From positions 1 to 58,132 of the forward strand of contig CALGNX010000021.1 of assembly GCA_937958265.1 (NCBI GenBank): a DNA stretch of 58,132 nucleotides. Reading direction: 5' to 3'. A model generated the notes under the pieces. That model saw only the letters and a list, made by a program, of their open reading frames with translations. It did not search any database and had not been told where the DNA came from. The position numbers and the translations under genes are program-made. This document shows positions 1 to 58,132 of this stretch, one piece after another (the first letter of the stretch is position 1; every line of letters begins with the position of its first letter). The stretch is from an uncultured Algibacter sp. GTDB taxonomy: Bacteria > Bacteroidota > Bacteroidia > Flavobacteriales > Flavobacteriaceae.

Positions 1-138
1 AAAGTCTTTTGATGGGTTTAAAACTAGAGTATTATCTAAAATTACAGCAATGACCGTGATTCAATATATCAACAAATTTATCTTTGATAGAAAAATTAAT
101 AATATCAAAATTAGCATTGTTTAAAATGCACAACGGGT
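1..138 (+). mobile_element. Right end of an IS982-like insertion sequence (left part outside window)
   Basis: The first bases encode the C-terminal tail of a transposase (stop at 122-124). It is followed within 14 bases by a sequence whose reverse complement begins ACCCGTTGTGCATTTT. Ends beginning ACCC are typical of the IS982 family, so I place the terminal inverted repeat at about 123-138 and the boundary at 138. The bases after 138 continue in frame as the hydrophobic core of a lipoprotein signal peptide, which suggests the element inserted into the start of the next gene. The left end, the other inverted repeat and the target duplication are outside the window, so the family call is inference from the tail sequence and the terminus. 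Confidence 0.65.
2..124 (+). CDS. IS982-like transposase, C-terminal 40 residues (partial)
   Basis: Open from the left window edge to a TAA at 122-124. The translated tail reads SFDGFKTRVLSKITAMTVIQ and continues to end RKINNIKISIV. It is basic and closely resembles from memory the C-terminus of IS982-family DDE transposases common in Flavobacteriaceae, in which an 'IQ-IN-KF' helix precedes a short basic tail. No catalytic residue lies in this fragment, so activity cannot be judged. The frame differs from that of the following gene, whose track begins inside it. Confidence 0.6.
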   Translation, partial: KSFDGFKTRVLSKITAMTVIQYINKFIFDRKINNIKISIV

Positions 139-3100
139 TTATTATATTTTTTATTAATGCCTGCGCAACATATAAAAGGCAGTATAATAATACAGGTTTT
201 CAAAATGTGTACCCTAATAAAGAAATAGTACATTCTTTTTATTTAATTGGAGATGCAGGTATTGCCGGAAATTCTGAATCATCTCAGGCAGTACAAGTTT
301 TTGAGCGTGAGCTTTTAAAAGCATCAAAAAATAGTACGGTGGTTTTTTTAGGTGATAATATTTATCCAAAAGGTTTGCCCAAAAAAGGAGCTAAAGGCCG
401 TAAATTGGCAGAGACCCAATTAAACGCTCAAATAGGTGCGGTAAAAAATTATAAAGGAAAAACTATTTTTATTCCAGGAAATCACGATTGGTACAGCAGC
501 GGATTAAAAGGTTTAAAAAGGCAAGAGAAGTATATTGAAGATGCGCTTGGTAAAAACACATTTCTACCAGAGAATGGATGCCCTATTGAAAAAGTAGAAA
601 TAGCAGACAATATCGTTATGCTTGTTATTGATACCGAGTGGTACTTAACCAATTGGAATAATCACCCTACGATTAACGATGACTGTGAAATAAAAACGCG
701 ATTTGCATTTTTTGAAACGTTGGAAGGCTTAATTAAAAAAGCACGAGGGAAAACTACAATTATTGCTATGCACCACCCCATGTTTACGAATGGCCCTCAT
801 GGCGGGCAGTATAGTTTTAATTCGCATTTAAAACCTATACCTGTTTTGGGAACGCTTAAAAATGTTTTAAGAAAAACAAGTGGTGTTTCTCCTGCCGATT
901 TGCAGAATAAAAAATATAATGCTTTTAAAAAACGCATTGTTACACTAGCTCAAGAAAATGATAAAACCCTTTTTGTATCTGGGCACGAGCATAGTTTACA
1001 GTATTTAATTAAAGATGATATACCACAAATAGTTAGTGGGTCTGGATCTAAAACATCTGCGACACTTAATGTTAAAGATGCTTTTTCCGCTAGCGAGAAA
1101 GGTTTTGCACGTTTAGATGTTTTTATAGATGGGTCTTCTGTAGTGCGTTTTTATTCAGCCGATGCAGATGAGATGATTTTTCAAACTCAAGTTTTTTCAG
1201 AAGACGATAAGAAGGACACCTTAGGTTATAAAACGTTTCCAGCCAGGAAAAAGGCTTCGGTTTATACTAAAGAAGAGATTACAAAAAGCAGTTTGCATAA
1301 ATATGTTTGGGGGAAGCGTTATAGATCATATTATGGAACAGAGGTTAATGTGCCAACGGTTAATTTAGATACCCTTTTTGGAGGTTTAAAAGTGTTTAGA
1401 AAAGGAGGTGGCCACCAATCTAAATCACTTCACTTTAAAAATAAAGAAGGTAAACGCTATGTTTTGCGTGCTATTAGAAAAAGTGCTACAGTATACTTAC
1501 AGGCAATGGCTTTTAAAGATCAATATATACAAGGCCAGTTTGATGGAACATTTACAGAGCGTTTGTTACAAGATTTTTATACAGGCTCCCATCCTTATGC
1601 GCCGTTTGTTACTGGTCATTTATCCGATGCTGTTAATTTATATCATACCAACCCTGTCTTGTATTTTGTGCCTAAGCAACCTGCTTTAGCAAGTTTTAAT
1701 GCCAACTTTGGAAATGAGTTATACATGATAGAGGAGCACGTATCTGATGGACACGGAGATCTTAAAAGCTTTGGGTATGCTAATGAAATTAAAAGCACTA
1801 CTGATTTGATTAAGAGGCTTCGTAAGGATGAAAAGTATGTTGTCGATGAAGAAATGTATTTAAGAGCTCGTTTGTTTGATATGGCAATTGGAGATTGGGA
1901 TAGGCATATAGATCAATGGCGTTGGGCAGAGTTTAAAGAGGCTAATAAGGTTGTTTACAGACCCATTCCTAGAGATAGAGATCAAGTGTTTTCTAATATG
2001 GGTGATGGTGCCTTGTTGAATATAGCGACTCGAATAATACCGCCTTTAAGGTTAATGGAAGGTTTTAATGAGGTAATTAGAAGTGTAAATGGGTTTAATT
2101 CTAGTCCCTTTTCTTTAGATATGATGTTACTAAATGAAACAACAAAACAGCAATGGGAAGCCGAAGCTGTATTCCTTCAAAAAAACCTTACGGACGAGGT
2201 TATTGAGAACGCATTTAAAGCATTTCCAAAAGAGGTTCAAGATAAAAAAACACTAAATGAAATAAAACACGTATTTAAGGCACGTATTGTAAACCTGAAA
2301 AAAACAGCAAATAAGTATTACGCCTTACTTAACAAAACACCTTTAATACGGGGAACGGATAAAGATGATTTATTCGAGATTGAACGACTACCAAATGGTA
2401 ATACAAAAATAACGGTGTCTCGAATAAAAGATGGTAAGAAGGGTGTTGTAATACATGAAAAGGTATATAACAAAGATGGTACTAAGGAAATATGGTTGTA
2501 CGGACTGGATGATGAAGATGTGTTTGAAGTGGTTGGAGAAGGTAATAATTTAATTAAGCTAAGATTAATTGGTGGGCAAAATAATGATGTGTATAATATT
2601 GCGAATGGTAAAAAAGTGAAATTGTACGATTACAAGTCTAAGACAAACAGCTTTACTACCACAGAAGGTGCTAAAATCTTAAGGGATAATTATGAAACGA
2701 ACGTTTATAACTATACTAAACCAAAAAATACGACAACTCAATTAACACCATTACTAGGAGCAAACCCAGATGATGGGTTTAAAATAGGTTTTGTAAATGC
2801 GATTACTAATTATGGTTTTGAGCGAAATCCATTTAGTTCTCAACATACCTTTTCCGGCGCGTTTTATTTTGCAACTAGTGGGTTCGATTTTGAATATAAT
2901 GGCGAATTTGCAAACGTATTAGGTACATGGAATTTGGGTTTAAACGCTAAATATACAAGTCCTAATTACGCTGTTAATTTTTTCGGTTTTGGTAATAGTA
3001 CACCAAATTTGAATGCAGAAAATAGTAGTAATTTTAGTTTAGATTATAATCGTGTTAAAATAAGTAAGCTAACATTTGCACCATCTCTAAATTGGAGGAG

Positions 3101-3800
3101 CGAGCAGGAAGCTCATTTTAAAGTAGGGTTAAGCTACGAGTCTATAGAGGTGGAGGAAACAAACAATCGCTTTATTAATACATTTTATGTCGCAAATGGA
3201 GAAGAAAATCAAAAGGATTTTGTTGGAGCCGAGGTTATGTACAGTTATCAAAATAAAGATAATAAGGCTTTTCCAACGTTAGGTATGCAAACTAGTTTAC
3301 AGCTTGGTTATACCGCAAATATTGAAGAGCGAAAAGGATTTACTTATTTTATTCCAGAACTTGGTTTCGATTTTAAATTGGTGCCGAGTGGGCAGTTGGT
3401 TTTTGCAACTCATGCCAAGGGGCATTTTATTTTTGGAGATAATTTTGAATTTTACCAAGGCGCAAACTTAGGGGCTAATAATGGGTTGCGTGGTTTTAGG
3501 AATGAGCGCTTTTCTGGTAAAAACTCATTGTATCAAAGTTCAGATTTGCGCTTAAATTTACGACGTGTTAAAACAGGATTGTTACCATTAAATGTGGGTG
3601 TTTATACCGGTTTTGATTATGGTCGTGTTTGGGTTAGAGATGCATTAGTTTTAAATACTGGTTTTAATTCAAACAGTTGGAACACGTCTTTTGGTGGTGG
3701 TGTTTTTGCAAATGCAGCAAATATTTTAACATTAAATTTATCTGCCTTTCATAGTGATGATAATATTAGGTTTGCATTTAAAATTGGTTTTGGCTTTTAA
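126..3800 (+). CDS. Metallophosphoesterase with kinase-like middle region and C-terminal outer-membrane barrel; 5' end rebuilt by IS insertion
   Basis: About 1224 residues. The N-terminal calcineurin-type phosphoesterase shows DAG near residue 40, GDN at 76-78, GNHDW at 118-122, the HHP pair at 216-217 and GHEH at 286-289, so the metal site looks complete. The middle carries GDWDRHIDQWRW (589 onward) and PIPRDRDQVF (about 614-622), reminiscent of CotH/HipA-type atypical kinase loops; this is a weak resemblance. The last ~360 residues look like an Omp85/surface-antigen beta-barrel and end in FGF. The start is uncertain. The ATG at 126 lies in the IS terminus and gives a very short signal peptide before the lipobox INAC (Cys at residue 13). 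A TTG at 84 would add 14 residues read through the transposase gene. The original start has been lost, and expression may depend on the IS. Confidence 0.8.
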   Translation: MHNGFIIFFINACATYKRQYNNTGFQNVYPNKEIVHSFYLIGDAGIAGNSESSQAVQVFERELLKASKNSTVVFLGDNIYPKGLPKKGAKGRKLAETQLNAQIGAVKNYKGKTIFIPGNHDWYSSGLKGLKRQEKYIEDALGKNTFLPENGCPIEKVEIADNIVMLVIDTEWYLTNWNNHPTINDDCEIKTRFAFFETLEGLIKKARGKTTIIAMHHPMFTNGPHGGQYSFNSHLKPIPVLGTLKNVLRKTSGVSPADLQNKKYNAFKKRIVTLAQENDKTLFVSGHEHSLQYLIKDDIPQIVSGSGSKTSATLNVKDAFSASEKGFARLDVFIDGSSVVRFYSADADEMIFQTQVFSEDDKKDTLGYKTFPARKKASVYTKEEITKSSLHKYVWGKRYRSYYGTEVNVPTVNLDTLFGGLKVFRKGGGHQSKSLHFKNKEGKRYVLRAIRKSATVYLQAMAFKDQYIQGQFDGTFTERLLQDFYTGSHPYAPFVTGHLSDAVNLYHTNPVLYFVPKQPALASFNANFGNELYMIEEHVSDGHGDLKSFGYANEIKSTTDLIKRLRKDEKYVVDEEMYLRARLFDMAIGDWDRHIDQWRWAEFKEANKVVYRPIPRDRDQVFSNMGDGALLNIATRIIPPLRLMEGFNEVIRSVNGFNSSPFSLDMMLLNETTKQQWEAEAVFLQKNLTDEVIENAFKAFPKEVQDKKTLNEIKHVFKARIVNLKKTANKYYALLNKTPLIRGTDKDDLFEIERLPNGNTKITVSRIKDGKKGVVIHEKVYNKDGTKEIWLYGLDDEDVFEVVGEGNNLIKLRLIGGQNNDVYNIANGKKVKLYDYKSKTNSFTTTEGAKILRDNYETNVYNYTKPKNTTTQLTPLLGANPDDGFKIGFVNAITNYGFERNPFSSQHTFSGAFYFATSGFDFEYNGEFANVLGTWNLGLNAKYTSPNYAVNFFGFGNSTPNLNAENSSNFSLDYNRVKISKLTFAPSLNWRSEQEAHFKVGLSYESIEVEETNNRFINTFYVANGEENQKDFVGAEVMYSYQNKDNKAFPTLGMQTSLQLGYTANIEERKGFTYFIPELGFDFKLVPSGQLVFATHAKGHFIFGDNFEFYQGANLGANNGLRGFRNERFSGKNSLYQSSDLRLNLRRVKTGLLPLNVGVYTGFDYGRVWVRDALVLNTGFNSNSWNTSFGGGVFANAANILTLNLSAFHSDDNIRFAFKIGFGF

Positions 3801-3999
3801 TATTACAACGATTTAAGTTTTTGGTGTTATATTTCTAATTTAAATTATTTTTTTACCAATTGAAAGCTGAAATTTAAGTGTATCTTGTTAAGCGTAAGGT
3901 TTCTAATAAGAAGTAAAATAGGAGGTAGGCTACAAGTAGTTAAAAAAATGTAATTAATAATTAAGAATAGCGTCTATTATAAAAATAAATAATAAAGTA

Positions 4000-4299
4000 A
4001 TGAAAAGTAGTTTTAAAGATATTGTAAACTCTGAAGAAGTTGTATTAGTCGATTTTTTTGGAACTTGGTGCGGGCCATGTCAGGCGCTTATGCCTATATT
4101 AAAAGACGTTAAAAAAACGTTGGGTGACACCTTAAAAATAGTAAAAGTTGATATTGATAAAAACCAAGAATTGGCAAGCATGTATCAAGTACGAAGTGTA
4201 CCAACGATGATTTTGTTTAAGGATGGTGTGCCAAAATGGAGGCAGTCTGGTGTTTTACAAAAAAGTGATATTATAAATGTAATTAATACTCATAAATAA
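4000..4299 (+). CDS. trxA: Thioredoxin
   Basis: A 99-residue single-domain thioredoxin with the WCGPC active site (Cys24, Cys27) and the cis-proline segment SVPTM. It has no signal peptide, so it should act as a cytoplasmic dithiol reductase. Length is slightly under the usual 105-110, with the N-terminal strand short. It stands alone after a ~200-base spacer that holds no other gene, and it converges with the lipoprotein gene on the other strand. It could be a secondary thioredoxin rather than the main trxA. Confidence 0.9.
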   Translation: MKSSFKDIVNSEEVVLVDFFGTWCGPCQALMPILKDVKKTLGDTLKIVKVDIDKNQELASMYQVRSVPTMILFKDGVPKWRQSGVLQKSDIINVINTHK

Positions 4300-4336
4300 T
4301 ATTTAAAGTGCAGACAGGCCTTTAATATTTTTTTTA
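4299..4336. terminator. Candidate terminator between convergent genes
   Basis: ATATTTAAAG at 4299-4308 pairs with CTTTAATAT at 4320-4328, with one bulged base, followed by a run of T. It sits directly after the thioredoxin stop and ahead of the end of the convergent gene. The stem is AT-rich, so strength is doubtful. Confidence 0.4.
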
Positions 4337-4371
4337 TTTAAGGATAGTACATCTATACTTTTATTGGTTAT

Positions 4372-5175
4372 TTAATCTATTTTGAATTCATAAATAATGC
4401 CATTATCATTGCCGTTTTTCTCATCGGTTATGTAAACCACTGAATTACTTTTGAAACAAACGCCTTCTTTTTGAGAGTTATGATTAAATTCTAAAGCTTC
4501 AACATGGCCATTTAAAAAGTTATCTTCTTTAAAGTTGGTGATTTTCCAAAGTTTATCATGATTTAATAAGACTACAATTTTACCTGTTTTATTTATAGCC
4601 GCGCCTGTAATTTTTGAATCTTTCCCTTTCAATTTAAATTTTGAAATTACCTTTGCGGTATGTTTACCAATGCGATTTGGTATTTTTAATATTATGCTAG
4701 ATTTTTTTTCTTTACTAAACACATAAAAGTTGTTGTTAAGCAAGAAAAAAGCTTCAAAATCTTCGGGCTTTACTTTTTTAGGTAGTATAAAATTAATGCG
4801 CTCTGCCTTTGCATCGTTAGTCCTTAAGTTCGAAATTTTATAAATGCTAAAGTTTTTACGTTTTTTATTATTATTTCCAAAATCGCCAATATATAAGTTT
4901 CCGTTATTGTCGGATGTTAAATCTTCCCAGTCTATATTTTTAGCATTATCAACATCAATATCTTTTATAATTTCACCTTTTCTATTTAAACCGTAAATAT
5001 TATTTTTATTTCCAGCGTCTTCAATAGTCCATAGTAAGTCAGATCCTACAACTGTTTCTATTGCCGATGCTTCCTTTAAATTATTTGGTAAGTATGCTAT
5101 TATATCAAGTTTTCCACTATTGCAAGATAATAGTAAGAAAGTAAAAAGTAATAGTGGTTTTAAAGTGAAAGTCAT
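4372..5175 (-). CDS. Predicted lipoprotein, beta-propeller-like
   Basis: About 267 residues from the chosen start. The N-terminus is a hydrophobic stretch ending in the lipobox LLSC, so it should be an outer- or inner-membrane-anchored lipoprotein. The body has repeated strand patterns with phrases such as NGNLYIGDFGNNNKKR, DSKITGAAINKTGKIVVL and VYITDEKNGNDNG, typical of NHL/SdiA-regulated-type propellers that repeat 'x-G-x-x-Y-x-x-D'. I do not recognise a specific function. An in-frame ATG 24 bases upstream (5199) would add a hydrophilic leader (MGKDKIQF); the inner start gives the more ordinary signal peptide. It is divergent from the thioesterase gene. Confidence 0.7.
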   Translation of the reverse strand: MTFTLKPLLLFTFLLLSCNSGKLDIIAYLPNNLKEASAIETVVGSDLLWTIEDAGNKNNIYGLNRKGEIIKDIDVDNAKNIDWEDLTSDNNGNLYIGDFGNNNKKRKNFSIYKISNLRTNDAKAERINFILPKKVKPEDFEAFFLLNNNFYVFSKEKKSSIILKIPNRIGKHTAKVISKFKLKGKDSKITGAAINKTGKIVVLLNHDKLWKITNFKEDNFLNGHVEALEFNHNSQKEGVCFKSNSVVYITDEKNGNDNGIIYEFKID

Positions 5176-5226
5176 AAATTGTATTTTATCTTTGCCCAAT
5201 AAAGTAGAGTAATTCTCGTTTTAAAG

Positions 5227-5234
5227 CAAAAATA
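5227..5234 (-). promoter_or_regulatory. Bacteroidota -7 element for the lipoprotein gene
   Basis: Reads TATTTTTG on the minus strand, matching TAnnTTTG, about 50 bases before the preferred ATG. No clear -33 TTTG is visible at the usual distance, so this is a moderate call. Confidence 0.4.
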
Positions 5235-5298
5235 TAACTCATAAAGTCTTTGTAAAATTATAACCGTAACCATTATTTGTGATTAATAAAAGTATTTT

Positions 5299-6171
5299 AT
5301 GACTACAGTTAAAGATTTATTAAACCTTCTAGTACTTGATAAAATAAGTGACAACGCGTTTAATGGTGTTAGTAAAACAATAGGTAGTCCCATTGTATTT
5401 GGTGGGCAAGTTTTAGCGCAAGCGCTAAATGCAGCAAGCAGAACGATTACCAATACAAGGATTTTACACTCTATGCATGCTTATTTTTTGGAAGCAGGAG
5501 ATTTGGATTTGCCTATAACATATCAAGTTAGTGTTGTTAGGGATGGTGGTAGTTTTTCGGTTAGGCGAGTAACGGCGCACCAAAATGATAGTACAATTTT
5601 TATACTATCGGCATCGTTTCATAAGGAAGAGGCAGGTTATAATCATCAAATTGCTATGAAAACGTCTATAAAGCAGCCTGAAGATTTGTTAAGCTGGACG
5701 GATATGTACAAGGAGTATAGTGATTTTTTACCAAAAGGAATAAAGTCGTTGTTAGCTATAGAAAGGCCTATAGAGTTTAAGCCAACAACATTTATAAACC
5801 CTTCGGATAAAAAAGATGTAGCACCCAATTACGATGTGTGGTTTAGAGTGAAAGGGAGTACAGAAGATTTAAATTTAGCAACAAAACAGCAAATTTTAAC
5901 TTATATATCAGACTATAATATTTTAACATCAACATTAAATCCTCATGCAAGTATTGCGCATTGGGGAAATACATTAACAGCCAGTTTAGACCACTCTATG
6001 TGGTTTTTTAGAGATTTCGATTTTTCAGATTGGCTGCTCTATTCTATTGATTCGCCAAGCACATCGGGAGCTAGGGGACTTGCTAGAGGACATATTTTTA
6101 CACGAGACGGAAAATTAATAGCCACAGTGGCTCAAGAAGGATTAATAAGACCTATTAACAATGGAAAGTAA
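5299..6171 (+). CDS. tesB: Acyl-CoA thioesterase II
   Basis: 290 residues, the usual length of TesB double-hotdog thioesterases, which hydrolyse acyl-CoA to free fatty acid and CoA in the cytoplasm. Visible signatures are FGGQVLAQAL in the first hotdog (about residues 35-44) and the closing block SGARGLARGHIFTRDGKLIA with SVAQEG-like VAQEGLIRP near the C-terminus. It is the first gene of an overlapping trio: its last 11 bases overlap the GDPD gene. The pairing of a thioesterase with a glycerophosphodiesterase suggests lipid turnover, which is inference from context. Confidence 0.9.
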   Translation: MTTVKDLLNLLVLDKISDNAFNGVSKTIGSPIVFGGQVLAQALNAASRTITNTRILHSMHAYFLEAGDLDLPITYQVSVVRDGGSFSVRRVTAHQNDSTIFILSASFHKEEAGYNHQIAMKTSIKQPEDLLSWTDMYKEYSDFLPKGIKSLLAIERPIEFKPTTFINPSDKKDVAPNYDVWFRVKGSTEDLNLATKQQILTYISDYNILTSTLNPHASIAHWGNTLTASLDHSMWFFRDFDFSDWLLYSIDSPSTSGARGLARGHIFTRDGKLIATVAQEGLIRPINNGK

Positions 6172-6850
6172 AATTTTAAAAATCGGCCATAGAGGCGCCA
6201 AGGGACACTTAACAGAGAATACTTTAGAATCTGTAAAAAAAGCTTTAAGCTTAAAAGTAGACGGTATAGAAGTAGATGTTCATAGGTGTGCTTCAGGTCA
6301 ATTAGTTGTTTTTCATGATTTCACAGTAGATAGAATCACAGACGGAACAGGTGAGGTTGCAAAATATAACTTTAATGCATTAAAAAAATTAAAAACAAAA
6401 GGGGCTTACCAAATTCCTTCTTTAGCAGAAGTTTTAACTTTGGTTGATAACAAGTGCCTGTTAAATATTGACTTAAAAGGACCAGATACTGCCAAGGAAG
6501 CTGCTAGAATTATCACCTTTTATGTTGATAAAAAAGGATGGGAATACAAAAATATTTTAGTTTCTAGTTTTCAAGAAGATTTGTTGGAGGTTGTATACGA
6601 AGCTAATAATAAAATTCCACTAGGTGTTCTTACCGATAATAACTTAGGTAAAACAATAGCTTTTGCAAAAAAAATTAAAGCAGTTTCTATACATCCAGAT
6701 TATACGATGTTAACAGAGGAAATTGTTGCAGAACTTAAGGCAGACGATTTTAAAGTGTTTGCTTTTACGGTAAATAACCTAAACCCTTTGGAGCGTGTGA
6801 AGTCTTACGGTGTTGATGGTATTATTTCGGATTATCCAGATAGGATATGA
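6161..6850 (+). CDS. Glycerophosphodiester phosphodiesterase
   Basis: 229 residues of the GDPD TIM-barrel family (UgpQ-like), cleaving glycerophosphodiesters to glycerol 3-phosphate and an alcohol. The catalytic pattern is clear: GHRGAKGHLTENTLES near the N-terminus, IEVDVH at about 35-40, and VVFHD at about 50. No signal peptide is visible, so it is probably cytoplasmic. The start overlaps the end of tesB by 11 bases, and the stop overlaps the next ATG (ATGA), so the three genes are likely translationally coupled. Confidence 0.9.
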   Translation: MESKILKIGHRGAKGHLTENTLESVKKALSLKVDGIEVDVHRCASGQLVVFHDFTVDRITDGTGEVAKYNFNALKKLKTKGAYQIPSLAEVLTLVDNKCLLNIDLKGPDTAKEAARIITFYVDKKGWEYKNILVSSFQEDLLEVVYEANNKIPLGVLTDNNLGKTIAFAKKIKAVSIHPDYTMLTEEIVAELKADDFKVFAFTVNNLNPLERVKSYGVDGIISDYPDRI

Positions 6851-8058
6851 CGTTAAAAGACGTAGTTGTAATAGGGGGAGGCGCTGCAGGTTTTTTTGCA
6901 GCAATAAACATCGCTGAGCAAAATCCAGATTTGAAAGTGGCCATTTTAGAGCGTGGAGCTACAGGTTTGGCTAAAGTGAAAATTTCTGGAGGTGGCCGTT
7001 GTAATGTAACCCATGCCGAATTTGTACCGCAAGAGTTAGTAGCGAATTATCCGAGAGGTAATAAAGAATTACTAGGGCCTTTTCATCAATTTATGACAGG
7101 GGATACTATGGCTTGGTTTGAAGATCGGGGCGTTGCGTTAAAAATTGAAGATGATGGCCGAATGTTTCCGGTTTCAAACACATCACAAACTATTATTGAT
7201 TGTTTTTTAAATGAGGCTAAAAAAAATCAAGTTGAGGTGTTATATAATCACTCCGTAAAATCCCTAGAGCAGCAAGATCATAGCTTTAGTATTGAAACCT
7301 CAAAAGGTAGTTTTTTAGCTAAAAAAATTCTAATTGCTACAGGAAGTAATCCTAAAATTTGGAACCTATTGGGGCAGCTAGGCCATACTATTGTACAGCC
7401 TGTGCCATCTTTGTTTACTTTTAATATTAACGATGGGCGTATACAGGATATTCCTGGTGTTGTTGTTAAAAACGCGCAAATAAACGTGTTAGAAACTAAT
7501 TTATTTAGCGAGGGGCCACTGCTTATTACACATTGGGGTATGAGTGCGCCGGCTATATTAAAGCTTTCTGCATTTGGAGCAGTAGAGTTTGCCAAACGCG
7601 CTTATAAGTTTAAAATAGAAATTAATTTTATAGGTCAACCTATTGAGCGTTGTTTGGGTATTTTAAAAAAAACAAAACAAGATTTAGCTAAAAAAACAGT
7701 TTTCAAATCCACACAGTTTGATTTGCCTAAACGCCTATGGCATAAATTAGTTTTAGCCTCTGGCATGACCCAGGAAACGCGATGGGCAGATTTAAACAAA
7801 AATCAATTGGAAACCATAGCTAGCCAGTTAACCCAAGCTGTTTTTAAAGTGAATGGTAAAAGTACTTTTAAAGATGAGTTTGTAACAGCAGGAGGGGTGA
7901 GCCTTCAAGAAGTGAATTTTAAAACTTTAGAAAGTAAACGTATTAAAAACTTATATTTTGCAGGAGAAGTTATAAATGTAGATGCGGTTACAGGTGGTTT
8001 CAATTTTCAAAATGCATGGACAAGTGCTTATATCGCAGCGCAAAGTATATCTAAATAA
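6847..8058 (+). CDS. HI0933-like (YhiN-type) FAD flavoprotein
   Basis: 403 residues, typical for the HI0933/BaiN family of FAD-dependent oxidoreductases of uncertain substrate. It starts with a Rossmann motif VVVIGGGAAGFFAA, followed by the family signature KVKISGGGRCNVTH at about 45-58, and ends with the second FAD-binding block FAGEVINVDAVTGGFNFQNA. It overlaps the previous stop by four bases and closes the operon; the 125-base gap after it carries the next promoter. Confidence 0.9.
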   Translation: MTLKDVVVIGGGAAGFFAAINIAEQNPDLKVAILERGATGLAKVKISGGGRCNVTHAEFVPQELVANYPRGNKELLGPFHQFMTGDTMAWFEDRGVALKIEDDGRMFPVSNTSQTIIDCFLNEAKKNQVEVLYNHSVKSLEQQDHSFSIETSKGSFLAKKILIATGSNPKIWNLLGQLGHTIVQPVPSLFTFNINDGRIQDIPGVVVKNAQINVLETNLFSEGPLLITHWGMSAPAILKLSAFGAVEFAKRAYKFKIEINFIGQPIERCLGILKKTKQDLAKKTVFKSTQFDLPKRLWHKLVLASGMTQETRWADLNKNQLETIASQLTQAVFKVNGKSTFKDEFVTAGGVSLQEVNFKTLESKRIKNLYFAGEVINVDAVTGGFNFQNAWTSAYIAAQSISK

Positions 8059-8155
8059 TTGGTAAGACGCTAAACAACACTATTATTCTATTTATAGCCA
8101 AATTAAATTTAAATTACCTTCACCTTAAGAAGCCATAAAACAATACTAAAGTTAT

Positions 8156-8163
8156 TACCTTTG
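8156..8163 (+). promoter_or_regulatory. Bacteroidota -7 element ahead of mvaD
   Basis: TACCTTTG matches TAnnTTTG, 20 bases before the ATG at 8184. The short leader argues this is the start of a new transcript for the isoprenoid genes. No clean -33 element is visible. Confidence 0.5.
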
Positions 8164-8183
8164 CCTGCAGAATATGTAACGCT

Positions 8184-9263
8184 ATGACAGAAGAAAATTT
8201 CATTCCAGAACCTTACAAAAACACACTTGAAAGCGGAAGCTGTACCTATGCCTCACCAAGCAATATTGCGTTAATTAAGTATTGGGGGAAAAAGGAAAAT
8301 CAAATTCCAGAAAACCCATCAATAAGTTTTACGCTTAACAATTGTAAAACAATAACAAAGCTAAGTTTTTCTAAAAAGCAAGATACCACTCATTTTTCAT
8401 TCGATGTGTTTTTGGCTAATGAAAAAAAGAACGATTTTAAACCCAAAATAGAAACATTTTTTAAACGTATATTAGTTTATCTACCTTTTTTAAAGGATTA
8501 CCATTTTAATATAGAGACCTCAAATACATTTCCACATAGCTCCGGTATCGCATCTTCGGCTTCTGGTATGAGTGCTCTAGCCTTGTGTTTAATGCATATT
8601 GAAAAGGCGCTAAGTGGTAGTATGTCCGAGTCGGAATTTATCCAGAAAGCATCCTTTCTTGCTCGATTAGGGTCTGGAAGTGCCGCAAGAAGCATAGAAG
8701 GCGATTTAGTAGTTTGGGGAAAGCACGATGCTATTAAAGGCAGTTCAAATTTATATGGCGTTAAATACCCTAATGCGATACATGCCAATTTTAAAAATTA
8801 TCAAGATACTATTTTGTTAGTGGATAAAGGCGAAAAACAGGTAAGTAGTACTGTTGGTCACAATTTAATGCACGGGCACCCATTCGCGCCAGAACGTTTT
8901 AAACAAGCAACAGAAAACCTATCGCAAATGATGGCTATTTTAAAAAGTGGCGATTTAGATAAATTTATAGCCTTGGTAGAAAGCGAAGCCTTAACCCTCC
9001 ATGCCATGATGATGACAAGCATGCCATATTTTATTTTAATGAAACCGAATACATTGCAGATTATAAATAAAATATGGTCTTATAGAAAATTATCGGGTTC
9101 GAAAATATGTTTTACCTTGGATGCTGGCGCAAATGTACACGTGTTGTATCCAGAAAATGAAGCAAATAAAGTTTTAAAATTCATTAAAAATGAATTAGCC
9201 AAATACTGCCAAAACGAAAATTATATTTGCGATACCATAGGTATGGGGGCTAAAATGGTATAG
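8184..9263 (+). CDS. mvaD: Diphosphomevalonate decarboxylase
   Basis: 359 residues. A GHMP-superfamily enzyme that converts mevalonate 5-diphosphate to isopentenyl diphosphate using ATP. Signatures: SPSNIALIKYWGKK near residue 25, the phosphate-binding loop PHSSGIASSASGMSALAL, GSGSAARSIEGD (the family normally has Cys-Arg-Ser here), and the catalytic-Asp segment TLDAGANVHVLY near residue 315. It is followed 64 bases later by a GHMP kinase of the same pathway. It shows that this organism makes isoprenoids through mevalonate rather than the MEP route. Confidence 0.92.
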   Translation: MTEENFIPEPYKNTLESGSCTYASPSNIALIKYWGKKENQIPENPSISFTLNNCKTITKLSFSKKQDTTHFSFDVFLANEKKNDFKPKIETFFKRILVYLPFLKDYHFNIETSNTFPHSSGIASSASGMSALALCLMHIEKALSGSMSESEFIQKASFLARLGSGSAARSIEGDLVVWGKHDAIKGSSNLYGVKYPNAIHANFKNYQDTILLVDKGEKQVSSTVGHNLMHGHPFAPERFKQATENLSQMMAILKSGDLDKFIALVESEALTLHAMMMTSMPYFILMKPNTLQIINKIWSYRKLSGSKICFTLDAGANVHVLYPENEANKVLKFIKNELAKYCQNENYICDTIGMGAKMV

Positions 9264-9286
9264 TATAGTTTTGTTTGTAAAATCAC

Positions 9287-9294
9287 TATCTTTG
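9287..9294 (+). promoter_or_regulatory. Bacteroidota -7 element ahead of the GHMP kinase
   Basis: TATCTTTG matches TAnnTTTG exactly and lies 33 bases before the ATG at 9328. TTTTG at 9269-9273 could be the upstream element, though the spacing is shorter than usual. Confidence 0.5.
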
Positions 9295-9327
9295 TTAAAC
9301 ACATTGCCTTAAATAAAACCTATTTAC

Positions 9328-10257
9328 ATGAAAGGACCACTTTTTTATTCAAAAATTCTACTCTTTGGTGAGTATGGTATTATAAAAGACTCCAAAGGTT
9401 TGTCCATACCATATAATTTTTATAATGGCGCTTTAAAGAAGGATGAAAACCCTTCGGAGGATGCAATTAAATCCAACGAAAGCTTAAAGCGGTTTGCCAA
9501 CCACATCATAAACATAAATAAAAACATAGTGGTTTTTGATAATGCACGATTGCAAGCCGATGTAAACTCGGGTATGTATTTCGATTCGTCCATTCCACAA
9601 GGCTATGGTGTTGGCAGTAGTGGTGCATTAGTAGCTGCACTCTACGATAAATATGCTCACGATAAAATAACAGTACTTGAAAATTTAACTAGAGAAAAAT
9701 TATTAAAGTTAAAAACAATATTCGCAGCTATGGAATCTTTTTTTCATGGTAAATCGTCTGGGTTAGACCCTCTAAACAGTTATTTAAGCATTCCTATACT
9801 TATAAATTCTAAAGATAATATAGAGGCTACCGGAATACCTGCACAGCCAAGCGCGGGTAAGGGTGCAGTTTTCTTGTTGGATAGCGGTATTGTAGGAGAA
9901 ACAGCACCTATGGTAAGTCTGTTTATGGAAAACATGAAGCAAGAAGGCTTTCGTAATATGCTAAAGAATCAGTTTATAAAGCATACAGATGCCTGTGTTG
10001 ATGATTTCTTAAAAGGGGATGTTAAGTCCTTATTTAGAAATACAAAAAAGCTATCAAAAATTGTTTTAAATAATTTTAAACCCATGATACCCCAACAGTT
10101 TCACGACTTGTGGCAATCTGGGTTAGAAACTAACGATTATTATTTAAAACTCTGTGGCTCGGGAGGCGGGGGTTACGTACTAGGTTTTACCGAAGATATT
10201 AAAAAAGCCAAAAAATCGCTGTCCAATTATAAGCTAGAAGTGGTTTATAACTTTTAA
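9328..10257 (+). CDS. GHMP kinase, probable mevalonate kinase
   Basis: 309 residues. It begins SKILLFGEYGI, the substrate-side motif of mevalonate kinases, and carries the ATP loop PQGYGVGSSGALVAALY at about 90-106 and the C-terminal glycine loop LCGSGGGGYVLGF. These fit phosphorylation of mevalonate (or phosphomevalonate) with ATP. Placed directly after mvaD and before a prenyltransferase. Flavobacterial copies of this neighbourhood are usually labelled mevalonate kinase; phosphomevalonate kinase cannot be excluded from sequence alone. Confidence 0.8.
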   Translation: MKGPLFYSKILLFGEYGIIKDSKGLSIPYNFYNGALKKDENPSEDAIKSNESLKRFANHIININKNIVVFDNARLQADVNSGMYFDSSIPQGYGVGSSGALVAALYDKYAHDKITVLENLTREKLLKLKTIFAAMESFFHGKSSGLDPLNSYLSIPILINSKDNIEATGIPAQPSAGKGAVFLLDSGIVGETAPMVSLFMENMKQEGFRNMLKNQFIKHTDACVDDFLKGDVKSLFRNTKKLSKIVLNNFKPMIPQQFHDLWQSGLETNDYYLKLCGSGGGGYVLGFTEDIKKAKKSLSNYKLEVVYNF

Positions 10258-10321
10258 ATACCAATTGTAATTTATACTTTAAAAATTTAAAAGATTACAG
10301 GTGTATATCAAATTTTAGCCC

Positions 10322-11224
10322 ATGTTATCCAGGAAACAGAAGCACATTCTACTTAAATTTTTTAGTATGTTTTCTGTAGTACGAGGCTACAATATATTGG
10401 TTGTTGTACTTGCCCAATACCTCACGTCGGTTTATATTTTGGCACACAATATACCTGTAAAACAAGTTGTTTTCGATTTAAATTTACTGGCACTTGTATG
10501 CGCCTCTGCAGTAACAATAGCTGGTGGTTATATTATAAATAATTTTTACGATTCAGAAAAAGATTTAATAAATCGCCCCATAAAATCTAGGTTAGATAGG
10601 CTTGTAAGCCAAAACACAAAACTATCCTTTTACTTAGTACTTAATTTTATAGCTATAATTATGGCAAGCTATGTGTCCTTTAAAGCTGTAATTTTCTTTT
10701 CAATTTATATTTTTGGTATTTGGTTCTATTCGCACAAACTAAAAAAGCTACCATTTATAGGTAACCTAACATCTGCAGTACTTACCATTACACCTTTTTT
10801 TGCCGTTTTTATCTATTACAAAAATTTCGAAACTGTTATTTTTGTACACGCCATATTTTTATTTTTAATGATCGCCATGCGCGAATTAACAAAGGATTTA
10901 GAGAATATTAAAGGCGATATAGCACAAAGTTATATAACAATTCCCGTGGCGTACGGCGAAAAAACATCTAAAACCTTGCTCACTATTTTAGCGGTTTTAA
11001 CCTTAGTACTTATTTCCCTCTTATTGTATCGTTATCAAATGGGCTATATGTATTTCTATTTTTACTTAAGCATATTATTGCTATTAGGTTTCATGTTGTT
11101 GTTATGGCGATCAAAAACGAAAACACAATACTTAATTTTACACAATATTTTAAAATTTATTATTCTAGCAGGTGTTTTTAGTATATTATTAATCGATGTA
11201 AGTATAATTTTAAAAAGGTTATAG
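10322..11224 (+). CDS. UbiA-family prenyltransferase (geranylgeranylglycerol-phosphate geranylgeranyltransferase-like)
   Basis: 300 residues with about eight to nine hydrophobic segments. The two Asp-rich motifs of UbiA enzymes are present: NNFYDSEKDLINRP at about 76-89 and RELTKDLENIKGD at about 188-200. Such enzymes transfer a polyprenyl group to an acceptor in the inner membrane, with Mg2+ held by the Asp motifs. It fits as a consumer of the isoprenoids made by the two preceding genes. Annotation pipelines often name the flavobacterial member after the archaeal lipid enzyme; the true acceptor here is unknown. Confidence 0.8.
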   Translation: MLSRKQKHILLKFFSMFSVVRGYNILVVVLAQYLTSVYILAHNIPVKQVVFDLNLLALVCASAVTIAGGYIINNFYDSEKDLINRPIKSRLDRLVSQNTKLSFYLVLNFIAIIMASYVSFKAVIFFSIYIFGIWFYSHKLKKLPFIGNLTSAVLTITPFFAVFIYYKNFETVIFVHAIFLFLMIAMRELTKDLENIKGDIAQSYITIPVAYGEKTSKTLLTILAVLTLVLISLLLYRYQMGYMYFYFYLSILLLLGFMLLLWRSKTKTQYLILHNILKFIILAGVFSILLIDVSIILKRL

Positions 11225-11230
11225 TTAATT

Positions 11231-11331
11231 GGGGCGTTACCCGAAAAGGGTCGTGCTTTCACTACTCAATCTTTTTGTTTTTTTTGGTAAAAACAAAAAG
11301 GATTTCAAACATATCGTTCAATCACTAACGC
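11231..11331 (+). repeat. Dispersed intergenic repeat, copy 1
   Basis: Begins GGGGCGTTACCC, continues AAGGGTCGTGCTTTC and ends CAATCACTAACGC. In the middle a 12-bp perfect stem (CTTTTTGTTTTT at 11271-11282, AAAAACAAAAAG at 11289-11300) closes a 6-base loop. Two other copies with the same ends occur in reverse orientation at 18303-18387 and 49080-49173. All three are intergenic. Copies of this type are, from memory, common in Flavobacteriaceae genomes. Confidence 0.75.
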
Positions 11332-11380
11332 AAAACAGTAAATCGTTTATGTAAAGTGTACAATCATAAATTATTAAATA

Positions 11381-11388
11381 TATCTTTG
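11381..11388 (+). promoter_or_regulatory. Bacteroidota -7 element ahead of the pseudouridine synthase gene
   Basis: TATCTTTG matches TAnnTTTG exactly, 18 bases before the ATG at 11406, giving a very short leader. Confidence 0.5.
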
Positions 11389-11405
11389 CATAAAATTATT
11401 AAGTC

Positions 11406-12248
11406 ATGAATAGACAGAACGGGAGTAAAGGAAAAGGAAAGCCAGCAGAACAAAAAAGCGAAAGCAAACGTTTTAGAGCCAATGTAAAAGGGAATGCACC
11501 TACCAAGAAAAGCAAAATTGTTCAAAAAAAGAAGGGGAATCCAGACGAAATTCGTCTAAATAAATATGTAGCCAATTCAGGTATGTGTTCACGTCGAGAG
11601 GCCGATGAGCATATTGCTATAGGCTTAGTTTCTGTAAACGGTAAAGTAGTAACCGAAATGGGATTTAAAGTAAAACTAGGAGACGAGGTACGTTACGATG
11701 GTGCTAGAATAAATCCGGAGAAAAAGGCATACGTATTATTAAATAAACCAAAAGGTTTTGCTACAACAACTAGTGAGGGTAAAGGGAGAACAGTTATGGA
11801 TTTAGTAGCCAATGCAACCGACTCTCGAATAAAACCGATAGGGCGTTTAGGAAGAAATTCAAAAGGCTTACTTCTATTTACTAACGATGATGCTATAACA
11901 GCTAAATTCACAAATTCAAAAAATGGTGTTGCGCGTTTATTCCATATTGAATTAGATAAAAATTTAAGGCTAGAAGATTTAAAAAAGATTCAGGGTGGCT
12001 TTAAATTTGAAGATAAATTTATAGAAGTAGAGGAGATAAGCTATATAGATAATGCTTCGAAAAGAGAAATAGGTTTAAAAATAAAAAACACAGGAAATAC
12101 TATTATTAGAACAATTTTCGAATATTTTAAATACGAAATTGTAAGCCTAGATTGTGTAGCAATAGGGCATTTAACAAAAAAAGATATTCCACGAGGCAGT
12201 TGGAAACATTTAACAGAGCAGGAGTTAAATACTTTAAAAATGCTTTAA
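11406..12248 (+). CDS. RluB/RsuA-type pseudouridine synthase, probably catalytically impaired
   Basis: 280 residues. A basic, low-complexity N-terminus (1-50) precedes an S4 RNA-binding domain (IRLNKYVANSGMCSRREADE) and an RsuA-type synthase domain. The active-site block reads GRLGRNSKGLLLFTND at about residue 145; the family has GRLD, with the Asp being the nucleophilic catalyst, so the codon GGA here replaces it. The C-terminal RNA-contact region, usually 'NRIVRRIFEH' with 'LDRV', reads NTIIRTIFEY and LDCVAI. The reading frame is otherwise intact and ends normally with KKDIPRGSWKHLTEQEL. It may be an RNA-binding protein without synthase activity, or a lineage-wide variant. Confidence 0.8.
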   Translation: MNRQNGSKGKGKPAEQKSESKRFRANVKGNAPTKKSKIVQKKKGNPDEIRLNKYVANSGMCSRREADEHIAIGLVSVNGKVVTEMGFKVKLGDEVRYDGARINPEKKAYVLLNKPKGFATTTSEGKGRTVMDLVANATDSRIKPIGRLGRNSKGLLLFTNDDAITAKFTNSKNGVARLFHIELDKNLRLEDLKKIQGGFKFEDKFIEVEEISYIDNASKREIGLKIKNTGNTIIRTIFEYFKYEIVSLDCVAIGHLTKKDIPRGSWKHLTEQELNTLKML

Positions 12249-12431
12249 TTATTAGCTTACTATATAGCTCTAGATTTAAGGGGTTTTTAATAAAAGATGT
12301 TTTAAAATTAAGTAACTATATTAGTAGTGCTAGGAATGGGGTTAAAAACCGTTTTTTGTTAGGCAGCGTTACCAATATTTACGGCTTAATTTAGCAATCT
12401 AAAATTAAATTTAATTCTTAAAATTTATATC

Positions 12432-12809
12432 ATGAAAAAGAAAATTTTAATAATGGCTTTTAGTGTACTTGTGTTGTTTGTTTCACTTTCAAGCTTTAAC
12501 GCTCAGCGCTCTCAAAACCAAATGAAAATAGGTGCTCAGGAGGTAAATACGATGGATGCTTCATACATAGGGTACAGCGCAAACGGTTATAGATTTACGA
12601 CTTACATAAACGACGAATTACAGATTTTTGTGTTTCAAAAGGTGGCCGATGGTGTATTAAGTAAATTCGATTTGAAATCGAATAAACTTATAAATTATAG
12701 CTTTAATATTACTTACCAGAGGCAAAGCGCAAAGGTTGCTACTACTGGTGGTAGTAATAGTGATGCAGAACAAATTAACGTTATTACCAAGTTAGAAAAT
12801 AATTATTAA
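12432..12809 (+). CDS. Small secreted protein of unknown function
   Basis: 125 residues with a clear Sec signal peptide (MKKKILIMAFSVLVLFVSLS, then SFNAQ), so it is probably periplasmic or secreted. The mature part is strand-rich (GYSANGYRFTTYINDELQIF, ISYSFNITYQ-like) and Asn/Ser-rich at the end. I recognise no family. It stands alone, 180 bases after the pseudouridine synthase gene and followed by a hairpin. Confidence 0.7.
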   Translation: MKKKILIMAFSVLVLFVSLSSFNAQRSQNQMKIGAQEVNTMDASYIGYSANGYRFTTYINDELQIFVFQKVADGVLSKFDLKSNKLINYSFNITYQRQSAKVATTGGSNSDAEQINVITKLENNY

Positions 12810-12864
12810 TACCTTCTTGTTTTTACTATAAACACGAATTCCTTTGTGTGTAAGTAGTTGTTTT

Positions 12865-12894
12865 ATAAGGCGTTGTATAAGCTACGCGCCTTAT
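12865..12894 (+). terminator. Candidate terminator hairpin
   Basis: ATAAGGCG at 12865-12872 pairs perfectly with CGCCTTAT at 12887-12894 around a 14-base loop, followed by ATTTTG. It lies 55 bases after the small secreted protein gene. The trailing T-run is short. Confidence 0.4.
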
Positions 12895-13309
12895 ATTTTG
12901 CAAATAGTGTTGTTTTCTTAAAAACGCTTTAAGCAATAAAAGCAGCAAATACGGGCCTTTCCATAAGAAAATCTAGAAAATAAATTAATTCTTTAAAATT
13001 TGTAAAAAGCTTTGCTTTTTAAAGAAATAAATTAAATTTGCTAAGTTCTTTTTGATAAAACAAAATGAATAGCTTAACACTTTTGAACCTTGTTTCTATG
13101 TTCGGGTTTTTGAAAAATTTGAAGTCATTTTCAAAGACAGCTTACAGATTAAGCAACCGGATTTTAAAGCTCACTTCGCTTTCTCCTATACATTTCGTAC
13201 AGCGTAAGCACGCCTTTATGCCTACTACCGAAAAAGAATTTCGTATTTGATTTCATAACTTTTTTTTTTACTAGCAACGTAATAATTTTTTATTACTATT
13301 AAAACAACA
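12895..13309. other. Gene-poor interval with one doubtful small ORF
   Basis: No convincing gene. A 61-codon plus-strand frame at 13065-13250 (beginning MNSLTLLNLVSMFGFLKNLK and ending EKEFRI) could be a small gene or a remnant: it has no visible promoter and no family resemblance I can defend. A 7-bp hairpin AAAAAGC/GCTTTTT sits at 13004-13020. Confidence 0.4.
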
Positions 13310-13343
13310 TTAGATAAAGTGCGCTTTTGCGCTTTTTGTCTAA
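13310..13343 (+). promoter_or_regulatory. Long stem-loop just upstream of the polyamine operon
   Basis: TTAGATAAAGTGCGC (13310-13324) faces GCGCTTTTTGTCTAA (13329-13343) across a TTTT loop. Fifteen positions pair, two as G-T wobbles and one mismatched. It lies 34 bases before the ATG at 13378 and is followed by TATTTTTT. It could be a terminator for upstream transcription or an attenuator-like leader element. Confidence 0.45.
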
Positions 13344-13377
13344 TATTTTTTACATGCGTTATTTTAAAAATTAAAGA

Positions 13378-14826
13378 ATGAACACTAAATATATAGATTT
13401 AATAAACCAGACCTACGATACTCCAGAAGGTGAGTTTAAGGTGAATAAAGGGCAATTGCATTTTCATGATATTGATTTAATGGAATTAATAAAGGAATAT
13501 GGCGCACCCCTAAAGTTTACGTATTTGCCACAAATTTCTAATAACATAAATAGAGCCAAAAATTGGTTTTCTAATGCTATTAAAAAGCATAATTATAAGG
13601 GTACTTATAATTATTGCTATTGCACAAAAAGTAGCCATTTTAAGCATGTGCTAGATGAGGCTTTAAGCAATGATATACATATTGAAACATCATCTGCTTT
13701 TGATATTGATATTGTAGAAAACCTAAAAGCTGAAGGTAAGATTACAGATAATACATTTGTTATAAGTAACGGTTTCAAGCGTTCACAGTATGTTACCAAT
13801 ATTGCACGTTTAATAAATAACGGACATAAAAATGCGATACCAATAATAGATAATTACGAAGAGATTGAACTGCTTGCTAACGAAATTCATGGCAAATTTA
13901 ATGTAGGTATAAGAATTGCTTCTGAAGAAGAGCCTAAATTTGAATTTTATACATCCCGTTTAGGAATTGGGTACAAAAACATCGTGCCTTTCTATAAAAA
14001 TCAAATAGCGAATAATAGTAAGGTGGACCTTAAAATGCTGCATTTTTTTATTAATACAGGAATTCGCGATACATCATACTATTGGAACGAACTCTTAAAA
14101 TGTTTAAAGGTGTATACGAGCTTAAAAAAGATATGTCCTACTTTAAATAGTTTAAATATTGGTGGCGGTTTTCCAATTAAAAATTCTTTGGCTTTCGAGT
14201 TCGATTATGAGTACATGGTTGATGAAATTATTAATCAAATTAAACTAATCTGTGCAGAGGAAGGTGTGGATGTACCAAACATATTTACAGAGTTTGGAAG
14301 TTTTACAGTTGGCGAAAGTGGCGGCGCTATTTACGAAGTACTCTACCAAAAACAACAAAACGATCGTGAAAAATGGAACATGATTAATTCTTCATTTATA
14401 ACAACCTTGCCAGATACTTGGGCTATAAATAAGCGTTTTATTATGTTAGCGATAAATCGTTGGCAAGATAGTTACGAACGTGTTTTATTGGGCGGTTTAA
14501 CCTGCGATAGTGACGATTATTATAATAGTGAGCAAAACATGAATGCTATTTATATGCCTAAATATAGCAAGGAGAAACCCTTGTATATTGGTTTTTTTAA
14601 TACGGGTGCTTATCAAGAAACTATAGGTGGTTTTGGGGGCTTGCAACATTGTTTAATACCATCGCCAAAACACGTGTTAATTAATAGAGATAACAACGGG
14701 AATTTAACCACGTCATTATTTGCAGAACAACAAAAAAGTGAAGACTTATTAAATATATTAGGTTATAAGAAGCGTAACGATGCTGAACATAAAAACCACG
14801 AATTAGAAGGTGCCAACAACAAATAA
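13378..14826 (+). CDS. speA: Arginine decarboxylase (fold type III, PLP)
   Basis: 482 residues, the first gene of the polyamine operon. It is an alanine-racemase-fold decarboxylase in which the pyridoxal-phosphate lysine is Lys84 in YCTKSSHF. Downstream features include HIETSSAFDIDIV, the glycine-rich phosphate-binding stretch NIGGGFPI (about 260) and FTEFGSFTVGESG (about 305). It should convert arginine to agmatine in the cytoplasm. It is shorter than the ~650-residue E. coli SpeA and resembles the compact form found in Bacteroidota. The agmatinase gene starting two bases after the stop supports arginine rather than diaminopimelate, ornithine or lysine as substrate. Confidence 0.85.
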   Translation: MNTKYIDLINQTYDTPEGEFKVNKGQLHFHDIDLMELIKEYGAPLKFTYLPQISNNINRAKNWFSNAIKKHNYKGTYNYCYCTKSSHFKHVLDEALSNDIHIETSSAFDIDIVENLKAEGKITDNTFVISNGFKRSQYVTNIARLINNGHKNAIPIIDNYEEIELLANEIHGKFNVGIRIASEEEPKFEFYTSRLGIGYKNIVPFYKNQIANNSKVDLKMLHFFINTGIRDTSYYWNELLKCLKVYTSLKKICPTLNSLNIGGGFPIKNSLAFEFDYEYMVDEIINQIKLICAEEGVDVPNIFTEFGSFTVGESGGAIYEVLYQKQQNDREKWNMINSSFITTLPDTWAINKRFIMLAINRWQDSYERVLLGGLTCDSDDYYNSEQNMNAIYMPKYSKEKPLYIGFFNTGAYQETIGGFGGLQHCLIPSPKHVLINRDNNGNLTTSLFAEQQKSEDLLNILGYKKRNDAEHKNHELEGANNK

Positions 14827-14827
14827 A

Positions 14828-15763
14828 ATGGGAAAAACATACGCTGGTATTCCAGAAAAATTAGCAAAATTAGAACAAGCAAAAATTGTTTTAATTCCTG
14901 TGCCTTATGATGGTACAAGCACATGGCAGAAGGGATCGGATAAAGGCCCAGATGCTTTTCTAGAAGCTTCAGAAAATATGGAGCTTTATGATATTGAAAC
15001 AGCTACAGAGGTATATAAACAAGGTGTTTATTTGGCCGATGCAGTAACAGAAGCCAGTTCGCCAGAGCATATGGTTAATGCTGTGCATGAAACTACTAAA
15101 AAATATATTAAAAAAAATAAGTTTGTAACTGTGTTTGGTGGCGAGCATTCTATATCTATAGGTACTATTAGAGCTTTTAACGAAATGTTTTCTAACCTAA
15201 CTGTATTACATATTGATGCACATGCCGATTTAAGAAAAAGTTACGATGGCTCTACTTGTAACCATGCATGTGCGGTATATGAAGCTAGCCAAACTACAAA
15301 CTTAATACAAGTGGGTATACGCTCTATGGACGTTATGGAAAAAACGGTTATGGATCTAGATAAAACCTATTTTGCACACGATATGAATGTAGATGATACA
15401 TGGATGGATTCGGCAATTAATCAAATGACAGATAATGTTTTTATAACGTTTGATTTAGATGCCTTCGATCCATCTATTTTACCAAGTACAGGTACACCAG
15501 AGCCTGGGGGATTGTTATGGTACGAAACTTTAGAGTTTTTAAAGCAGGTTTTTGAAGAAAAAAATGTGGTAGGATTGGATATAGTTGAATTGTGCCCAAA
15601 TGAGAATGAGAAATCATCGGACTTTTTAGCAGCAAAGCTTTATTACAAAATGTTAAGTTATAAGTTTATGCATAATAAAACGGAAGGTGAGTTTGATAAT
15701 ACTTATGGGATTACAAAAGAAAAGAAGACTATTTTAAAATTTAATAATGATGACAACAACTAA
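14828..15763 (+). CDS. speB: Agmatinase
   Basis: 311 residues from the chosen ATG. An earlier in-frame ATG at 14810 would overlap the decarboxylase gene, but the MGKTYAGIP start matches the usual family N-terminus. Ureohydrolase manganese ligands are visible in FGGEHSI, HIDAHADL and TFDLDAFDPS, followed by TGTPEPGG. The enzyme hydrolyses agmatine to putrescine and urea, taking the product of the preceding gene. Its last 17 bases overlap the deoxyhypusine-synthase-like gene, implying coupled translation. Confidence 0.9.
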   Translation: MGKTYAGIPEKLAKLEQAKIVLIPVPYDGTSTWQKGSDKGPDAFLEASENMELYDIETATEVYKQGVYLADAVTEASSPEHMVNAVHETTKKYIKKNKFVTVFGGEHSISIGTIRAFNEMFSNLTVLHIDAHADLRKSYDGSTCNHACAVYEASQTTNLIQVGIRSMDVMEKTVMDLDKTYFAHDMNVDDTWMDSAINQMTDNVFITFDLDAFDPSILPSTGTPEPGGLLWYETLEFLKQVFEEKNVVGLDIVELCPNENEKSSDFLAAKLYYKMLSYKFMHNKTEGEFDNTYGITKEKKTILKFNNDDNN

Positions 15764-16727
15764 AGGACCAATATCACAATTTATAGAAAAGCACTATTTG
15801 CATTTTAATGCTGCAGCCCTTGTAGATGCTGCAAAAGGTTATGAGGCACAACTAGAGTCTGGAGCTAAAATGTTAGTGTCGCTTGCAGGTGCTATGAGTA
15901 CCGCAGAGTTAGGTAAAAGTTTTGCAGAGATGATTCGTCAAGATAAGGTGCAAATTATTTCATGTACAGGAGCGAATCTTGAAGAGGATATTATGAATTT
16001 AGTAGCACATTCACATTATAAACGTGTGCCTAACTATCGTGATTTAACACCGCAAGACGAGTGGGATTTGTTAGAAAAAGGCTTAAATCGTGTTACAGAT
16101 ACCTGTATTCCAGAAGAAGAAGCATTTAGGCGGTTGCAAGTACATATTGTTAAAATATGGAAAGATGCGGAAGCCAGTGGCAAACGTTTTTTACCACATG
16201 AGTATATGTATAAAATGTTGTTGTCTGGTGTTTTGGAGGAGTATTACGAAATTGATTTAAAAGACTCATGGATGTACGCTGCTGCAGAAAAAAACCTTCC
16301 TATTGTATGCCCAGGATGGGAAGACAGCACAATGGGTAATATTTTTGCTAGCTACGTGTTAAAAGGTGAATTAAAGGCAAGTACTGTAAAATCTGGAATT
16401 GAGTACATGACCTTTCTTGCAGATTGGTATACGGCTAATTCTAAAAAAGGTATTGGATTTTTTCAAATTGGTGGTGGTATTGCTGGTGATTTTCCAATTT
16501 GTGTCGTGCCTATGTTGTACCAAGATATGGAGCGTCCTGAAACACCGTTTTGGAGTTATTTTTGTCAAATTAGTGATAGTACAACAAGTTACGGGTCGTA
16601 TTCAGGGGCTGTACCTAATGAAAAAATTACCTGGGGTAAATTGGATATCAATACACCTAAGTTTATAATAGAAAGTGATGCTACCATTGTAGCACCATTA
16701 ATTTTTGCTTACTTGTTAGGTCAATAA
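15747..16727 (+). CDS. Deoxyhypusine-synthase-like enzyme (probable homospermidine synthase)
   Basis: 326 residues of the deoxyhypusine synthase family, which moves the aminobutyl group of spermidine in an NAD-dependent reaction. The catalytic-lysine motif TWGK is present (Lys298), with NAD-binding segments SLAGAMSTAELG and SCTGANLEEDI near the N-terminus. Bacteria lack eIF5A, and bacterial members have been associated with homospermidine or related polyamine synthesis. Directly after agmatinase, putrescine is the natural substrate, so homospermidine formation is the likeliest role (inference). ATG codons at 15747 and 15750 are both possible starts. Confidence 0.82.
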   Translation: MMTTTKGPISQFIEKHYLHFNAAALVDAAKGYEAQLESGAKMLVSLAGAMSTAELGKSFAEMIRQDKVQIISCTGANLEEDIMNLVAHSHYKRVPNYRDLTPQDEWDLLEKGLNRVTDTCIPEEEAFRRLQVHIVKIWKDAEASGKRFLPHEYMYKMLLSGVLEEYYEIDLKDSWMYAAAEKNLPIVCPGWEDSTMGNIFASYVLKGELKASTVKSGIEYMTFLADWYTANSKKGIGFFQIGGGIAGDFPICVVPMLYQDMERPETPFWSYFCQISDSTTSYGSYSGAVPNEKITWGKLDINTPKFIIESDATIVAPLIFAYLLGQ

Positions 16728-16730
16728 ACC

Positions 16731-18263
16731 ATGGAAGAAAACAAGATTAAAAATATAGAGTTAAAATACTTAACGGTTAATGATTTTGAGGAATTAAAAG
16801 CAGCAACTTTAGAGTCTTACGGAGGTGTTTTAGATTCCTATTGGAAGAAAGATCATATCCAAAAGTTAACTTCAATGTTCCCAGAAGGCCAGGTAGTTAT
16901 TAAAATTGATGGTAACTTGGCGGGTTGTGCGCTATCTCTTATTGTAGATTATGATAGGTTGGATGATAACCATACCTATAATGATATTATTTCTGGTGAA
17001 TCGTTTAAAAATCATGACCCGAATGGCGATGTTATTTATGGTATTGATGTGTTTATAAAACCAGAATACCGCGGTTTACGTTTAGGTAGAAGATTGTATG
17101 ATTATAGAAAAGAAGTTTGCGAAAATTTAAACCTTAAAAGTATTGTTTTTGGTGGGCGTATGCCTAATTTTCACAAGTATAAAGAGCTTACGCCTAAGGA
17201 GTATATTGAAAAAGTTAAACGTAAAGAAATTCATGATCCTGTTTTAAATTTTCAAATTTCTAACGATTTTCACCCCGTTCGTGTGCTTAAAAATTACCTA
17301 GAAGGCGATACAGCATCTAAGGAATATGCAGTTTTAATGGAATGGGATAATATTTATTATACCAAACCAAGTAAAAAAGCGGCGTCTGTAAAAACGGTTG
17401 TAAGGTTGGGGTTAATTCAGTGGCAAATGCGACCTTATAAAGACTTAGATGCTTTAATGCAGCAGGTTGAATATTTTATAGATAGTGTGGCGGCATACCG
17501 CTCTGATTTTGCTGTATTTCCAGAGTTTTTTAATGCACCATTAATGGCAGAGTTTAACCATTTACACGAGCCAGATGCTATTAGAGAGTTGGCAAAGTTT
17601 ACAGAAACTATTGTTAATAAGCTTAAGCAACTTTCTATTTCTTATAATATTAATATTATTTCGGGTAGTATGCCAGAGTTGGTGGACCATAAATTGTATA
17701 ATGTGGGTTATTTATGCAGGCGCGATGGTAGTTTTGAGCGTTATGAAAAAATACATGTAACACCAGATGAAGCTAAAGTTTGGGGTATGCAACGTGGTAA
17801 TAATTTACAAACCTTTGAAACGGATTGCGGTAAAATAGGGATATTAATTTGTTATGATTCTGAATTTCCAGAGTTATCACGCTTATTAGCGGATGAGGGT
17901 ATGGATATTTTATTTATTCCATTTTTAACAGATACCCAAAATGGATACTCACGAGTAAGGCTATGTGCGCAGGCTCGTGCTGTAGAAAACGAATGTTATG
18001 TTGCGATATCTGGAAGTGTAGGTAATTTGCCAAATGTAAATAATATGGATATTCAATATGCCCAGTCTGCGGTGTTTACGCCATGCGATTTTTCGTTTCC
18101 TAGTAATGGGATTAAGGCGGAGGCAACTACTAATACAGAAATGATTTTGGTTGCAGATGTAGATTTGAGTTTATTAAGCCAGTTGCACTCGCATGGAGCC
18201 GTTAAGAATTTAAAGGATAGGCGAAAGGATGTATATGATGTTATTCGAGTAATTGCAAAATAA
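16731..18263 (+). CDS. GNAT acetyltransferase fused to carbon-nitrogen hydrolase
   Basis: 510 residues, two domains. Residues ~5-205 form a GNAT acetyltransferase with the CoA loop YRGLRLGRRLYDYR. Residues ~220-505 form a nitrilase-superfamily amidohydrolase with the complete triad: Glu265 (VFPEFF), Lys340 (YEKIHV) and Cys374 (ILICYDSEFPE). It starts three bases after the deoxyhypusine-synthase-like gene and closes the operon. A role in acetylating polyamines or removing amide or carbamoyl groups from their derivatives fits the context but is unproven. Fusions of this order are known across bacteria and often annotated as bifunctional. Confidence 0.85.
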   Translation: MEENKIKNIELKYLTVNDFEELKAATLESYGGVLDSYWKKDHIQKLTSMFPEGQVVIKIDGNLAGCALSLIVDYDRLDDNHTYNDIISGESFKNHDPNGDVIYGIDVFIKPEYRGLRLGRRLYDYRKEVCENLNLKSIVFGGRMPNFHKYKELTPKEYIEKVKRKEIHDPVLNFQISNDFHPVRVLKNYLEGDTASKEYAVLMEWDNIYYTKPSKKAASVKTVVRLGLIQWQMRPYKDLDALMQQVEYFIDSVAAYRSDFAVFPEFFNAPLMAEFNHLHEPDAIRELAKFTETIVNKLKQLSISYNINIISGSMPELVDHKLYNVGYLCRRDGSFERYEKIHVTPDEAKVWGMQRGNNLQTFETDCGKIGILICYDSEFPELSRLLADEGMDILFIPFLTDTQNGYSRVRLCAQARAVENECYVAISGSVGNLPNVNNMDIQYAQSAVFTPCDFSFPSNGIKAEATTNTEMILVADVDLSLLSQLHSHGAVKNLKDRRKDVYDVIRVIAK

Positions 18264-18302
18264 AATAGATTAAGGGTAGGTGAGTAATTTGGCAGATACA
18301 CT

Positions 18303-18387
18303 GCGTTAGGGATTGTAGTGTAAAGCCCACAGCGACCTTTTGGGAGTGCGGACTTGCAACGTAAAGCCCGACCCTTGGGTAACGCCC
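18303..18387 (-). repeat. Dispersed intergenic repeat, copy 2 (reverse orientation)
   Basis: On the minus strand it begins GGGCGTTACCCAAGGGTCGG, carries GCTTTACGTTGC and GTGGGCTTTAC, and ends CAATCCCTAACGC. The ends match copies at 11231-11331 and 49080-49173. It follows the polyamine operon by 39 bases. Confidence 0.75.
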
Positions 18388-18467
18388 AAATTATTTGCTT
18401 ATCTTAATTTTTAATTAATAAAAAAGAATTATATTTAAACTGAAAATTAAATTTTTATCAAAAAAAA

Positions 18468-18794
18468 ATGAAAAATAGATATGAAAATTTAAAACGTGTG
18501 ATAGTTGACTTTAAAAAGTTAACACCAGAAATTTTAGCTTTGTTGGTTAAAAAATATCCTGATGGTTATGATGATGATGACATTGTAGCTTTTAAAAATC
18601 AGCACAATGAAACTATTGAGGCTGTAGAAATTATTACTGCGGATACCAAATATTTGGTGAAAGTAAGTACTAAGTTAGAGGTGACTATGGAGAATTATGA
18701 TGTGGATGATTATGAGGATTTTGAAGATGATGACCCAGATGCCGTGCAGCCGCCAGATTTAATTGATGAGAATACAGAAGATAAAGACGATTAA
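18468..18794 (+). CDS. Small acidic protein of unknown function
   Basis: 108 residues, cytoplasmic by the absence of a signal peptide. A basic N-terminal half (MKNRYENLKRVIVDFKKLTP) predicts an alpha/beta fold, and the last third is extremely Asp/Glu-rich (DDYEDFEDDDPDAV). Such acidic tails are common in small conserved Bacteroidota proteins. It is likely cotranscribed with the next gene, which starts 14 bases after its stop. No recognised family. Confidence 0.7.
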   Translation: MKNRYENLKRVIVDFKKLTPEILALLVKKYPDGYDDDDIVAFKNQHNETIEAVEIITADTKYLVKVSTKLEVTMENYDVDDYEDFEDDDPDAVQPPDLIDENTEDKDD

Positions 18795-18808
18795 AAAAAT
18801 ATAATATT

Positions 18809-19033
18809 ATGAGAACAGCCACTTTTAAATCGTACAAAAAGGGGTATTATAAATTTTGGTTTGAGAGCGGGGAAGAACTTGCCTTTGAGGATGTTCATCC
18901 ACGTGTTTTAAAGCAATACGATTTACAGAACGATAAAAGTTTAGTAGGTAAAGAGTTTAAAATTACATTTGTAGAAGATGCTTTGGATGATGATGTTTTT
19001 TACAGAGTAGAGAGTTTAAAGCCTATTGAATAG
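18809..19033 (+). CDS. Small conserved protein of unknown function
   Basis: 74 residues, soluble. The pattern FKSYKKGYYKFWFESGEELA is followed by a segment ending DVFYRVESLKPIE. It suggests a compact beta-barrel of OB or SH3 type, an impression from strand periodicity only. Its tight spacing after the acidic protein and their opposite charge suggest a functional pair. The 277 bases after it, up to the end of the convergent glycosyltransferase operon, hold nothing I can name. Confidence 0.65.
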   Translation: MRTATFKSYKKGYYKFWFESGEELAFEDVHPRVLKQYDLQNDKSLVGKEFKITFVEDALDDDVFYRVESLKPIE

Positions 19034-19310
19034 TCTGTATGTTTACGTTTTATGCAAAACTTAAATTGGAATAGCATTAGCATTAAAAGTAATCTTTATT
19101 TATTTTTAGAAATACCTTATTTGTTTTAGGTACACAAGCTAACGTATTTCGGTTGTATAATGTTATGCTTAATGTTTGTGTTTAAAATAGGCTTAAACTA
19201 ATTTTTTTGCTTATTTTAAATACTAATTTATGCTACACTTAGTTTAAGTACTATTTAATAACCAAGAGTTTATAAATTTTAGTTTTTTTAATACGTAATA
19301 ATAAGTAGAT

Positions 19311-20705
19311 TTAAGCTTTAATTACTTTGGTTGTATTTTTTTTAAATATGTCCCTAATGAAAAAAGCATAAACAACAATGTATTCTAGAGTGATAACCCA
19401 AAGGTTTTCAGATTTGTCTGCTTTATTTAAGTTAATATATGCTAAATAACTAAGTATGATTACGAAACTCCAAACCAATGGAAATTTATATTTTGTAAAT
19501 ACAGATAGAATTAAAAGTGTGGCTACATACCAGGGGTGCACTGTAGTGGCTGTAAAATAATAGAACGATAATACAAGTAACATAGCTGTGATAAGGCTAA
19601 TTGGAGTTTTGTTTTTTCTGAAGAATGAAATAATTAAGACAGTTATAACAACCAGTATAGGGGTTACAGATCCTATAATGGCAATTTCGTTGTAGCCTGT
19701 AAGCAGGTATCCTATTTCGCGGGCTATGTAGTATAAGCTGCCGTTAAATTCGAAATTTTTAAACCAAAGCCCTACAGTTTTTGAGTAGTTATTAATAAAC
19801 TCTGATGTGTAAAATGGAGCAAAAAGTAAAACGGTAGTTAGGATAACTATGGTGTAAAAACCAATAAGCTTTGTAAGTCTATGCCATAGTTTGTTTTTAG
19901 GCTTATTGTTTGGTGTTACAAACCATTGAAAAAATAATGGCAAAAAAATTAGAGGTATTAATTTAACCGAAACAGATATGGCTAAAACTACGCCTGCGAA
20001 CTGCCATTTGTTAATATATAACAAATATATACTCCAAATTAAAAAGAAAATCATTACACCTTCAAAATGTAAATTTCCTGTAAGCTCTATAATTATAAAA
20101 GGGTTTAAAATATACCAGAAAATATTATGTGCTGGTAGTTCTAATTTTTTTAACAGTTGTTTTCCAAAATGTAATGTTCCAAAATCTGCGGCTATAATAA
20201 GTAGCCTTAGCACAACTATAGCGCCTGTTATACTTTTGTTTGAAAATAGTGCTGCAATAAAAAAGCAAAGTTGGTTTATGGGTGGGTAGTTTGTAAAATG
20301 ACTAGCGTTTAAACTCCCCATACCTGCACGAAGCTCTAAAGCATTATGTACGGGTAATTGGTTTTGACTTATAAAGGATTCAACAGTGAATAAATAGGGG
20401 TTTATGCCTTCAAATATCATGCGGCCATCCCAGATAAAACGATAAAAATCTTGTGATAAATTGGGTATAGCTAATATAAAAGTAGCCCGCGCACCAAATG
20501 CTATGTAGGTTAGTACTTTGGTATTGTGTTTTAAGTTTTTTATTAAAAAATAAAACAAAATGAATAATACAGAATAAAGCCCTATAAGTTTAATGTATTC
20601 TGTTCTTATTAAATGGTGTGCAAAATACCAGTATAGTACAAAACTAGCAAAGGCCAAAAGTATTGGTTTACTGTACTGTTTTATAATGGTATAATTTGTA
20701 GGCAT
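19311..20705 (-). CDS. Polytopic GT-C-type glycosyltransferase (GT87-like)
   Basis: 464 residues with about eleven to twelve hydrophobic segments. Early lumenal-type motifs SQDFYRFIWDGRMIFEGINP (about 105) and FTNYPPINQL (about 140) are characteristic of polyprenol-phosphomannose-dependent membrane glycosyltransferases. It should use a lipid-linked sugar donor on the periplasmic face. It is the last gene of a minus-strand operon with two cytoplasmic-facing GT2 enzymes, one of which resembles a dolichyl-phosphate-mannose synthase and could make its donor. The acceptor is unknown. Confidence 0.75.
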   Translation of the reverse strand: MPTNYTIIKQYSKPILLAFASFVLYWYFAHHLIRTEYIKLIGLYSVLFILFYFLIKNLKHNTKVLTYIAFGARATFILAIPNLSQDFYRFIWDGRMIFEGINPYLFTVESFISQNQLPVHNALELRAGMGSLNASHFTNYPPINQLCFFIAALFSNKSITGAIVVLRLLIIAADFGTLHFGKQLLKKLELPAHNIFWYILNPFIIIELTGNLHFEGVMIFFLIWSIYLLYINKWQFAGVVLAISVSVKLIPLIFLPLFFQWFVTPNNKPKNKLWHRLTKLIGFYTIVILTTVLLFAPFYTSEFINNYSKTVGLWFKNFEFNGSLYYIAREIGYLLTGYNEIAIIGSVTPILVVITVLIISFFRKNKTPISLITAMLLVLSFYYFTATTVHPWYVATLLILSVFTKYKFPLVWSFVIILSYLAYINLNKADKSENLWVITLEYIVVYAFFIRDIFKKNTTKVIKA

Positions 20706-20751
20706 TTTGTAAATATAAATAGCTTATTATAGCAAGCCCAATAAGCCTGTC

Positions 20752-22242
20752 TTATACTTTTGATACTAAGGATTTAAAAAACACATAACCAAATCCTATA
20801 AATAACATTAAATGGAATGGAAAGAGACCAAAGTCGCCCCCTTGGTTACCTACAATAAATGCGCTGTACAAGCCAAAACCAAAATAAAGCATAAGTAGCC
20901 CCTCGAAAATTACGTTAATGGATAGGTTGTGTTTCATGTATTTGTTGTTTTTCCAATTGTCTTTATACTTTGTTATATTGAATTTGGGTGTACGTATAAA
21001 TTCTGATTTTTTACCAAAATGACCTTCTAAAACTGCTATTGAATTGTGTAAAGAAAATCCCATTGCAATAGAGAAAAATACAAAAAACATACCTATGTAA
21101 TTTATGAAGCTTTTAAAACCACCTCCGTATGTGTTTTTGTACATAAACCAATAACAAATAAAAAATATAATAGTACTTATAACAAAGGAGCTCATAACAT
21201 AAAAGTACGGGCGCAAATGGGCATATTCGTTTTTTATATAAAGCATGGGTATACTTAAAATACCTACAATAAGTACATTTAAAAACATGGTACTGTTTAA
21301 TAGGTGTAATAGTCCATGAAGTTTTGTTTTCGCTGATATGTTTTTACTCTTTACAACACGGCCTAACATTTTTTGAAAGTTTTCGGCACCGCCTTTATTC
21401 CATCTAAACTGTTGCGAGCGTGCAGCACTTATAACAATAGGAAGTTCAGCAGGAGTTTCAACGTGTTCTAGATATTTAAATTCCCAATTTTTAAGTTGGG
21501 CACGGTAGCTTAAATCAAGATCTTCAGTAAGTGTGTCGCCTTCCCAGTTGCCAGCGTCTAATATACACGCTTTACGCCATAGGCCTGCGGTACCGTTAAA
21601 ATTTATAAAATGGCCTTTACTGTTTCGGCCTACTTGTTCTAGTGTAAAATGGGCGTCTAGTGCAAATGCTTGTATTCGTGTAAGTATGGAGTAGTTTCTA
21701 TTTATATGGCCCCAACGTGTTTGAACAACGCCAATTTTGGCATTCTTAAAATAGGGGACAGTGCGTTTTAGCCAATCTGTTTTTGGTAAAAAATCGGAAT
21801 CGAAAATGGCTATAATATCGCCTTTTGCTATTTTTAATCCTTCTTTAAGAGCTCCTGCTTTAAAGCCGGTACGATCTGTTCTAGTAATGTGTTGTATATC
21901 TAGTCCTGTTGCTTGTAGCTTTTGTATTTGTAGTAATGTGCTCTCTAGAGTTTCATCTGTAGAGTCGTCTAAAACTTGAATCTCTAACTTATTATTGGGG
22001 TAGTCGATTTTAGCTATGTTATCTAACAAACGTTCCATAACATACATCTCGTTATAAACAGGGAGTTGTATTGTAATGTATGGTGTTTCGTCTGGTTTGG
22101 ATAAATTATACAGCGGACTATTATCTTTTGTTTTTTTTGAAGAAAGATAATTGGATAGTAAATTAAGCTGTGCTAAGGCATACATAAATATTAGCAAAAG
22201 TGCTATTGTGTAAATAACTATAATTATAGTCTCTAAAATCAT
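20752..22242 (-). CDS. Membrane glycosyltransferase family 2, cellulose-synthase-like
   Basis: 496 residues. One N-terminal membrane helix, a GT2 catalytic domain (~45-290) and a C-terminal cluster of about four helices. Catalytic signatures are intact: LPVYNE, VLDDSTD, FDSDFLP, TLTEDLDLS and the processive motif QQFRWNKG. It likely polymerises or transfers hexose from a nucleotide sugar at the cytoplasmic membrane. It shares one base with the GT2 gene upstream, indicating a coupled operon. Substrate not predictable from sequence. Confidence 0.85.
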   Translation of the reverse strand: MILETIIIVIYTIALLLIFMYALAQLNLLSNYLSSKKTKDNSPLYNLSKPDETPYITIQLPVYNEMYVMERLLDNIAKIDYPNNKLEIQVLDDSTDETLESTLLQIQKLQATGLDIQHITRTDRTGFKAGALKEGLKIAKGDIIAIFDSDFLPKTDWLKRTVPYFKNAKIGVVQTRWGHINRNYSILTRIQAFALDAHFTLEQVGRNSKGHFINFNGTAGLWRKACILDAGNWEGDTLTEDLDLSYRAQLKNWEFKYLEHVETPAELPIVISAARSQQFRWNKGGAENFQKMLGRVVKSKNISAKTKLHGLLHLLNSTMFLNVLIVGILSIPMLYIKNEYAHLRPYFYVMSSFVISTIIFFICYWFMYKNTYGGGFKSFINYIGMFFVFFSIAMGFSLHNSIAVLEGHFGKKSEFIRTPKFNITKYKDNWKNNKYMKHNLSINVIFEGLLMLYFGFGLYSAFIVGNQGGDFGLFPFHLMLFIGFGYVFFKSLVSKV

Positions 22243-22931
22243 TATTTAAAACTGTATTTGAATATCCAACCTAATATTTTTACGCCTGCAAATATAGCAC
22301 CTTTTAAGGTACCAGAAACTTTTGAGACGCCTATTCTATTTCTATAATTTAATGGTATTTCGGTATATGTTAATTTTTGTTTTAAGGCTTTAAGTTGCAT
22401 TTCTACAGTCCATCCATAAGTTTTATCCTCCATGTTTAGTGCTAATAATTTATTGTATTTTATAGCTCGGAATGGTCCTAAATCTGTAAACTTCGCGTTA
22501 AAAAATAACGCCATTAGTGTTGTTGCAAGCCAATTGCCGAAAATTTGAGGAACTGTCATTGCACCTTTTTCTCTAAGTTTTTTAACACGGGCGCCAATAA
22601 CAAAATCGATATTATCGTTAAGTATTGGGGCTACAAGTTTGGTTAATTCCTCTGGGTAGTCACTGTAATCACCATCTAGAAAAACGATAATGTCTGGTTT
22701 TTCTAATTGATTAGCCACGTATTGTAAGCCTCTTAGGCATGCATAACCGTAGCCTTTATCAGGTTCTACTAAAACGGTTGCGCCTGCCTGTGTTGCATTT
22801 ATTTCAGTATTGTCTGAGGATTGGTTGCTTACAACTATAACTTCATGTACAATTTTTGGAATATCGTGAATTACCTTGGCTATAGAGTCTGCCTCGTTAT
22901 AAGCAGGGATTATAACTTTTATTTTGGTCAT
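22242..22931 (-). CDS. Family 2 glycosyltransferase, dolichyl-phosphate-mannose-synthase-like
   Basis: 229 residues, soluble or peripheral. It starts KVIIPAYNEADSIAKVI and carries VVSNQSSDNT and the DxD-type FLDGDYSDYP, then DLGPFRAIK and GWTVEMQLKA, the usual order for DPM1-like enzymes. It has no C-terminal membrane anchor beyond a short hydrophobic end. It probably charges polyprenyl phosphate with a sugar for the GT-C enzyme two genes on. Overlaps the YwqK-type gene by four bases. Confidence 0.85.
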   Translation of the reverse strand: MTKIKVIIPAYNEADSIAKVIHDIPKIVHEVIVVSNQSSDNTEINATQAGATVLVEPDKGYGYACLRGLQYVANQLEKPDIIVFLDGDYSDYPEELTKLVAPILNDNIDFVIGARVKKLREKGAMTVPQIFGNWLATTLMALFFNAKFTDLGPFRAIKYNKLLALNMEDKTYGWTVEMQLKALKQKLTYTEIPLNYRNRIGVSKVSGTLKGAIFAGVKILGWIFKYSFK

Positions 22932-23404
22932 TTAAGATCGCTTAGTTTGTTTTCTTTTGTAAAAGCAGCAAAGGTAGTCCATTCTTTTAATTTTTTACCT
23001 GCCTTATATTTTGATGCAGATATTAGTTTTTCATTTTTATACATAAGGCAATATCCATTTTTTCTATTGTCTTTTAATTGACATTTATTGTTTACTTTTT
23101 CATTAGCGTCATAAAATAGCCACCAATTGGTTTTCTTTCCATTTTCAAAATGGCCTTCCTTTTCTAAAGTGCCTTTTATGGTGTAATATTTCCAGTATTT
23201 AATGGCTTTGTCTTCTAAAAAATGGCCTTCTTTTTTAAGCTTGCCGTTGTTGTAATAGAATTTCCAGTATGCTGTTTTTTTGCTGTTTCGTATCCAACCT
23301 TCAGATTGTAATTTACCGTTTTCAAAATAGGTTTTCTTATACGTGTTTTCCGCGAAAGCGTTAAGGTTTATAAATAAAACGAGTATAAAGATAATAGGTT
23401 TCAT
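22928..23404 (-). CDS. Secreted YwqK/MORN-like repeat protein
   Basis: 158 residues. A Sec signal peptide (cleavage after NAFA) is followed by four or five repeats of the type YxxGKLxxEGxxxxxKxxxxWxFY, such as YYNNGKLKKEGHF and GTLEKEGHFENGKK. These repeats are labelled 'toxin-antitoxin YwqK antitoxin' in databases, a name that says little about secreted versions like this one. It should be periplasmic or surface-exposed. It heads the glycosyltransferase operon and its stop overlaps the next start, so it may serve the same envelope-glycan process. Confidence 0.75.
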   Translation of the reverse strand: MKPIIFILVLFINLNAFAENTYKKTYFENGKLQSEGWIRNSKKTAYWKFYYNNGKLKKEGHFLEDKAIKYWKYYTIKGTLEKEGHFENGKKTNWWLFYDANEKVNNKCQLKDNRKNGYCLMYKNEKLISASKYKAGKKLKEWTTFAAFTKENKLSDLK

Positions 23405-23468
23405 TTTTTGTGCTTTGCATTAAAGTCGCTCAAAGATTATCAATTTGAGCGACTATTAGTTCAAATAA

Positions 23469-25058
23469 TTATTGCTTGTTTACTAGATCCATTAAATCTA
23501 CATCGTTTCCTAATAATATTTCTGTTGGGTTTATACGCCCTTGCATGCTATCATTTTCTAATTTCAATACACCTCTAGGGCAAACAGCAGAACATACACC
23601 GCATCCTACACAACTTGAGCGTACAATATTTTCTCCTTTTTGAGCATAATGCCTAACATCGATTCCCATTTCACAACTGTTGGAGCAGTTACCGCAAGAA
23701 ATACACTGCCCACCATTGGTTGTGATTCTAAATTTTGAAAATAAGCGTTGTTGAAACCCTAGAATTGCAGCCATAGGACAACCAAAACGGCACCAAGATC
23801 TATTTCCTAAAATAGGATAAAATCCTGTTCCAATAACCCCAGAAAATAAAGAGCCTATATATAAGCCATAAGCAGATCTTAATGTGCTAGCTTTAATATA
23901 AAATATATTTTCTGTAGTGCCTGTAAAATGCATAATTAAAAGGGTTATAATTAATACAAAGAAACCAATTGCACCATACTTGGCGTCTTTACCTAATTCT
24001 TTACCTTTAAAAACCATTGTGGCTGTAAATACTAGACTTAAAAACGCGATAACTAGTGTTACAAATAGACCTCTTGTAAGCCAAAAATCATTTTTGTCGT
24101 ATCCTAAATATGTATATACCATCGCAACTGTCATAACTACTGAAAATACTAAAACCGTATGTATTAGCCAACGTTCTAATTTCCAAGCCGACATTTTTTT
24201 AGAGGATAATTGTCTAAAAGAGTCACCCGCAGTTTCAGCTAAGCCGCCACAACCACAAACCCATGAGCAATACCAACGTTTGCCATATTTGTAAGTTAGT
24301 ATTGGCGATATAACAAAAATGGTAATAATACCAAAAAGTATTAAAGCAAGTCCTATGTTCCCGTTTGATAGAAAGCCGTTAACAGACCATTCATCAAAAA
24401 TATAGTAGTTAAGTGGCCACATGGATTTTAAATCGTAATATGGTAAGTCACTATTCATTACATACATGAATTCAGGAATTAAAAAAGCGAACCCTAATTG
24501 AAAAAACATGACCGAAATTGTACGTACTTGCTCATAGCGGTTATGTCTGTATTTTAAAATAAATTTGTAGCCAAATGCCAAAATAGCAACGGTATAAAGT
24601 GTACCGTAAACAAACCATTGGCTTGCAGGGCGTCCACTTAGTAACCTACTTAAGGGGTCGAATAGTCCAATTAATCCTGTGTTTTCTGCGCCATTTGATC
24701 CTGCACCTAAATATTTCGGGAAAAAGTAAAGTACAATGTAAAACGTGGTAAGTATAATACCAACAATCCAGCCCCACGTACCTCTAGAAGATATAGATTT
24801 AAACCAAACACCATCGTTTTTTATGCCTTTTGGTTTTGTTAAATATGCATCTCTAGAGTATACAACTATACCGGCAGATATGAGTGCCAGTGATAGGGTT
24901 AGAAACACTGCTTTATTAGGGAAGTTTACATTAAAAAGAGCAAGTGTTAAAATAAATAATCCAATTATCCCTACGGCTAATGCTACTTTTTGTTTGTTTG
25001 AAATATCTGTAGCATCTGGTTTAGCTAGAGACATGCTATCATTTAATTTATTACTCAT
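23469..25058 (-). CDS. Membrane polyferredoxin (NapH/NosR C-terminal type)
   Basis: 529 residues. About nine to ten hydrophobic segments are interrupted by cysteine motifs typical of NapH/NosR/YccM electron carriers: CSWVCGCGG near 265 and CRFGCP near 430. A C-terminal pair of 4Fe-4S sites follows, CISCGNCSNSCEMG and CVGCGVCSAVCPRG. The usual proline after the first four-Cys set is replaced by Glu. It should pass electrons across or along the inner membrane. Its start is two bases after the FAD oxidoreductase stop, so the pair is probably one electron-transfer module taking electrons from NAD(P)H. The final acceptor is not in the window. Confidence 0.85.
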   Translation of the reverse strand: MSNKLNDSMSLAKPDATDISNKQKVALAVGIIGLFILTLALFNVNFPNKAVFLTLSLALISAGIVVYSRDAYLTKPKGIKNDGVWFKSISSRGTWGWIVGIILTTFYIVLYFFPKYLGAGSNGAENTGLIGLFDPLSRLLSGRPASQWFVYGTLYTVAILAFGYKFILKYRHNRYEQVRTISVMFFQLGFAFLIPEFMYVMNSDLPYYDLKSMWPLNYYIFDEWSVNGFLSNGNIGLALILFGIITIFVISPILTYKYGKRWYCSWVCGCGGLAETAGDSFRQLSSKKMSAWKLERWLIHTVLVFSVVMTVAMVYTYLGYDKNDFWLTRGLFVTLVIAFLSLVFTATMVFKGKELGKDAKYGAIGFFVLIITLLIMHFTGTTENIFYIKASTLRSAYGLYIGSLFSGVIGTGFYPILGNRSWCRFGCPMAAILGFQQRLFSKFRITTNGGQCISCGNCSNSCEMGIDVRHYAQKGENIVRSSCVGCGVCSAVCPRGVLKLENDSMQGRINPTEILLGNDVDLMDLVNKQ

Positions 25059-25060
25059 GG

Positions 25061-26362
25061 TTATGCGGTTTTTAATTGGTTATTATAGGCGGAAAGAATA
25101 GCAGTTTCAAAATGGCTGTATAGTTCGGGATCGAAATTGGCTTGCGGAAGATGGTTTATTACATAATCTACATCTCGATTTTCGGTTAACCATTTATCGA
25201 ATATTTCATGCCGCATACGAATACCAAAGGTGTTTATACCTAGAAATTTATTGCTATCAGTATCATAACAAACGGTTATACATTTGGTGTCATCTTCATG
25301 TTTCCAATGAAAATGGGATTCGTTTTCCCGAGGTTTAGCAAATACCCAGCCATAGGTTTGGTATTCAATATCTAAAAATTTGGCAGAATTAAACCAGTGC
25401 CCGGGTTTGTATTGAATTCTATTTCCACAAATAGTTTGTGCTAAGGTTTCGCCCATCATCCTGCCTGTGTACCACACGGCCTCAATTGGTCTGCGCTGGT
25501 CAATGCCTTCTTGTTGCTCTGCACAGTCGCCAATAGCATACACATTTGGTATGTTGGTTTCTAAAAATCGATTTACTTTTACACCTCTTCCTGTTTCAAT
25601 ATCCGATGCTTTAATAAAATCGATGTTTGGAGATACGCCAGCAGTAAGTCCTACAACGTTACAAGCTATTTCCTCGCCTGTTTCTTGTATAATTATAGAT
25701 TTTACATTGCCGTTTTCATCTGAAGTTATTTCTTTTAAGTTGTGTCCAAAACGAATATCGATATGGTGGCTTTTTATGTGGCGATTAATCATTTCGCTTT
25801 CACCTTTTGGTAAAACACTATTCCAAAAACTGTTTTCTCTTACTAAAAAAGTAACTGGTATATTTCTAGAATTAAGCATTTCTGCGAGTTCAATCCCAAT
25901 TAGGCCACCTCCAACAATTACGGCACGTTTACAGACTTTGTTATTTGGAGCATGTTTTTCAAGGTTTTCTAAGTCCTGTTTGTGGTACATGCCCATAACC
26001 CCATTTAAATCTTGGCCAGGCCATCCAAATTTATTGGGTTTACTGCCGGTTGCTAGTATTAGTTTGTCGTATTTAAGGGTGTCTCCAGCTTTAAAATGTA
26101 ATGTTTTAGTGGTTGTGTTGATATTGTTAACAAATCCTTTTTTTAAATCTATATTATTTTTTTTCCAAAAGTAATCTTCGTAGGGTTTGGTATGCTCAAA
26201 CTTCATATGTCCCATATAAATGTACATGAGTGCTGTTCTTGAAAAAAAATATTCTGTTTCTGCAGATATTATGGTAATTCTTTTGTCAGACAATTTTCTA
26301 ATGTGTCTTGCTGCGGTAACCCCAGAAATTCCGTTTCCTATTATAACAATGTGTTCTTGCAT
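25061..26362 (-). CDS. FAD-dependent NAD(P)H oxidoreductase
   Basis: 433 residues of the pyridine-nucleotide-disulfide oxidoreductase fold. Two Rossmann motifs are visible, HIVIIGNGISGVTAARHI (FAD) and RAVIVGGGLIGIELAEML (NAD(P)), with the FAD-ribityl block VYAIGDCAEQ near 290. There is no CxxxxC redox disulfide, so it resembles nitrite-reductase or ferredoxin-reductase flavin subunits. The C-terminal ~110 residues form a separate strand-rich tail. Divergent from the DUF547 operon across 292 bases that hold no other gene, and coupled to the polyferredoxin. Confidence 0.85.
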   Translation of the reverse strand: MQEHIVIIGNGISGVTAARHIRKLSDKRITIISAETEYFFSRTALMYIYMGHMKFEHTKPYEDYFWKKNNIDLKKGFVNNINTTTKTLHFKAGDTLKYDKLILATGSKPNKFGWPGQDLNGVMGMYHKQDLENLEKHAPNNKVCKRAVIVGGGLIGIELAEMLNSRNIPVTFLVRENSFWNSVLPKGESEMINRHIKSHHIDIRFGHNLKEITSDENGNVKSIIIQETGEEIACNVVGLTAGVSPNIDFIKASDIETGRGVKVNRFLETNIPNVYAIGDCAEQQEGIDQRRPIEAVWYTGRMMGETLAQTICGNRIQYKPGHWFNSAKFLDIEYQTYGWVFAKPRENESHFHWKHEDDTKCITVCYDTDSNKFLGINTFGIRMRHEIFDKWLTENRDVDYVINHLPQANFDPELYSHFETAILSAYNNQLKTA

Positions 26363-26654
26363 ATTTTTTGGCTGTTTATGGTTTTTTTGTTATCGTCGAT
26401 GTTATTAGTAATTATTAAAAATTCACATAACTAGTATGTCGCCCCTTTGGTTAATAACTTAAATAATCATTTATAATTTATAATCAATTTAAATTAAATA
26501 GCGCATGTAAGGAACGCAGCTTATTTTAATTGCTAAAAACTTTTAAAATTTATTGTAATTAGCTAAACGTTAAAGCGACTTATTAGTGAACGTAATGCAA
26601 AATATAAAAAATAAACATATATTGTAGGAGAATATAACATTAAAATAATAGATA

Positions 26655-27368
26655 ATGAAAAAACAAGTAATGATAGTGCTTATAGCTTTAATTTCAATAG
26701 AGGGTTTCTCTCAAGATTTAAATGCTTTTTTTAGTAAGTCTGATGCCTTTTTTAAGGCTAACGTTTCACAGGGTAAGGTGGCCTATTCCAAAATAAATTC
26801 AAACCAAGAGGCATTAAATAATGTTTTGAAGTTGGCAGAAAGTATTTCAGTTTCAAAAAGTGACGCTAAAAATTATCAGGCCTTTTGGATTAATGCTTAT
26901 AATTTATCTGTTATAAAAGGTATTATTGATAATTACCCAACAAAGTCGCCTCTTGATAACGCTGGTTTTTTTGATAAAACAACGCATAGTCTTGGAGGGA
27001 AACAAATTACTTTAAATGATATTGAGCATAAGCTTTTAAGGGGTAATTTTAAAGATCCTCGTTTTCACTTTGTGCTAGTATGCGGTGCACTTGGTTGCCC
27101 ACCTTTAATTAATAAAGCTTATTTACCAAGTACTCTAGATACACAATTAGATACACAAACAAAAAAAGCTATAAACGGTGAGTTTTTAATAGTGAATGAA
27201 AAAAAGAAGCGTATCCAGGCATCTCAAATTATGGAATGGTATAAAGGCGATTTTACCATGAATGGAACGAGTGAATTAGATTTTATAAATAAATATAGAG
27301 ATACGAAGCTTGAAGGAAAATTTAAAATAAGCTACTTTGCTTACAACTGGAAAGTTAACAAACAATAA
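26655..27368 (+). CDS. Secreted DUF547 protein
   Basis: 237 residues. A Sec signal peptide (cleavage after EGFS) precedes a DUF547 domain: FWINAYNLSVIKGIIDNYP, ITLNDIEHKLLRG and the Cys/His block FHFVLVCGALGCPPL. DUF547 has been compared to thiol-protease-like folds, and its function is not established. First gene of a six-gene operon of envelope proteins, and divergent from the redox pair. A second DUF547 protein lies in the arsenosugar locus (34384). Confidence 0.85.
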   Translation: MKKQVMIVLIALISIEGFSQDLNAFFSKSDAFFKANVSQGKVAYSKINSNQEALNNVLKLAESISVSKSDAKNYQAFWINAYNLSVIKGIIDNYPTKSPLDNAGFFDKTTHSLGGKQITLNDIEHKLLRGNFKDPRFHFVLVCGALGCPPLINKAYLPSTLDTQLDTQTKKAINGEFLIVNEKKKRIQASQIMEWYKGDFTMNGTSELDFINKYRDTKLEGKFKISYFAYNWKVNKQ

Positions 27369-27407
27369 CAAGTAAAAACTTAGAACAATTAACGAAATAA
27401 TAGAGAA

Positions 27408-28322
27408 ATGAAAAGAGTAATTACAACAGTAGCATTAGCTTTCCTTGCATTTACAGGGTTTGCACAGGAGGAAGAAGGTGGAGAAAAAAGTAATATTCAG
27501 GAATTTACGCCTTCTAAACTTTTAAATAAAGGCCAGTGGGATGTGAAGTTTTTTAATAGTTTATACTCAGAAACAAAACAAACTGTTGCAGGTGGAGGAG
27601 CCTCTAGAGATATTGATAGACAAAGCTTTTTTACAAATACAACGGAGATTTATACAGGTGTAAGTAGTAATTCAAGAATTAACGTAGGTTTAATTTTTCA
27701 GATAAGATCAAACACATTTGGTGGAGCAAACGCGCTTAGTGTATTTAATTTTGAAAATAACGGTACAGATTCTCGAAGTGGTTTAACAACATTTGCTCCA
27801 TCAATTAGAGTTCAACCTTTTGCTAGTGTTGCTAATTTTTCTTTTACAAGTTCACTGTATTTACCTGTTTTTAAAGATGAAGCAGTTCCTCGTTATTTAG
27901 ATAAAAGAAGTACGTTTTGGGAAACTAAATTTTTCTATGATAAAACGTTTGGAGCTAATAAATGGCAAGTTTTTTATGAAGCAGATTTTGGTTTTAATTT
28001 TGGAGAGAAAGGCTCAGAAGCTGACGCTTTAACAGAGAATATAGGTGAGCGTTTTGCTAATAATAGTTTGTTTTTACCTCTAAGCGTTTTCTTAAGTTAT
28101 TTTCCTTCAAGTAAGTCAACCTTATTTGTAAATACGCAACAAGCATTTTTAATTGATTTAGGTAACGGTTTTGAACAAAACTACACACAATTAGGTTTTG
28201 GTGGTAAATATCAATTAACAGATGTTTTAAATGTAGAAGCATCATACGGTAAATTTGTTAGGGGTAATAATTTTCAAGGGTTAGGTCAAACTTTTAGCCT
28301 TGGTTTAAGAGCCTTATTTTAG
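27408..28322 (+). CDS. Outer-membrane beta-barrel protein, unknown function
   Basis: 304 residues with a clean signal peptide (cleavage after GFAQ) and an acidic linker EEEGGEKS. The rest is strand-rich with alternating hydrophobic residues and ends in an aromatic (FSLGLRALF), the usual recognition signal for the BAM complex. Recurring hints of barrel strands: INVGLIFQIRS, FSFTSSLYLPVF, WQVFYEADFGFNFG, YTQLGFGGKYQ. I see no plug or known substrate signature. It follows the DUF547 gene by 39 bases in the same operon. Confidence 0.7.
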   Translation: MKRVITTVALAFLAFTGFAQEEEGGEKSNIQEFTPSKLLNKGQWDVKFFNSLYSETKQTVAGGGASRDIDRQSFFTNTTEIYTGVSSNSRINVGLIFQIRSNTFGGANALSVFNFENNGTDSRSGLTTFAPSIRVQPFASVANFSFTSSLYLPVFKDEAVPRYLDKRSTFWETKFFYDKTFGANKWQVFYEADFGFNFGEKGSEADALTENIGERFANNSLFLPLSVFLSYFPSSKSTLFVNTQQAFLIDLGNGFEQNYTQLGFGGKYQLTDVLNVEASYGKFVRGNNFQGLGQTFSLGLRALF

Positions 28323-28359
28323 TAAAAAATATTAAGTTAGGAATTTAAAACCACCTTTT

Positions 28360-29367
28360 ATGAAGTTTTTTAAGTTCCTAATTTTTTTATTTCTTTTAAG
28401 CGTGCAGTCCTGCAATTCGCAAACTAGTAAGAAAATTAATGGTATTAGTTTTGTAGCTTCTCGAGATACAATAAATCAGACTCATGTTAATCCTGTAGCA
28501 AATTTAAACGCCAATTATGCCGCTATCATGCCTTTTGGTTTTATAAAAAGCTTAGATTATCCTGAAATTACTTTTAATACAGATAGACAATGGTTTGGAG
28601 AAACTAAGAAAGGCGTTAAACAATATGTAACCGAACTTAGAAAGCAAAATATTAAAATAATGATTAAACCTCAAATTTGGGTTTGGGGAGGTGCATTTAC
28701 AGGCGATATTGTAATGAAAAGTGAAGCAGATTGGAAAGTGTTAGAGGATTCTTATTCAAGCTTTATTTTGCAATACGCAACTTTGGCAACTAATGTGCGA
28801 GCAGAACTATTTTGTATTGGTACAGAACTTGAAACATTTATAGTAAATAGACCCTCTTTTTGGAATGCATTAATTGAAAAAATTAAAAAGAAGTACAAAG
28901 GCAAATTAACGTATGCTGCCAATTGGGACGAATATAAACATACGCCATTTTGGAGTAAATTGGATTACATTGGCATAGATGCATATTTTCCGGTTAGTAA
29001 TAGTAAAACACCAAGTATTCAAGCGTGTTTACAAGGTTGGGAAAACCACAAACAAACGATACATGAAATATCTCGAAAATATAGTAAATCTATAATGTTT
29101 ACAGAATTTGGTTATAGAAGTGTTGATTATACAGGGAAAGCACCTTGGCGAAGCGATAGAAGCATGGAGCAAGTTAATTTGGAAGCTCAAATGAATGCTA
29201 CACAAGCTTTGTTTAAAACCTTCTGGGGTGAAAATTGGTTTGCCGGAGGATTTATTTGGAAATGGTTTCACAACCATAAAAATGTGGGTGGAAAATTAAA
29301 TTCCAGGTTTACACCACAAAATAAACCCGTAGAATTAGTAATAAAAAAACAGTATAGTTTAAAATGA
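28360..29367 (+). CDS. Glycoside hydrolase family 113-like lipoprotein
   Basis: 335 residues. The lipobox VQSC near residue 18 predicts a lipoprotein. The body is a TIM barrel resembling GH113 mannanases and their relatives. The likely acid/base is Glu156 in CIGTELE and the nucleophile Glu249 in FTEFGYRS; aromatic residues IDAYFPVS and FIWKWF line the site. It probably hydrolyses a beta-linked polysaccharide or peptidoglycan-like glycan at the cell surface; mannan is not proven. Its gene overlaps the following lipoprotein gene by four bases, so the two are coupled. Confidence 0.75.
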   Translation: MKFFKFLIFLFLLSVQSCNSQTSKKINGISFVASRDTINQTHVNPVANLNANYAAIMPFGFIKSLDYPEITFNTDRQWFGETKKGVKQYVTELRKQNIKIMIKPQIWVWGGAFTGDIVMKSEADWKVLEDSYSSFILQYATLATNVRAELFCIGTELETFIVNRPSFWNALIEKIKKKYKGKLTYAANWDEYKHTPFWSKLDYIGIDAYFPVSNSKTPSIQACLQGWENHKQTIHEISRKYSKSIMFTEFGYRSVDYTGKAPWRSDRSMEQVNLEAQMNATQALFKTFWGENWFAGGFIWKWFHNHKNVGGKLNSRFTPQNKPVELVIKKQYSLK

Positions 29368-30098
29368 GGAATTTCGGATTTTTGTTAGTGTTTACTCTTG
29401 TTTTTTTTTCTTGTGAAAGGGGAGGAAATATAAGCACAGACACTACTCTTGCAACAGATATATCTAATACTAGTTTTGAGTTGGATGCTGTTATTGCTTG
29501 TGCTGCAAGTGAAAAAAACACAGGTAATATTTTAATCTTTTTCTATCCTGAAAGCGGTGCTGTAAATTTTAAACTTTACGAAACATCTACGGCGGATGTT
29601 GATAAGAATGATTTTAATGCATACAAGCAAGTTGTTTTACAAAACGAAGCAGTATTTAATGGTTATTTAAGGCGTTTTTCTCAAAAATCTACAACAGAAA
29701 AATGGGTAATCGTAACTGTTGAGTTGGATAACGAAGTTAAAATATCAAACCCTATACGAGTTAAGCACTTATCCAAGCCTACCTTGTGGGAGGATATAAT
29801 ACATATTAATCAAAACGCATTAGGTATGCCTTTATTTTCTTGGGAGGATAACTTTGCTGGTGATAACGCTATATATTTTCAGGTTATTTCAGATCAGAAC
29901 AATAATTTATTAACAGGAACTTATACCAACGCTAATAAATTTCAGTATTATAAGTTAACGAACGTAGTATTAAATATTACTACAGAACAACCACCTATAC
30001 TCGTAGAAGGTGGATCTTATAATTTTACTTTAATGGATGTAAGTGCGGATAATTGGGTTAATGTAGTAACGCTAAATAAAACTTTTATAGTAGAATGA
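29364..30098 (+). CDS. Predicted lipoprotein of unknown function
   Basis: 244 residues, lipobox FFSC at the signal-peptide end. The mature part is strand-rich with no family I recognise. Phrases such as NTGNILIFFYPESGAVNFKL and LFSWEDNFAGDNAIYFQVIS suggest two Ig- or fibronectin-like beta-sandwich domains. It sits between the GH113-like enzyme and two mini-BamA proteins with overlaps of four bases on each side, so it is almost certainly cotranscribed and may bridge substrate or partners in the outer membrane. Confidence 0.7.
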   Translation: MRNFGFLLVFTLVFFSCERGGNISTDTTLATDISNTSFELDAVIACAASEKNTGNILIFFYPESGAVNFKLYETSTADVDKNDFNAYKQVVLQNEAVFNGYLRRFSQKSTTEKWVIVTVELDNEVKISNPIRVKHLSKPTLWEDIIHINQNALGMPLFSWEDNFAGDNAIYFQVISDQNNNLLTGTYTNANKFQYYKLTNVVLNITTEQPPILVEGGSYNFTLMDVSADNWVNVVTLNKTFIVE

Positions 30099-31366
30099 AA
30101 ATAGTAATAAGACTCTTATTTTTAGTATTTATCGGTTTTTTAAATGCTCAAGAAAACATAGTATCAGAAGTTGTAATTAGCGGCAATACAAGAACCAAAA
30201 CAACATTTTTAAAAAAGTTGTCGTTTGTTAAAGCAGGCAGTGTGCTAGATTCTGTTAGAATTAAATCAGATATAAGAAGGCTAAAGTTGTTAGCATCAAT
30301 TGCTAATGCCGAATATCTTGTAACACATAAAGGGCAGAATAAGTGTATAGTAACATATAATGTAGAGGAGAATTTTGCTATTATTCCAGGTTTAAATATA
30401 GGAACCGATAATAATAATGATTTTGCTTATCGTCTTTCTGTTTTCGACTTTAATTTTTTAGGAAGAAACCAAATAATTGGAGGGTATTATTCTAAAAACG
30501 TATTTAATTCTTTTGGCGCTTTTTGGGAAGCTCCTAATTTGTTTACACGTAAATTTGGCATAGGTATTAATTATCAAAATATAGTAACTCAAGAACCTGT
30601 GTTTTTTGAAGGCGATCAAGATGTAAATTACAAATTTAATACTAAAGCATTTCAATTTAGCTTTATGTACGAGCCTAATTTTAATAATAGGCTAGAACTA
30701 GGGGTAAACCTATCTAACGAGCGGTACAATTTTTTAAGCGGCGATCTGCCAGCGGGCGCTCTTTCTGAGTTGGGAGTTAACAATATTGCAATAGTAGGCG
30801 AGTACGAGTATAATAAAATAGATGTTGATTATCAATATTTAAATGGGTTTAGAAGCCTTTTTACGTATCGATTTGTTACCGGATCGGCAGGACAGAAAAA
30901 TTTATTAACAAACTTTTTTATAGGTCGAAACGATTTTGAATATTTTAAACGGGTTGGAGAAAAAGGAAATTGGGCTAGTCGGTTACGCCTTGCTTACGCT
31001 TCAAACAATAACACATTTTTTGCGCCTTTTGCTGTGGATAATCAATTAAACCTTCGAGGGGTTGGTAATACTGTTGATAAGGGTACTGCTAGTATCGTGG
31101 TTAATTCTGAATATAGGCAAACTTTGTACGAGAAAGGTTGGTTTGTTTTACAAAGTAATGCCTTTATAGATGTAGGATCATGGCGAAATCCAGGCGGAAA
31201 TTTTGAAGATTTAGTAGATGGTAGTACGCTAAGGCTTTACCCTGGATTAGGAGTGCGGTTTATACATAAAAGAATATTTAATGCCGTTTTTAGGTTAGAC
31301 TACGGTTTTGGTGTTGGAAAGGAAGCAACCAACGGCCTTGTTTTTGGTATTGGTCAATATTTTTAA
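30095..31366 (+). CDS. Mini-BamA outer-membrane protein, copy 1
   Basis: 423 residues. Signal peptide (cleavage after LNAQ), one POTRA domain (VVISGNTRTKTTFLKKL to about residue 90), then an Omp85-type barrel carrying LNLRGVGN (about 325), the counterpart of the L6 loop motif, and ending GIGQYF. Classic BamA has five POTRA domains; a single POTRA on a ~330-residue barrel is a short form. It may assemble or secrete a partner. The next gene is a close tandem paralogue. Confidence 0.82.
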   Translation: MKIVIRLLFLVFIGFLNAQENIVSEVVISGNTRTKTTFLKKLSFVKAGSVLDSVRIKSDIRRLKLLASIANAEYLVTHKGQNKCIVTYNVEENFAIIPGLNIGTDNNNDFAYRLSVFDFNFLGRNQIIGGYYSKNVFNSFGAFWEAPNLFTRKFGIGINYQNIVTQEPVFFEGDQDVNYKFNTKAFQFSFMYEPNFNNRLELGVNLSNERYNFLSGDLPAGALSELGVNNIAIVGEYEYNKIDVDYQYLNGFRSLFTYRFVTGSAGQKNLLTNFFIGRNDFEYFKRVGEKGNWASRLRLAYASNNNTFFAPFAVDNQLNLRGVGNTVDKGTASIVVNSEYRQTLYEKGWFVLQSNAFIDVGSWRNPGGNFEDLVDGSTLRLYPGLGVRFIHKRIFNAVFRLDYGFGVGKEATNGLVFGIGQYF

Positions 31367-31384
31367 TTTAAAAAGTTTATTTTT

Positions 31385-32665
31385 ATGCTATCTATAAATA
31401 AATTTTACAATTTGAAAACTATTTTAACTTCGTTTCTCTTAATATTAGCTAGCTACGTTTTTGCTCAAGATAAAATTGTTTTAGATATTCAAATACAGGG
31501 TAATAAAAAACTTAAAACATTTTTTATTAAAAATATTTCTAATGTTGAGGTTGGGCAAGTTCTTGATTCTACTATTATTCAACAGGATATTTTGCGCTTA
31601 AAGCGTTTACCTTCTGTATCTCATGCATATTATCAGGTAATTCCTGCTTCCAATAACCAGTATCATGTAATTTATAACATAGAGGAAAACCTAACATTAA
31701 TTCCTTCTGCTAATATATTTACAACCAACGATAATGAATTTGCTTATAGGTTAGGGGTTAATGAGTTTAATGTTTTGGGTAGAAGTATTGCTTTTGGTGG
31801 TTTTTATCAAAAAGATATTTATGGCTCTTATGCTATCAATTTTAGAGCACCTTATCTGTTTTCTAACAAATTGGGTTTGGCTATTAATTTTCAAGATTTA
31901 ACGACTTTAGAGCCGGTTTTTTTTGATAATGAAACAGCAAATTATAAATACAATAATATTTCTTATGAAGTTTTAGGACTTTATGAAATAGATTTTAAGA
32001 AACGTTTTGAGTTAGGTATCAATTATTTTACCGAGGATTATAGGTTTAAGGGTGAGAATATAAATGGTCGCCCAGAATTAAATGTTAAAAAGTGGCTTTT
32101 AAAAGGTATTTACGAATACAACAAATTAGATTACCATTACCAATATATTTCTGGTTTTCGAAGTATGTTTAATGGTCAATATGTTACATCTACAAACGAT
32201 GTTTTACCCGATTTTTTTATTGGTTGGAATGACTTTTCTTACTTTGAACGGGTGGGCGAAAAAGGGAATTGGGCTAATAGGTTACGCATAGGCTTGGCAT
32301 CAAACGATGATACACCATTTGCGCCTTTTTCTGTGGATAATAATTTAAATATAAGGGGGGTAGGTAATATTATTGATCGTGGTACAGGTGTTATTGTACT
32401 AAATACAGAATACAGGTATACGCTTTATGAAAAAAAATGGTTTGTGCTGCAAGGAAATTCATTTATTGATGCTGGATCGTGGCGAAATCCAGGAGGAGAT
32501 TTTGGAGATTTTGGAGAATCTAGAAATATAAGAGTTTACCCAGGAATTGGTTTACGTTTTATTCATAAAAATATATATAATGCAACTTTTAGGATTGATT
32601 ATGGTTACGGTATTACCTCAAATGCTACAAATGGTTTAGTGTTTGGTATAGGTCAATATTTTTAA
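31385..32665 (+). CDS. Mini-BamA outer-membrane protein, copy 2
   Basis: 426 residues, clearly homologous to the preceding gene over its full length. Shared blocks are RVGEKGNWA, FAPF with VDN, RGVGN, SWRNPGG and ATNGLVFGIGQYF, and it has the same single POTRA plus barrel layout. The N-terminus has a short extra leader before the hydrophobic core (cleavage after VFAQ). The 18-base gap keeps it in the operon. The pair most likely arose by tandem duplication and may form a heteromeric outer-membrane channel (inference). Confidence 0.82.
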   Translation: MLSINKFYNLKTILTSFLLILASYVFAQDKIVLDIQIQGNKKLKTFFIKNISNVEVGQVLDSTIIQQDILRLKRLPSVSHAYYQVIPASNNQYHVIYNIEENLTLIPSANIFTTNDNEFAYRLGVNEFNVLGRSIAFGGFYQKDIYGSYAINFRAPYLFSNKLGLAINFQDLTTLEPVFFDNETANYKYNNISYEVLGLYEIDFKKRFELGINYFTEDYRFKGENINGRPELNVKKWLLKGIYEYNKLDYHYQYISGFRSMFNGQYVTSTNDVLPDFFIGWNDFSYFERVGEKGNWANRLRIGLASNDDTPFAPFSVDNNLNIRGVGNIIDRGTGVIVLNTEYRYTLYEKKWFVLQGNSFIDAGSWRNPGGDFGDFGESRNIRVYPGIGLRFIHKNIYNATFRIDYGYGITSNATNGLVFGIGQYF

Positions 32666-32799
32666 GCGAGACAACACACATTCTCTTACTCGTTTGATAT
32701 TAAGTACTAGATAGATTTGTAAAATATTTTTTTATTATCTTAATTTAGCATGTACTTCCAAAGAGAATCTATTAGCTTTATCAAAAAAAAATAAAAAGC

Positions 32800-33528
32800 A
32801 TGGCTGTTTTTGCAATAGGAGATATTCACGGTGGTTTAAAGGCATTAATTCAGGTCTTAAATAAGATAGAAGTTAAGGATAATGATACTTTAATATTTGT
32901 TGGTGACTATGTTGATGGTTGGAGCGAATCGGCACAGGTTATTCAGTTTCTAATAGCACTCTCGAAAAAAATAAATTGTATCTTTATAAAAGGTAATCAT
33001 GATATTTGGTGCGAAGCATGGTTAAAATGCGGTGAGGTAAATCAAACTTGGTACATGCATGGTGGAAAAGAAACATTGGAAAGTTACGAAGGTTTTTCTA
33101 GTGATTTAAAAAAGGATCATTTAGAGTTTTTCGAAAGTATGCCTTTATATTATTTAGACAATGAAAATAGATTGTTTTTACATGCTGGTTTTACTTCCAT
33201 ACATGGCGTGAACCAGGAAGTTAACAAGGCGACATTGTATTTTGATAGAACGTTATGGGAAATGGTATTAGCTCTAGATAAAAGTATTGAAAACGATTCT
33301 GTTTTATATCCAAAAAGACTAAAACACTACAACGAAATTTATATTGGACACACACCAAGTACGAACTTTAATTGCCATGTTCCTATGCATGCTGCTAATG
33401 TTTGGAATATCGACACTGGTGCTGCTTTTTTAGGCAAGTTGTCTGGTATTAATATAGATACTAAGCGCGTATTTCAAAGTGATGCTTTACCTGTTTTATA
33501 TCCAAACGAAAAGGGGCGAAATAAATAG
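32800..33528 (+). CDS. Metallophosphoesterase, Ser/Thr phosphatase type
   Basis: 242 residues with the full PPP-type set: IGDIHGG at the N-terminus, VGDYVDG, IKGNHDIW, FLHAGFTS and YIGHTPS. The closing block NIDTGAAFLGKLSG is typical of bacterial protein phosphatases that also include diadenosine tetraphosphatase-like members. It has no signal peptide, so it is cytoplasmic. It is followed by a convergent gene only three bases away. Confidence 0.85.
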   Translation: MAVFAIGDIHGGLKALIQVLNKIEVKDNDTLIFVGDYVDGWSESAQVIQFLIALSKKINCIFIKGNHDIWCEAWLKCGEVNQTWYMHGGKETLESYEGFSSDLKKDHLEFFESMPLYYLDNENRLFLHAGFTSIHGVNQEVNKATLYFDRTLWEMVLALDKSIENDSVLYPKRLKHYNEIYIGHTPSTNFNCHVPMHAANVWNIDTGAAFLGKLSGINIDTKRVFQSDALPVLYPNEKGRNK

Positions 33529-33531
33529 CTT

Positions 33532-34305
33532 CTAGTTAATTTTTCGCTTGTAATAGGCATACAGATCATCGGCGTTAGCTCCAAACCACTTTTTTACGTA
33601 AATGGACCAGAAAATATATTGAAGTTTCCAAACACCATGTTTTTTATATAGTCTAGCAGATGTTTTTAATTTTTTATTAATAACCACAAATTCATTTCTT
33701 GCGTATAATTCATTAATTAAAATATTATCCTCGTATATAATATACGCTTCATTAAAGCCACCAATAGTGTTAAATAAATGTTTGCTTATAAACTGACTTT
33801 GGTCGCCACCTCTACAGGCGCGCCAGCTAAATTTAGTAAGCCAGCTAGCTAATTTTAACCACCAATGGTTACTATCAAATTGCATTCTAAAACATCCTGC
33901 TAGGTTTCCTTTTTTAACCTCATTTAGTATAAAAACATCAAAGTTTGCTGGAGGTAATGAGTCTGCGTGTAAAAAATACAAAATACTTCCAGAAGCAGAT
34001 TTAGCACCAATATTCATCTGTTTGGCACGTCCTTTTTCTGAATCTAGAATTTTAAAAGATATTTTTTTGTTTTCTGTTAAATTAGTTGAAGCATTTAAGG
34101 TCTCTGTACGCTTGTATGTTGTCGCTTCATTTACCTTATTAATAGGAGTAAAGCCATGTAAAATATCTTTGGTTTGGTCTGTACTACCTCCATCTACTAC
34201 AATAATTTCAGAAATATTTTTACATGAGGCATTTACTGTAAGATGATTTAATAACTTACCAATGTGATTGGCTTCATTTAGGGTAGGGATAATAACACTA
34301 ATCAT
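33532..34305 (-). CDS. TIGR04283-type arsenosugar-locus glycosyltransferase
   Basis: 257 residues, GT2 fold. It begins SVIIPTLNEANHIGKLL and has VDGGSTDQT, then FLHADSLPP, and the family block FSWRACRGGDQSQF. Members of this family occur in arsenosugar gene clusters. Between the DGGSTD motif and GRAKQMNIGA there are about 25 extra residues rich in Thr/Lys/Asn compared with the usual short linker, so the loop near the active site is longer here. Last gene of the long minus-strand locus. Confidence 0.85.
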   Translation of the reverse strand: MISVIIPTLNEANHIGKLLNHLTVNASCKNISEIIVVDGGSTDQTKDILHGFTPINKVNEATTYKRTETLNASTNLTENKKISFKILDSEKGRAKQMNIGAKSASGSILYFLHADSLPPANFDVFILNEVKKGNLAGCFRMQFDSNHWWLKLASWLTKFSWRACRGGDQSQFISKHLFNTIGGFNEAYIIYEDNILINELYARNEFVVINKKLKTSARLYKKHGVWKLQYIFWSIYVKKWFGANADDLYAYYKRKIN

Positions 34306-34383
34306 AAAAATGGCTTACGCAAAAATAATAGCTTGAGTTTTAAATATGTTACGCTTAATAACTAATCTAGGGAATAATGATGT

Positions 34384-35307
34384 TTAATCATTCAAGGCCC
34401 AATTATAATTTTTATAGCTTTTTTTTGCTTCTGAAGAAATAGTAATATCAGAATATTTATTTAAAAAACCTAAGACCCCTCCATCGACTTTAAAGTCTTT
34501 AGAAAACCACTGAAATATTTTTGATATTTTGTAATAGTTCTTGGATATTTCATTTCTACTAGGGTCGTTTAAAAATTCTTTTGTTGCTTTTGTTAGTTGG
34601 TCGTCAACTTGTAGTGCGGTAAACGCTTCGTTTTGGAGTTTGGGGCAAGAAAATGATGCGCAAACAATACCGAAATGAATTCTTGGGTCGTTCATTTCTC
34701 TTAGTATATCATGTTCAATTTGGTTTAAGTTTATCCATTTTTTTCCTAGTTTCCAATAGCGTTGGTCCCAAGGGTCTTTAATATCTTTAATGCTTTTTAC
34801 TGGGTAGTTACGCAGTATTAAATCTATTGTCATAGCATTGTAGGCATTCATCCAATACGCTAATTTTTCTTCTTTTGTCCAAGCGTTATTTGGTATATTA
34901 TTGCTTAAGTTTTTAATGTAATTTAGTAAGGCTTTACGCTCTGTTTTAAAACCTTTATAGTTAACGTTTCCTTGGTTTGTAACATGTTTTTTTAATAGGG
35001 TATTCCATTCGTTATGATTAAAAGCTATTATTTTTTTCTTGTTTGTAACTTTGGCAGTATCTATTGATTTAACATTTTTTACAAGAGATTTAGGCGGTAT
35101 ATCTTTTATGTTTTTTGTGGTAACTAAGGGCGTTGTAGTTCTTTTTAATTCTGAATTTTCCTTTTTGGGTATTGTGTTTTTTAATGTTACTTTATCTTCA
35201 ACCCTTGCGCTCGTTGCAATATTTTTTTTTGATGTCTCTATAGTCTTTTTCGTGCTAGAGCAAGATGTGACAAAAATAAATAGGATGATTATCGGATAGT
35301 ATTTCAT
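34384..35307 (-). CDS. DUF547 lipoprotein in the arsenosugar locus
   Basis: 307 residues. Lipobox TSCSS near residue 17, then a Lys/Thr/Ser-rich low-complexity tether (about 20-85) and a C-terminal DUF547 domain with YWMNAYNAMTIDLILRNYP, INLNQIEHDILRE and FGIVCASFSCPKL. It is related to the gene at 26655 over the domain only. Its role in arsenosugar metabolism is unknown; the two-Cys block is a conceivable thiol site for arsenic or sulfur chemistry (inference). Confidence 0.8.
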   Translation of the reverse strand: MKYYPIIILFIFVTSCSSTKKTIETSKKNIATSARVEDKVTLKNTIPKKENSELKRTTTPLVTTKNIKDIPPKSLVKNVKSIDTAKVTNKKKIIAFNHNEWNTLLKKHVTNQGNVNYKGFKTERKALLNYIKNLSNNIPNNAWTKEEKLAYWMNAYNAMTIDLILRNYPVKSIKDIKDPWDQRYWKLGKKWINLNQIEHDILREMNDPRIHFGIVCASFSCPKLQNEAFTALQVDDQLTKATKEFLNDPSRNEISKNYYKISKIFQWFSKDFKVDGGVLGFLNKYSDITISSEAKKSYKNYNWALND

Positions 35308-35321
35308 AGGTGTTTTAAATT

Positions 35322-36224
35322 TTATTTATCAAATTTGGGTTTTGTTGAGAATAAAGGATACATTTCTTGCTGTATAAAATTTTTAGGAAATTTTTCATCT
35401 CCAGAAAAACCAATTTCTATGTCTTTTCCATCATGTGGAATATATTCTGTATTGAATAGATAGTCCCAAATACTTAACGTTAGTCCATAGTTTACACCAA
35501 ACCTTGCATGATTAGGAAGTGTTTTTGCATGATGCCAAATATGCATTTTAGGGTTGTTAAAAATGTATTTAAAAATACCATAATCCCACCCCAAATTAGC
35601 GTGGTTTAAATGTCCAATAGTAATACTTAAAAAATAAACTATAGCAATATCCTTCGCGTTGTAATTACCAATTATAGCAATAGGAATATATAATAACGAT
35701 TTGTAAACAACGGGCTCCATCCAATGGTAACGTAAATGCGCGGCAAACCCCATCTCTTTAACCGAGTGGTGTACTTTATGAAAGTTCCATAGCCAAGACA
35801 CGCGGTGTAATAAGCGATGGGTATTCCACTGTATAAAGTCTGATACAATAAAGAATACAAATAACCCTAACCATTTTGGTAAATTATCCACATCAAATAA
35901 CTGAAAACTTTGTGTAGATAAACCAATAAAGCTTAATAAATCATCAAAAAATTGAGACGCCGTGTTTGATAGGGCTATCAAAATAATAAGATTAAGTAGA
36001 AAAAAATTAAAAAACATATAAAAGGTATCTAACCAGAAATCTTTTCTAAATATAGATTGATTTTTACGCCAAGGAAAAAGGATTTCTAAGCCCCAAACTA
36101 CAAGCGAAATAATAATTAAACCGTAAAAATAGTTGTCCCAATGGTTCTGGAATAAAATTTCGTTTTTTAGATAGTTCCAGTAACCAGAATAGGAGTTTTT
36201 TATAAGTTCTATATATTTCTCCAT
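35322..36224 (-). CDS. Sterol desaturase / fatty acid hydroxylase-family protein
   Basis: 300 residues with about four to five membrane helices. The di-iron histidine boxes are all visible: HRLLH, FHKVHHS, and HIWHHA with flanking NHARFG. Family members are oxygen-dependent hydroxylases or desaturases in the inner membrane. Located between ArsM and the DUF547 gene on the same strand, it could modify a lipid moiety attached to arsenosugars, which would lead towards arsenolipids; this is inference from position only. Confidence 0.8.
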   Translation of the reverse strand: MEKYIELIKNSYSGYWNYLKNEILFQNHWDNYFYGLIIISLVVWGLEILFPWRKNQSIFRKDFWLDTFYMFFNFFLLNLIILIALSNTASQFFDDLLSFIGLSTQSFQLFDVDNLPKWLGLFVFFIVSDFIQWNTHRLLHRVSWLWNFHKVHHSVKEMGFAAHLRYHWMEPVVYKSLLYIPIAIIGNYNAKDIAIVYFLSITIGHLNHANLGWDYGIFKYIFNNPKMHIWHHAKTLPNHARFGVNYGLTLSIWDYLFNTEYIPHDGKDIEIGFSGDEKFPKNFIQQEMYPLFSTKPKFDK

Positions 36225-36308
36225 AAGTAATATTGTTTTTTAATTTTTTTCTTACTTGTAATTATAAATTTAATGTTATTAGTTTTAGTTTAAAGTATAT
36301 TTTGCTTG

Positions 36309-37280
36309 TTAGCAACAACCACCGCCATCATAATGGTATGTAGATTCGCTAATAAAAATATCATCACGACCAAGTTTGGCGATAGCTCCTGCTGTTTTAT
36401 CGCAAATAGCTAAGGGTTGATTTTTAATTAAAACGTGTCCTTTTTTATCATCAAAATAATCTTCAGATCCATAATAAATAGCCGCTTTACCTGTGAAAAT
36501 GCAAGGGCCATCTTTTGGCATAGGGTCTTTAATGGCGGCAACTTCAATAGATTCTATATAAATTAATTCATCTGTTGGGTAGTTTTTAGGATCTAGAATT
36601 CTATATGGTTTTCTAGCTCGAATTTCAATAGTGCCAAATCCAGCATCTGTAAGCGCTTTTACATATTCGGCAATTGGTAGGCTACCACTTAAGCATAATG
36701 CGCGTAACCTGTCATCGTTGCGTAGCGCATCATTCATAGGTTGCTCACAAGTTGGGTCGCTCATTACCAAACGGCCATGTGGTTTTAGAACACGGTACAT
36801 TTCTGCAATAGCTTTTTTTAAATCATCGGCTTTAAAAATGTTAAACAAACAATTTTGAGCAGCAACGTCAATGCTATTATCGTTTACAGGTAAATGCATG
36901 GCATCTCCTTTTTTAAGATCTACAAAATCACTTTTAAACCAATCATTTTGTGTTTCTGCTTCAATGAAATTTTTTCTAGAAGCCTCAAGCATTTCATCTA
37001 CCACATCAATACCTATAACACCACTTTTTTGCCTGTTAAAATAAGAGAATTGTAATAATTCCATACCGCCTCCAACACCAACATATAACATTTTTGGATT
37101 ATTTGCTAGGTCTCTAGCATGAACTGTAGATCCGCACCCGTAGTTCATTTCTTGCATAATTTTTGGAATTGTTAAACCAGGTAATTCCCAAATAGGGTTT
37201 GTTGTACAGCATAAGCCAATATCTGGCGTTAGAGCTGCTTCTTTATATACATTATGGGTGGTTTCTAAGTAGGTGCTCAT
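36309..37280 (-). CDS. arsM: Arsenite S-adenosylmethionine methyltransferase, arsenosugar type
   Basis: 323 residues. The methyltransferase core shows LYVGVGGGMELLQ (SAM loop I), GIDVVDEML, NSIDVAAQNCLFNIF and EMYRVLKPHGRLVMSDPTC. Arsenic-binding candidates are Cys24-Cys25 (GLCCTTNP), Cys49 (YGCGS), the Cys in DPTCEQ, and a terminal Cys-Cys in DGGGCC. It should methylate As(III) to mono- and dimethylarsenic for ArsS. The gene is seven bases from the phosphorylase gene, so they are cotranscribed. No arsR repressor is present in the window. Confidence 0.88.
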   Translation of the reverse strand: MSTYLETTHNVYKEAALTPDIGLCCTTNPIWELPGLTIPKIMQEMNYGCGSTVHARDLANNPKMLYVGVGGGMELLQFSYFNRQKSGVIGIDVVDEMLEASRKNFIEAETQNDWFKSDFVDLKKGDAMHLPVNDNSIDVAAQNCLFNIFKADDLKKAIAEMYRVLKPHGRLVMSDPTCEQPMNDALRNDDRLRALCLSGSLPIAEYVKALTDAGFGTIEIRARKPYRILDPKNYPTDELIYIESIEVAAIKDPMPKDGPCIFTGKAAIYYGSEDYFDDKKGHVLIKNQPLAICDKTAGAIAKLGRDDIFISESTYHYDGGGCC

Positions 37281-37287
37281 ATCTAGG

Positions 37288-38100
37288 TTATAAGGTTTTA
37301 ATTAAGGTTTTAAAAAGTGTAATCATATGGGGTTCTGCTTGGGTAGCACTTGCTATAATATCGGTAATGTCTACAGGTTTTAAATGTTCAGGATCGCATT
37401 CGTCTGTTAAAACAGAAATGGCAGCAACCTTTAGATTTAAATGATTGGCAACAATAATTTCGGGTACGGTACTCATACCTACAGCATCTGCTCCCATAAT
37501 TTTTAGCATACGGTATTCTGCTCTCGTTTCTAATTGAGGTCCAACAACACTTGCATAAACACCTTCGTGTAAAATAATATTATTAGTTTTAGCTATAGCT
37601 TTAAATCTGCTGTTTATTTCGGCATCGTACGGTGCGCTCATGTCTGTAAAACGTGTTCCTAATGCTTCAACACCTTTAAATGCTAAGGGTGATCCTCCTT
37701 GAAGATTGATGTGATCTTCAATTAGCATTAATTCACTTTTTTTGAAATTCAGGTTTATGGCACCTGCTGCATTTGAGACTAAAAGTGTTTTGATACCTAA
37801 TTTTTCCATTATACGTACTGGAAATGTTACGTCTTGCAGGGTATAACCTTCATATAAATGAAATCGCCCTTGCATAACTATAACTTTTTTGCCTGATAGA
37901 TTACCGTAAATTAATTTACCCTTATGAAATTCCACAGTTGCTATTGGGAAATTTGGTATTTCATTGTAGTTAACTTCACTTAGAACTTCAATGTCATTTA
38001 CAATTTGGCCTAATCCTGTACCTAAAATAATACCTATTTCTGGTGCTTGAAATCCTTTGTTAATTAAATAATCTACGGTTTCTGTTATTTTTTTAATCAT
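37288..38100 (-). CDS. Purine nucleoside phosphorylase
   Basis: 270 residues, trimeric-type PNP family. Signatures are ILGTGLGQIVNDIE, the phosphate loop GRFHLYEGYTLQDV, LLVSNAAGAIN, and the base-binding segment MSTVPEIIVANHL. It cleaves purine nucleosides with phosphate. In this locus the natural target would be the deoxyadenosyl-arsenic product of ArsS, releasing adenine and leaving arsenosugar 1-phosphate; this is inference, as housekeeping salvage is also possible. It sits between the T9SS-sorted DM13 protein and arsM with 6-7 base gaps. Confidence 0.88.
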   Translation of the reverse strand: MIKKITETVDYLINKGFQAPEIGIILGTGLGQIVNDIEVLSEVNYNEIPNFPIATVEFHKGKLIYGNLSGKKVIVMQGRFHLYEGYTLQDVTFPVRIMEKLGIKTLLVSNAAGAINLNFKKSELMLIEDHINLQGGSPLAFKGVEALGTRFTDMSAPYDAEINSRFKAIAKTNNIILHEGVYASVVGPQLETRAEYRMLKIMGADAVGMSTVPEIIVANHLNLKVAAISVLTDECDPEHLKPVDITDIIASATQAEPHMITLFKTLIKTL

Positions 38101-38106
38101 TTAAAA

Positions 38107-38841
38107 TTATTCTTTTATAAAGCGTGTTGTTTTAAAAGCTTGTCCGGATACTGTTTTTAATAAATACATACCTGCTTTTAGTTGCGCTATATTAATGTTT
38201 ATTTTGGATACAGAAGATTCATCAATGTGAATTACCTCACTACCTAAAACGTTATAAATGCTAATTGTAACTGGTAATTTTTTATTGTTTTCAAAAGTTA
38301 AATTTCGCTTGGCTGGGTTAGGGTATATTTTAAAATTTGTTGCAATCTCGCTAGTGTTAACATTTAAAACACTGCAGTTTGTGCTAGTAAATGGTTCTAT
38401 GCTACCAAAATCCCAGAAGGCATTGAATTGCAAACAGTAAAAGAAAATTTTGTCGTAGTCTCTAATGTCTTCACCAGCAGGAATATCTACAGTAAACGAT
38501 TTCTCTCCGTTAGCAGAAATACTAGGGCTGCAATTTGTACATCCCACAAGTCCGAATGGTATATTTGTTAAATTTGAAATTCTGGCATTTTGAAGTTGAC
38601 TATCACTCATGCCTTGCGAGTTTATTAAGTACGCTCTAACGTCGGGTCCATCAGCAGTCATAAAATTTGACCCTAGATCTAGGGATACTGTGTTGTTTGA
38701 GTTAAGAGTTACTGTAACATCACCTGTTACTCGATAAGAAGGAACTGTTTGATTGCCGAAATTAGTGCCGTTTTCAACACATTGCGCGTAGCTTAATTGA
38801 AAAGTTATGCATAAAAGAATTGAAAGTAGTGTTTTTGTCAT
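38107..38841 (-). CDS. Secreted DM13-domain protein with type IX sorting domain
   Basis: 244 residues. Signal peptide (cleavage near SYAQ), then a DM13 domain (about 30-155) with VSLDLGSNFMTADGPDVRAY and LVGCTNCSPSI. It ends with a Por secretion (T9SS) sorting domain from about residue 168: FKIYPNPAKRNLTF, then ISIYNVLGSEV and LKAGMYLLK. It is therefore exported across the outer membrane and probably surface-attached. DM13 has been proposed as a redox or cytochrome-like module; its cysteine pair supports a thiol role. Its place in an arsenosugar operon is unusual. Confidence 0.85.
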   Translation of the reverse strand: MTKTLLSILLCITFQLSYAQCVENGTNFGNQTVPSYRVTGDVTVTLNSNNTVSLDLGSNFMTADGPDVRAYLINSQGMSDSQLQNARISNLTNIPFGLVGCTNCSPSISANGEKSFTVDIPAGEDIRDYDKIFFYCLQFNAFWDFGSIEPFTSTNCSVLNVNTSEIATNFKIYPNPAKRNLTFENNKKLPVTISIYNVLGSEVIHIDESSVSKININIAQLKAGMYLLKTVSGQAFKTTRFIKE

Positions 38842-38901
38842 TATAATTAATTTTATTATTTGTAAATAGTCGTGTTCTTTTTTTTAGACACTACAATTTA
38901 A

Positions 38902-39540
38902 TTATTTTAATTTAATATTTAGTTCTTTTATCCTTTTTTGAAGTGTAATATTTGATTTGTAGAACTCTGAAGCTTTTAGGTCATCAAAGGTATCTATATC
39001 ATTTAAAGTTTTTAGAAGGCTAACGGTGTATGTTGATACATCTAATTCTTGTAATGTTTCTTTCAGTAAATTGGGCGCACTCCATGGTTTATTATCAAAT
39101 ATGGCCTCATTCATTTTTGATAAGCCTATTAAATAATATCCGCCATCCTCAGCAGGGCCAAAAACAACATCATTTTGTTTAAGAACATTAAGACCTTGAT
39201 TAATATCGTTAGCAGTAATATCGGGTAAATCTGAACCAATTAAAACAATTTTTTCATAACCATCTTCAAAACCTTTTTTAAATGCATTTTTCATACGCTC
39301 GCCTAAATCAGGGCCTTTTTGAACGTATTTTTTTTCAGATTTCCATTGGTTTTCTACTATAGATTTGGAGAAATAGATGCGCTTATCTGCATTAAGTTTT
39401 ACTGTAGCCTCTTCTGTAACGCGTACTAATTTAGTGTAAACCTCAAATGCAGCTTGATTGCCAATAGTTTTAGCTAAGCGCGTTTTTACTTGTCCTAACG
39501 CTATGTTTTTTACAAATACTATAACAAGATTTTTATTCAT
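38902..39540 (-). CDS. TIGR04282-type arsenosugar-locus glycosyltransferase (DUF2064)
   Basis: 212 residues. Nucleotide-sugar-binding start NKNLVIVFVKNIALGQVKTR, then GPDLGERMKNAF, the Asp-containing loop LIGSDLPDI and the signature GPAEDGGYYLIGL. It belongs to the DUF2064 family linked to arsenosugar clusters. Its start overlaps the end of the rhodanese gene by eight bases. A paralogue with altered motifs lies at 47172 in the same locus. Confidence 0.85.
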   Translation of the reverse strand: MNKNLVIVFVKNIALGQVKTRLAKTIGNQAAFEVYTKLVRVTEEATVKLNADKRIYFSKSIVENQWKSEKKYVQKGPDLGERMKNAFKKGFEDGYEKIVLIGSDLPDITANDINQGLNVLKQNDVVFGPAEDGGYYLIGLSKMNEAIFDNKPWSAPNLLKETLQELDVSTYTVSLLKTLNDIDTFDDLKASEFYKSNITLQKRIKELNIKLK

Positions 39541-40030
39541 ATACTTTAATCCCTTTTCTTAGCCATTCACTCCATTCTTTTGAAAATGTATGTATGCTAT
39601 CTGTTTCTTTTTCTGCTAAATTATAAACAGGAAGATTATTACTTTTCCATTCAAAAATACCTCCATATAAATTTTCTACATGTGTATATCCTGCTTTTTT
39701 TAAGCTGTCGCCAATATGTTCCGAACGTATGCCTACAGAGCAATATACTACTATTTTAGCATCTTTATTTGGTATTATTTTTTCAACATTAGTAACTTTA
39801 AAGTGGTCGTACCCTACGTGAATGGCATTTTTTAAATGGCTTGTTTTGTATTCTTTAAGTTCTCTAGAATCCAGTAAAATAACATCTGTTTTAGGCATCG
39901 CTAATTCCTGTGGAGAAATATAGGGTATACTATTGTTATTGTATTTTTTTAGTAATTTGCTTACAGATTTTTGTGCAGCAATTGGGGTGGTGAAGCACAC
40001 TAAAATTAAAACTAATAAAATGTTTTTCAT
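39533..40030 (-). CDS. Periplasmic rhodanese-like protein
   Basis: 165 residues. Sec signal peptide (cleavage after PIAAQ) and a single rhodanese domain with the catalytic Cys97 in the loop VVYCSVGIRSEH; LLDSRELKEY and VENLYGGIFEWKS complete the fold. It may handle sulfane sulfur in the periplasm, or bind arsenic through its reactive thiol. Cotranscribed with the TIGR04282 gene by an eight-base overlap. Confidence 0.85.
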   Translation of the reverse strand: MKNILLVLILVCFTTPIAAQKSVSKLLKKYNNNSIPYISPQELAMPKTDVILLDSRELKEYKTSHLKNAIHVGYDHFKVTNVEKIIPNKDAKIVVYCSVGIRSEHIGDSLKKAGYTHVENLYGGIFEWKSNNLPVYNLAEKETDSIHTFSKEWSEWLRKGIKVYE

Positions 40031-40067
40031 AATGTTATGGTATTTTCAAATTTAGTGAAAATATAGT

Positions 40068-40904
40068 TTATATCATATTTATGCCAAATCCTTGTAAGCC
40101 ACTTTCAACAGCTGGTAGTATTTCTGTATTATCCCAAATACCAGTAATTATTGTTCTAGCGTATTCTTGGGGTAACAATTGGTTCTGCATAAGTTGGTTT
40201 GTTAGTTTATAATTATAGTTTAGGGTATGGTGTTTATATTCTAAATTTCCGTTTACTTCATTAAGAATAGCGTACCATACCGTAGGGTTTCCATCATTCG
40301 CTGGCATGCCTATAACTCCTGGGTTTATCCATAATTTATCATGTTTTTTATGGTGGAAAGGTAGGCCACAGTGCCCTCCAATTACAACATCGTAATTTGT
40401 ATTCGCTATTGTGAAATTTGGTGCTTTAACTTCCCATGGTGAAGATTTAAAAATAAACTCTGATGTGTTAGCGTATGATCCATGAACAACCATAAATTTT
40501 TTACCTGCATAATTAAAAGTTATATGGTCTGGTAGTTTATCCATAAATTCTATGGATGTTTTTGAAAGTAAATTTTTAGCGTAAGGGTACCATTGTTGTG
40601 AGAACCCATCGCAACGCGAACCTTTCTTAAAATCGCAACCACAATCTGCAGCTCCTGTTCTTAATTGTATTTCTACATTACCTGCAATACTTTTTGCTTT
40701 CCAGATTTTAAATAATTGTACAGTTTCTTCCGGCTGCGCACAATAACCAACAATGTCGCCTGTACAAATGCAATTTTCTGCCTTTATGCCTTCAGATTCT
40801 GCAATTTGTTTCAAAGCTTCCAAAGCTTGGAGGTTGCTATAAACGCCTCCAAATAATAGTACTTTATTACTAATGTTTCCTAAGTTTTCTATTTTTTTAT
40901 GCAT
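40068..40904 (-). CDS. Phosphoesterase-fold protein, cysteine-rich, canonical metal ligands replaced
   Basis: 278 residues. The fold is that of YfcE/MJ0936-type phosphoesterases, with GDIVGY intact, but the hallmark DxH is GVY (FGGVYSNLQ, residues 19-24), the GNHD is GNVE (75-78) and GHTH is GHCG. It has Cys at 45, 47, 55, 88, 90 and 98 plus the one in GHCG, including the cluster ADCGCDFKKGSRC. From memory, relatives in other genomes share FGG-YSN and the D-CGC cluster, so this is probably a family trait. A thiol or As(III)-binding function is possible (inference). Confidence 0.75.
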   Translation of the reverse strand: MHKKIENLGNISNKVLLFGGVYSNLQALEALKQIAESEGIKAENCICTGDIVGYCAQPEETVQLFKIWKAKSIAGNVEIQLRTGAADCGCDFKKGSRCDGFSQQWYPYAKNLLSKTSIEFMDKLPDHITFNYAGKKFMVVHGSYANTSEFIFKSSPWEVKAPNFTIANTNYDVVIGGHCGLPFHHKKHDKLWINPGVIGMPANDGNPTVWYAILNEVNGNLEYKHHTLNYNYKLTNQLMQNQLLPQEYARTIITGIWDNTEILPAVESGLQGFGINMI

Positions 40905-40946
40905 TGTAAATCTTTGGTTTTTAAATGGATTACGAATTGTAACGTG

Positions 40947-42284
40947 TTAATTATATCTTATCCATTTTGGAGCTAAATATAAAAATATGCAGCTTAAAAT
41001 ACCCCAAATATTAACCCAAAGTAAATCTGCATTCTTGCCTGTTGTAAATATGAGTGTTTTTGGGAAAATACCAAATACGAGTATAAACCCAAAAACCAGA
41101 CCACAAATTATACTTAGGTAAAAACTAATTTTAGGAACAGTCATATTCCAAAATAAAAAAATAGGTGTTAATCCAATCACCATAGTGCCAGATATGGTGG
41201 TAGCAGATAAAATTTCTACATCCAAGAAAATAGGGAGTGTCCCTAAAATGGCTATGGCTACCATAGCTGCTCTACCAAATGTTAAATTTTTACCTATATT
41301 CAAATCTATAGCCAATAGTTTTGAAAATGATGAAAATGTAGAATCTAGGGTTGATGCTGCCGATGTTATCATTATGAAGTTAATAACCAGAAGTATGACC
41401 ATGCCAAAAGCTTTACCAACTTCTACAGCGGCTTGGCCTTGCATACCTTGAGTTTGAGCAAAAACACCTATTAAACTAAAAAGTATGATACAAGTAGCGC
41501 CTAGAACGCTAGCTAATAAAAAACTTTTTAAAGTGATTTTTGGAGAGCTTATAAATGCCCGATCGGTTAAAACGGGATCGTGAAATGGGTAGCTAAAGGA
41601 TTGAATAAGTGCGGCAAAAAATAAATTTAAACCCAATTCAAAACTCCAAGTTCCTGAGCTCGTAATTTTCTGTACTGTGAAGCTTTCCACCGAAAAAACA
41701 TGGTATAAAATAACTAGTAGTAATACTGAAAATAAACTCATTTGGATAACGTCTGTAAAAATAGAACTACTTAATCCGCCTTTTATGGCATAAGCTAAGG
41801 TTAGCATTGTGAATAAAATAATGGACCAATAATAAGGTGCACTGCCGGCGCTACCAAAATAACTTCCAATAACCATGGTGTTACTCCAAACTTCATTAAA
41901 TAAACGTATTGCGATCAAAATAGAGAATAGTGCCATAGCACCATTGCCAAATTTTGATGTTAAAAATTCGTGAATACTTTTAAACCCACCTTTAGTACGT
42001 AATTTGTAAATTAGAATACCAGCTACGGCAAACGATAAATAGTAACCAGCATAAGCTACACCCCCAACTAAACCATAATCTAGGCCTAAATTGGCGGCAT
42101 TAGTTATGCTTTTTGCAAAAATCCATGAGATGATAAGGCTACCTGTTAATACCAAGGTATTGGGTGCTTTTTTCCTTTTGGTAGCTTTAAAAAACTGACT
42201 TGTTGTTTTTGCATAAGGCGATAAGAGGAACAGTATTAAACTTGATCCTATAATTAACAGCCATTGCATTGTTTTTGTGTCCAT
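40947..42284 (-). CDS. Sodium:solute symporter
   Basis: 445 residues, about twelve to thirteen hydrophobic segments, SSS family (LeuT-like fold). Characteristic stretches are TDVIQMSLFSVLLL and DPVLTDRAFISS, with an early GLVGGVAYAGYYLS. It imports a small solute with Na+ across the inner membrane. In this locus the solute may be an arsenic-containing or arsenosugar-precursor compound entering via the SusC/SusD pair immediately upstream (inference). Confidence 0.8.
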   Translation of the reverse strand: MDTKTMQWLLIIGSSLILFLLSPYAKTTSQFFKATKRKKAPNTLVLTGSLIISWIFAKSITNAANLGLDYGLVGGVAYAGYYLSFAVAGILIYKLRTKGGFKSIHEFLTSKFGNGAMALFSILIAIRLFNEVWSNTMVIGSYFGSAGSAPYYWSIILFTMLTLAYAIKGGLSSSIFTDVIQMSLFSVLLLVILYHVFSVESFTVQKITSSGTWSFELGLNLFFAALIQSFSYPFHDPVLTDRAFISSPKITLKSFLLASVLGATCIILFSLIGVFAQTQGMQGQAAVEVGKAFGMVILLVINFIMITSAASTLDSTFSSFSKLLAIDLNIGKNLTFGRAAMVAIAILGTLPIFLDVEILSATTISGTMVIGLTPIFLFWNMTVPKISFYLSIICGLVFGFILVFGIFPKTLIFTTGKNADLLWVNIWGILSCIFLYLAPKWIRYN

Positions 42285-42361
42285 TTATCTCGTGGTACTT
42301 GCAGTTTTTAAATTTTTTAATTAATCTGTGCTCCAGAAAATGTTTTTGCTGTTCTAAATAA

Positions 42362-43807
42362 TTAAGGTATGCTCCACCATACAGCGCTGTTAATACTATT
42401 GTTGTCTGTTTTTATAGCAGCACTGTTATAATTTTCTGTGTTTAAAGTAGCTTCTTCTGCAGGGTAAGGCATTCTTACAGGTATTAAATTGTTGTTTAAA
42501 CTCGCAGAAATACTTCGTAATTCAGGGAAGCCTGTACGTCTGTATTCTGTCCATCCTTCGTAGCCGTTTATAACGTTTGCTATCCATTTTTGAGTTATAA
42601 TTTGCTCTAATGGTGTTTTATTAGGGTTGTTAAATGCTGCTTCAGTAGCCAAATAATTGGCAGGTAATTCTGTATTCCAATATTCAAAAGCTAATGCGAC
42701 ACCTGTTTCGTAAAGTTCTTGTGCATTAGCTGTTATAAAATTCTTTTCAGCAGCTTCTGCAAAAGCAAAGTAAACTTCCCATGCTGTTATAAAATTAGCA
42801 TCTAAAGTTGAGGTGTTTTCTCTAAAGGTTGTGCCTGCTAACGAAAAATTGGCTAGTGTTACGGGTGTAGTAGTTGCGTCTACACCGTTTAATAATCCAT
42901 TAAACTCATTGGCTGTTGTATTGGCAAAAGGTCTGAAAAGTGTTTGGATTCTGGTATCGTTTAAGCCAGTTAAAATATCTTCCATAGTTTCAGAAAGCAC
43001 AAAGTTATTAAAATCTCCTGCGCGTAATTGGGCTAGCCGAAAGCTGTTTGGTGCAGCGTTTGTAAAATTGAAAATAGCGTTTTGTGCATTTGTTTTTATA
43101 TAATTATCAGCATCAAAAAGTGCTTGTAATTCTTCAGAAACATCTACTTTGCTAGATATTCTAATTAAACTTTTAACTTTTAAAGCATTTGCAAAACGAA
43201 TCCATGCTTGTAAATCACCATTAAATAAAATATCGCCTTCTAGAACAATGGCATCTGTATAGTTTTCAATAGCTTCAATGCCTCTTGTTAGGTTGTCCAA
43301 AATACCACCTGCGTTGTTGTAAATGGATTCTTGTGTGTCGTAAACGGGGGTTACTGTTTTGTTTATCCCATCAAAAGCATCAAAATAAGGCACGTCGCCA
43401 AATATGTCTGTTAATCCGGCAGCCATGTATGCTTTTAAAATTAAAGCAGGTCCTTCGTAAACTTTAAAGGCATTCGTGGTTTTGGCTTGGTTTAAAATGA
43501 TCTCGTTATCTCTAAGGTTTTTGTAAAAAATAGGCCAAGGATTTCCTCCCAATTGTGGTGATTTAAGGGCGTGCCTATCAAATAAGTTAAAATCTAAAGC
43601 GGTACGGTGTTGTGCTAATAAATCTCCAGCTACAAAACCTTCATAACTCATTTCTTCTCCGTAATTGTAAATTACCTGCCTAAGTAATAAACTAGGTTGT
43701 ACAGAAACCGGTGCGTTTGGGTTGGTGTTAATATCTTCAAAGCCTTTTGTGCAACTTGTAGTTACTACTAAACTTATAAACGTTATTATATATATTATGT
43801 GTTTCAT
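42362..43807 (-). CDS. susD: SusD/RagB-family surface lipoprotein
   Basis: 481 residues. Lipobox TTSC near residue 19, followed by INTNPNAP and the helix-rich tetratricopeptide core. It resembles the SusD-like lipid-anchored substrate lid, and the closing WTEYRRTGFPELR and NYNSAAIKTDNNSIN are typical. It caps the SusC barrel and should decide which solute is brought in. It follows susC by 100 bases. Substrate unknown; by context it may be an organoarsenic or precursor compound. Confidence 0.88.
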   Translation of the reverse strand: MKHIIYIITFISLVVTTSCTKGFEDINTNPNAPVSVQPSLLLRQVIYNYGEEMSYEGFVAGDLLAQHRTALDFNLFDRHALKSPQLGGNPWPIFYKNLRDNEIILNQAKTTNAFKVYEGPALILKAYMAAGLTDIFGDVPYFDAFDGINKTVTPVYDTQESIYNNAGGILDNLTRGIEAIENYTDAIVLEGDILFNGDLQAWIRFANALKVKSLIRISSKVDVSEELQALFDADNYIKTNAQNAIFNFTNAAPNSFRLAQLRAGDFNNFVLSETMEDILTGLNDTRIQTLFRPFANTTANEFNGLLNGVDATTTPVTLANFSLAGTTFRENTSTLDANFITAWEVYFAFAEAAEKNFITANAQELYETGVALAFEYWNTELPANYLATEAAFNNPNKTPLEQIITQKWIANVINGYEGWTEYRRTGFPELRSISASLNNNLIPVRMPYPAEEATLNTENYNSAAIKTDNNSINSAVWWSIP

Positions 43808-43907
43808 TTTCTTCGTTTTATTTCCTATTAGATTTTAAAAGCCTAATAGATGTTTTTTATTTTCAACCAGAAAAGGTTTAGTGCCTTTTATAGGATAAAC
43901 TATTTTT

Positions 43908-46900
43908 TTAAAAATTAAATCCAGCCTTAAAACCAAAGCTTCTGGTTGTAGCATAACTTAAATCTTCAACACCACTTACAAATCCATTTCCTTGTACGGC
44001 AATTTGTTCGGGATCAAAATGTGGGTTTTCTGTTATAGCAAATAGATTGTTACCGGTAAAAGATAAATTTAAATTGGCACCATCCTGAAGTCCTAAGAAA
44101 CCGTCTTTTATTTTAAAGCTATACCCAATAGCAAATTGGCGGAGTTTTAAAAATGAAGCATCGTAAACATTATTTTCTTCATGGTTTCTGTCGAAAAACT
44201 GTCTGTAATAACTTTCGGCATTAACAGCTACTGTGTTTGGTTGTCCTGTATTTTGGTTTACGCCTTGTGCTATAATGCCTGCTTCTGGTCTAAACCTAGT
44301 TTCTGCTAATTGGCCACCAACATTACCTAATGCGCGCGTTCTAGAAACAACTTCTCCACCTTGTCTCCAATCAAACAAGACATTTAAATTCCAGTTTTTG
44401 TAGCTTAAATTATTATTCCAACCTAATGTGAAATCTGGGTTGTAATTACCGATTTTCTGTAAATTATTATCGGCTATAAAGCGTCCATTATCGTCAATAA
44501 TGAAATCACCATTATCGTTTTTTAAATAGCCTGTACCATATAAATCGCCTATGCGTCCGCCTTCTTCAACTTGAAACCAAACAGTTTGGTTAGCACTATC
44601 GTAAATTCTACTAAATGCTAATGTTAAACGGCCATCGTTTTGTGGTAAATTTTCAATTGTGGAACGGTTAGTTGCAAAATTGAATGTCGTGTTCCATTTA
44701 AAATTTTGATTTTTTATAGGGGTTATCCCTAAAACAATTTCAACACCTTGTGTATTGACCTCGCCGCCATTAACTACTTGCTCATTAAAACCTGATGATA
44801 CAGCGATGGGTAACGAAATAATTTGATCTTTTGTGGTGGCATTATAATAGGTGAAGTCAAAATTTAAACGGTCTTTAAAGAAACGGAAGTCAGCACCAAA
44901 TTCGTAATTTGTAGTTTGTTCTGGTTTTAAATTTGCATTAGGGATAAAATTTTGATTACTAAATGTAGGTTCGCTATTAAATGAGGTTTGCGATACAAAA
45001 GCACCAGAGGTTTGGAAAGGGCTTGTATCGTTTCCTACTTGTGCGACACTAGCACGTAATTTTGCAAATGAAAATACACTTGGTAACTCAGTAACGTTCG
45101 ATAAAATAAAACTAGCCGATGCTGATGGGTAGAAAAACGATGTGCCATCTACAGAAAAAGGGGTAGCTAAAGCGCTAGACCAATCATTTCTTCCTGTTAT
45201 ATCCAAAAATAAAAAGTTTTTGTAACCTAATTTAGCAATTCCGTAAAATGAATTAATTTGTTTTTCGCTTTTAAATTGAAAGACCTCAATAGGAGAGGCG
45301 GCATTATTTAAGCTAAAAATACCAGGTTGTGCTAGATTTATTGTTTGCGATTGTTTTGTGGATGCTGTTTGGTTTAAACGATTGCCACCTGCAGAAATAT
45401 TTACAGAGAAATCGCTAAATATATTGTTGTAATTTATTAAGAAATCTGTGTTAACCTCTCTATATTTTACATCATGCTCGGCATAGCCGCCATTTTGAAA
45501 TCTATTACTACTAAAGTTTCTACGCAGTTGTCGCGTTTCGCTACTGTAATCCATTCCTGTACGTAAGGAAACGCTCAAATGGTCTGTAATATTTTGTTTG
45601 ATATTAATGTTACCAAAAATTCTATCACGCTCAAAGGAATTTCTGTTTTCTTCTAAAATGAAAAATGGGTTGTCGAAAAATGTGTAATTAAAGGAATATT
45701 GCTGAACACCTTCCAAACCAGGTTGCCAATAATTTCTAAGATTGTCAATGTTTAAAGAACGTGGCCCCCATGCTACTAAAGAGTAGTTTGCGTTTTCGCT
45801 ACCATAACCGTTAGATGGTCTGTTGTCGCTACTAGAATTTACGTAATTAATAGCTGTATTTATTTCTGTTTTGTCCGATGGCTCGAAGTTTAGTTTTGCA
45901 GCAACAGTTTGTCTGTTTAAATTAACGCCGGGAATAATAGATTCACTTTTTAAATCCGTAAAAGATAAGCGGTAACTACCGGTATCAAAACCATTGGAAA
46001 TTGCTATATTATTTATCGTTGTAGATCCTGTTTTATAAAAGTCTTTTAAATTATCTGGATTGGAATTAAAAGGTGTTGGCGTTATTGGTAAGCCATTATA
46101 CAATGCTGTATCACCACCTCGAACAAACGTGCCATCGGGCAATTGTACTGGGCTATCAAATTGCGAAATAAAGTTGCCAGCATCTAAACGTGGGCCCCAA
46201 GAATAGGTGATATTATCACTAGTGCCGCCACCTAAACCATCAACAAATTCAAAAACGCCAGACTGACCTTGACCGTATTCATTTTGAAATTCTGGTAATT
46301 TAAAAGCTGAATCCACAGTGATAGATGTATTTAAACTTACACTAAAACCTTTTTTCTTATTGCCATCCTTTGTTTTTATTACAATTACACCATTTGATGC
46401 TCTAGTACCATAAAGCGCTGCTGCACTAGGTCCTTTTAAAACAGTAACCGATTCGACATCGTCCGGATTAACTTCCATAGCGCCATTTCCGAAATCTACT
46501 TCCTGAAACCCTGCGGCAGCTTGATTTGTAAAATTAAAAACAGTTTCGTTATTAATAGGGATACCATCCACAACAAAAAGGGGATTGTTATTTGAAAATG
46601 AAGCTTCGCCACGAATGGTTATTTTAGATGAAGACCCAACACCTGTAGCGCCTTGGGTAACGGTAATACCTGCCAATTTGCCTTGAAGATTATCTAAAAA
46701 ATTAACTGTTTTAACTTCGGTTAAACTTTCCGATTTTATAGCCTGTATAGCGTACCCCAACTCTTTAGTGTCGCGCTCTATACCTAGTGCAGTTATTACA
46801 ATTTCATCTAGGGCTGAGGTATCTTCTTGTAGCGCGATGTTAATTACAGTTTTATTCCCAACAATAATTTTTTGAGTTTTATAACCTAAATATGAAAAGA

Positions 46901-47102
46901 TTAATTGACTTGTTTCAGACTGTACTTCAATAGAGAAATTACCATTTTCGTCTGTGATTGTTCCTTTTTTAGCAGTTGTTGATATGTTTACAAAGGGAAT
47001 TGTGGTTGTGTTGGTGGCATCTGTTACGGTACCTGTAATAGTAGTTTGTGCATGGCTAATACCAACAAGGGCTAGCATGATGCATAGTATAGTGTGCTTC
47101 AT
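43908..47102 (-). CDS. susC: SusC/RagA-family TonB-dependent transporter
   Basis: 1064 residues. Signal peptide (cleavage after SHAQ), carboxypeptidase-regulatory-like domain (about 20-100), plug domain (about 110-230; NPLFVVDGIPINNET) and a 22-strand barrel ending GFKAGFNF. It imports an unknown solute using TonB energy, partnered by the following SusD. Position between a glycosyltransferase/ArsS gene pair and the symporter makes it part of the arsenosugar locus. It has no anti-sigma or FecR partner in view. Confidence 0.9.
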   Translation of the reverse strand: MKHTILCIMLALVGISHAQTTITGTVTDATNTTTIPFVNISTTAKKGTITDENGNFSIEVQSETSQLIFSYLGYKTQKIIVGNKTVINIALQEDTSALDEIVITALGIERDTKELGYAIQAIKSESLTEVKTVNFLDNLQGKLAGITVTQGATGVGSSSKITIRGEASFSNNNPLFVVDGIPINNETVFNFTNQAAAGFQEVDFGNGAMEVNPDDVESVTVLKGPSAAALYGTRASNGVIVIKTKDGNKKKGFSVSLNTSITVDSAFKLPEFQNEYGQGQSGVFEFVDGLGGGTSDNITYSWGPRLDAGNFISQFDSPVQLPDGTFVRGGDTALYNGLPITPTPFNSNPDNLKDFYKTGSTTINNIAISNGFDTGSYRLSFTDLKSESIIPGVNLNRQTVAAKLNFEPSDKTEINTAINYVNSSSDNRPSNGYGSENANYSLVAWGPRSLNIDNLRNYWQPGLEGVQQYSFNYTFFDNPFFILEENRNSFERDRIFGNINIKQNITDHLSVSLRTGMDYSSETRQLRRNFSSNRFQNGGYAEHDVKYREVNTDFLINYNNIFSDFSVNISAGGNRLNQTASTKQSQTINLAQPGIFSLNNAASPIEVFQFKSEKQINSFYGIAKLGYKNFLFLDITGRNDWSSALATPFSVDGTSFFYPSASASFILSNVTELPSVFSFAKLRASVAQVGNDTSPFQTSGAFVSQTSFNSEPTFSNQNFIPNANLKPEQTTNYEFGADFRFFKDRLNFDFTYYNATTKDQIISLPIAVSSGFNEQVVNGGEVNTQGVEIVLGITPIKNQNFKWNTTFNFATNRSTIENLPQNDGRLTLAFSRIYDSANQTVWFQVEEGGRIGDLYGTGYLKNDNGDFIIDDNGRFIADNNLQKIGNYNPDFTLGWNNNLSYKNWNLNVLFDWRQGGEVVSRTRALGNVGGQLAETRFRPEAGIIAQGVNQNTGQPNTVAVNAESYYRQFFDRNHEENNVYDASFLKLRQFAIGYSFKIKDGFLGLQDGANLNLSFTGNNLFAITENPHFDPEQIAVQGNGFVSGVEDLSYATTRSFGFKAGFNF

Positions 47103-47171
47103 TTAATGTTAAATAAAAATTAGTAAGAGTATCTGAGAAAAAAACAGATTTAAAGGAATCTATAAATGAAG

Positions 47172-47840
47172 TTATGCTGGCGAGCCTTTATTGAAAGGTT
47201 GGTTTAGTATGAATGTTGTAAAAACTGTATAATAATAAGTGATTACCTTTTTTGTAATTAAAAGCGATTGCAGTAAAAGTGTTTTAATAGTTCTAGATAG
47301 TGCCTTAAAACTAGTAATAACTAACTTTATATCTGTAGTAGTATTAATGTCTGTTAACAGTTCTAAATAGCAAATAGCTACTTTATTGGTACTTGTTAAT
47401 TTGGAAATACTTCTATTTAAAGTGTGTGTTTGCCAAGGTAATTTTAAAAAAAGGGTTTTATTAAATTGTTTTTTTTTAAGGCCCATTAAATAAAAGCCAC
47501 CACCAGTTGAAGGCCCTAAAACAAGATTGTGCTTTTGGAGTTTTTCAACTGTTTTTAAAATATGTTTTGATGTTAAATGCGGGGTATCGTTTCCAATAGT
47601 AATAATGGCATTAAAACCTTTGTTGTAAATGGATTCTATGGCGTGAGTAAAACGTTCGCCAAAAGAATTTCCAATTTGTTGCGTTTCGGTATAATGAAAA
47701 TAAGGTAAGCCTGTTTTTTTTGCAACTGCTATGGTTTTAGCATTTAATGTTTCAAATAAATTTCTGGATAAAAAAGATTTTGAAATAATTTCTTTTTCAG
47801 CAGAATTTGCAAAAATTAATATGGCGGTTTTATTATTCAA
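47172..47840 (-). CDS. TIGR04282-like (DUF2064) glycosyltransferase paralogue, diverged
   Basis: 222 residues. The fold start NKTAILIFANSAE, GNSFGERFTH, and IGNDTPHL parallel the TIGR04282 gene at 38902. But the key GPAEDGGYYLIGL motif reads GPSTGGGFYLMGL, so an acidic pair is lost. The C-terminal third is basic and hydrophobic, with no counterpart in the paralogue. It may be a non-catalytic partner or a copy with changed specificity. Confidence 0.75.
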   Translation of the reverse strand: MNNKTAILIFANSAEKEIISKSFLSRNLFETLNAKTIAVAKKTGLPYFHYTETQQIGNSFGERFTHAIESIYNKGFNAIITIGNDTPHLTSKHILKTVEKLQKHNLVLGPSTGGGFYLMGLKKKQFNKTLFLKLPWQTHTLNRSISKLTSTNKVAICYLELLTDINTTTDIKLVITSFKALSRTIKTLLLQSLLITKKVITYYYTVFTTFILNQPFNKGSPA

Positions 47841-47960
47841 ATATTTTTTACGCTTTAAGCACCTTGTGTTTTGTTTATTTTAAATCCTGTTAAATTAAAA
47901 GCTATTACAGGGTGTCTTGTTTTTTTTTACTCTCTTTAAGAGGTTAGTTTACTTGTAAAT

Positions 47961-49016
47961 TTAAGCGACTACACCTTGGCAACTACTACCTGCGCCGGCT
48001 GTGCAACCGTAACAGTGTTGCGAGATAATAATATTGCGCCCCTCTAAAAGACTTTCGTTGTATTCCGAAACGTGTTTCGATTTGCTGTTTACTGGTAAGC
48101 CAAGCATTTGGTTAAAATCGCAATCAAACAGGTAGCCATCCCAACTTATGGAAAGGGTGTTGGTACACATTACGTTTTTAACAGCAGTAGGGTTGTAGGC
48201 CTCTACAAGTGCATACATGTAATCATCGTAATTTTCAGATGCTATTAAGTAATCTAAAAATCGTGCTATGGGTAGGTTGGTAATGGCGAATAAATTGTGG
48301 AATTGAATTCCGAAATCGTCCATTAAACCTTTTTTAAAATCTTTTTCCATAGCCATTTGGTCGCCAGGTAAAAAGGCACCTGAAGGGTTGTACACCAAGT
48401 CCAACCTTAAGCCGCTGCCTGGCATACCGTAGCCAATAGCATTTAATTCTTGTAATGCTTTTATGGATTTATCAAAAACACCGTTGCCTCGTTGTTTGTC
48501 TGTTTTTCCACGTGTCCAGTGTGGCATGGAGCTTACAACATGTACATTGTGTTTTTTGAAAAATTCTGGTAAATCGTAATATTTTTTATTGGCTCGGATA
48601 ATAGTTAGGTTGGAGCGTACTATAAAATCTTTAATACCTGCTTTGGCAGCTTCTTCTACAAACCAACGAAAATCTGGATTCATTTCTGGTGCGCCACCAG
48701 TTAAATCCAAGGTGTGTGCACCGGTGTTTTTTATAATATCTAAACATTGCCGCATGGTGTCTCGCGTCATTATTTCTTTGCGGTCTGGTCCGGCATCTAC
48801 ATGGCAGTGTTCGCACACTTGGTTACACATGTAGCCTACGTTTATTTGTAGTATCTCCAATTTTTTCGCTTTAAGCGGAAATTGGTTAGTCTCGGAAATT
48901 TTATCTTTAAATGTTGGCAGTTCTCCATTTCGGAAAATACCGTTGGATAGCAGCTCTAATTGCTTGTTACTATTTGCTAAATCGCTGTTGCGTTTTTGTA
49001 GAGATTTTGTTGCCAT
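47961..49016 (-). CDS. arsS: Arsenosugar biosynthesis radical SAM protein
   Basis: 351 residues. Radical SAM cluster cysteines in CNQVCEHC (Cys64, 68, 71) and LDLTGGAPEMNP (SAM GGE-type loop). The C-terminal DUF3641-type extension has cysteines DCDFNQML and HCYGCTAGAGSSCQ. ArsS transfers the deoxyadenosyl group of SAM to dimethylated arsenic, the committed step to arsenosugars. It follows the peroxidase-like gene, with a dispersed repeat between them. Signature gene of the locus. Confidence 0.93.
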   Translation of the reverse strand: MATKSLQKRNSDLANSNKQLELLSNGIFRNGELPTFKDKISETNQFPLKAKKLEILQINVGYMCNQVCEHCHVDAGPDRKEIMTRDTMRQCLDIIKNTGAHTLDLTGGAPEMNPDFRWFVEEAAKAGIKDFIVRSNLTIIRANKKYYDLPEFFKKHNVHVVSSMPHWTRGKTDKQRGNGVFDKSIKALQELNAIGYGMPGSGLRLDLVYNPSGAFLPGDQMAMEKDFKKGLMDDFGIQFHNLFAITNLPIARFLDYLIASENYDDYMYALVEAYNPTAVKNVMCTNTLSISWDGYLFDCDFNQMLGLPVNSKSKHVSEYNESLLEGRNIIISQHCYGCTAGAGSSCQGVVA

Positions 49017-49079
49017 ATTTTGATGTATGAATTACGGTTTTTTATAAATTTTATACGTCTACGTAATTTGTTGTGTTTT

Positions 49080-49173
49080 GCGTTAGGGATTGTAGAGGAT
49101 AGCCCACAGCTTTTGCACTTTTCTGCAAAAGTGAGGACTTGGAACGGAAAGCCTGACCCTTGTGGTAACGCCC
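49080..49173 (-). repeat. Dispersed intergenic repeat, copy 3 (reverse orientation)
   Basis: On the minus strand it begins GGGCGTTACCACAAGGGTCA and ends CAATCCCTAACGC, matching copies at 11231 and 18303. It contains the palindrome TTTTGCA...TGCAAAA. It lies between arsS and the peroxidase-like gene. Confidence 0.75.
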
Positions 49174-49178
49174 TGCTG

Positions 49179-49514
49179 CTAACCGTCTAGTTTGTTTACT
49201 TTATTCATCATTTGTACGCCATGTACTAGGGTTGCTCCACTTTTTATGGCGGCGCCTACATGAATGGCTTCCATCATTTCGTCTTTGGTAACGCCACGTT
49301 GTAGGGTGTCTTTGGTGTAAGCGTCTATGCAGTATGGGCATTGCTCTGTATGTGCAACGGCTAAGGCTATTAAAGATTTTTCGCGGGCGGTTAATGCACC
49401 TTCTTCAAAAACTTTGCCATAATACTCAAAGAATTTGTTGCCTAATTCTTCGCTCCATTCTGTGATTTTTCCAAATTTTCTTAAATCTGCTGGGTCGTAA
49501 TATGTTTTTTGCAT
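49179..49514 (-). CDS. Arsenosugar-associated carboxymuconolactone decarboxylase/peroxidase-like protein
   Basis: 111 residues, AhpD-like fold. Active-site CxxC is Cys59/Cys62 in HTEQCPYCIDAY, followed by the helix GAAIKSGATLVHG. This family recurs in arsenosugar loci and is annotated 'peroxidase-like'. It may handle peroxide or reduce arsenic intermediates. It appears to be the first gene of the minus-strand locus. A near-match TATCTTTA at 49529-49536 on the minus strand could be its promoter. Confidence 0.88.
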   Translation of the reverse strand: MQKTYYDPADLRKFGKITEWSEELGNKFFEYYGKVFEEGALTAREKSLIALAVAHTEQCPYCIDAYTKDTLQRGVTKDEMMEAIHVGAAIKSGATLVHGVQMMNKVNKLDG

Positions 49515-49578
49515 AATTATTTTTTGCTTAAAGATATTATTCTAAATTATTATGTCGTTTGATTTTTCAAGACTTAAC

Positions 49579-49624
49579 AAAAAAAATCGTTAAATAATAT
49601 TTTGAGTTATTATTTAACGATTTT
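49579..49624 (-). terminator. Long perfect stem-loop with U-run
   Basis: AAAATCGTTAAATAATA (49583-49599) is the perfect complement of TATTATTTAACGATTTT (49608-49624): a 17-bp stem with an 8-base loop. Read on the minus strand it is followed by T-run. It probably ends transcription of the acyl-CoA dehydrogenase gene (about 170 bases downstream of its stop) ahead of the arsenosugar locus. Confidence 0.75.
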
Positions 49625-49792
49625 AAAGGTACGCTATTTTGTAGGTAAATTACATCTATTTTGTTTTATTTTTTTAAACCGCTGTGTCTCAGTATTTATG
49701 TTTAATTTAAAAGATGTAATGGCTTTCTTTTTATTTAAAATATCTTTTGGTTATACCTTATTAATAATTTGTTATTGGTTTTGTTAGGTGTG

Positions 49793-50935
49793 TTACGATT
49801 TTATTAAACTACGTGAAATTACAATTTTTTGAATTTCGGATGTGCCTTCATAAATTTGAGTTATTTTGGCGTCTCGCATTAAACGCTCTACATGGTAGTC
49901 TTTCACAAAACCGTTACCACCGTGTATTTGTACGGCTTCCACGGTATGTTCCATAGCAATTTTGCTGGCATATAATTTGGCCATCGCGCTAGATTTATCG
50001 TAATTTTGGCCTTGGTCTTTATCCCAAGCCGATTTCATTACTAGCATACGAGCAGCTTCTATGTCTGTGTACATATCTGCGAGTTTAAAAGCTACTGCTT
50101 GGTGGTTGCAAATTTCTGTGCCAAAGGCTTTGCGTACTTTGGAATATTTAAGAGCCAACTCGTAAGCTCCCGATGCTATGCCTAATGCTTGTGCTGCAAT
50201 ACCTATTCGGCCTCCCGAAAGGGTTTTCATGGCGAAACGGAAGCCAGAACCGTTGGTGCCAATTCTGTTTTCTTTTGGTATTTTTACATCGTTAAATTGT
50301 AGGGTGTGTGTGTCGCTGCCACGAATGCCTAGTTTGTCTTCTTTAGGGCCTATATCAAATCCTGGTGTGCCTTTTTCTACAATAAATGTGTTAATACCGT
50401 GTGATCCTTTGTCTTTATCGGTTTGGGCTATTACTAAATACACGTCTGCACGCCCACCATTTGTAATCCAGTTTTTTGTGCCGTTTATTAGGTAGTGGTC
50501 GCCCTTATCAATAGCTGTGGTTTTTTGTGAAGTGGCATCGCTGCCAGCTTCGGGCTCGCTTAAGCAAAAGGCGCCTACAAACTCGCCAGTTGCTAGTTTT
50601 GTGAGGTATTTTTGTTTTTGCTCTTCGGTTCCGTAGGCTTCTAGGCCGTAACAAACTAAAGAGTTGTTTACGGAAACGATAACGGATGCTGATGCGTCAA
50701 TTTTAGATAGCTCTTCCATAATAAGTACATATGAAATGGTATCCATACCGCTGCCACCGTATTTAGGGTCTACCATAATGCCCATAAAACCCAAAGCACC
50801 CATTTTTTTTACAAGGGCCTGGGGGAATTCTTGTTTGTTATCCCGCTCTATAACGCCTGGTAGCAATTCTGTTTGGGCAAAATCGCGAGCGGCATCTCTA
50901 ATCATTATGTGTTCTTCTGAAAGGCTAAAATCCAT
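49793..50935 (-). CDS. Acyl-CoA dehydrogenase
   Basis: 380 residues from the chosen ATG, the length of short-chain enzymes. It begins MDFSLSEEHIMIRDAARDFA, has FAD-binding AFCLSEPEAGSD and WITNGGRAD, and the catalytic-Glu motif QIYEGTSEIQ. It oxidises acyl-CoA to the 2-enoyl form and passes electrons to ETF. An ATG at 50977 would add 14 residues but would fall on the promoter, so the inner start is preferred. Confidence 0.92.
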   Translation of the reverse strand: MDFSLSEEHIMIRDAARDFAQTELLPGVIERDNKQEFPQALVKKMGALGFMGIMVDPKYGGSGMDTISYVLIMEELSKIDASASVIVSVNNSLVCYGLEAYGTEEQKQKYLTKLATGEFVGAFCLSEPEAGSDATSQKTTAIDKGDHYLINGTKNWITNGGRADVYLVIAQTDKDKGSHGINTFIVEKGTPGFDIGPKEDKLGIRGSDTHTLQFNDVKIPKENRIGTNGSGFRFAMKTLSGGRIGIAAQALGIASGAYELALKYSKVRKAFGTEICNHQAVAFKLADMYTDIEAARMLVMKSAWDKDQGQNYDKSSAMAKLYASKIAMEHTVEAVQIHGGNGFVKDYHVERLMRDAKITQIYEGTSEIQKIVISRSLIKS

Positions 50936-50974
50936 ATTTCGTAATTGAAGGTTTGTTTGGGTGAAATTTATTAC

Positions 50975-51006
50975 CAAATATAGCTTTTTAGTGTGAATTT
51001 TTCAAA
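50975..51006 (-). promoter_or_regulatory. Bacteroidota promoter for the acyl-CoA dehydrogenase gene
   Basis: On the minus strand, TTTG at 51003-51006 and TATATTTG (TAnnTTTG) at 50975-50982 are separated by 20 bases, close to the ideal spacing. It sits about 40 bases before the ATG at 50935 and supports that start. Confidence 0.6.
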
Positions 51007-51030
51007 ACGTATTACTATTTTTACGGGACT

Positions 51031-52089
51031 ATGGTTAAAAATACATATAAGGTTATTGGAGTAATGTCTGGTACTTCGTTAGATGGTATTGATTTGATTT
51101 ACGCTAAATTTGAGTTCGATAATACATGGCGTTTCGAGATTTTACATGCTGAAACAATTGCCTACTCGGCCTATTGGTTTAAAATATTGAAGTGTTTGAT
51201 TAATAATTCAATAGAGGAATTAAAAATTATAGATGTTAGTTATACGTTGTATTTAGCGAAAGTGATTCAGGGTTTTATAGATAAAAATAATATTATAGAT
51301 ATTGATGCTGTTTGTTCACATGGGCATACAGCATTGCACCAGCCTGAAAAAAAGTTAACCTACCAAATAGGTAATTTACCGCTTCTGGCAGATATGTTGG
51401 AAGAGGTAGTGATTTGTGATTTTAGGGTGCAAGATGTTATGTTAGGTGGGCAAGGCGCACCATTGGTACCTGTGGGAGATGAATTGTTGTTCTCTGAGTT
51501 TGATGCGTGTTTGAATTTAGGAGGATTTGCTAATATTTCTATGGTTATAAATGGCGAACGGATAGCTTATGATGTTTGTCCTGTAAATATTGTTTTAAAT
51601 GCATATGCCAATCAACTAGGTTTAAATTATGATGATGGTGGTAATATTGCAGCATCGGGTATGTTATTGCCAAGGTTAAAGGAGCGTTTGGATAATTTGG
51701 ATTATTATGCTGAGAAACCACCAAAGTCTCTAGGCTTGGAATGGGTTAATACTTTTGTGCTTCCGCTTTTAGAGTTAAAGGAAGCGGAGATAAAAGATAT
51801 CCTTAAAACTTTTTCAGATCATATTGCAGCGCAAATATCTAGTGTTTTAAAAGATAATTCAAAAGTTTTGGTTACTGGAGGTGGTGCTTACAACAGCTAC
51901 ATTATTTCTAAAATAAAACAAAATAAAAATGTAGACCTTATTATACCCAATAACAATTTGGTGGAATTTAAAGAAGCACTTATTTTTGGCTTCTTAGGTA
52001 TTTTAAAATTTAGGGGGGAAGTTAACTGTATGAAAAGTGTTACAGGTGCTGTTAAAGATCATAGTTCTGGCGAAATATTTCTTCCTTAA
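51031..52089 (+). CDS. anmK: Anhydro-N-acetylmuramic acid kinase
   Basis: 352 residues. The N-terminal signature GVMSGTSLDGIDLIYAKF and the middle CLNLGGFANIS are those of AnmK, which phosphorylates 1,6-anhydro-MurNAc during peptidoglycan recycling. VTGGGAYNSYI closes the ATPase fold. Slightly shorter than the ~370 of enterobacterial AnmK. It is divergent from the acyl-CoA dehydrogenase gene and seems monocistronic. Confidence 0.92.
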   Translation: MVKNTYKVIGVMSGTSLDGIDLIYAKFEFDNTWRFEILHAETIAYSAYWFKILKCLINNSIEELKIIDVSYTLYLAKVIQGFIDKNNIIDIDAVCSHGHTALHQPEKKLTYQIGNLPLLADMLEEVVICDFRVQDVMLGGQGAPLVPVGDELLFSEFDACLNLGGFANISMVINGERIAYDVCPVNIVLNAYANQLGLNYDDGGNIAASGMLLPRLKERLDNLDYYAEKPPKSLGLEWVNTFVLPLLELKEAEIKDILKTFSDHIAAQISSVLKDNSKVLVTGGGAYNSYIISKIKQNKNVDLIIPNNNLVEFKEALIFGFLGILKFRGEVNCMKSVTGAVKDHSSGEIFLP

Positions 52090-52114
52090 AATTACGTAAA
52101 GCATTTTTAGTTTC

Positions 52115-52122
52115 TATATTTG
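52115..52122 (+). promoter_or_regulatory. Possible -7 element with long leader before nhaD
   Basis: TATATTTG fits TAnnTTTG but is 183 bases before the nhaD ATG, just after anmK. If used, nhaD has a leader of about 175 bases with no gene in it. No known riboswitch consensus was recognised. Confidence 0.35.
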
Positions 52123-52305
52123 TTAGCTAAAGTGTTAAATTGTTTTTTAAAATAAACGAAAAAGATAGAACATGCTACGAATTTACAATTGTGAGTTTGT
52201 TAAGCGTTCTTGAGTGAAATTTGAATTGTTAAATACAAAAAGGGTGTGGTGTCTCCTTAATTTAAAGGTGCCAAAATAAATAATTTTACAAAAAAAGAAG
52301 AATAA

Positions 52306-53706
52306 ATGGAAGCAGCGATTATTTTAGTATTTGTAATGGGCTATTTGGCTATTACGCTTGAACACAGTTTGAAAATTGATAAATTGATTCCGGCACTTGT
52401 CATGATGGCTATCTCTTGGGCCTTAATCGCTTTAGGTATTGATAGTTTTCCGCAGTGGTTTGATTCTGCAGGGCATGCGCTTATGGAAAATTTTGGACTT
52501 TTAGCTCATGAGGATAAAATGCATTTAATGGAAGAAACCCTTCTGCATCATTTGGGTAAAACTTCTGAGATTTTGGTTTTTCTTTTGGGGGCCATGACCA
52601 TTGTTGAAATTATTGATTATTTTGATGGATTCTCTACAATTAAAGATTTTATAAAAACTAAGAAAAAGAGTAAAATACTTTGGATTTTTGCTATTCTAGC
52701 TTTTATTTTATCTGCTATAATTGATAACCTAACAGCTACTATTGTATTAATTTCAATTTTACAAAAAATTGTAAAAGATAGAGATGTGCGTATTTGGTAT
52801 GCAGGTTTAATTATAATTGCAGCAAATGCTGGTGGTGCTTGGTCTCCTATTGGCGATGTTACTACAACTATGTTGTGGATTGGTAAAAAAGTATCTACAG
52901 GGCATTTGGTAGGTTATTTACTTTTGCCGTCGTTTTTATGTATGGCTGTACCTACTTTAATAGCCTCATTTTTACCCGCTTTTCAAGGTAATTTAGATTT
53001 TGAGGAAACTCAAGAGAAGAAGAAATCGAAGTTTAGTGGTAAAATGCTTTATTTAGGTTTGGGTGCTATCATATTTGTTCCAATATTTAAGGTTGTAACA
53101 CATTTACCACCATACGTAGGTATGATGTTGTCTTTAGGTGTTGTAGCTGTTTTTGCAGAGATTTACAGTAGCTCTAAATTTAGTATGACAGAGTTAAATG
53201 ATGAGGAAAGCGATTTGAATGCACACCATAGTCCAGTACATTCTTCGTTATCTAAAATAGAATTACCAAGTATATTATTCTTTTTAGGTATTTTAATGGC
53301 AGTTGCAGCTTTAGAGTCTTTAGGTATTTTGTTCAATTTTGCAGGTTCGTTACAAGACAATATGCCTATGTTAGGTACAGAATTACATGAACAAGGGCGT
53401 ACAGGTGTTTCAGATTTAGTAGTTTTATTGCTAGGTATAGGTTCTGCAGTAATTGATAACGTGCCATTAGTAGCTGCTAGTTTAGGAATGTTTTCTGAGC
53501 CAATGGATAATGAATTATGGCACTTTATTGCCTATTCTGCAGGAACAGGAGGAAGTATGTTAATTATTGGTTCTGCTGCTGGTGTTGTTGCTATGGGTAT
53601 GGAAAAAATAGATTTCTTTTGGTACTTAAAAAAAATAGCTTGGTTAGCTTTTGTTGGTTTTATTGTAGGGGCAATTGCTTTTATGTTTACTAGAACATTA
53701 TTTTAG
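52306..53706 (+). CDS. nhaD: NhaD-type Na+/H+ antiporter
   Basis: 466 residues, about twelve hydrophobic segments, ion-transporter superfamily. Signatures include SAIIDNLTATIVLISIL, AANAGGAWSPIGDVTTTMLW and GSAVIDNVPLVAASLGMF, with IDN repeats that line the transport path. Exports Na+ in exchange for protons, consistent with a marine, high-sodium habitat. It stands alone between anmK and the exbB operon. Confidence 0.9.
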   Translation: MEAAIILVFVMGYLAITLEHSLKIDKLIPALVMMAISWALIALGIDSFPQWFDSAGHALMENFGLLAHEDKMHLMEETLLHHLGKTSEILVFLLGAMTIVEIIDYFDGFSTIKDFIKTKKKSKILWIFAILAFILSAIIDNLTATIVLISILQKIVKDRDVRIWYAGLIIIAANAGGAWSPIGDVTTTMLWIGKKVSTGHLVGYLLLPSFLCMAVPTLIASFLPAFQGNLDFEETQEKKKSKFSGKMLYLGLGAIIFVPIFKVVTHLPPYVGMMLSLGVVAVFAEIYSSSKFSMTELNDEESDLNAHHSPVHSSLSKIELPSILFFLGILMAVAALESLGILFNFAGSLQDNMPMLGTELHEQGRTGVSDLVVLLLGIGSAVIDNVPLVAASLGMFSEPMDNELWHFIAYSAGTGGSMLIIGSAAGVVAMGMEKIDFFWYLKKIAWLAFVGFIVGAIAFMFTRTLF

Positions 53707-53898
53707 AATATAAGTAATGTTGCAATAAAACATATATTTTAAAGACTTTTTTATGTTAGTGCAATTGAAAATTAACTTTTTATATGTAGTTTTATGGCTA
53801 CATGTTAACGCTTTTATTAAATCGTAGCTTATTCTAATAGTTTATTATACTTAAACAGATTAAGAGACGTTATACAAATGGAATAAACCAGATATCAT

Positions 53899-54600
53899 AT
53901 GCTAACTACATTAATACAAAAAACACAAGATGTTGCAGAGACTCTGCCCGATGGTGAAACTGCAGAAAGTTCATTGTCTATAATAGAGCTAATTAGTAGT
54001 GGAGGTACTGCAGGACAAATTATTATCGCATTGCTTTTCTTCCTTTTAGTAGGTGCTATTTATATTTATTTTGAACGGATTTTTGCTATTAAAGCGGCTT
54101 CGCAAGTGGATTCTAATTTTATGAATCAAATTAAAGACCATGTAAGTAATGGGAAAATTGATTCTGCACAAATGCTTTGTGCACAGCAAAACACACCGGT
54201 ATCTAGGTTAATTGGTAAAGGTATTTCCAGAATAGGAAAGCCGTTGGCAGACATTAATACAGCGCTTGAAAATGCGGGCCGTTTAGAAATTTATGGCTTA
54301 GAAAAAAACGTAAGCGTGCTTGCTACAATTTCAGGTGCTGGTCCAATGATTGGTTTTTTGGGTACAGTTGTGGGTATGATATTAGCTATTTATGAATTAG
54401 CGAACGCAGGTGGTACTATACAAATGGATGTTTTAGCAAGTGGTTTGTACACGGCTATGACGACTACCGTAGCAGGTTTAATTGTTGGTATTGTAGGTTT
54501 TATGGCTTATAATCATTTAGTTGTTAAAACAGATAAAGTGGTATACCAAATGGAGGCTAATTCATTAGAATTTTTAGATCATTTAAACGAGCCTACTTAA
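53899..54600 (+). CDS. exbB: MotA/TolQ/ExbB proton channel protein
   Basis: 233 residues. One N-terminal and two later membrane helices. The conserved channel block ATISGAGPMIGFLGTVVGMI and GLYTAMTTTVAGLIVGIVGF are diagnostic. With the following ExbD and TonB-like genes it forms an energy-transduction complex in the inner membrane that powers TonB-dependent transporters such as the SusC at 43908, if it is the main copy. Confidence 0.92.
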   Translation: MLTTLIQKTQDVAETLPDGETAESSLSIIELISSGGTAGQIIIALLFFLLVGAIYIYFERIFAIKAASQVDSNFMNQIKDHVSNGKIDSAQMLCAQQNTPVSRLIGKGISRIGKPLADINTALENAGRLEIYGLEKNVSVLATISGAGPMIGFLGTVVGMILAIYELANAGGTIQMDVLASGLYTAMTTTVAGLIVGIVGFMAYNHLVVKTDKVVYQMEANSLEFLDHLNEPT

Positions 54601-54601
54601 T

Positions 54602-54991
54602 ATGAATTTTAGAGGAAGAAATAAAGTTACTCCAGAATTTAATATGTCTTCTATGACGGATATTGTATTCCTGTTACTTATCTTTTTTATGATTGCTTCT
54701 ACTTTAGTTACTACAAATGCTATCGATATTTTATTGCCAAAAGCAAGTGGAAAAACAGAAAATAAAAAATCTGTAGCAGTAAGTATTAAAAAAGATTTAA
54801 CGTACTATATCGACCAAAAGCGCGTGGGGGTAAGTGTTTTAGAGAACGAATTGCTTGCAGCATTATCATCTCAAGATGAACCCACTATTGTTTTGAGAGC
54901 AGAAGAGTCTGTTTCTGTAAAGCATGTGGTTAAAGTAATGGATATTGCTAATAGAAATAAATTTAAAGTTGTTTTAGCTGTTAAACCTTAA
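54602..54991 (+). CDS. exbD: ExbD/TolR family protein
   Basis: 129 residues. One membrane helix near the N-terminus with the essential Asp in MTDIVFLLLIFFMI, then a periplasmic domain ending VVLAVKP. Starts one base after exbB's stop, so cotranscribed. Confidence 0.92.
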   Translation: MNFRGRNKVTPEFNMSSMTDIVFLLLIFFMIASTLVTTNAIDILLPKASGKTENKKSVAVSIKKDLTYYIDQKRVGVSVLENELLAALSSQDEPTIVLRAEESVSVKHVVKVMDIANRNKFKVVLAVKP

Positions 54992-54994
54992 GTA

Positions 54995-55906
54995 ATGAGA
55001 TATCTAAATACCAAACATGAAAAGAACTCTGCAAAATTAACAGCGTTAATTGCTGTTATTATATTGTTGTTGTTATTTGTGGTTGGTGCACCAGATATAG
55101 ACCCGCCAGAGGAATACGGTATAGCTGTAAATTTTGGTAACTCAAGTGTTGGTAGTGGTAAAGTACAGCCGTTAAAACCAATTAAATCTGAACCTTTAGA
55201 AATTAATGAACCACCTCAGCCCGATGTTTCGGAAGCAGTGCCGGTAGCTGCACAAACTTCTGAGGTTAAGGAAAATGTTTTAACTGCAGAGAATGCAGAG
55301 AAGATAGCTATAGAAAAACAGAAAGAAAAACAAAAAGAAGCTGAAAAAGCAATTGCAGATGCCAAGGCGAAAGCTCAGGCAGAAGCCGAAGCAAAGGCTA
55401 AAGCTGAGGCCAATGCCAAGGCGAAAGCAGAGGCTGAAAAAATAGCAAAGGCGAAACGCATACAAGACGACAAGAAGCGGAAATTAGACGCTCTTATTGG
55501 AGGTGTAAGTAAATCGGAAGGCAGTGAAAGTGGAGGCGAAGGTAATGATAAGAAGGCAGGAGATAAGGGGCAATTAAACGGAGATCCATACGCATCTAGT
55601 TATTTTGGAGGACAGGGTACAGGAAGTGGAGGTGTAGGCTATGGGCTTAATGGAAGAGGTAAAGCGTCTTTTAAAAAACTAAAACAAGATTGTAACGAGT
55701 CGGGTGTAGTTATTGTTAAAATTATAGTAGATCAAAGCGGAAAGGTGGTCTCAGCTAATCCGGGAGAAAGAGGAACAACTAATACGGCACAATGTTTATT
55801 GGATCCCGCAAAAAAAATAGCCATGTCTCATAAATGGCCAGCAGATTCTAAGGCGCCTTCTCGTCAGGTAGGATTTGTTATTGTTAATTTCAAATTAAGT
55901 CAGTAA
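54995..55906 (+). CDS. TonB-like energy transducer with TolA-like helical linker
   Basis: 303 residues. One N-terminal membrane helix (LTALIAVIILLLLFVVGAP), a Pro-rich segment, a Lys/Glu/Ala-rich repetitive linker (about 95-160) that resembles the TolA coiled region, a Gly/Ser stretch, and a C-terminal domain with VVIVKIIVDQSGKVVSANPG. Two Cys in the C-terminal domain (DCNESG and AQCLLDP) could form a disulfide. Three bases after exbD. Confidence 0.82.
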   Translation: MRYLNTKHEKNSAKLTALIAVIILLLLFVVGAPDIDPPEEYGIAVNFGNSSVGSGKVQPLKPIKSEPLEINEPPQPDVSEAVPVAAQTSEVKENVLTAENAEKIAIEKQKEKQKEAEKAIADAKAKAQAEAEAKAKAEANAKAKAEAEKIAKAKRIQDDKKRKLDALIGGVSKSEGSESGGEGNDKKAGDKGQLNGDPYASSYFGGQGTGSGGVGYGLNGRGKASFKKLKQDCNESGVVIVKIIVDQSGKVVSANPGERGTTNTAQCLLDPAKKIAMSHKWPADSKAPSRQVGFVIVNFKLSQ

Positions 55907-55910
55907 TAAA

Positions 55911-57128
55911 ATGACATATCAAGATACGCTAAATTGGATGTTTTCTCAACTCCCAATGTATCAAAAGCAGGGTAAAACAGCTTTTAAAAAGGATTTATCA
56001 AATACCTTAAATTTCGCTGAACACTTAAAATATCCTGAAAAAAAAATTAATTCCGTACATGTAGCAGGAACTAATGGTAAAGGATCTACTAGCCATATGT
56101 TAGCTTCTATTTTGCAAGAAGCAGGCTATAAGGTTGGTTTGTATACATCACCACATTTAAAAGATTTTAGGGAGCGTATTAAAATTAATGGGGCTTTGGT
56201 TAGCGAGTCATTTGTAGTAAACTTTATTCAAGATAATAAAGCATTTCTAGATGTTAATGCGCTTTCTTTTTTTGAAATGACGGTATGTATGGCTTTTGAT
56301 TATTTTGCCAAACAAAAAGTGGATATCGCTATTATTGAAGTAGGTTTGGGAGGAAGACTAGATTCTACAAATATTATAACGCCTCAAGTTTCCGTGATTA
56401 CAAACATAGGATTAGACCATACTCAGTTTCTAGGTAATACCCTAGAGGCTATTGCTTTTGAAAAAGGAGGAATAATTAAGCAGAATATACCGGTAGTAAT
56501 TGGTGAGTCTCAAAAAGAAACAGCCTATGTGTTTAAGGGATTGGCGAAAAAAAATAATGCTAAAATTATATTTGCAGATCAAGAAACTAGCGAAAGCTAC
56601 AAATCGGATCTTATTGGAAGTTATCAGGCAAAAAATATAAAAACAGCAGTACAGTCCATAAATGAATTAAGGCAAAAGGGGTATAATATTACAACGGAAC
56701 ATATTAAAAATGGACTTTTAAATGTTGTTGGTAATACGGGACTCTTGGGCCGATGGCAAGTTTTAGGGACAGCGCCAAAGGTGGTTTGTGATACAGGGCA
56801 TAACCGTGAAGGTTTAATTTACGTTATGGAGCAACTTAAAAATGAGACTTTTCGTGTGCTACATATTGTTTTTGGTGTTGTAAGTGATAAAGATTTAAGT
56901 ACTATAGTAGATTTACTGCCTGAGTATGCTGTATATTATTTTTGTAAACCTGAAATTTCTAGAGGTTTGGATGCAGAGGTGTTAAAACAACGATTAGGCA
57001 AGTTTAATCTACGTGGAAACACGTATAGTTCTGTAAATGAAGCGTATATGGCGGCGTGTAAAGCTGCTAAAAAGGAAGATTTTATTTTTATAGGTGGTAG
57101 CACATTTGTTGTTTCAGAAATAATTTAA
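55911..57128 (+). CDS. folC: Bifunctional folylpolyglutamate/dihydrofolate synthase
   Basis: 405 residues. P-loop VAGTNGKGSTSHMLASIL (about 50-67), Mur-ligase family. The ATP/folate segments LYTSPHLKDFRERI and IIEVGLGGRLDSTN match FolC, and the C-terminal Mur-ligase domain reads FGVVSDKDLS and FIGGSTFVVSEI. It makes folate polyglutamates and is a housekeeping gene. It follows the tonB-like gene by four bases, so it may share the exbB transcript. Confidence 0.9.
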   Translation: MTYQDTLNWMFSQLPMYQKQGKTAFKKDLSNTLNFAEHLKYPEKKINSVHVAGTNGKGSTSHMLASILQEAGYKVGLYTSPHLKDFRERIKINGALVSESFVVNFIQDNKAFLDVNALSFFEMTVCMAFDYFAKQKVDIAIIEVGLGGRLDSTNIITPQVSVITNIGLDHTQFLGNTLEAIAFEKGGIIKQNIPVVIGESQKETAYVFKGLAKKNNAKIIFADQETSESYKSDLIGSYQAKNIKTAVQSINELRQKGYNITTEHIKNGLLNVVGNTGLLGRWQVLGTAPKVVCDTGHNREGLIYVMEQLKNETFRVLHIVFGVVSDKDLSTIVDLLPEYAVYYFCKPEISRGLDAEVLKQRLGKFNLRGNTYSSVNEAYMAACKAAKKEDFIFIGGSTFVVSEII

Positions 57129-57145
57129 TTTTTTTTGTAAAAAAG

Positions 57146-57176
57146 TTTGGAGAAACCAAAAACAATGCTATCTTTG
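57146..57176 (+). promoter_or_regulatory. Bacteroidota promoter for tRNA-Val
   Basis: TTTG at 57146-57149 and TATCTTTG at 57169-57176 with 19 bases between are a textbook -33/-7 pair, 15 bases before the tRNA. Confidence 0.75.
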
Positions 57177-57191
57177 CAGAGCGAAATACGC

Positions 57192-57266
57192 GGGCGACTA
57201 GCTCAGTTGGTTCAGAGCACTTGGTTTACACCCAAGGGGTCAGGGGTTCGAATCCCTTGTCGCCCA
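57192..57266 (+). tRNA. tRNA-Val (anticodon UAC)
   Basis: Cloverleaf folds completely. Acceptor GGGCGAC pairs with GTCGCCC, the anticodon stem CTTGG/CCAAG holds loop TTTACAC (anticodon TAC), and the T-stem AGGGG/CCCTT holds TTCGAAT. The discriminator is A and CCA is not encoded. Followed by a terminator. Confidence 0.97.
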
Positions 57267-57272
57267 CAGAAC

Positions 57273-57307
57273 AAAAAAATCCTGATAATCTTATCAGGAT
57301 TTTTTTT
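57273..57307 (+). terminator. Rho-independent terminator after tRNA-Val
   Basis: ATCCTGATAA (57279-57288) and TTATCAGGAT (57291-57300) are perfect complements around a two-base centre, preceded by seven A and followed by seven T. Works in either direction. Confidence 0.88.
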
Positions 57308-57426
57308 GTTTTATATATTTTGTTTTACCAGGACTCATGATGTATCAAATCTAAAAGTTGTTGGATTTGGAAATTATGGATAGTTTATGTGTTTTAAATG
57401 CGCCTATTTAATTCAGTAAAATAGAA

Positions 57427-57582
57427 ATGATGAATAGTAATATTGTTTTGTTAAAACTTAAAGTCTCATCAAATGAGTTTAAAAATAAAATTTTTAAGTT
57501 TATGTGTAAAGACGCAATTATTAGAGATCATATAAGGGATTCTTATTATGCCGAGGATGGTTTCGTTTTATCTGAAAATTAA
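57427..57582 (+). CDS. Possible small protein of unknown function
   Basis: 51 codons, starting with two ATG codons in tandem. The product is basic-hydrophobic at the start (MMNSNIVLLKLKVSSNEFKN) and ends DGFVLSEN. No family recognised. It may be a real small gene or a remnant in the gene-poor area after the tRNA. Confidence 0.3.
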   Translation: MMNSNIVLLKLKVSSNEFKNKIFKFMCKDAIIRDHIRDSYYAEDGFVLSEN

Positions 57583-57940
57583 TTTTAGATTAAAAATTAT
57601 TATTTAGTTAAATATTTATTCTTAATGTATTTGATTACATCCTGTAGTTCGTCTGACAGCCCAATGGCAAATCCACAAGAATTACCATGTGCGATACAGT
57701 TAGTTGCTACAAGTGCAAGCGTAAATATAAACGAAGTAGCTACTTTTGAAGTATAGACGAATAGATCTTTTAGTAGTATTACCTACTCTACAGACAACTT
57801 TACTACCTCTAGAATAGTAAGCAAAAGCCAAGGGTATTCGTTTGGCATAGGTTTAATTTTGTATCTAAATGCAGTAAACCTAGGGCTATTACCTATAGCG
57901 TACGAGTAGCAAATTCCAATGATAACCAAAAAACTGCAGA
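57583..57940. other. Gene-poor interval, possible degenerate coding remnants
   Basis: No intact gene. Short frames on the plus strand look coding-like in composition but end in stops or shift frame: one from 57663 beginning MANPQELPCAIQLVAT and one around 57755-57910 with STDNFTTSRIVSKSQGYSFG. The pattern would fit a decayed gene, perhaps of a secreted or phage-type protein, but I cannot name it. Confidence 0.3.
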
Positions 57941-58093
57941 ATGAAACATACACCTGGTAGAATTGGAGTAAGTAAAGCTGATTTGAGTTTAATGTTTAAT
58001 AGATTTAAAGGAGCGTCTATGTCGATTCTATATAGAGGTAATGAATGGATTGTAAGTGCAGGTAATCAGTTTAATAAATATGGGTATAATTAG
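57941..58093 (+). CDS. Possible small protein of unknown function
   Basis: 50 codons, MKHTPGRIGVSKADLSLMFN at the start, ending FNKYGYN. It is uninterrupted but follows the apparent coding remnants and has no visible promoter. It may be the intact tail of a decayed gene or a small gene. No family recognised. Confidence 0.3.
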   Translation: MKHTPGRIGVSKADLSLMFNRFKGASMSILYRGNEWIVSAGNQFNKYGYN

Positions 58094-58132
58094 TCATTGA
58101 AAAATAATGGAGCATGGTAAAAAAAGTAGTAA

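Follow-up and report, generated by a model that had tools for sequence, protein, structure and literature searches.

The window analysed here, a stretch of 58,132 nucleotides from an uncultured Algibacter sp., carries a run of fifteen genes on the minus strand (33532-49514), with gaps of -8 to 162 bp between neighbours (Table 1). The first-pass annotation had described this run as an arsenosugar locus extended with uptake and lipid-modifying genes. The coordinates and the single-strand layout given there were recovered for every ORF, and the arsenosugar gene set proved complete, comprising the TIGR04169, ArsS, TIGR04282, PNP, ArsM and TIGR04283 proteins. Most of the families it had named scored above their cut-offs; the second TIGR04282-like gene, here GT82a, did not (92 vs 134 bits), and its product has GGG in place of the DGG motif. 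The protein it had labelled a Na+ symporter scored under both family cut-offs (PF00474, 18.5 vs 22.8 bits; TIGR00813, 43.8 vs 184 bits) and keeps that label by remote similarity only. In addition, one gene that had been left unnamed encodes a degenerate metallophosphoesterase, hereafter MPE.

Table 1. Genes of the fifteen-gene run, listed from its 5' end on the minus strand.
Feature	Coordinates	Strand	Evidence
TIGR04169 arsenosugar-associated peroxidase-like protein, AhpD/CMD family, CxxC	49179..49514	-	192.5 bits, cut-off 120
arsS, radical SAM enzyme, TIGR04167	47961..49016	-	435 bits, cut-off 300
GT82a, diverged TIGR04282-like, TTG start, first cassette gene	47172..47840	-	91.9 bits, below cut-off 134
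SusC TonB-dependent transporter	43908..47102	-	TIGR04056 629 bits, cut-off 368
SusD-like lipoprotein (SusD-like_2)	42362..43807	-	PF12771 289 bits, cut-off 27, E 7.8e-86
SSS-type Na+/solute symporter-like membrane protein	40947..42284	-	TIGR00813 E 1.7e-11, below cut-off
MPE, degenerate metallophosphoesterase	40068..40904	-	PF12850 and fold search
Rhodanese NF045521 (rhoda_near_glyco)	39533..40030	-	207 bits, cut-off 145; putative signal peptide, by eye
GT82b, TIGR04282 glycosyltransferase/nucleotidyltransferase-like	38902..39540	-	194 bits, cut-off 134
DM13 protein (PF10517) with T9SS sorting tail (TIGR04183)	38107..38841	-	31 bits (cut-off 25); 53 bits (cut-off 23)
Purine nucleoside phosphorylase (PNP), PRK08202	37288..38100	-	336 bits, cut-off 218
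arsM, arsenosugar-type arsenite methyltransferase, NF038099	36309..37280	-	574 bits, cut-off 400
Fatty-acid/sterol hydroxylase family membrane protein (FA_hydroxylase PF04116)	35322..36224	-	92 bits, cut-off 31, E 4.4e-26
DUF547 protein (PF04784), lipoprotein-like N-terminus by eye	34384..35307	-	94 bits, cut-off 27, E 1.2e-26
GT83, TIGR04283 glycosyltransferase	33532..34305	-	220.5 bits, cut-off 182

The OlsE profile matched the hydroxylase with 87 bits, under its cut-off of 475. The reported lack of arsR, arsB and arsC in the window was borne out: the peroxidase and 48 of the window's 50 ORFs of at least 120 aa, scanned at E 1e-3 and E 1e-5, showed no ArsR, ArsB, ACR3 or ArsC Pfam domain, and the other two are antisense to scanned ORFs. 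The single CitMHS protein of the window matches NhaD. No classical ars resistance operon (arsR, arsB/ACR3, arsC) was found among the scanned ORFs; a small arsR is possible among the ORFs shorter than 120 aa, of which the peroxidase was the one scanned. On the minus strand of the stretch, the Bacteroidota promoter motif matched solely upstream of an acyl-CoA dehydrogenase gene, and promoter-like and terminator-like sites were no more frequent in the stretch than in shuffles.

Judged by gene order in relatives, the run is composed of two units: an arsenosugar core, which is ordinary among the same-family (Flavobacteriaceae) genomes compared, and a portable cassette, GT82a-SusC-SusD-Na+ symporter-MPE (40068-47840). 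In the locus comparison, the cassette was either present as a whole block between arsS and the rhodanese gene, or missing. Among 80 named, retrieved arsS loci, (i) arsS-GT82a-susC-susD-SSS-MPE were contiguous and in the same order in 23, (ii) SSS-MPE occurred without susCD in two, and (iii) SSS-MPE was not seen in 55, including L074, whose stretch ends directly after GT82a. Since this order recurs in 23 loci, the arrangement of arsS with the five-gene block cannot be put down to chance, and the block of extra genes does recur adjoining arsS in relatives. At the genome level, the symporter-MPE pair is missing from 94 of 117 genomes with arsS, so the cassette is an optional module outside the pathway core; a single fixed pathway of all fifteen genes was rejected on these genomes and on the 55 loci above. 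GT82a was likewise rejected as a strict cassette gene, as it also adjoins arsS in 11 of 94 non-cassette loci. In the same 94 loci, the rhodanese gene lies near the core in 55 and is, by position, a core neighbour; the hydroxylase and DUF547 genes are such frequent neighbours (38/94 and 63/94, respectively) that they can be linked to the arsenosugar pathway; the modification of a lipid aglycone, suggested in the first-pass annotation, would be a hypothetical function for them. The DM13 gene is occasional (4/94 non-cassette and 5/23 cassette loci).

The position of the cassette relative to the core varies. In G087 some 180 kb separate it from arsS, and in G470, G520 and G228 the two are on different contigs. 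In six genomes with a split core (G056, G152, G050, G075, G454 and G330) it adjoins arsS, the peroxidase being the sole other core enzyme in the fetched stretch. In G063, which has neither ArsM type, the same slot holds genes for an Oar-type TonB receptor and an ABC importer (assigned by eye).

The symporter-MPE pair was present in 23 of 159 same-family genomes: 23 of the 117 with arsS and none of the 42 without (Fisher p 6e-4). Three weak MPE-like matches (28-30% identity; G113, G108 and G054) were left out of these 23 carriers; G113 gave no arsS match. A phylum survey added eight further MPE carriers, five of them in other families and all with arsS, so that in the two surveys pooled 31 of 31 MPE carriers have arsS, mostly nearby. 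Outside these surveys, MPE-like proteins were present in 22 plasmid records; the locus described here is that of the Roseomonas record (38.5% identity), the identities in the remaining 21 being 22-28%. At that locus the MPE relative follows a PhnD/PhnE-type ABC importer, a TIGR04282, a TIGR04283-like and a DUF547 gene are also found, and both radical SAM proteins score under the cut-off for ArsS.

The cassette was further associated with the absence of ArsM. An NF038099-type ArsM was found in 90 of the 117 arsS genomes by a genome search that was not selected for arsM absence. In the 27 others, a PRK11873-type ArsM exceeded its cut-off in 10 of 16 non-carriers and in 1 of 11 carriers, and this lone carrier gene (G121) has an in-frame stop; it was scored as ArsM-positive in the main figures and as ArsM-negative in one test. 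The PRK11873 search covered these 27 genomes and three others. Both ArsM types were missing from 10/23 carriers vs 6/94 other arsS genomes (Fisher p 5e-5). TIGR04283 exceeded its cut-off in each of the 11 NF038099-less carriers, all of which have arsS; this search covered 17 genomes chosen partly for arsM missing at the locus, with non-carriers compared by loci only. The cassette is nevertheless no simple replacement of ArsM, a possibility that we rejected since 13 of 23 carriers retain the enzyme, the window included and one with the in-frame stop. In the phylum survey, ArsM was over cut-off in four of the eight carriers (G439, G240, G520 and G341), matched below cut-off only in G228, and did not reach cut-off in G454, G470 (61-bit match) or G330. 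Two 99% complete genomes, G046 and G098, have arsS and lack the cassette and both ArsM types.

An improbable explanation of this association is hitchhiking, that is, the horizontal spread of a form of the operon that lacks arsM and carries a block for general nutrient uptake, without functional meaning for the association. It would fit the poor resolution of the arsS tree (12 of 114 inner branches starred; the trees used were built from genes, and many of their branches are weak), the at least 12-14 changes of cassette state on the trees, and an independent-pairs sign test that was not significant (3.8 pairs in the same direction, 0.3 opposite and 3.9 with no difference). However, a correlated-evolution test of the cassette against ArsM absence indicated dependence on two trees (gene-tree LR 16.8, p 2e-4; arsS-only tree LR 17.97), which survived a small parametric bootstrap, with 0 of 73 replicates matching the observed value. 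Furthermore, hitchhiking accounts poorly for the lack of the pair in all 42 arsS-less genomes, for the mixed ArsM states of close carriers (G071 with ArsM and G140 without, on a starred branch; G140 is 75% complete and its locus spans PNP to DUF547 without arsM) and for the fusion of MPE to a pathway protein, the TIGR04169 peroxidase, in four other genomes from two families.

Regarding the cassette proteins, SusC and SusD both exceed their family cut-offs and are encoded by adjacent genes 100 bp apart, as in a SusC/SusD pair. The nearest solved relative of the window SusC is BT2264 (5fq6), a peptide importer. The symporter-like protein gave a profile match to the choline transporter SLC5A7 (E 6.9e-6); its structure model had a pLDDT of 39, too low to be of use, and a phmmer search of the single sequence against the PDB gave no match up to E 0.1. 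MPE has a calcineurin-like fold (Foldseek E 4e-15 to 3qfm, TM-scores 0.68 and 0.75). With its positions mapped on 3rqz and compared with the two-metal motif (DxH, GD, GNH, H, GHxH), the ligand set is incomplete: the metal-2 ligands D50, N76, H141 and H178 are kept in 31/31 proteins, whereas those of metal 1 only, DxH and the last H of GHxH, are replaced in 31/31 by G, Y and G. Four cysteines are invariant (C55, C88, C90 and C98), and the cysteine loop of the model has a pLDDT below 50.

The phosphodiesterase fold of MPE would also suit a cassette importing a non-arsenic precursor or co-substrate (an acceptor alcohol, a nucleoside, or a phosphate or phosphonate ester) on which MPE then acts. 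Phosphorus supply can indeed be tied to the locus, as PiT phosphate transporters occur in 9/94 non-cassette loci and a PstSCAB-like set, recognised by eye, in G077; besides, the importer at the Roseomonas locus belongs to the phosphonate class. We consider this reading unlikely: it predicts no link with ArsM absence, yet one was seen; the six split-core genomes keep the cassette with arsS and the peroxidase and not with the glycosyltransferases; and MPE lacks the metal-1 ligands that ordinary two-metal hydrolysis needs. Quite improbable, in turn, is a salvage importer of finished algal arsenosugars or arsenosugar phospholipid fragments. Such compounds would have the size and chemistry suited to SusC/SusD, and the MPE fold would suit a phosphodiester; salvage, however, would not need ArsS, which is kept in all 31 carriers.

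Taken together, the confinement of the cassette to genomes with arsS among those examined, often without ArsM, suggests that it imports arsenic methylated by other organisms. Uptake of arsenic compounds at the outer membrane, as proposed in the first-pass annotation, is thereby supported and made more specific, for a portable block of which all MPE carriers have arsS and more often lack ArsM, and as an optional module only. We see roughly even chances that the locus is an arsenosugar operon with an inserted import cassette, through which methylated arsenic would enter and reach ArsS via MPE and the peroxidase, bypassing ArsM. For this route we infer the transport, the substrate, the reduction and the order of steps as follows. 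SusC/SusD would pass an arsenic compound across the outer membrane, most likely a methylated oxyanion (dimethylarsinate) or a conjugate thereof, and the SSS protein would carry it over the inner membrane coupled to Na+. Once in the cytosol, the arsenic may be bound by MPE, which is rich in thiols and retains a single metal site, and by the peroxidase-like CxxC protein, and these two may reduce it to trivalent dimethylarsenic. ArsS, an enzyme reported to adenosylate arsenic, would then act on this product, and the PNP, TIGR04282 and TIGR04283 proteins would convert the nucleoside to the arsenosugar. ArsM would be optional in carriers, and the genome of the window would possess both routes. It is tempting to go further and regard the cassette as a dedicated portable importer of methylated arsenic for arsenosugar builders without ArsM, and MPE as a new thiol-plus-single-metal family that, with TIGR04169, hands trivalent dimethylarsenic to ArsS, a tentative reading to which we give somewhat less than an even chance.

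Organoarsenical uptake by cells is largely unknown according to an excerpt of a 2025 review (PMC12608789), and a genetically defined importer would make this question testable. If the proposal is true, arsenosugar synthesis could be a shared task, with arsenic methylated in one organism and the sugar built in another, and this would matter for arsenic cycling. For studies of structure and metal binding, the MPE family is a well-defined target. A related situation is found in Pelagibacter, a heterotroph that, like the proposed importers, exploits methylated arsenic released by others: in the excerpted account (PMC6426599), DMA methyl groups are oxidised, phnD is up-regulated by DMA, and the genes of the SAR11 dimethylarsinate oxidation route are only partly guessed at. 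Whereas Pelagibacter demethylates DMA, with an importer not established in that excerpt (PMC6426599), the fate proposed here is an arsenosugar via ArsS.

With the cyanobacterial arsenosugar genes the locus shares ArsS, which in Synechocystis carries out the opening steps together with ArsM (excerpt of PMC8552651), and TIGR04167 is over cut-off in the control genome of Synechococcus elongatus; TIGR04282, TIGR04283 and TIGR04169 carry NCBI's arsenosugar names. It would differ from the described cyanobacterial genes in uniting the rhodanese, DM13, hydroxylase and DUF547 genes with the import cassette in one run, and its arsenosugar product is a predicted one. The SusC/SusD genes resemble other pairs, such as BT2263-BT2264, in their families (TIGR04056 and PF12771) and adjacency; unlike these, they stand together with genes for an SSS symporter and MPE, a pair seen only with arsS in the surveyed genomes. 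Finally, MPE shares its fold and the metal-2 D, N, H and H with SapH-type asymmetric Ap4A hydrolases and YfcE-like metallophosphoesterases (3qfm, 3rqz and 1nnw), from which it is set apart by the replaced metal-1 residues, the invariant cysteines and the fusions to TIGR04169.

The arsenosugar locus lies on contig C21 of a source genome of 2.89 Mb (31 contigs, 99.83% complete) and comprises 15 genes, all on the same strand and separated by intergenic gaps of -8 to 162 bp. From the 5' end, these encode a TIGR04169 peroxidase-like protein, ArsS, GT82a, SusC, SusD, a Na+ symporter-like protein (SSS), a degenerate metallophosphoesterase (MPE), a rhodanese, GT82b (TIGR04282), a DM13-T9SS protein, PNP, ArsM, an FA hydroxylase, a DUF547 protein and GT83 (TIGR04283). 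The first-pass annotation, which had described an arsenosugar locus extended with uptake and lipid-modifying genes, listed its genes correctly but omitted MPE. The assignments of GT82a and the symporter are family matches only, with scores under the curated cut-offs. GT82a of the window carries GGG (first codon GGT) at the position of DGG in the other 25 survey copies; among the 25 copies from the named loci described below, one (L041) has no DGG either, and a C-terminal NKGSP motif is found in 24 of 26 survey copies. The acyl-CoA dehydrogenase gene precedes the peroxidase gene, in the same orientation, in 18 of 117 surveyed loci. The Bacteroidota promoter consensus has a single match on the minus strand of this stretch, starting 28 bp upstream of the dehydrogenase gene. 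The nearby ExbB and ExbD family proteins are possibly the energiser for TonB-dependent uptake.

Features of the arsenosugar locus and its surroundings in the window
Feature	Position	Strand	Remark
DUF547 protein gene	26655-27368	plus	second copy, outside the operon
Arsenosugar operon	33532-49514	minus	15 genes
GT82a	47172-47840	minus	third gene of the operon
Acyl-CoA dehydrogenase gene	49793-50977	minus	upstream of the peroxidase gene
NhaD-type antiporter, then ExbB and ExbD families	52306-54991	plus

The arsenosugar core itself is ordinary; the finding is the five-gene cassette GT82a-susC-susD-SSS-MPE, its ties to arsS and to the absence of ArsM, and its odd MPE. In a contig scan with ArsS, the best 80 loci were kept and ORF-annotated (named loci; mostly Flavobacteriaceae titles, most extending at most 10 kb past arsS). 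Their core order is peroxidase-arsS-rhodanese-GT82b-(DM13)-PNP-arsM-(hydroxylase)-DUF547-GT83. The cassette sits between arsS and the rhodanese gene in 23/80, SSS-MPE without susCD occurs in two (L028 and L044), and the other 55 show no SSS-MPE pair, including one that cannot be judged as it stops right after GT82a (L074). The hydroxylase and DUF547 genes, present in 38/94 and 63/94 non-cassette survey loci, are core neighbours.

The tie to arsS was seen in 159 same-family genomes, nearly all from different genera, 117 of which have arsS. MPE was found in 23 (56-100% identity, three MPE-like hits at 28-30% excluded), and SSS in the same 23, adjoining MPE every time. All 23 carriers of the SSS-MPE pair have arsS, and the pair is missing from all 42 arsS-free genomes (p 6e-4). 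In 22 carriers no more than about 8 kb separates the pair from arsS; in the other (G087), the block (L093) and a cassette-free core (L094) are some 180 kb apart. Across the phylum, a survey covering 395 genomes returned MPE in nine at E 1e-30, eight of them new and five of these in other families; all eight have arsS and the order susC-susD-SSS-MPE. In six genomes (G056, G152, G050, G075, G454 and G330) the cassette adjoins arsS, and the peroxidase is the only other core enzyme in the fetched stretch.

Other importers occur in the same neighbourhood, namely PiT phosphate transporters (9/94) and Oar-type TonB receptors (2/94 non-cassette survey loci). By eye, we also recognized a PstSCAB-like phosphate importer set inside the arsenosugar locus, flanked by arsM and the hydroxylase gene (L109, G077), NrfHA-type cytochrome c nitrite reductase-like genes between arsS and TIGR04282 (L195, G142), and a TetR-like regulator (~203-222 aa) directly or within two genes after arsS in L099, L100, L104, L110, L120, L121, L122 and L152. 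No further core enzyme was recognized downstream in the fetched stretch of the first seven; that of L152 is too short to judge.

The arsenosugar-type ArsM (NF038099) is present in 90/117 arsS genomes and 0/42 without arsS. Among the 27 arsS genomes lacking it, PRK11873-type ArsM scores over cut-off in 10/16 non-carriers and 1/11 carriers, this single carrier copy having an in-frame stop. Neither ArsM type is found in 10/23 carriers versus 6/94 non-carriers (Fisher p 5e-5), or 9/22 versus 3/81 in genomes at least 90% complete (p 2.9e-5). For eight of the 11 carriers without NF038099 the fetched stretch includes PNP, and there the next core gene lies 35-272 bp further on; in none of the 11 fetched stretches was an arsM remnant seen with E below 0.09. 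An assembly gap at the locus therefore does not explain why arsM is missing. TIGR04283 is over cut-off in the same 11 (17 genomes searched). On an arsS+PNP+peroxidase+GT82b tree, dependence of ArsM on the cassette outperformed independence (LR 16.8, 2 df, p 2.3e-4), as it did when only the 103 genomes with at least 90% completeness were used (LR 17.8) and on an arsS-only tree (LR 17.97), all being gene trees with many weak branches. None of 73 parametric bootstrap replicates, fitted with fewer starts than the real data, reached the observed LR (95% quantile 6.3, maximum 14.6). The independent-pairs test, which is more conservative, points the same way and is not significant. Among the eight phylum-survey carriers, ArsM is over cut-off in four, only sub-cut-off in one (G228) and not over cut-off in three (G454, G470, G330). 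As for the six non-carriers without either ArsM type, three are 83-88% complete, and in one (G063) the cassette slot is taken, by eye, by an Oar-type receptor together with a radical SAM gene and ABC importer genes, leaving G046 and G098 as exceptions.

The predicted MPE model (pLDDT 73.5, pTM 0.79) matches SapH-type phosphodiesterases, 3rqz and 1nnw in fold. Mapped on 3rqz, the positions serving metal site 1 alone (DxH and the final His of GHxH) read G20, Y22 and G180 in 31/31 sequences, and the metal-2 ligands D50, N76, H141 and H178 are retained in all. C55, C88, C90 and C98 are likewise invariant, with C45 in 26, C47 in 27 and C179 in 28. No signal peptide is apparent by eye, and MPE should be cytosolic. 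Fusions of MPE to a TIGR04169 protein, over cut-off each time, occur in four genomes, G056, G075, G454 and G330, the last belonging to a different family. These fusions connect MPE directly with the ArsS part of the pathway.

ArsM reportedly acts "by providing DMA", as a paper title has it. Where ArsS and the later steps are kept and ArsM is absent, dimethylarsenic would be needed from elsewhere, and the cassette is the natural candidate. SusC/SusD and SSS would import an arsenic compound, which MPE and the peroxidase-like protein would reduce and hand over to ArsS, the enzyme that adenosylates arsenic in arsenosugar biosynthesis (PMC12159101). Among the matches listed from the open-access literature (titles and abstract beginnings; subscription literature mostly outside this scope), we found no description of an arsenosugar locus equipped with an uptake module, nor a paper joining arsenosugar with Flavobacteriaceae or dimethylarsin- with TonB-dependent, which is not proof of novelty.

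Methylarsonate and dimethylarsinate are phosphonate and phosphinate analogues. The phosphonate-MMA analogy is also drawn in PMC6426599. A Roseomonas plasmid (NZ_CP061178.1) has an arsenosugar-like locus (L217) in which an MPE relative (38.5% identity) comes after a phosphonate-type ABC importer; the PhnD-type binding protein of this importer scores under the PhnD cut-off and over that of the broader TIGR01098, and its other parts are a PhnE permease and an ATPase. Nearby are TIGR04282, two DUF547 proteins, a GT2 protein just under the TIGR04283 cut-off (165 vs 182) and two radical SAM proteins that both score far below the ArsS cut-off. The relative keeps the DCGCxF..G..CD and GHCG cysteine signature and lacks C55. 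MPE thus accompanies an unrelated importer of a phosphonate-taking family; this is a single locus and only suggestive, and it may encode a related pathway whose product is different.
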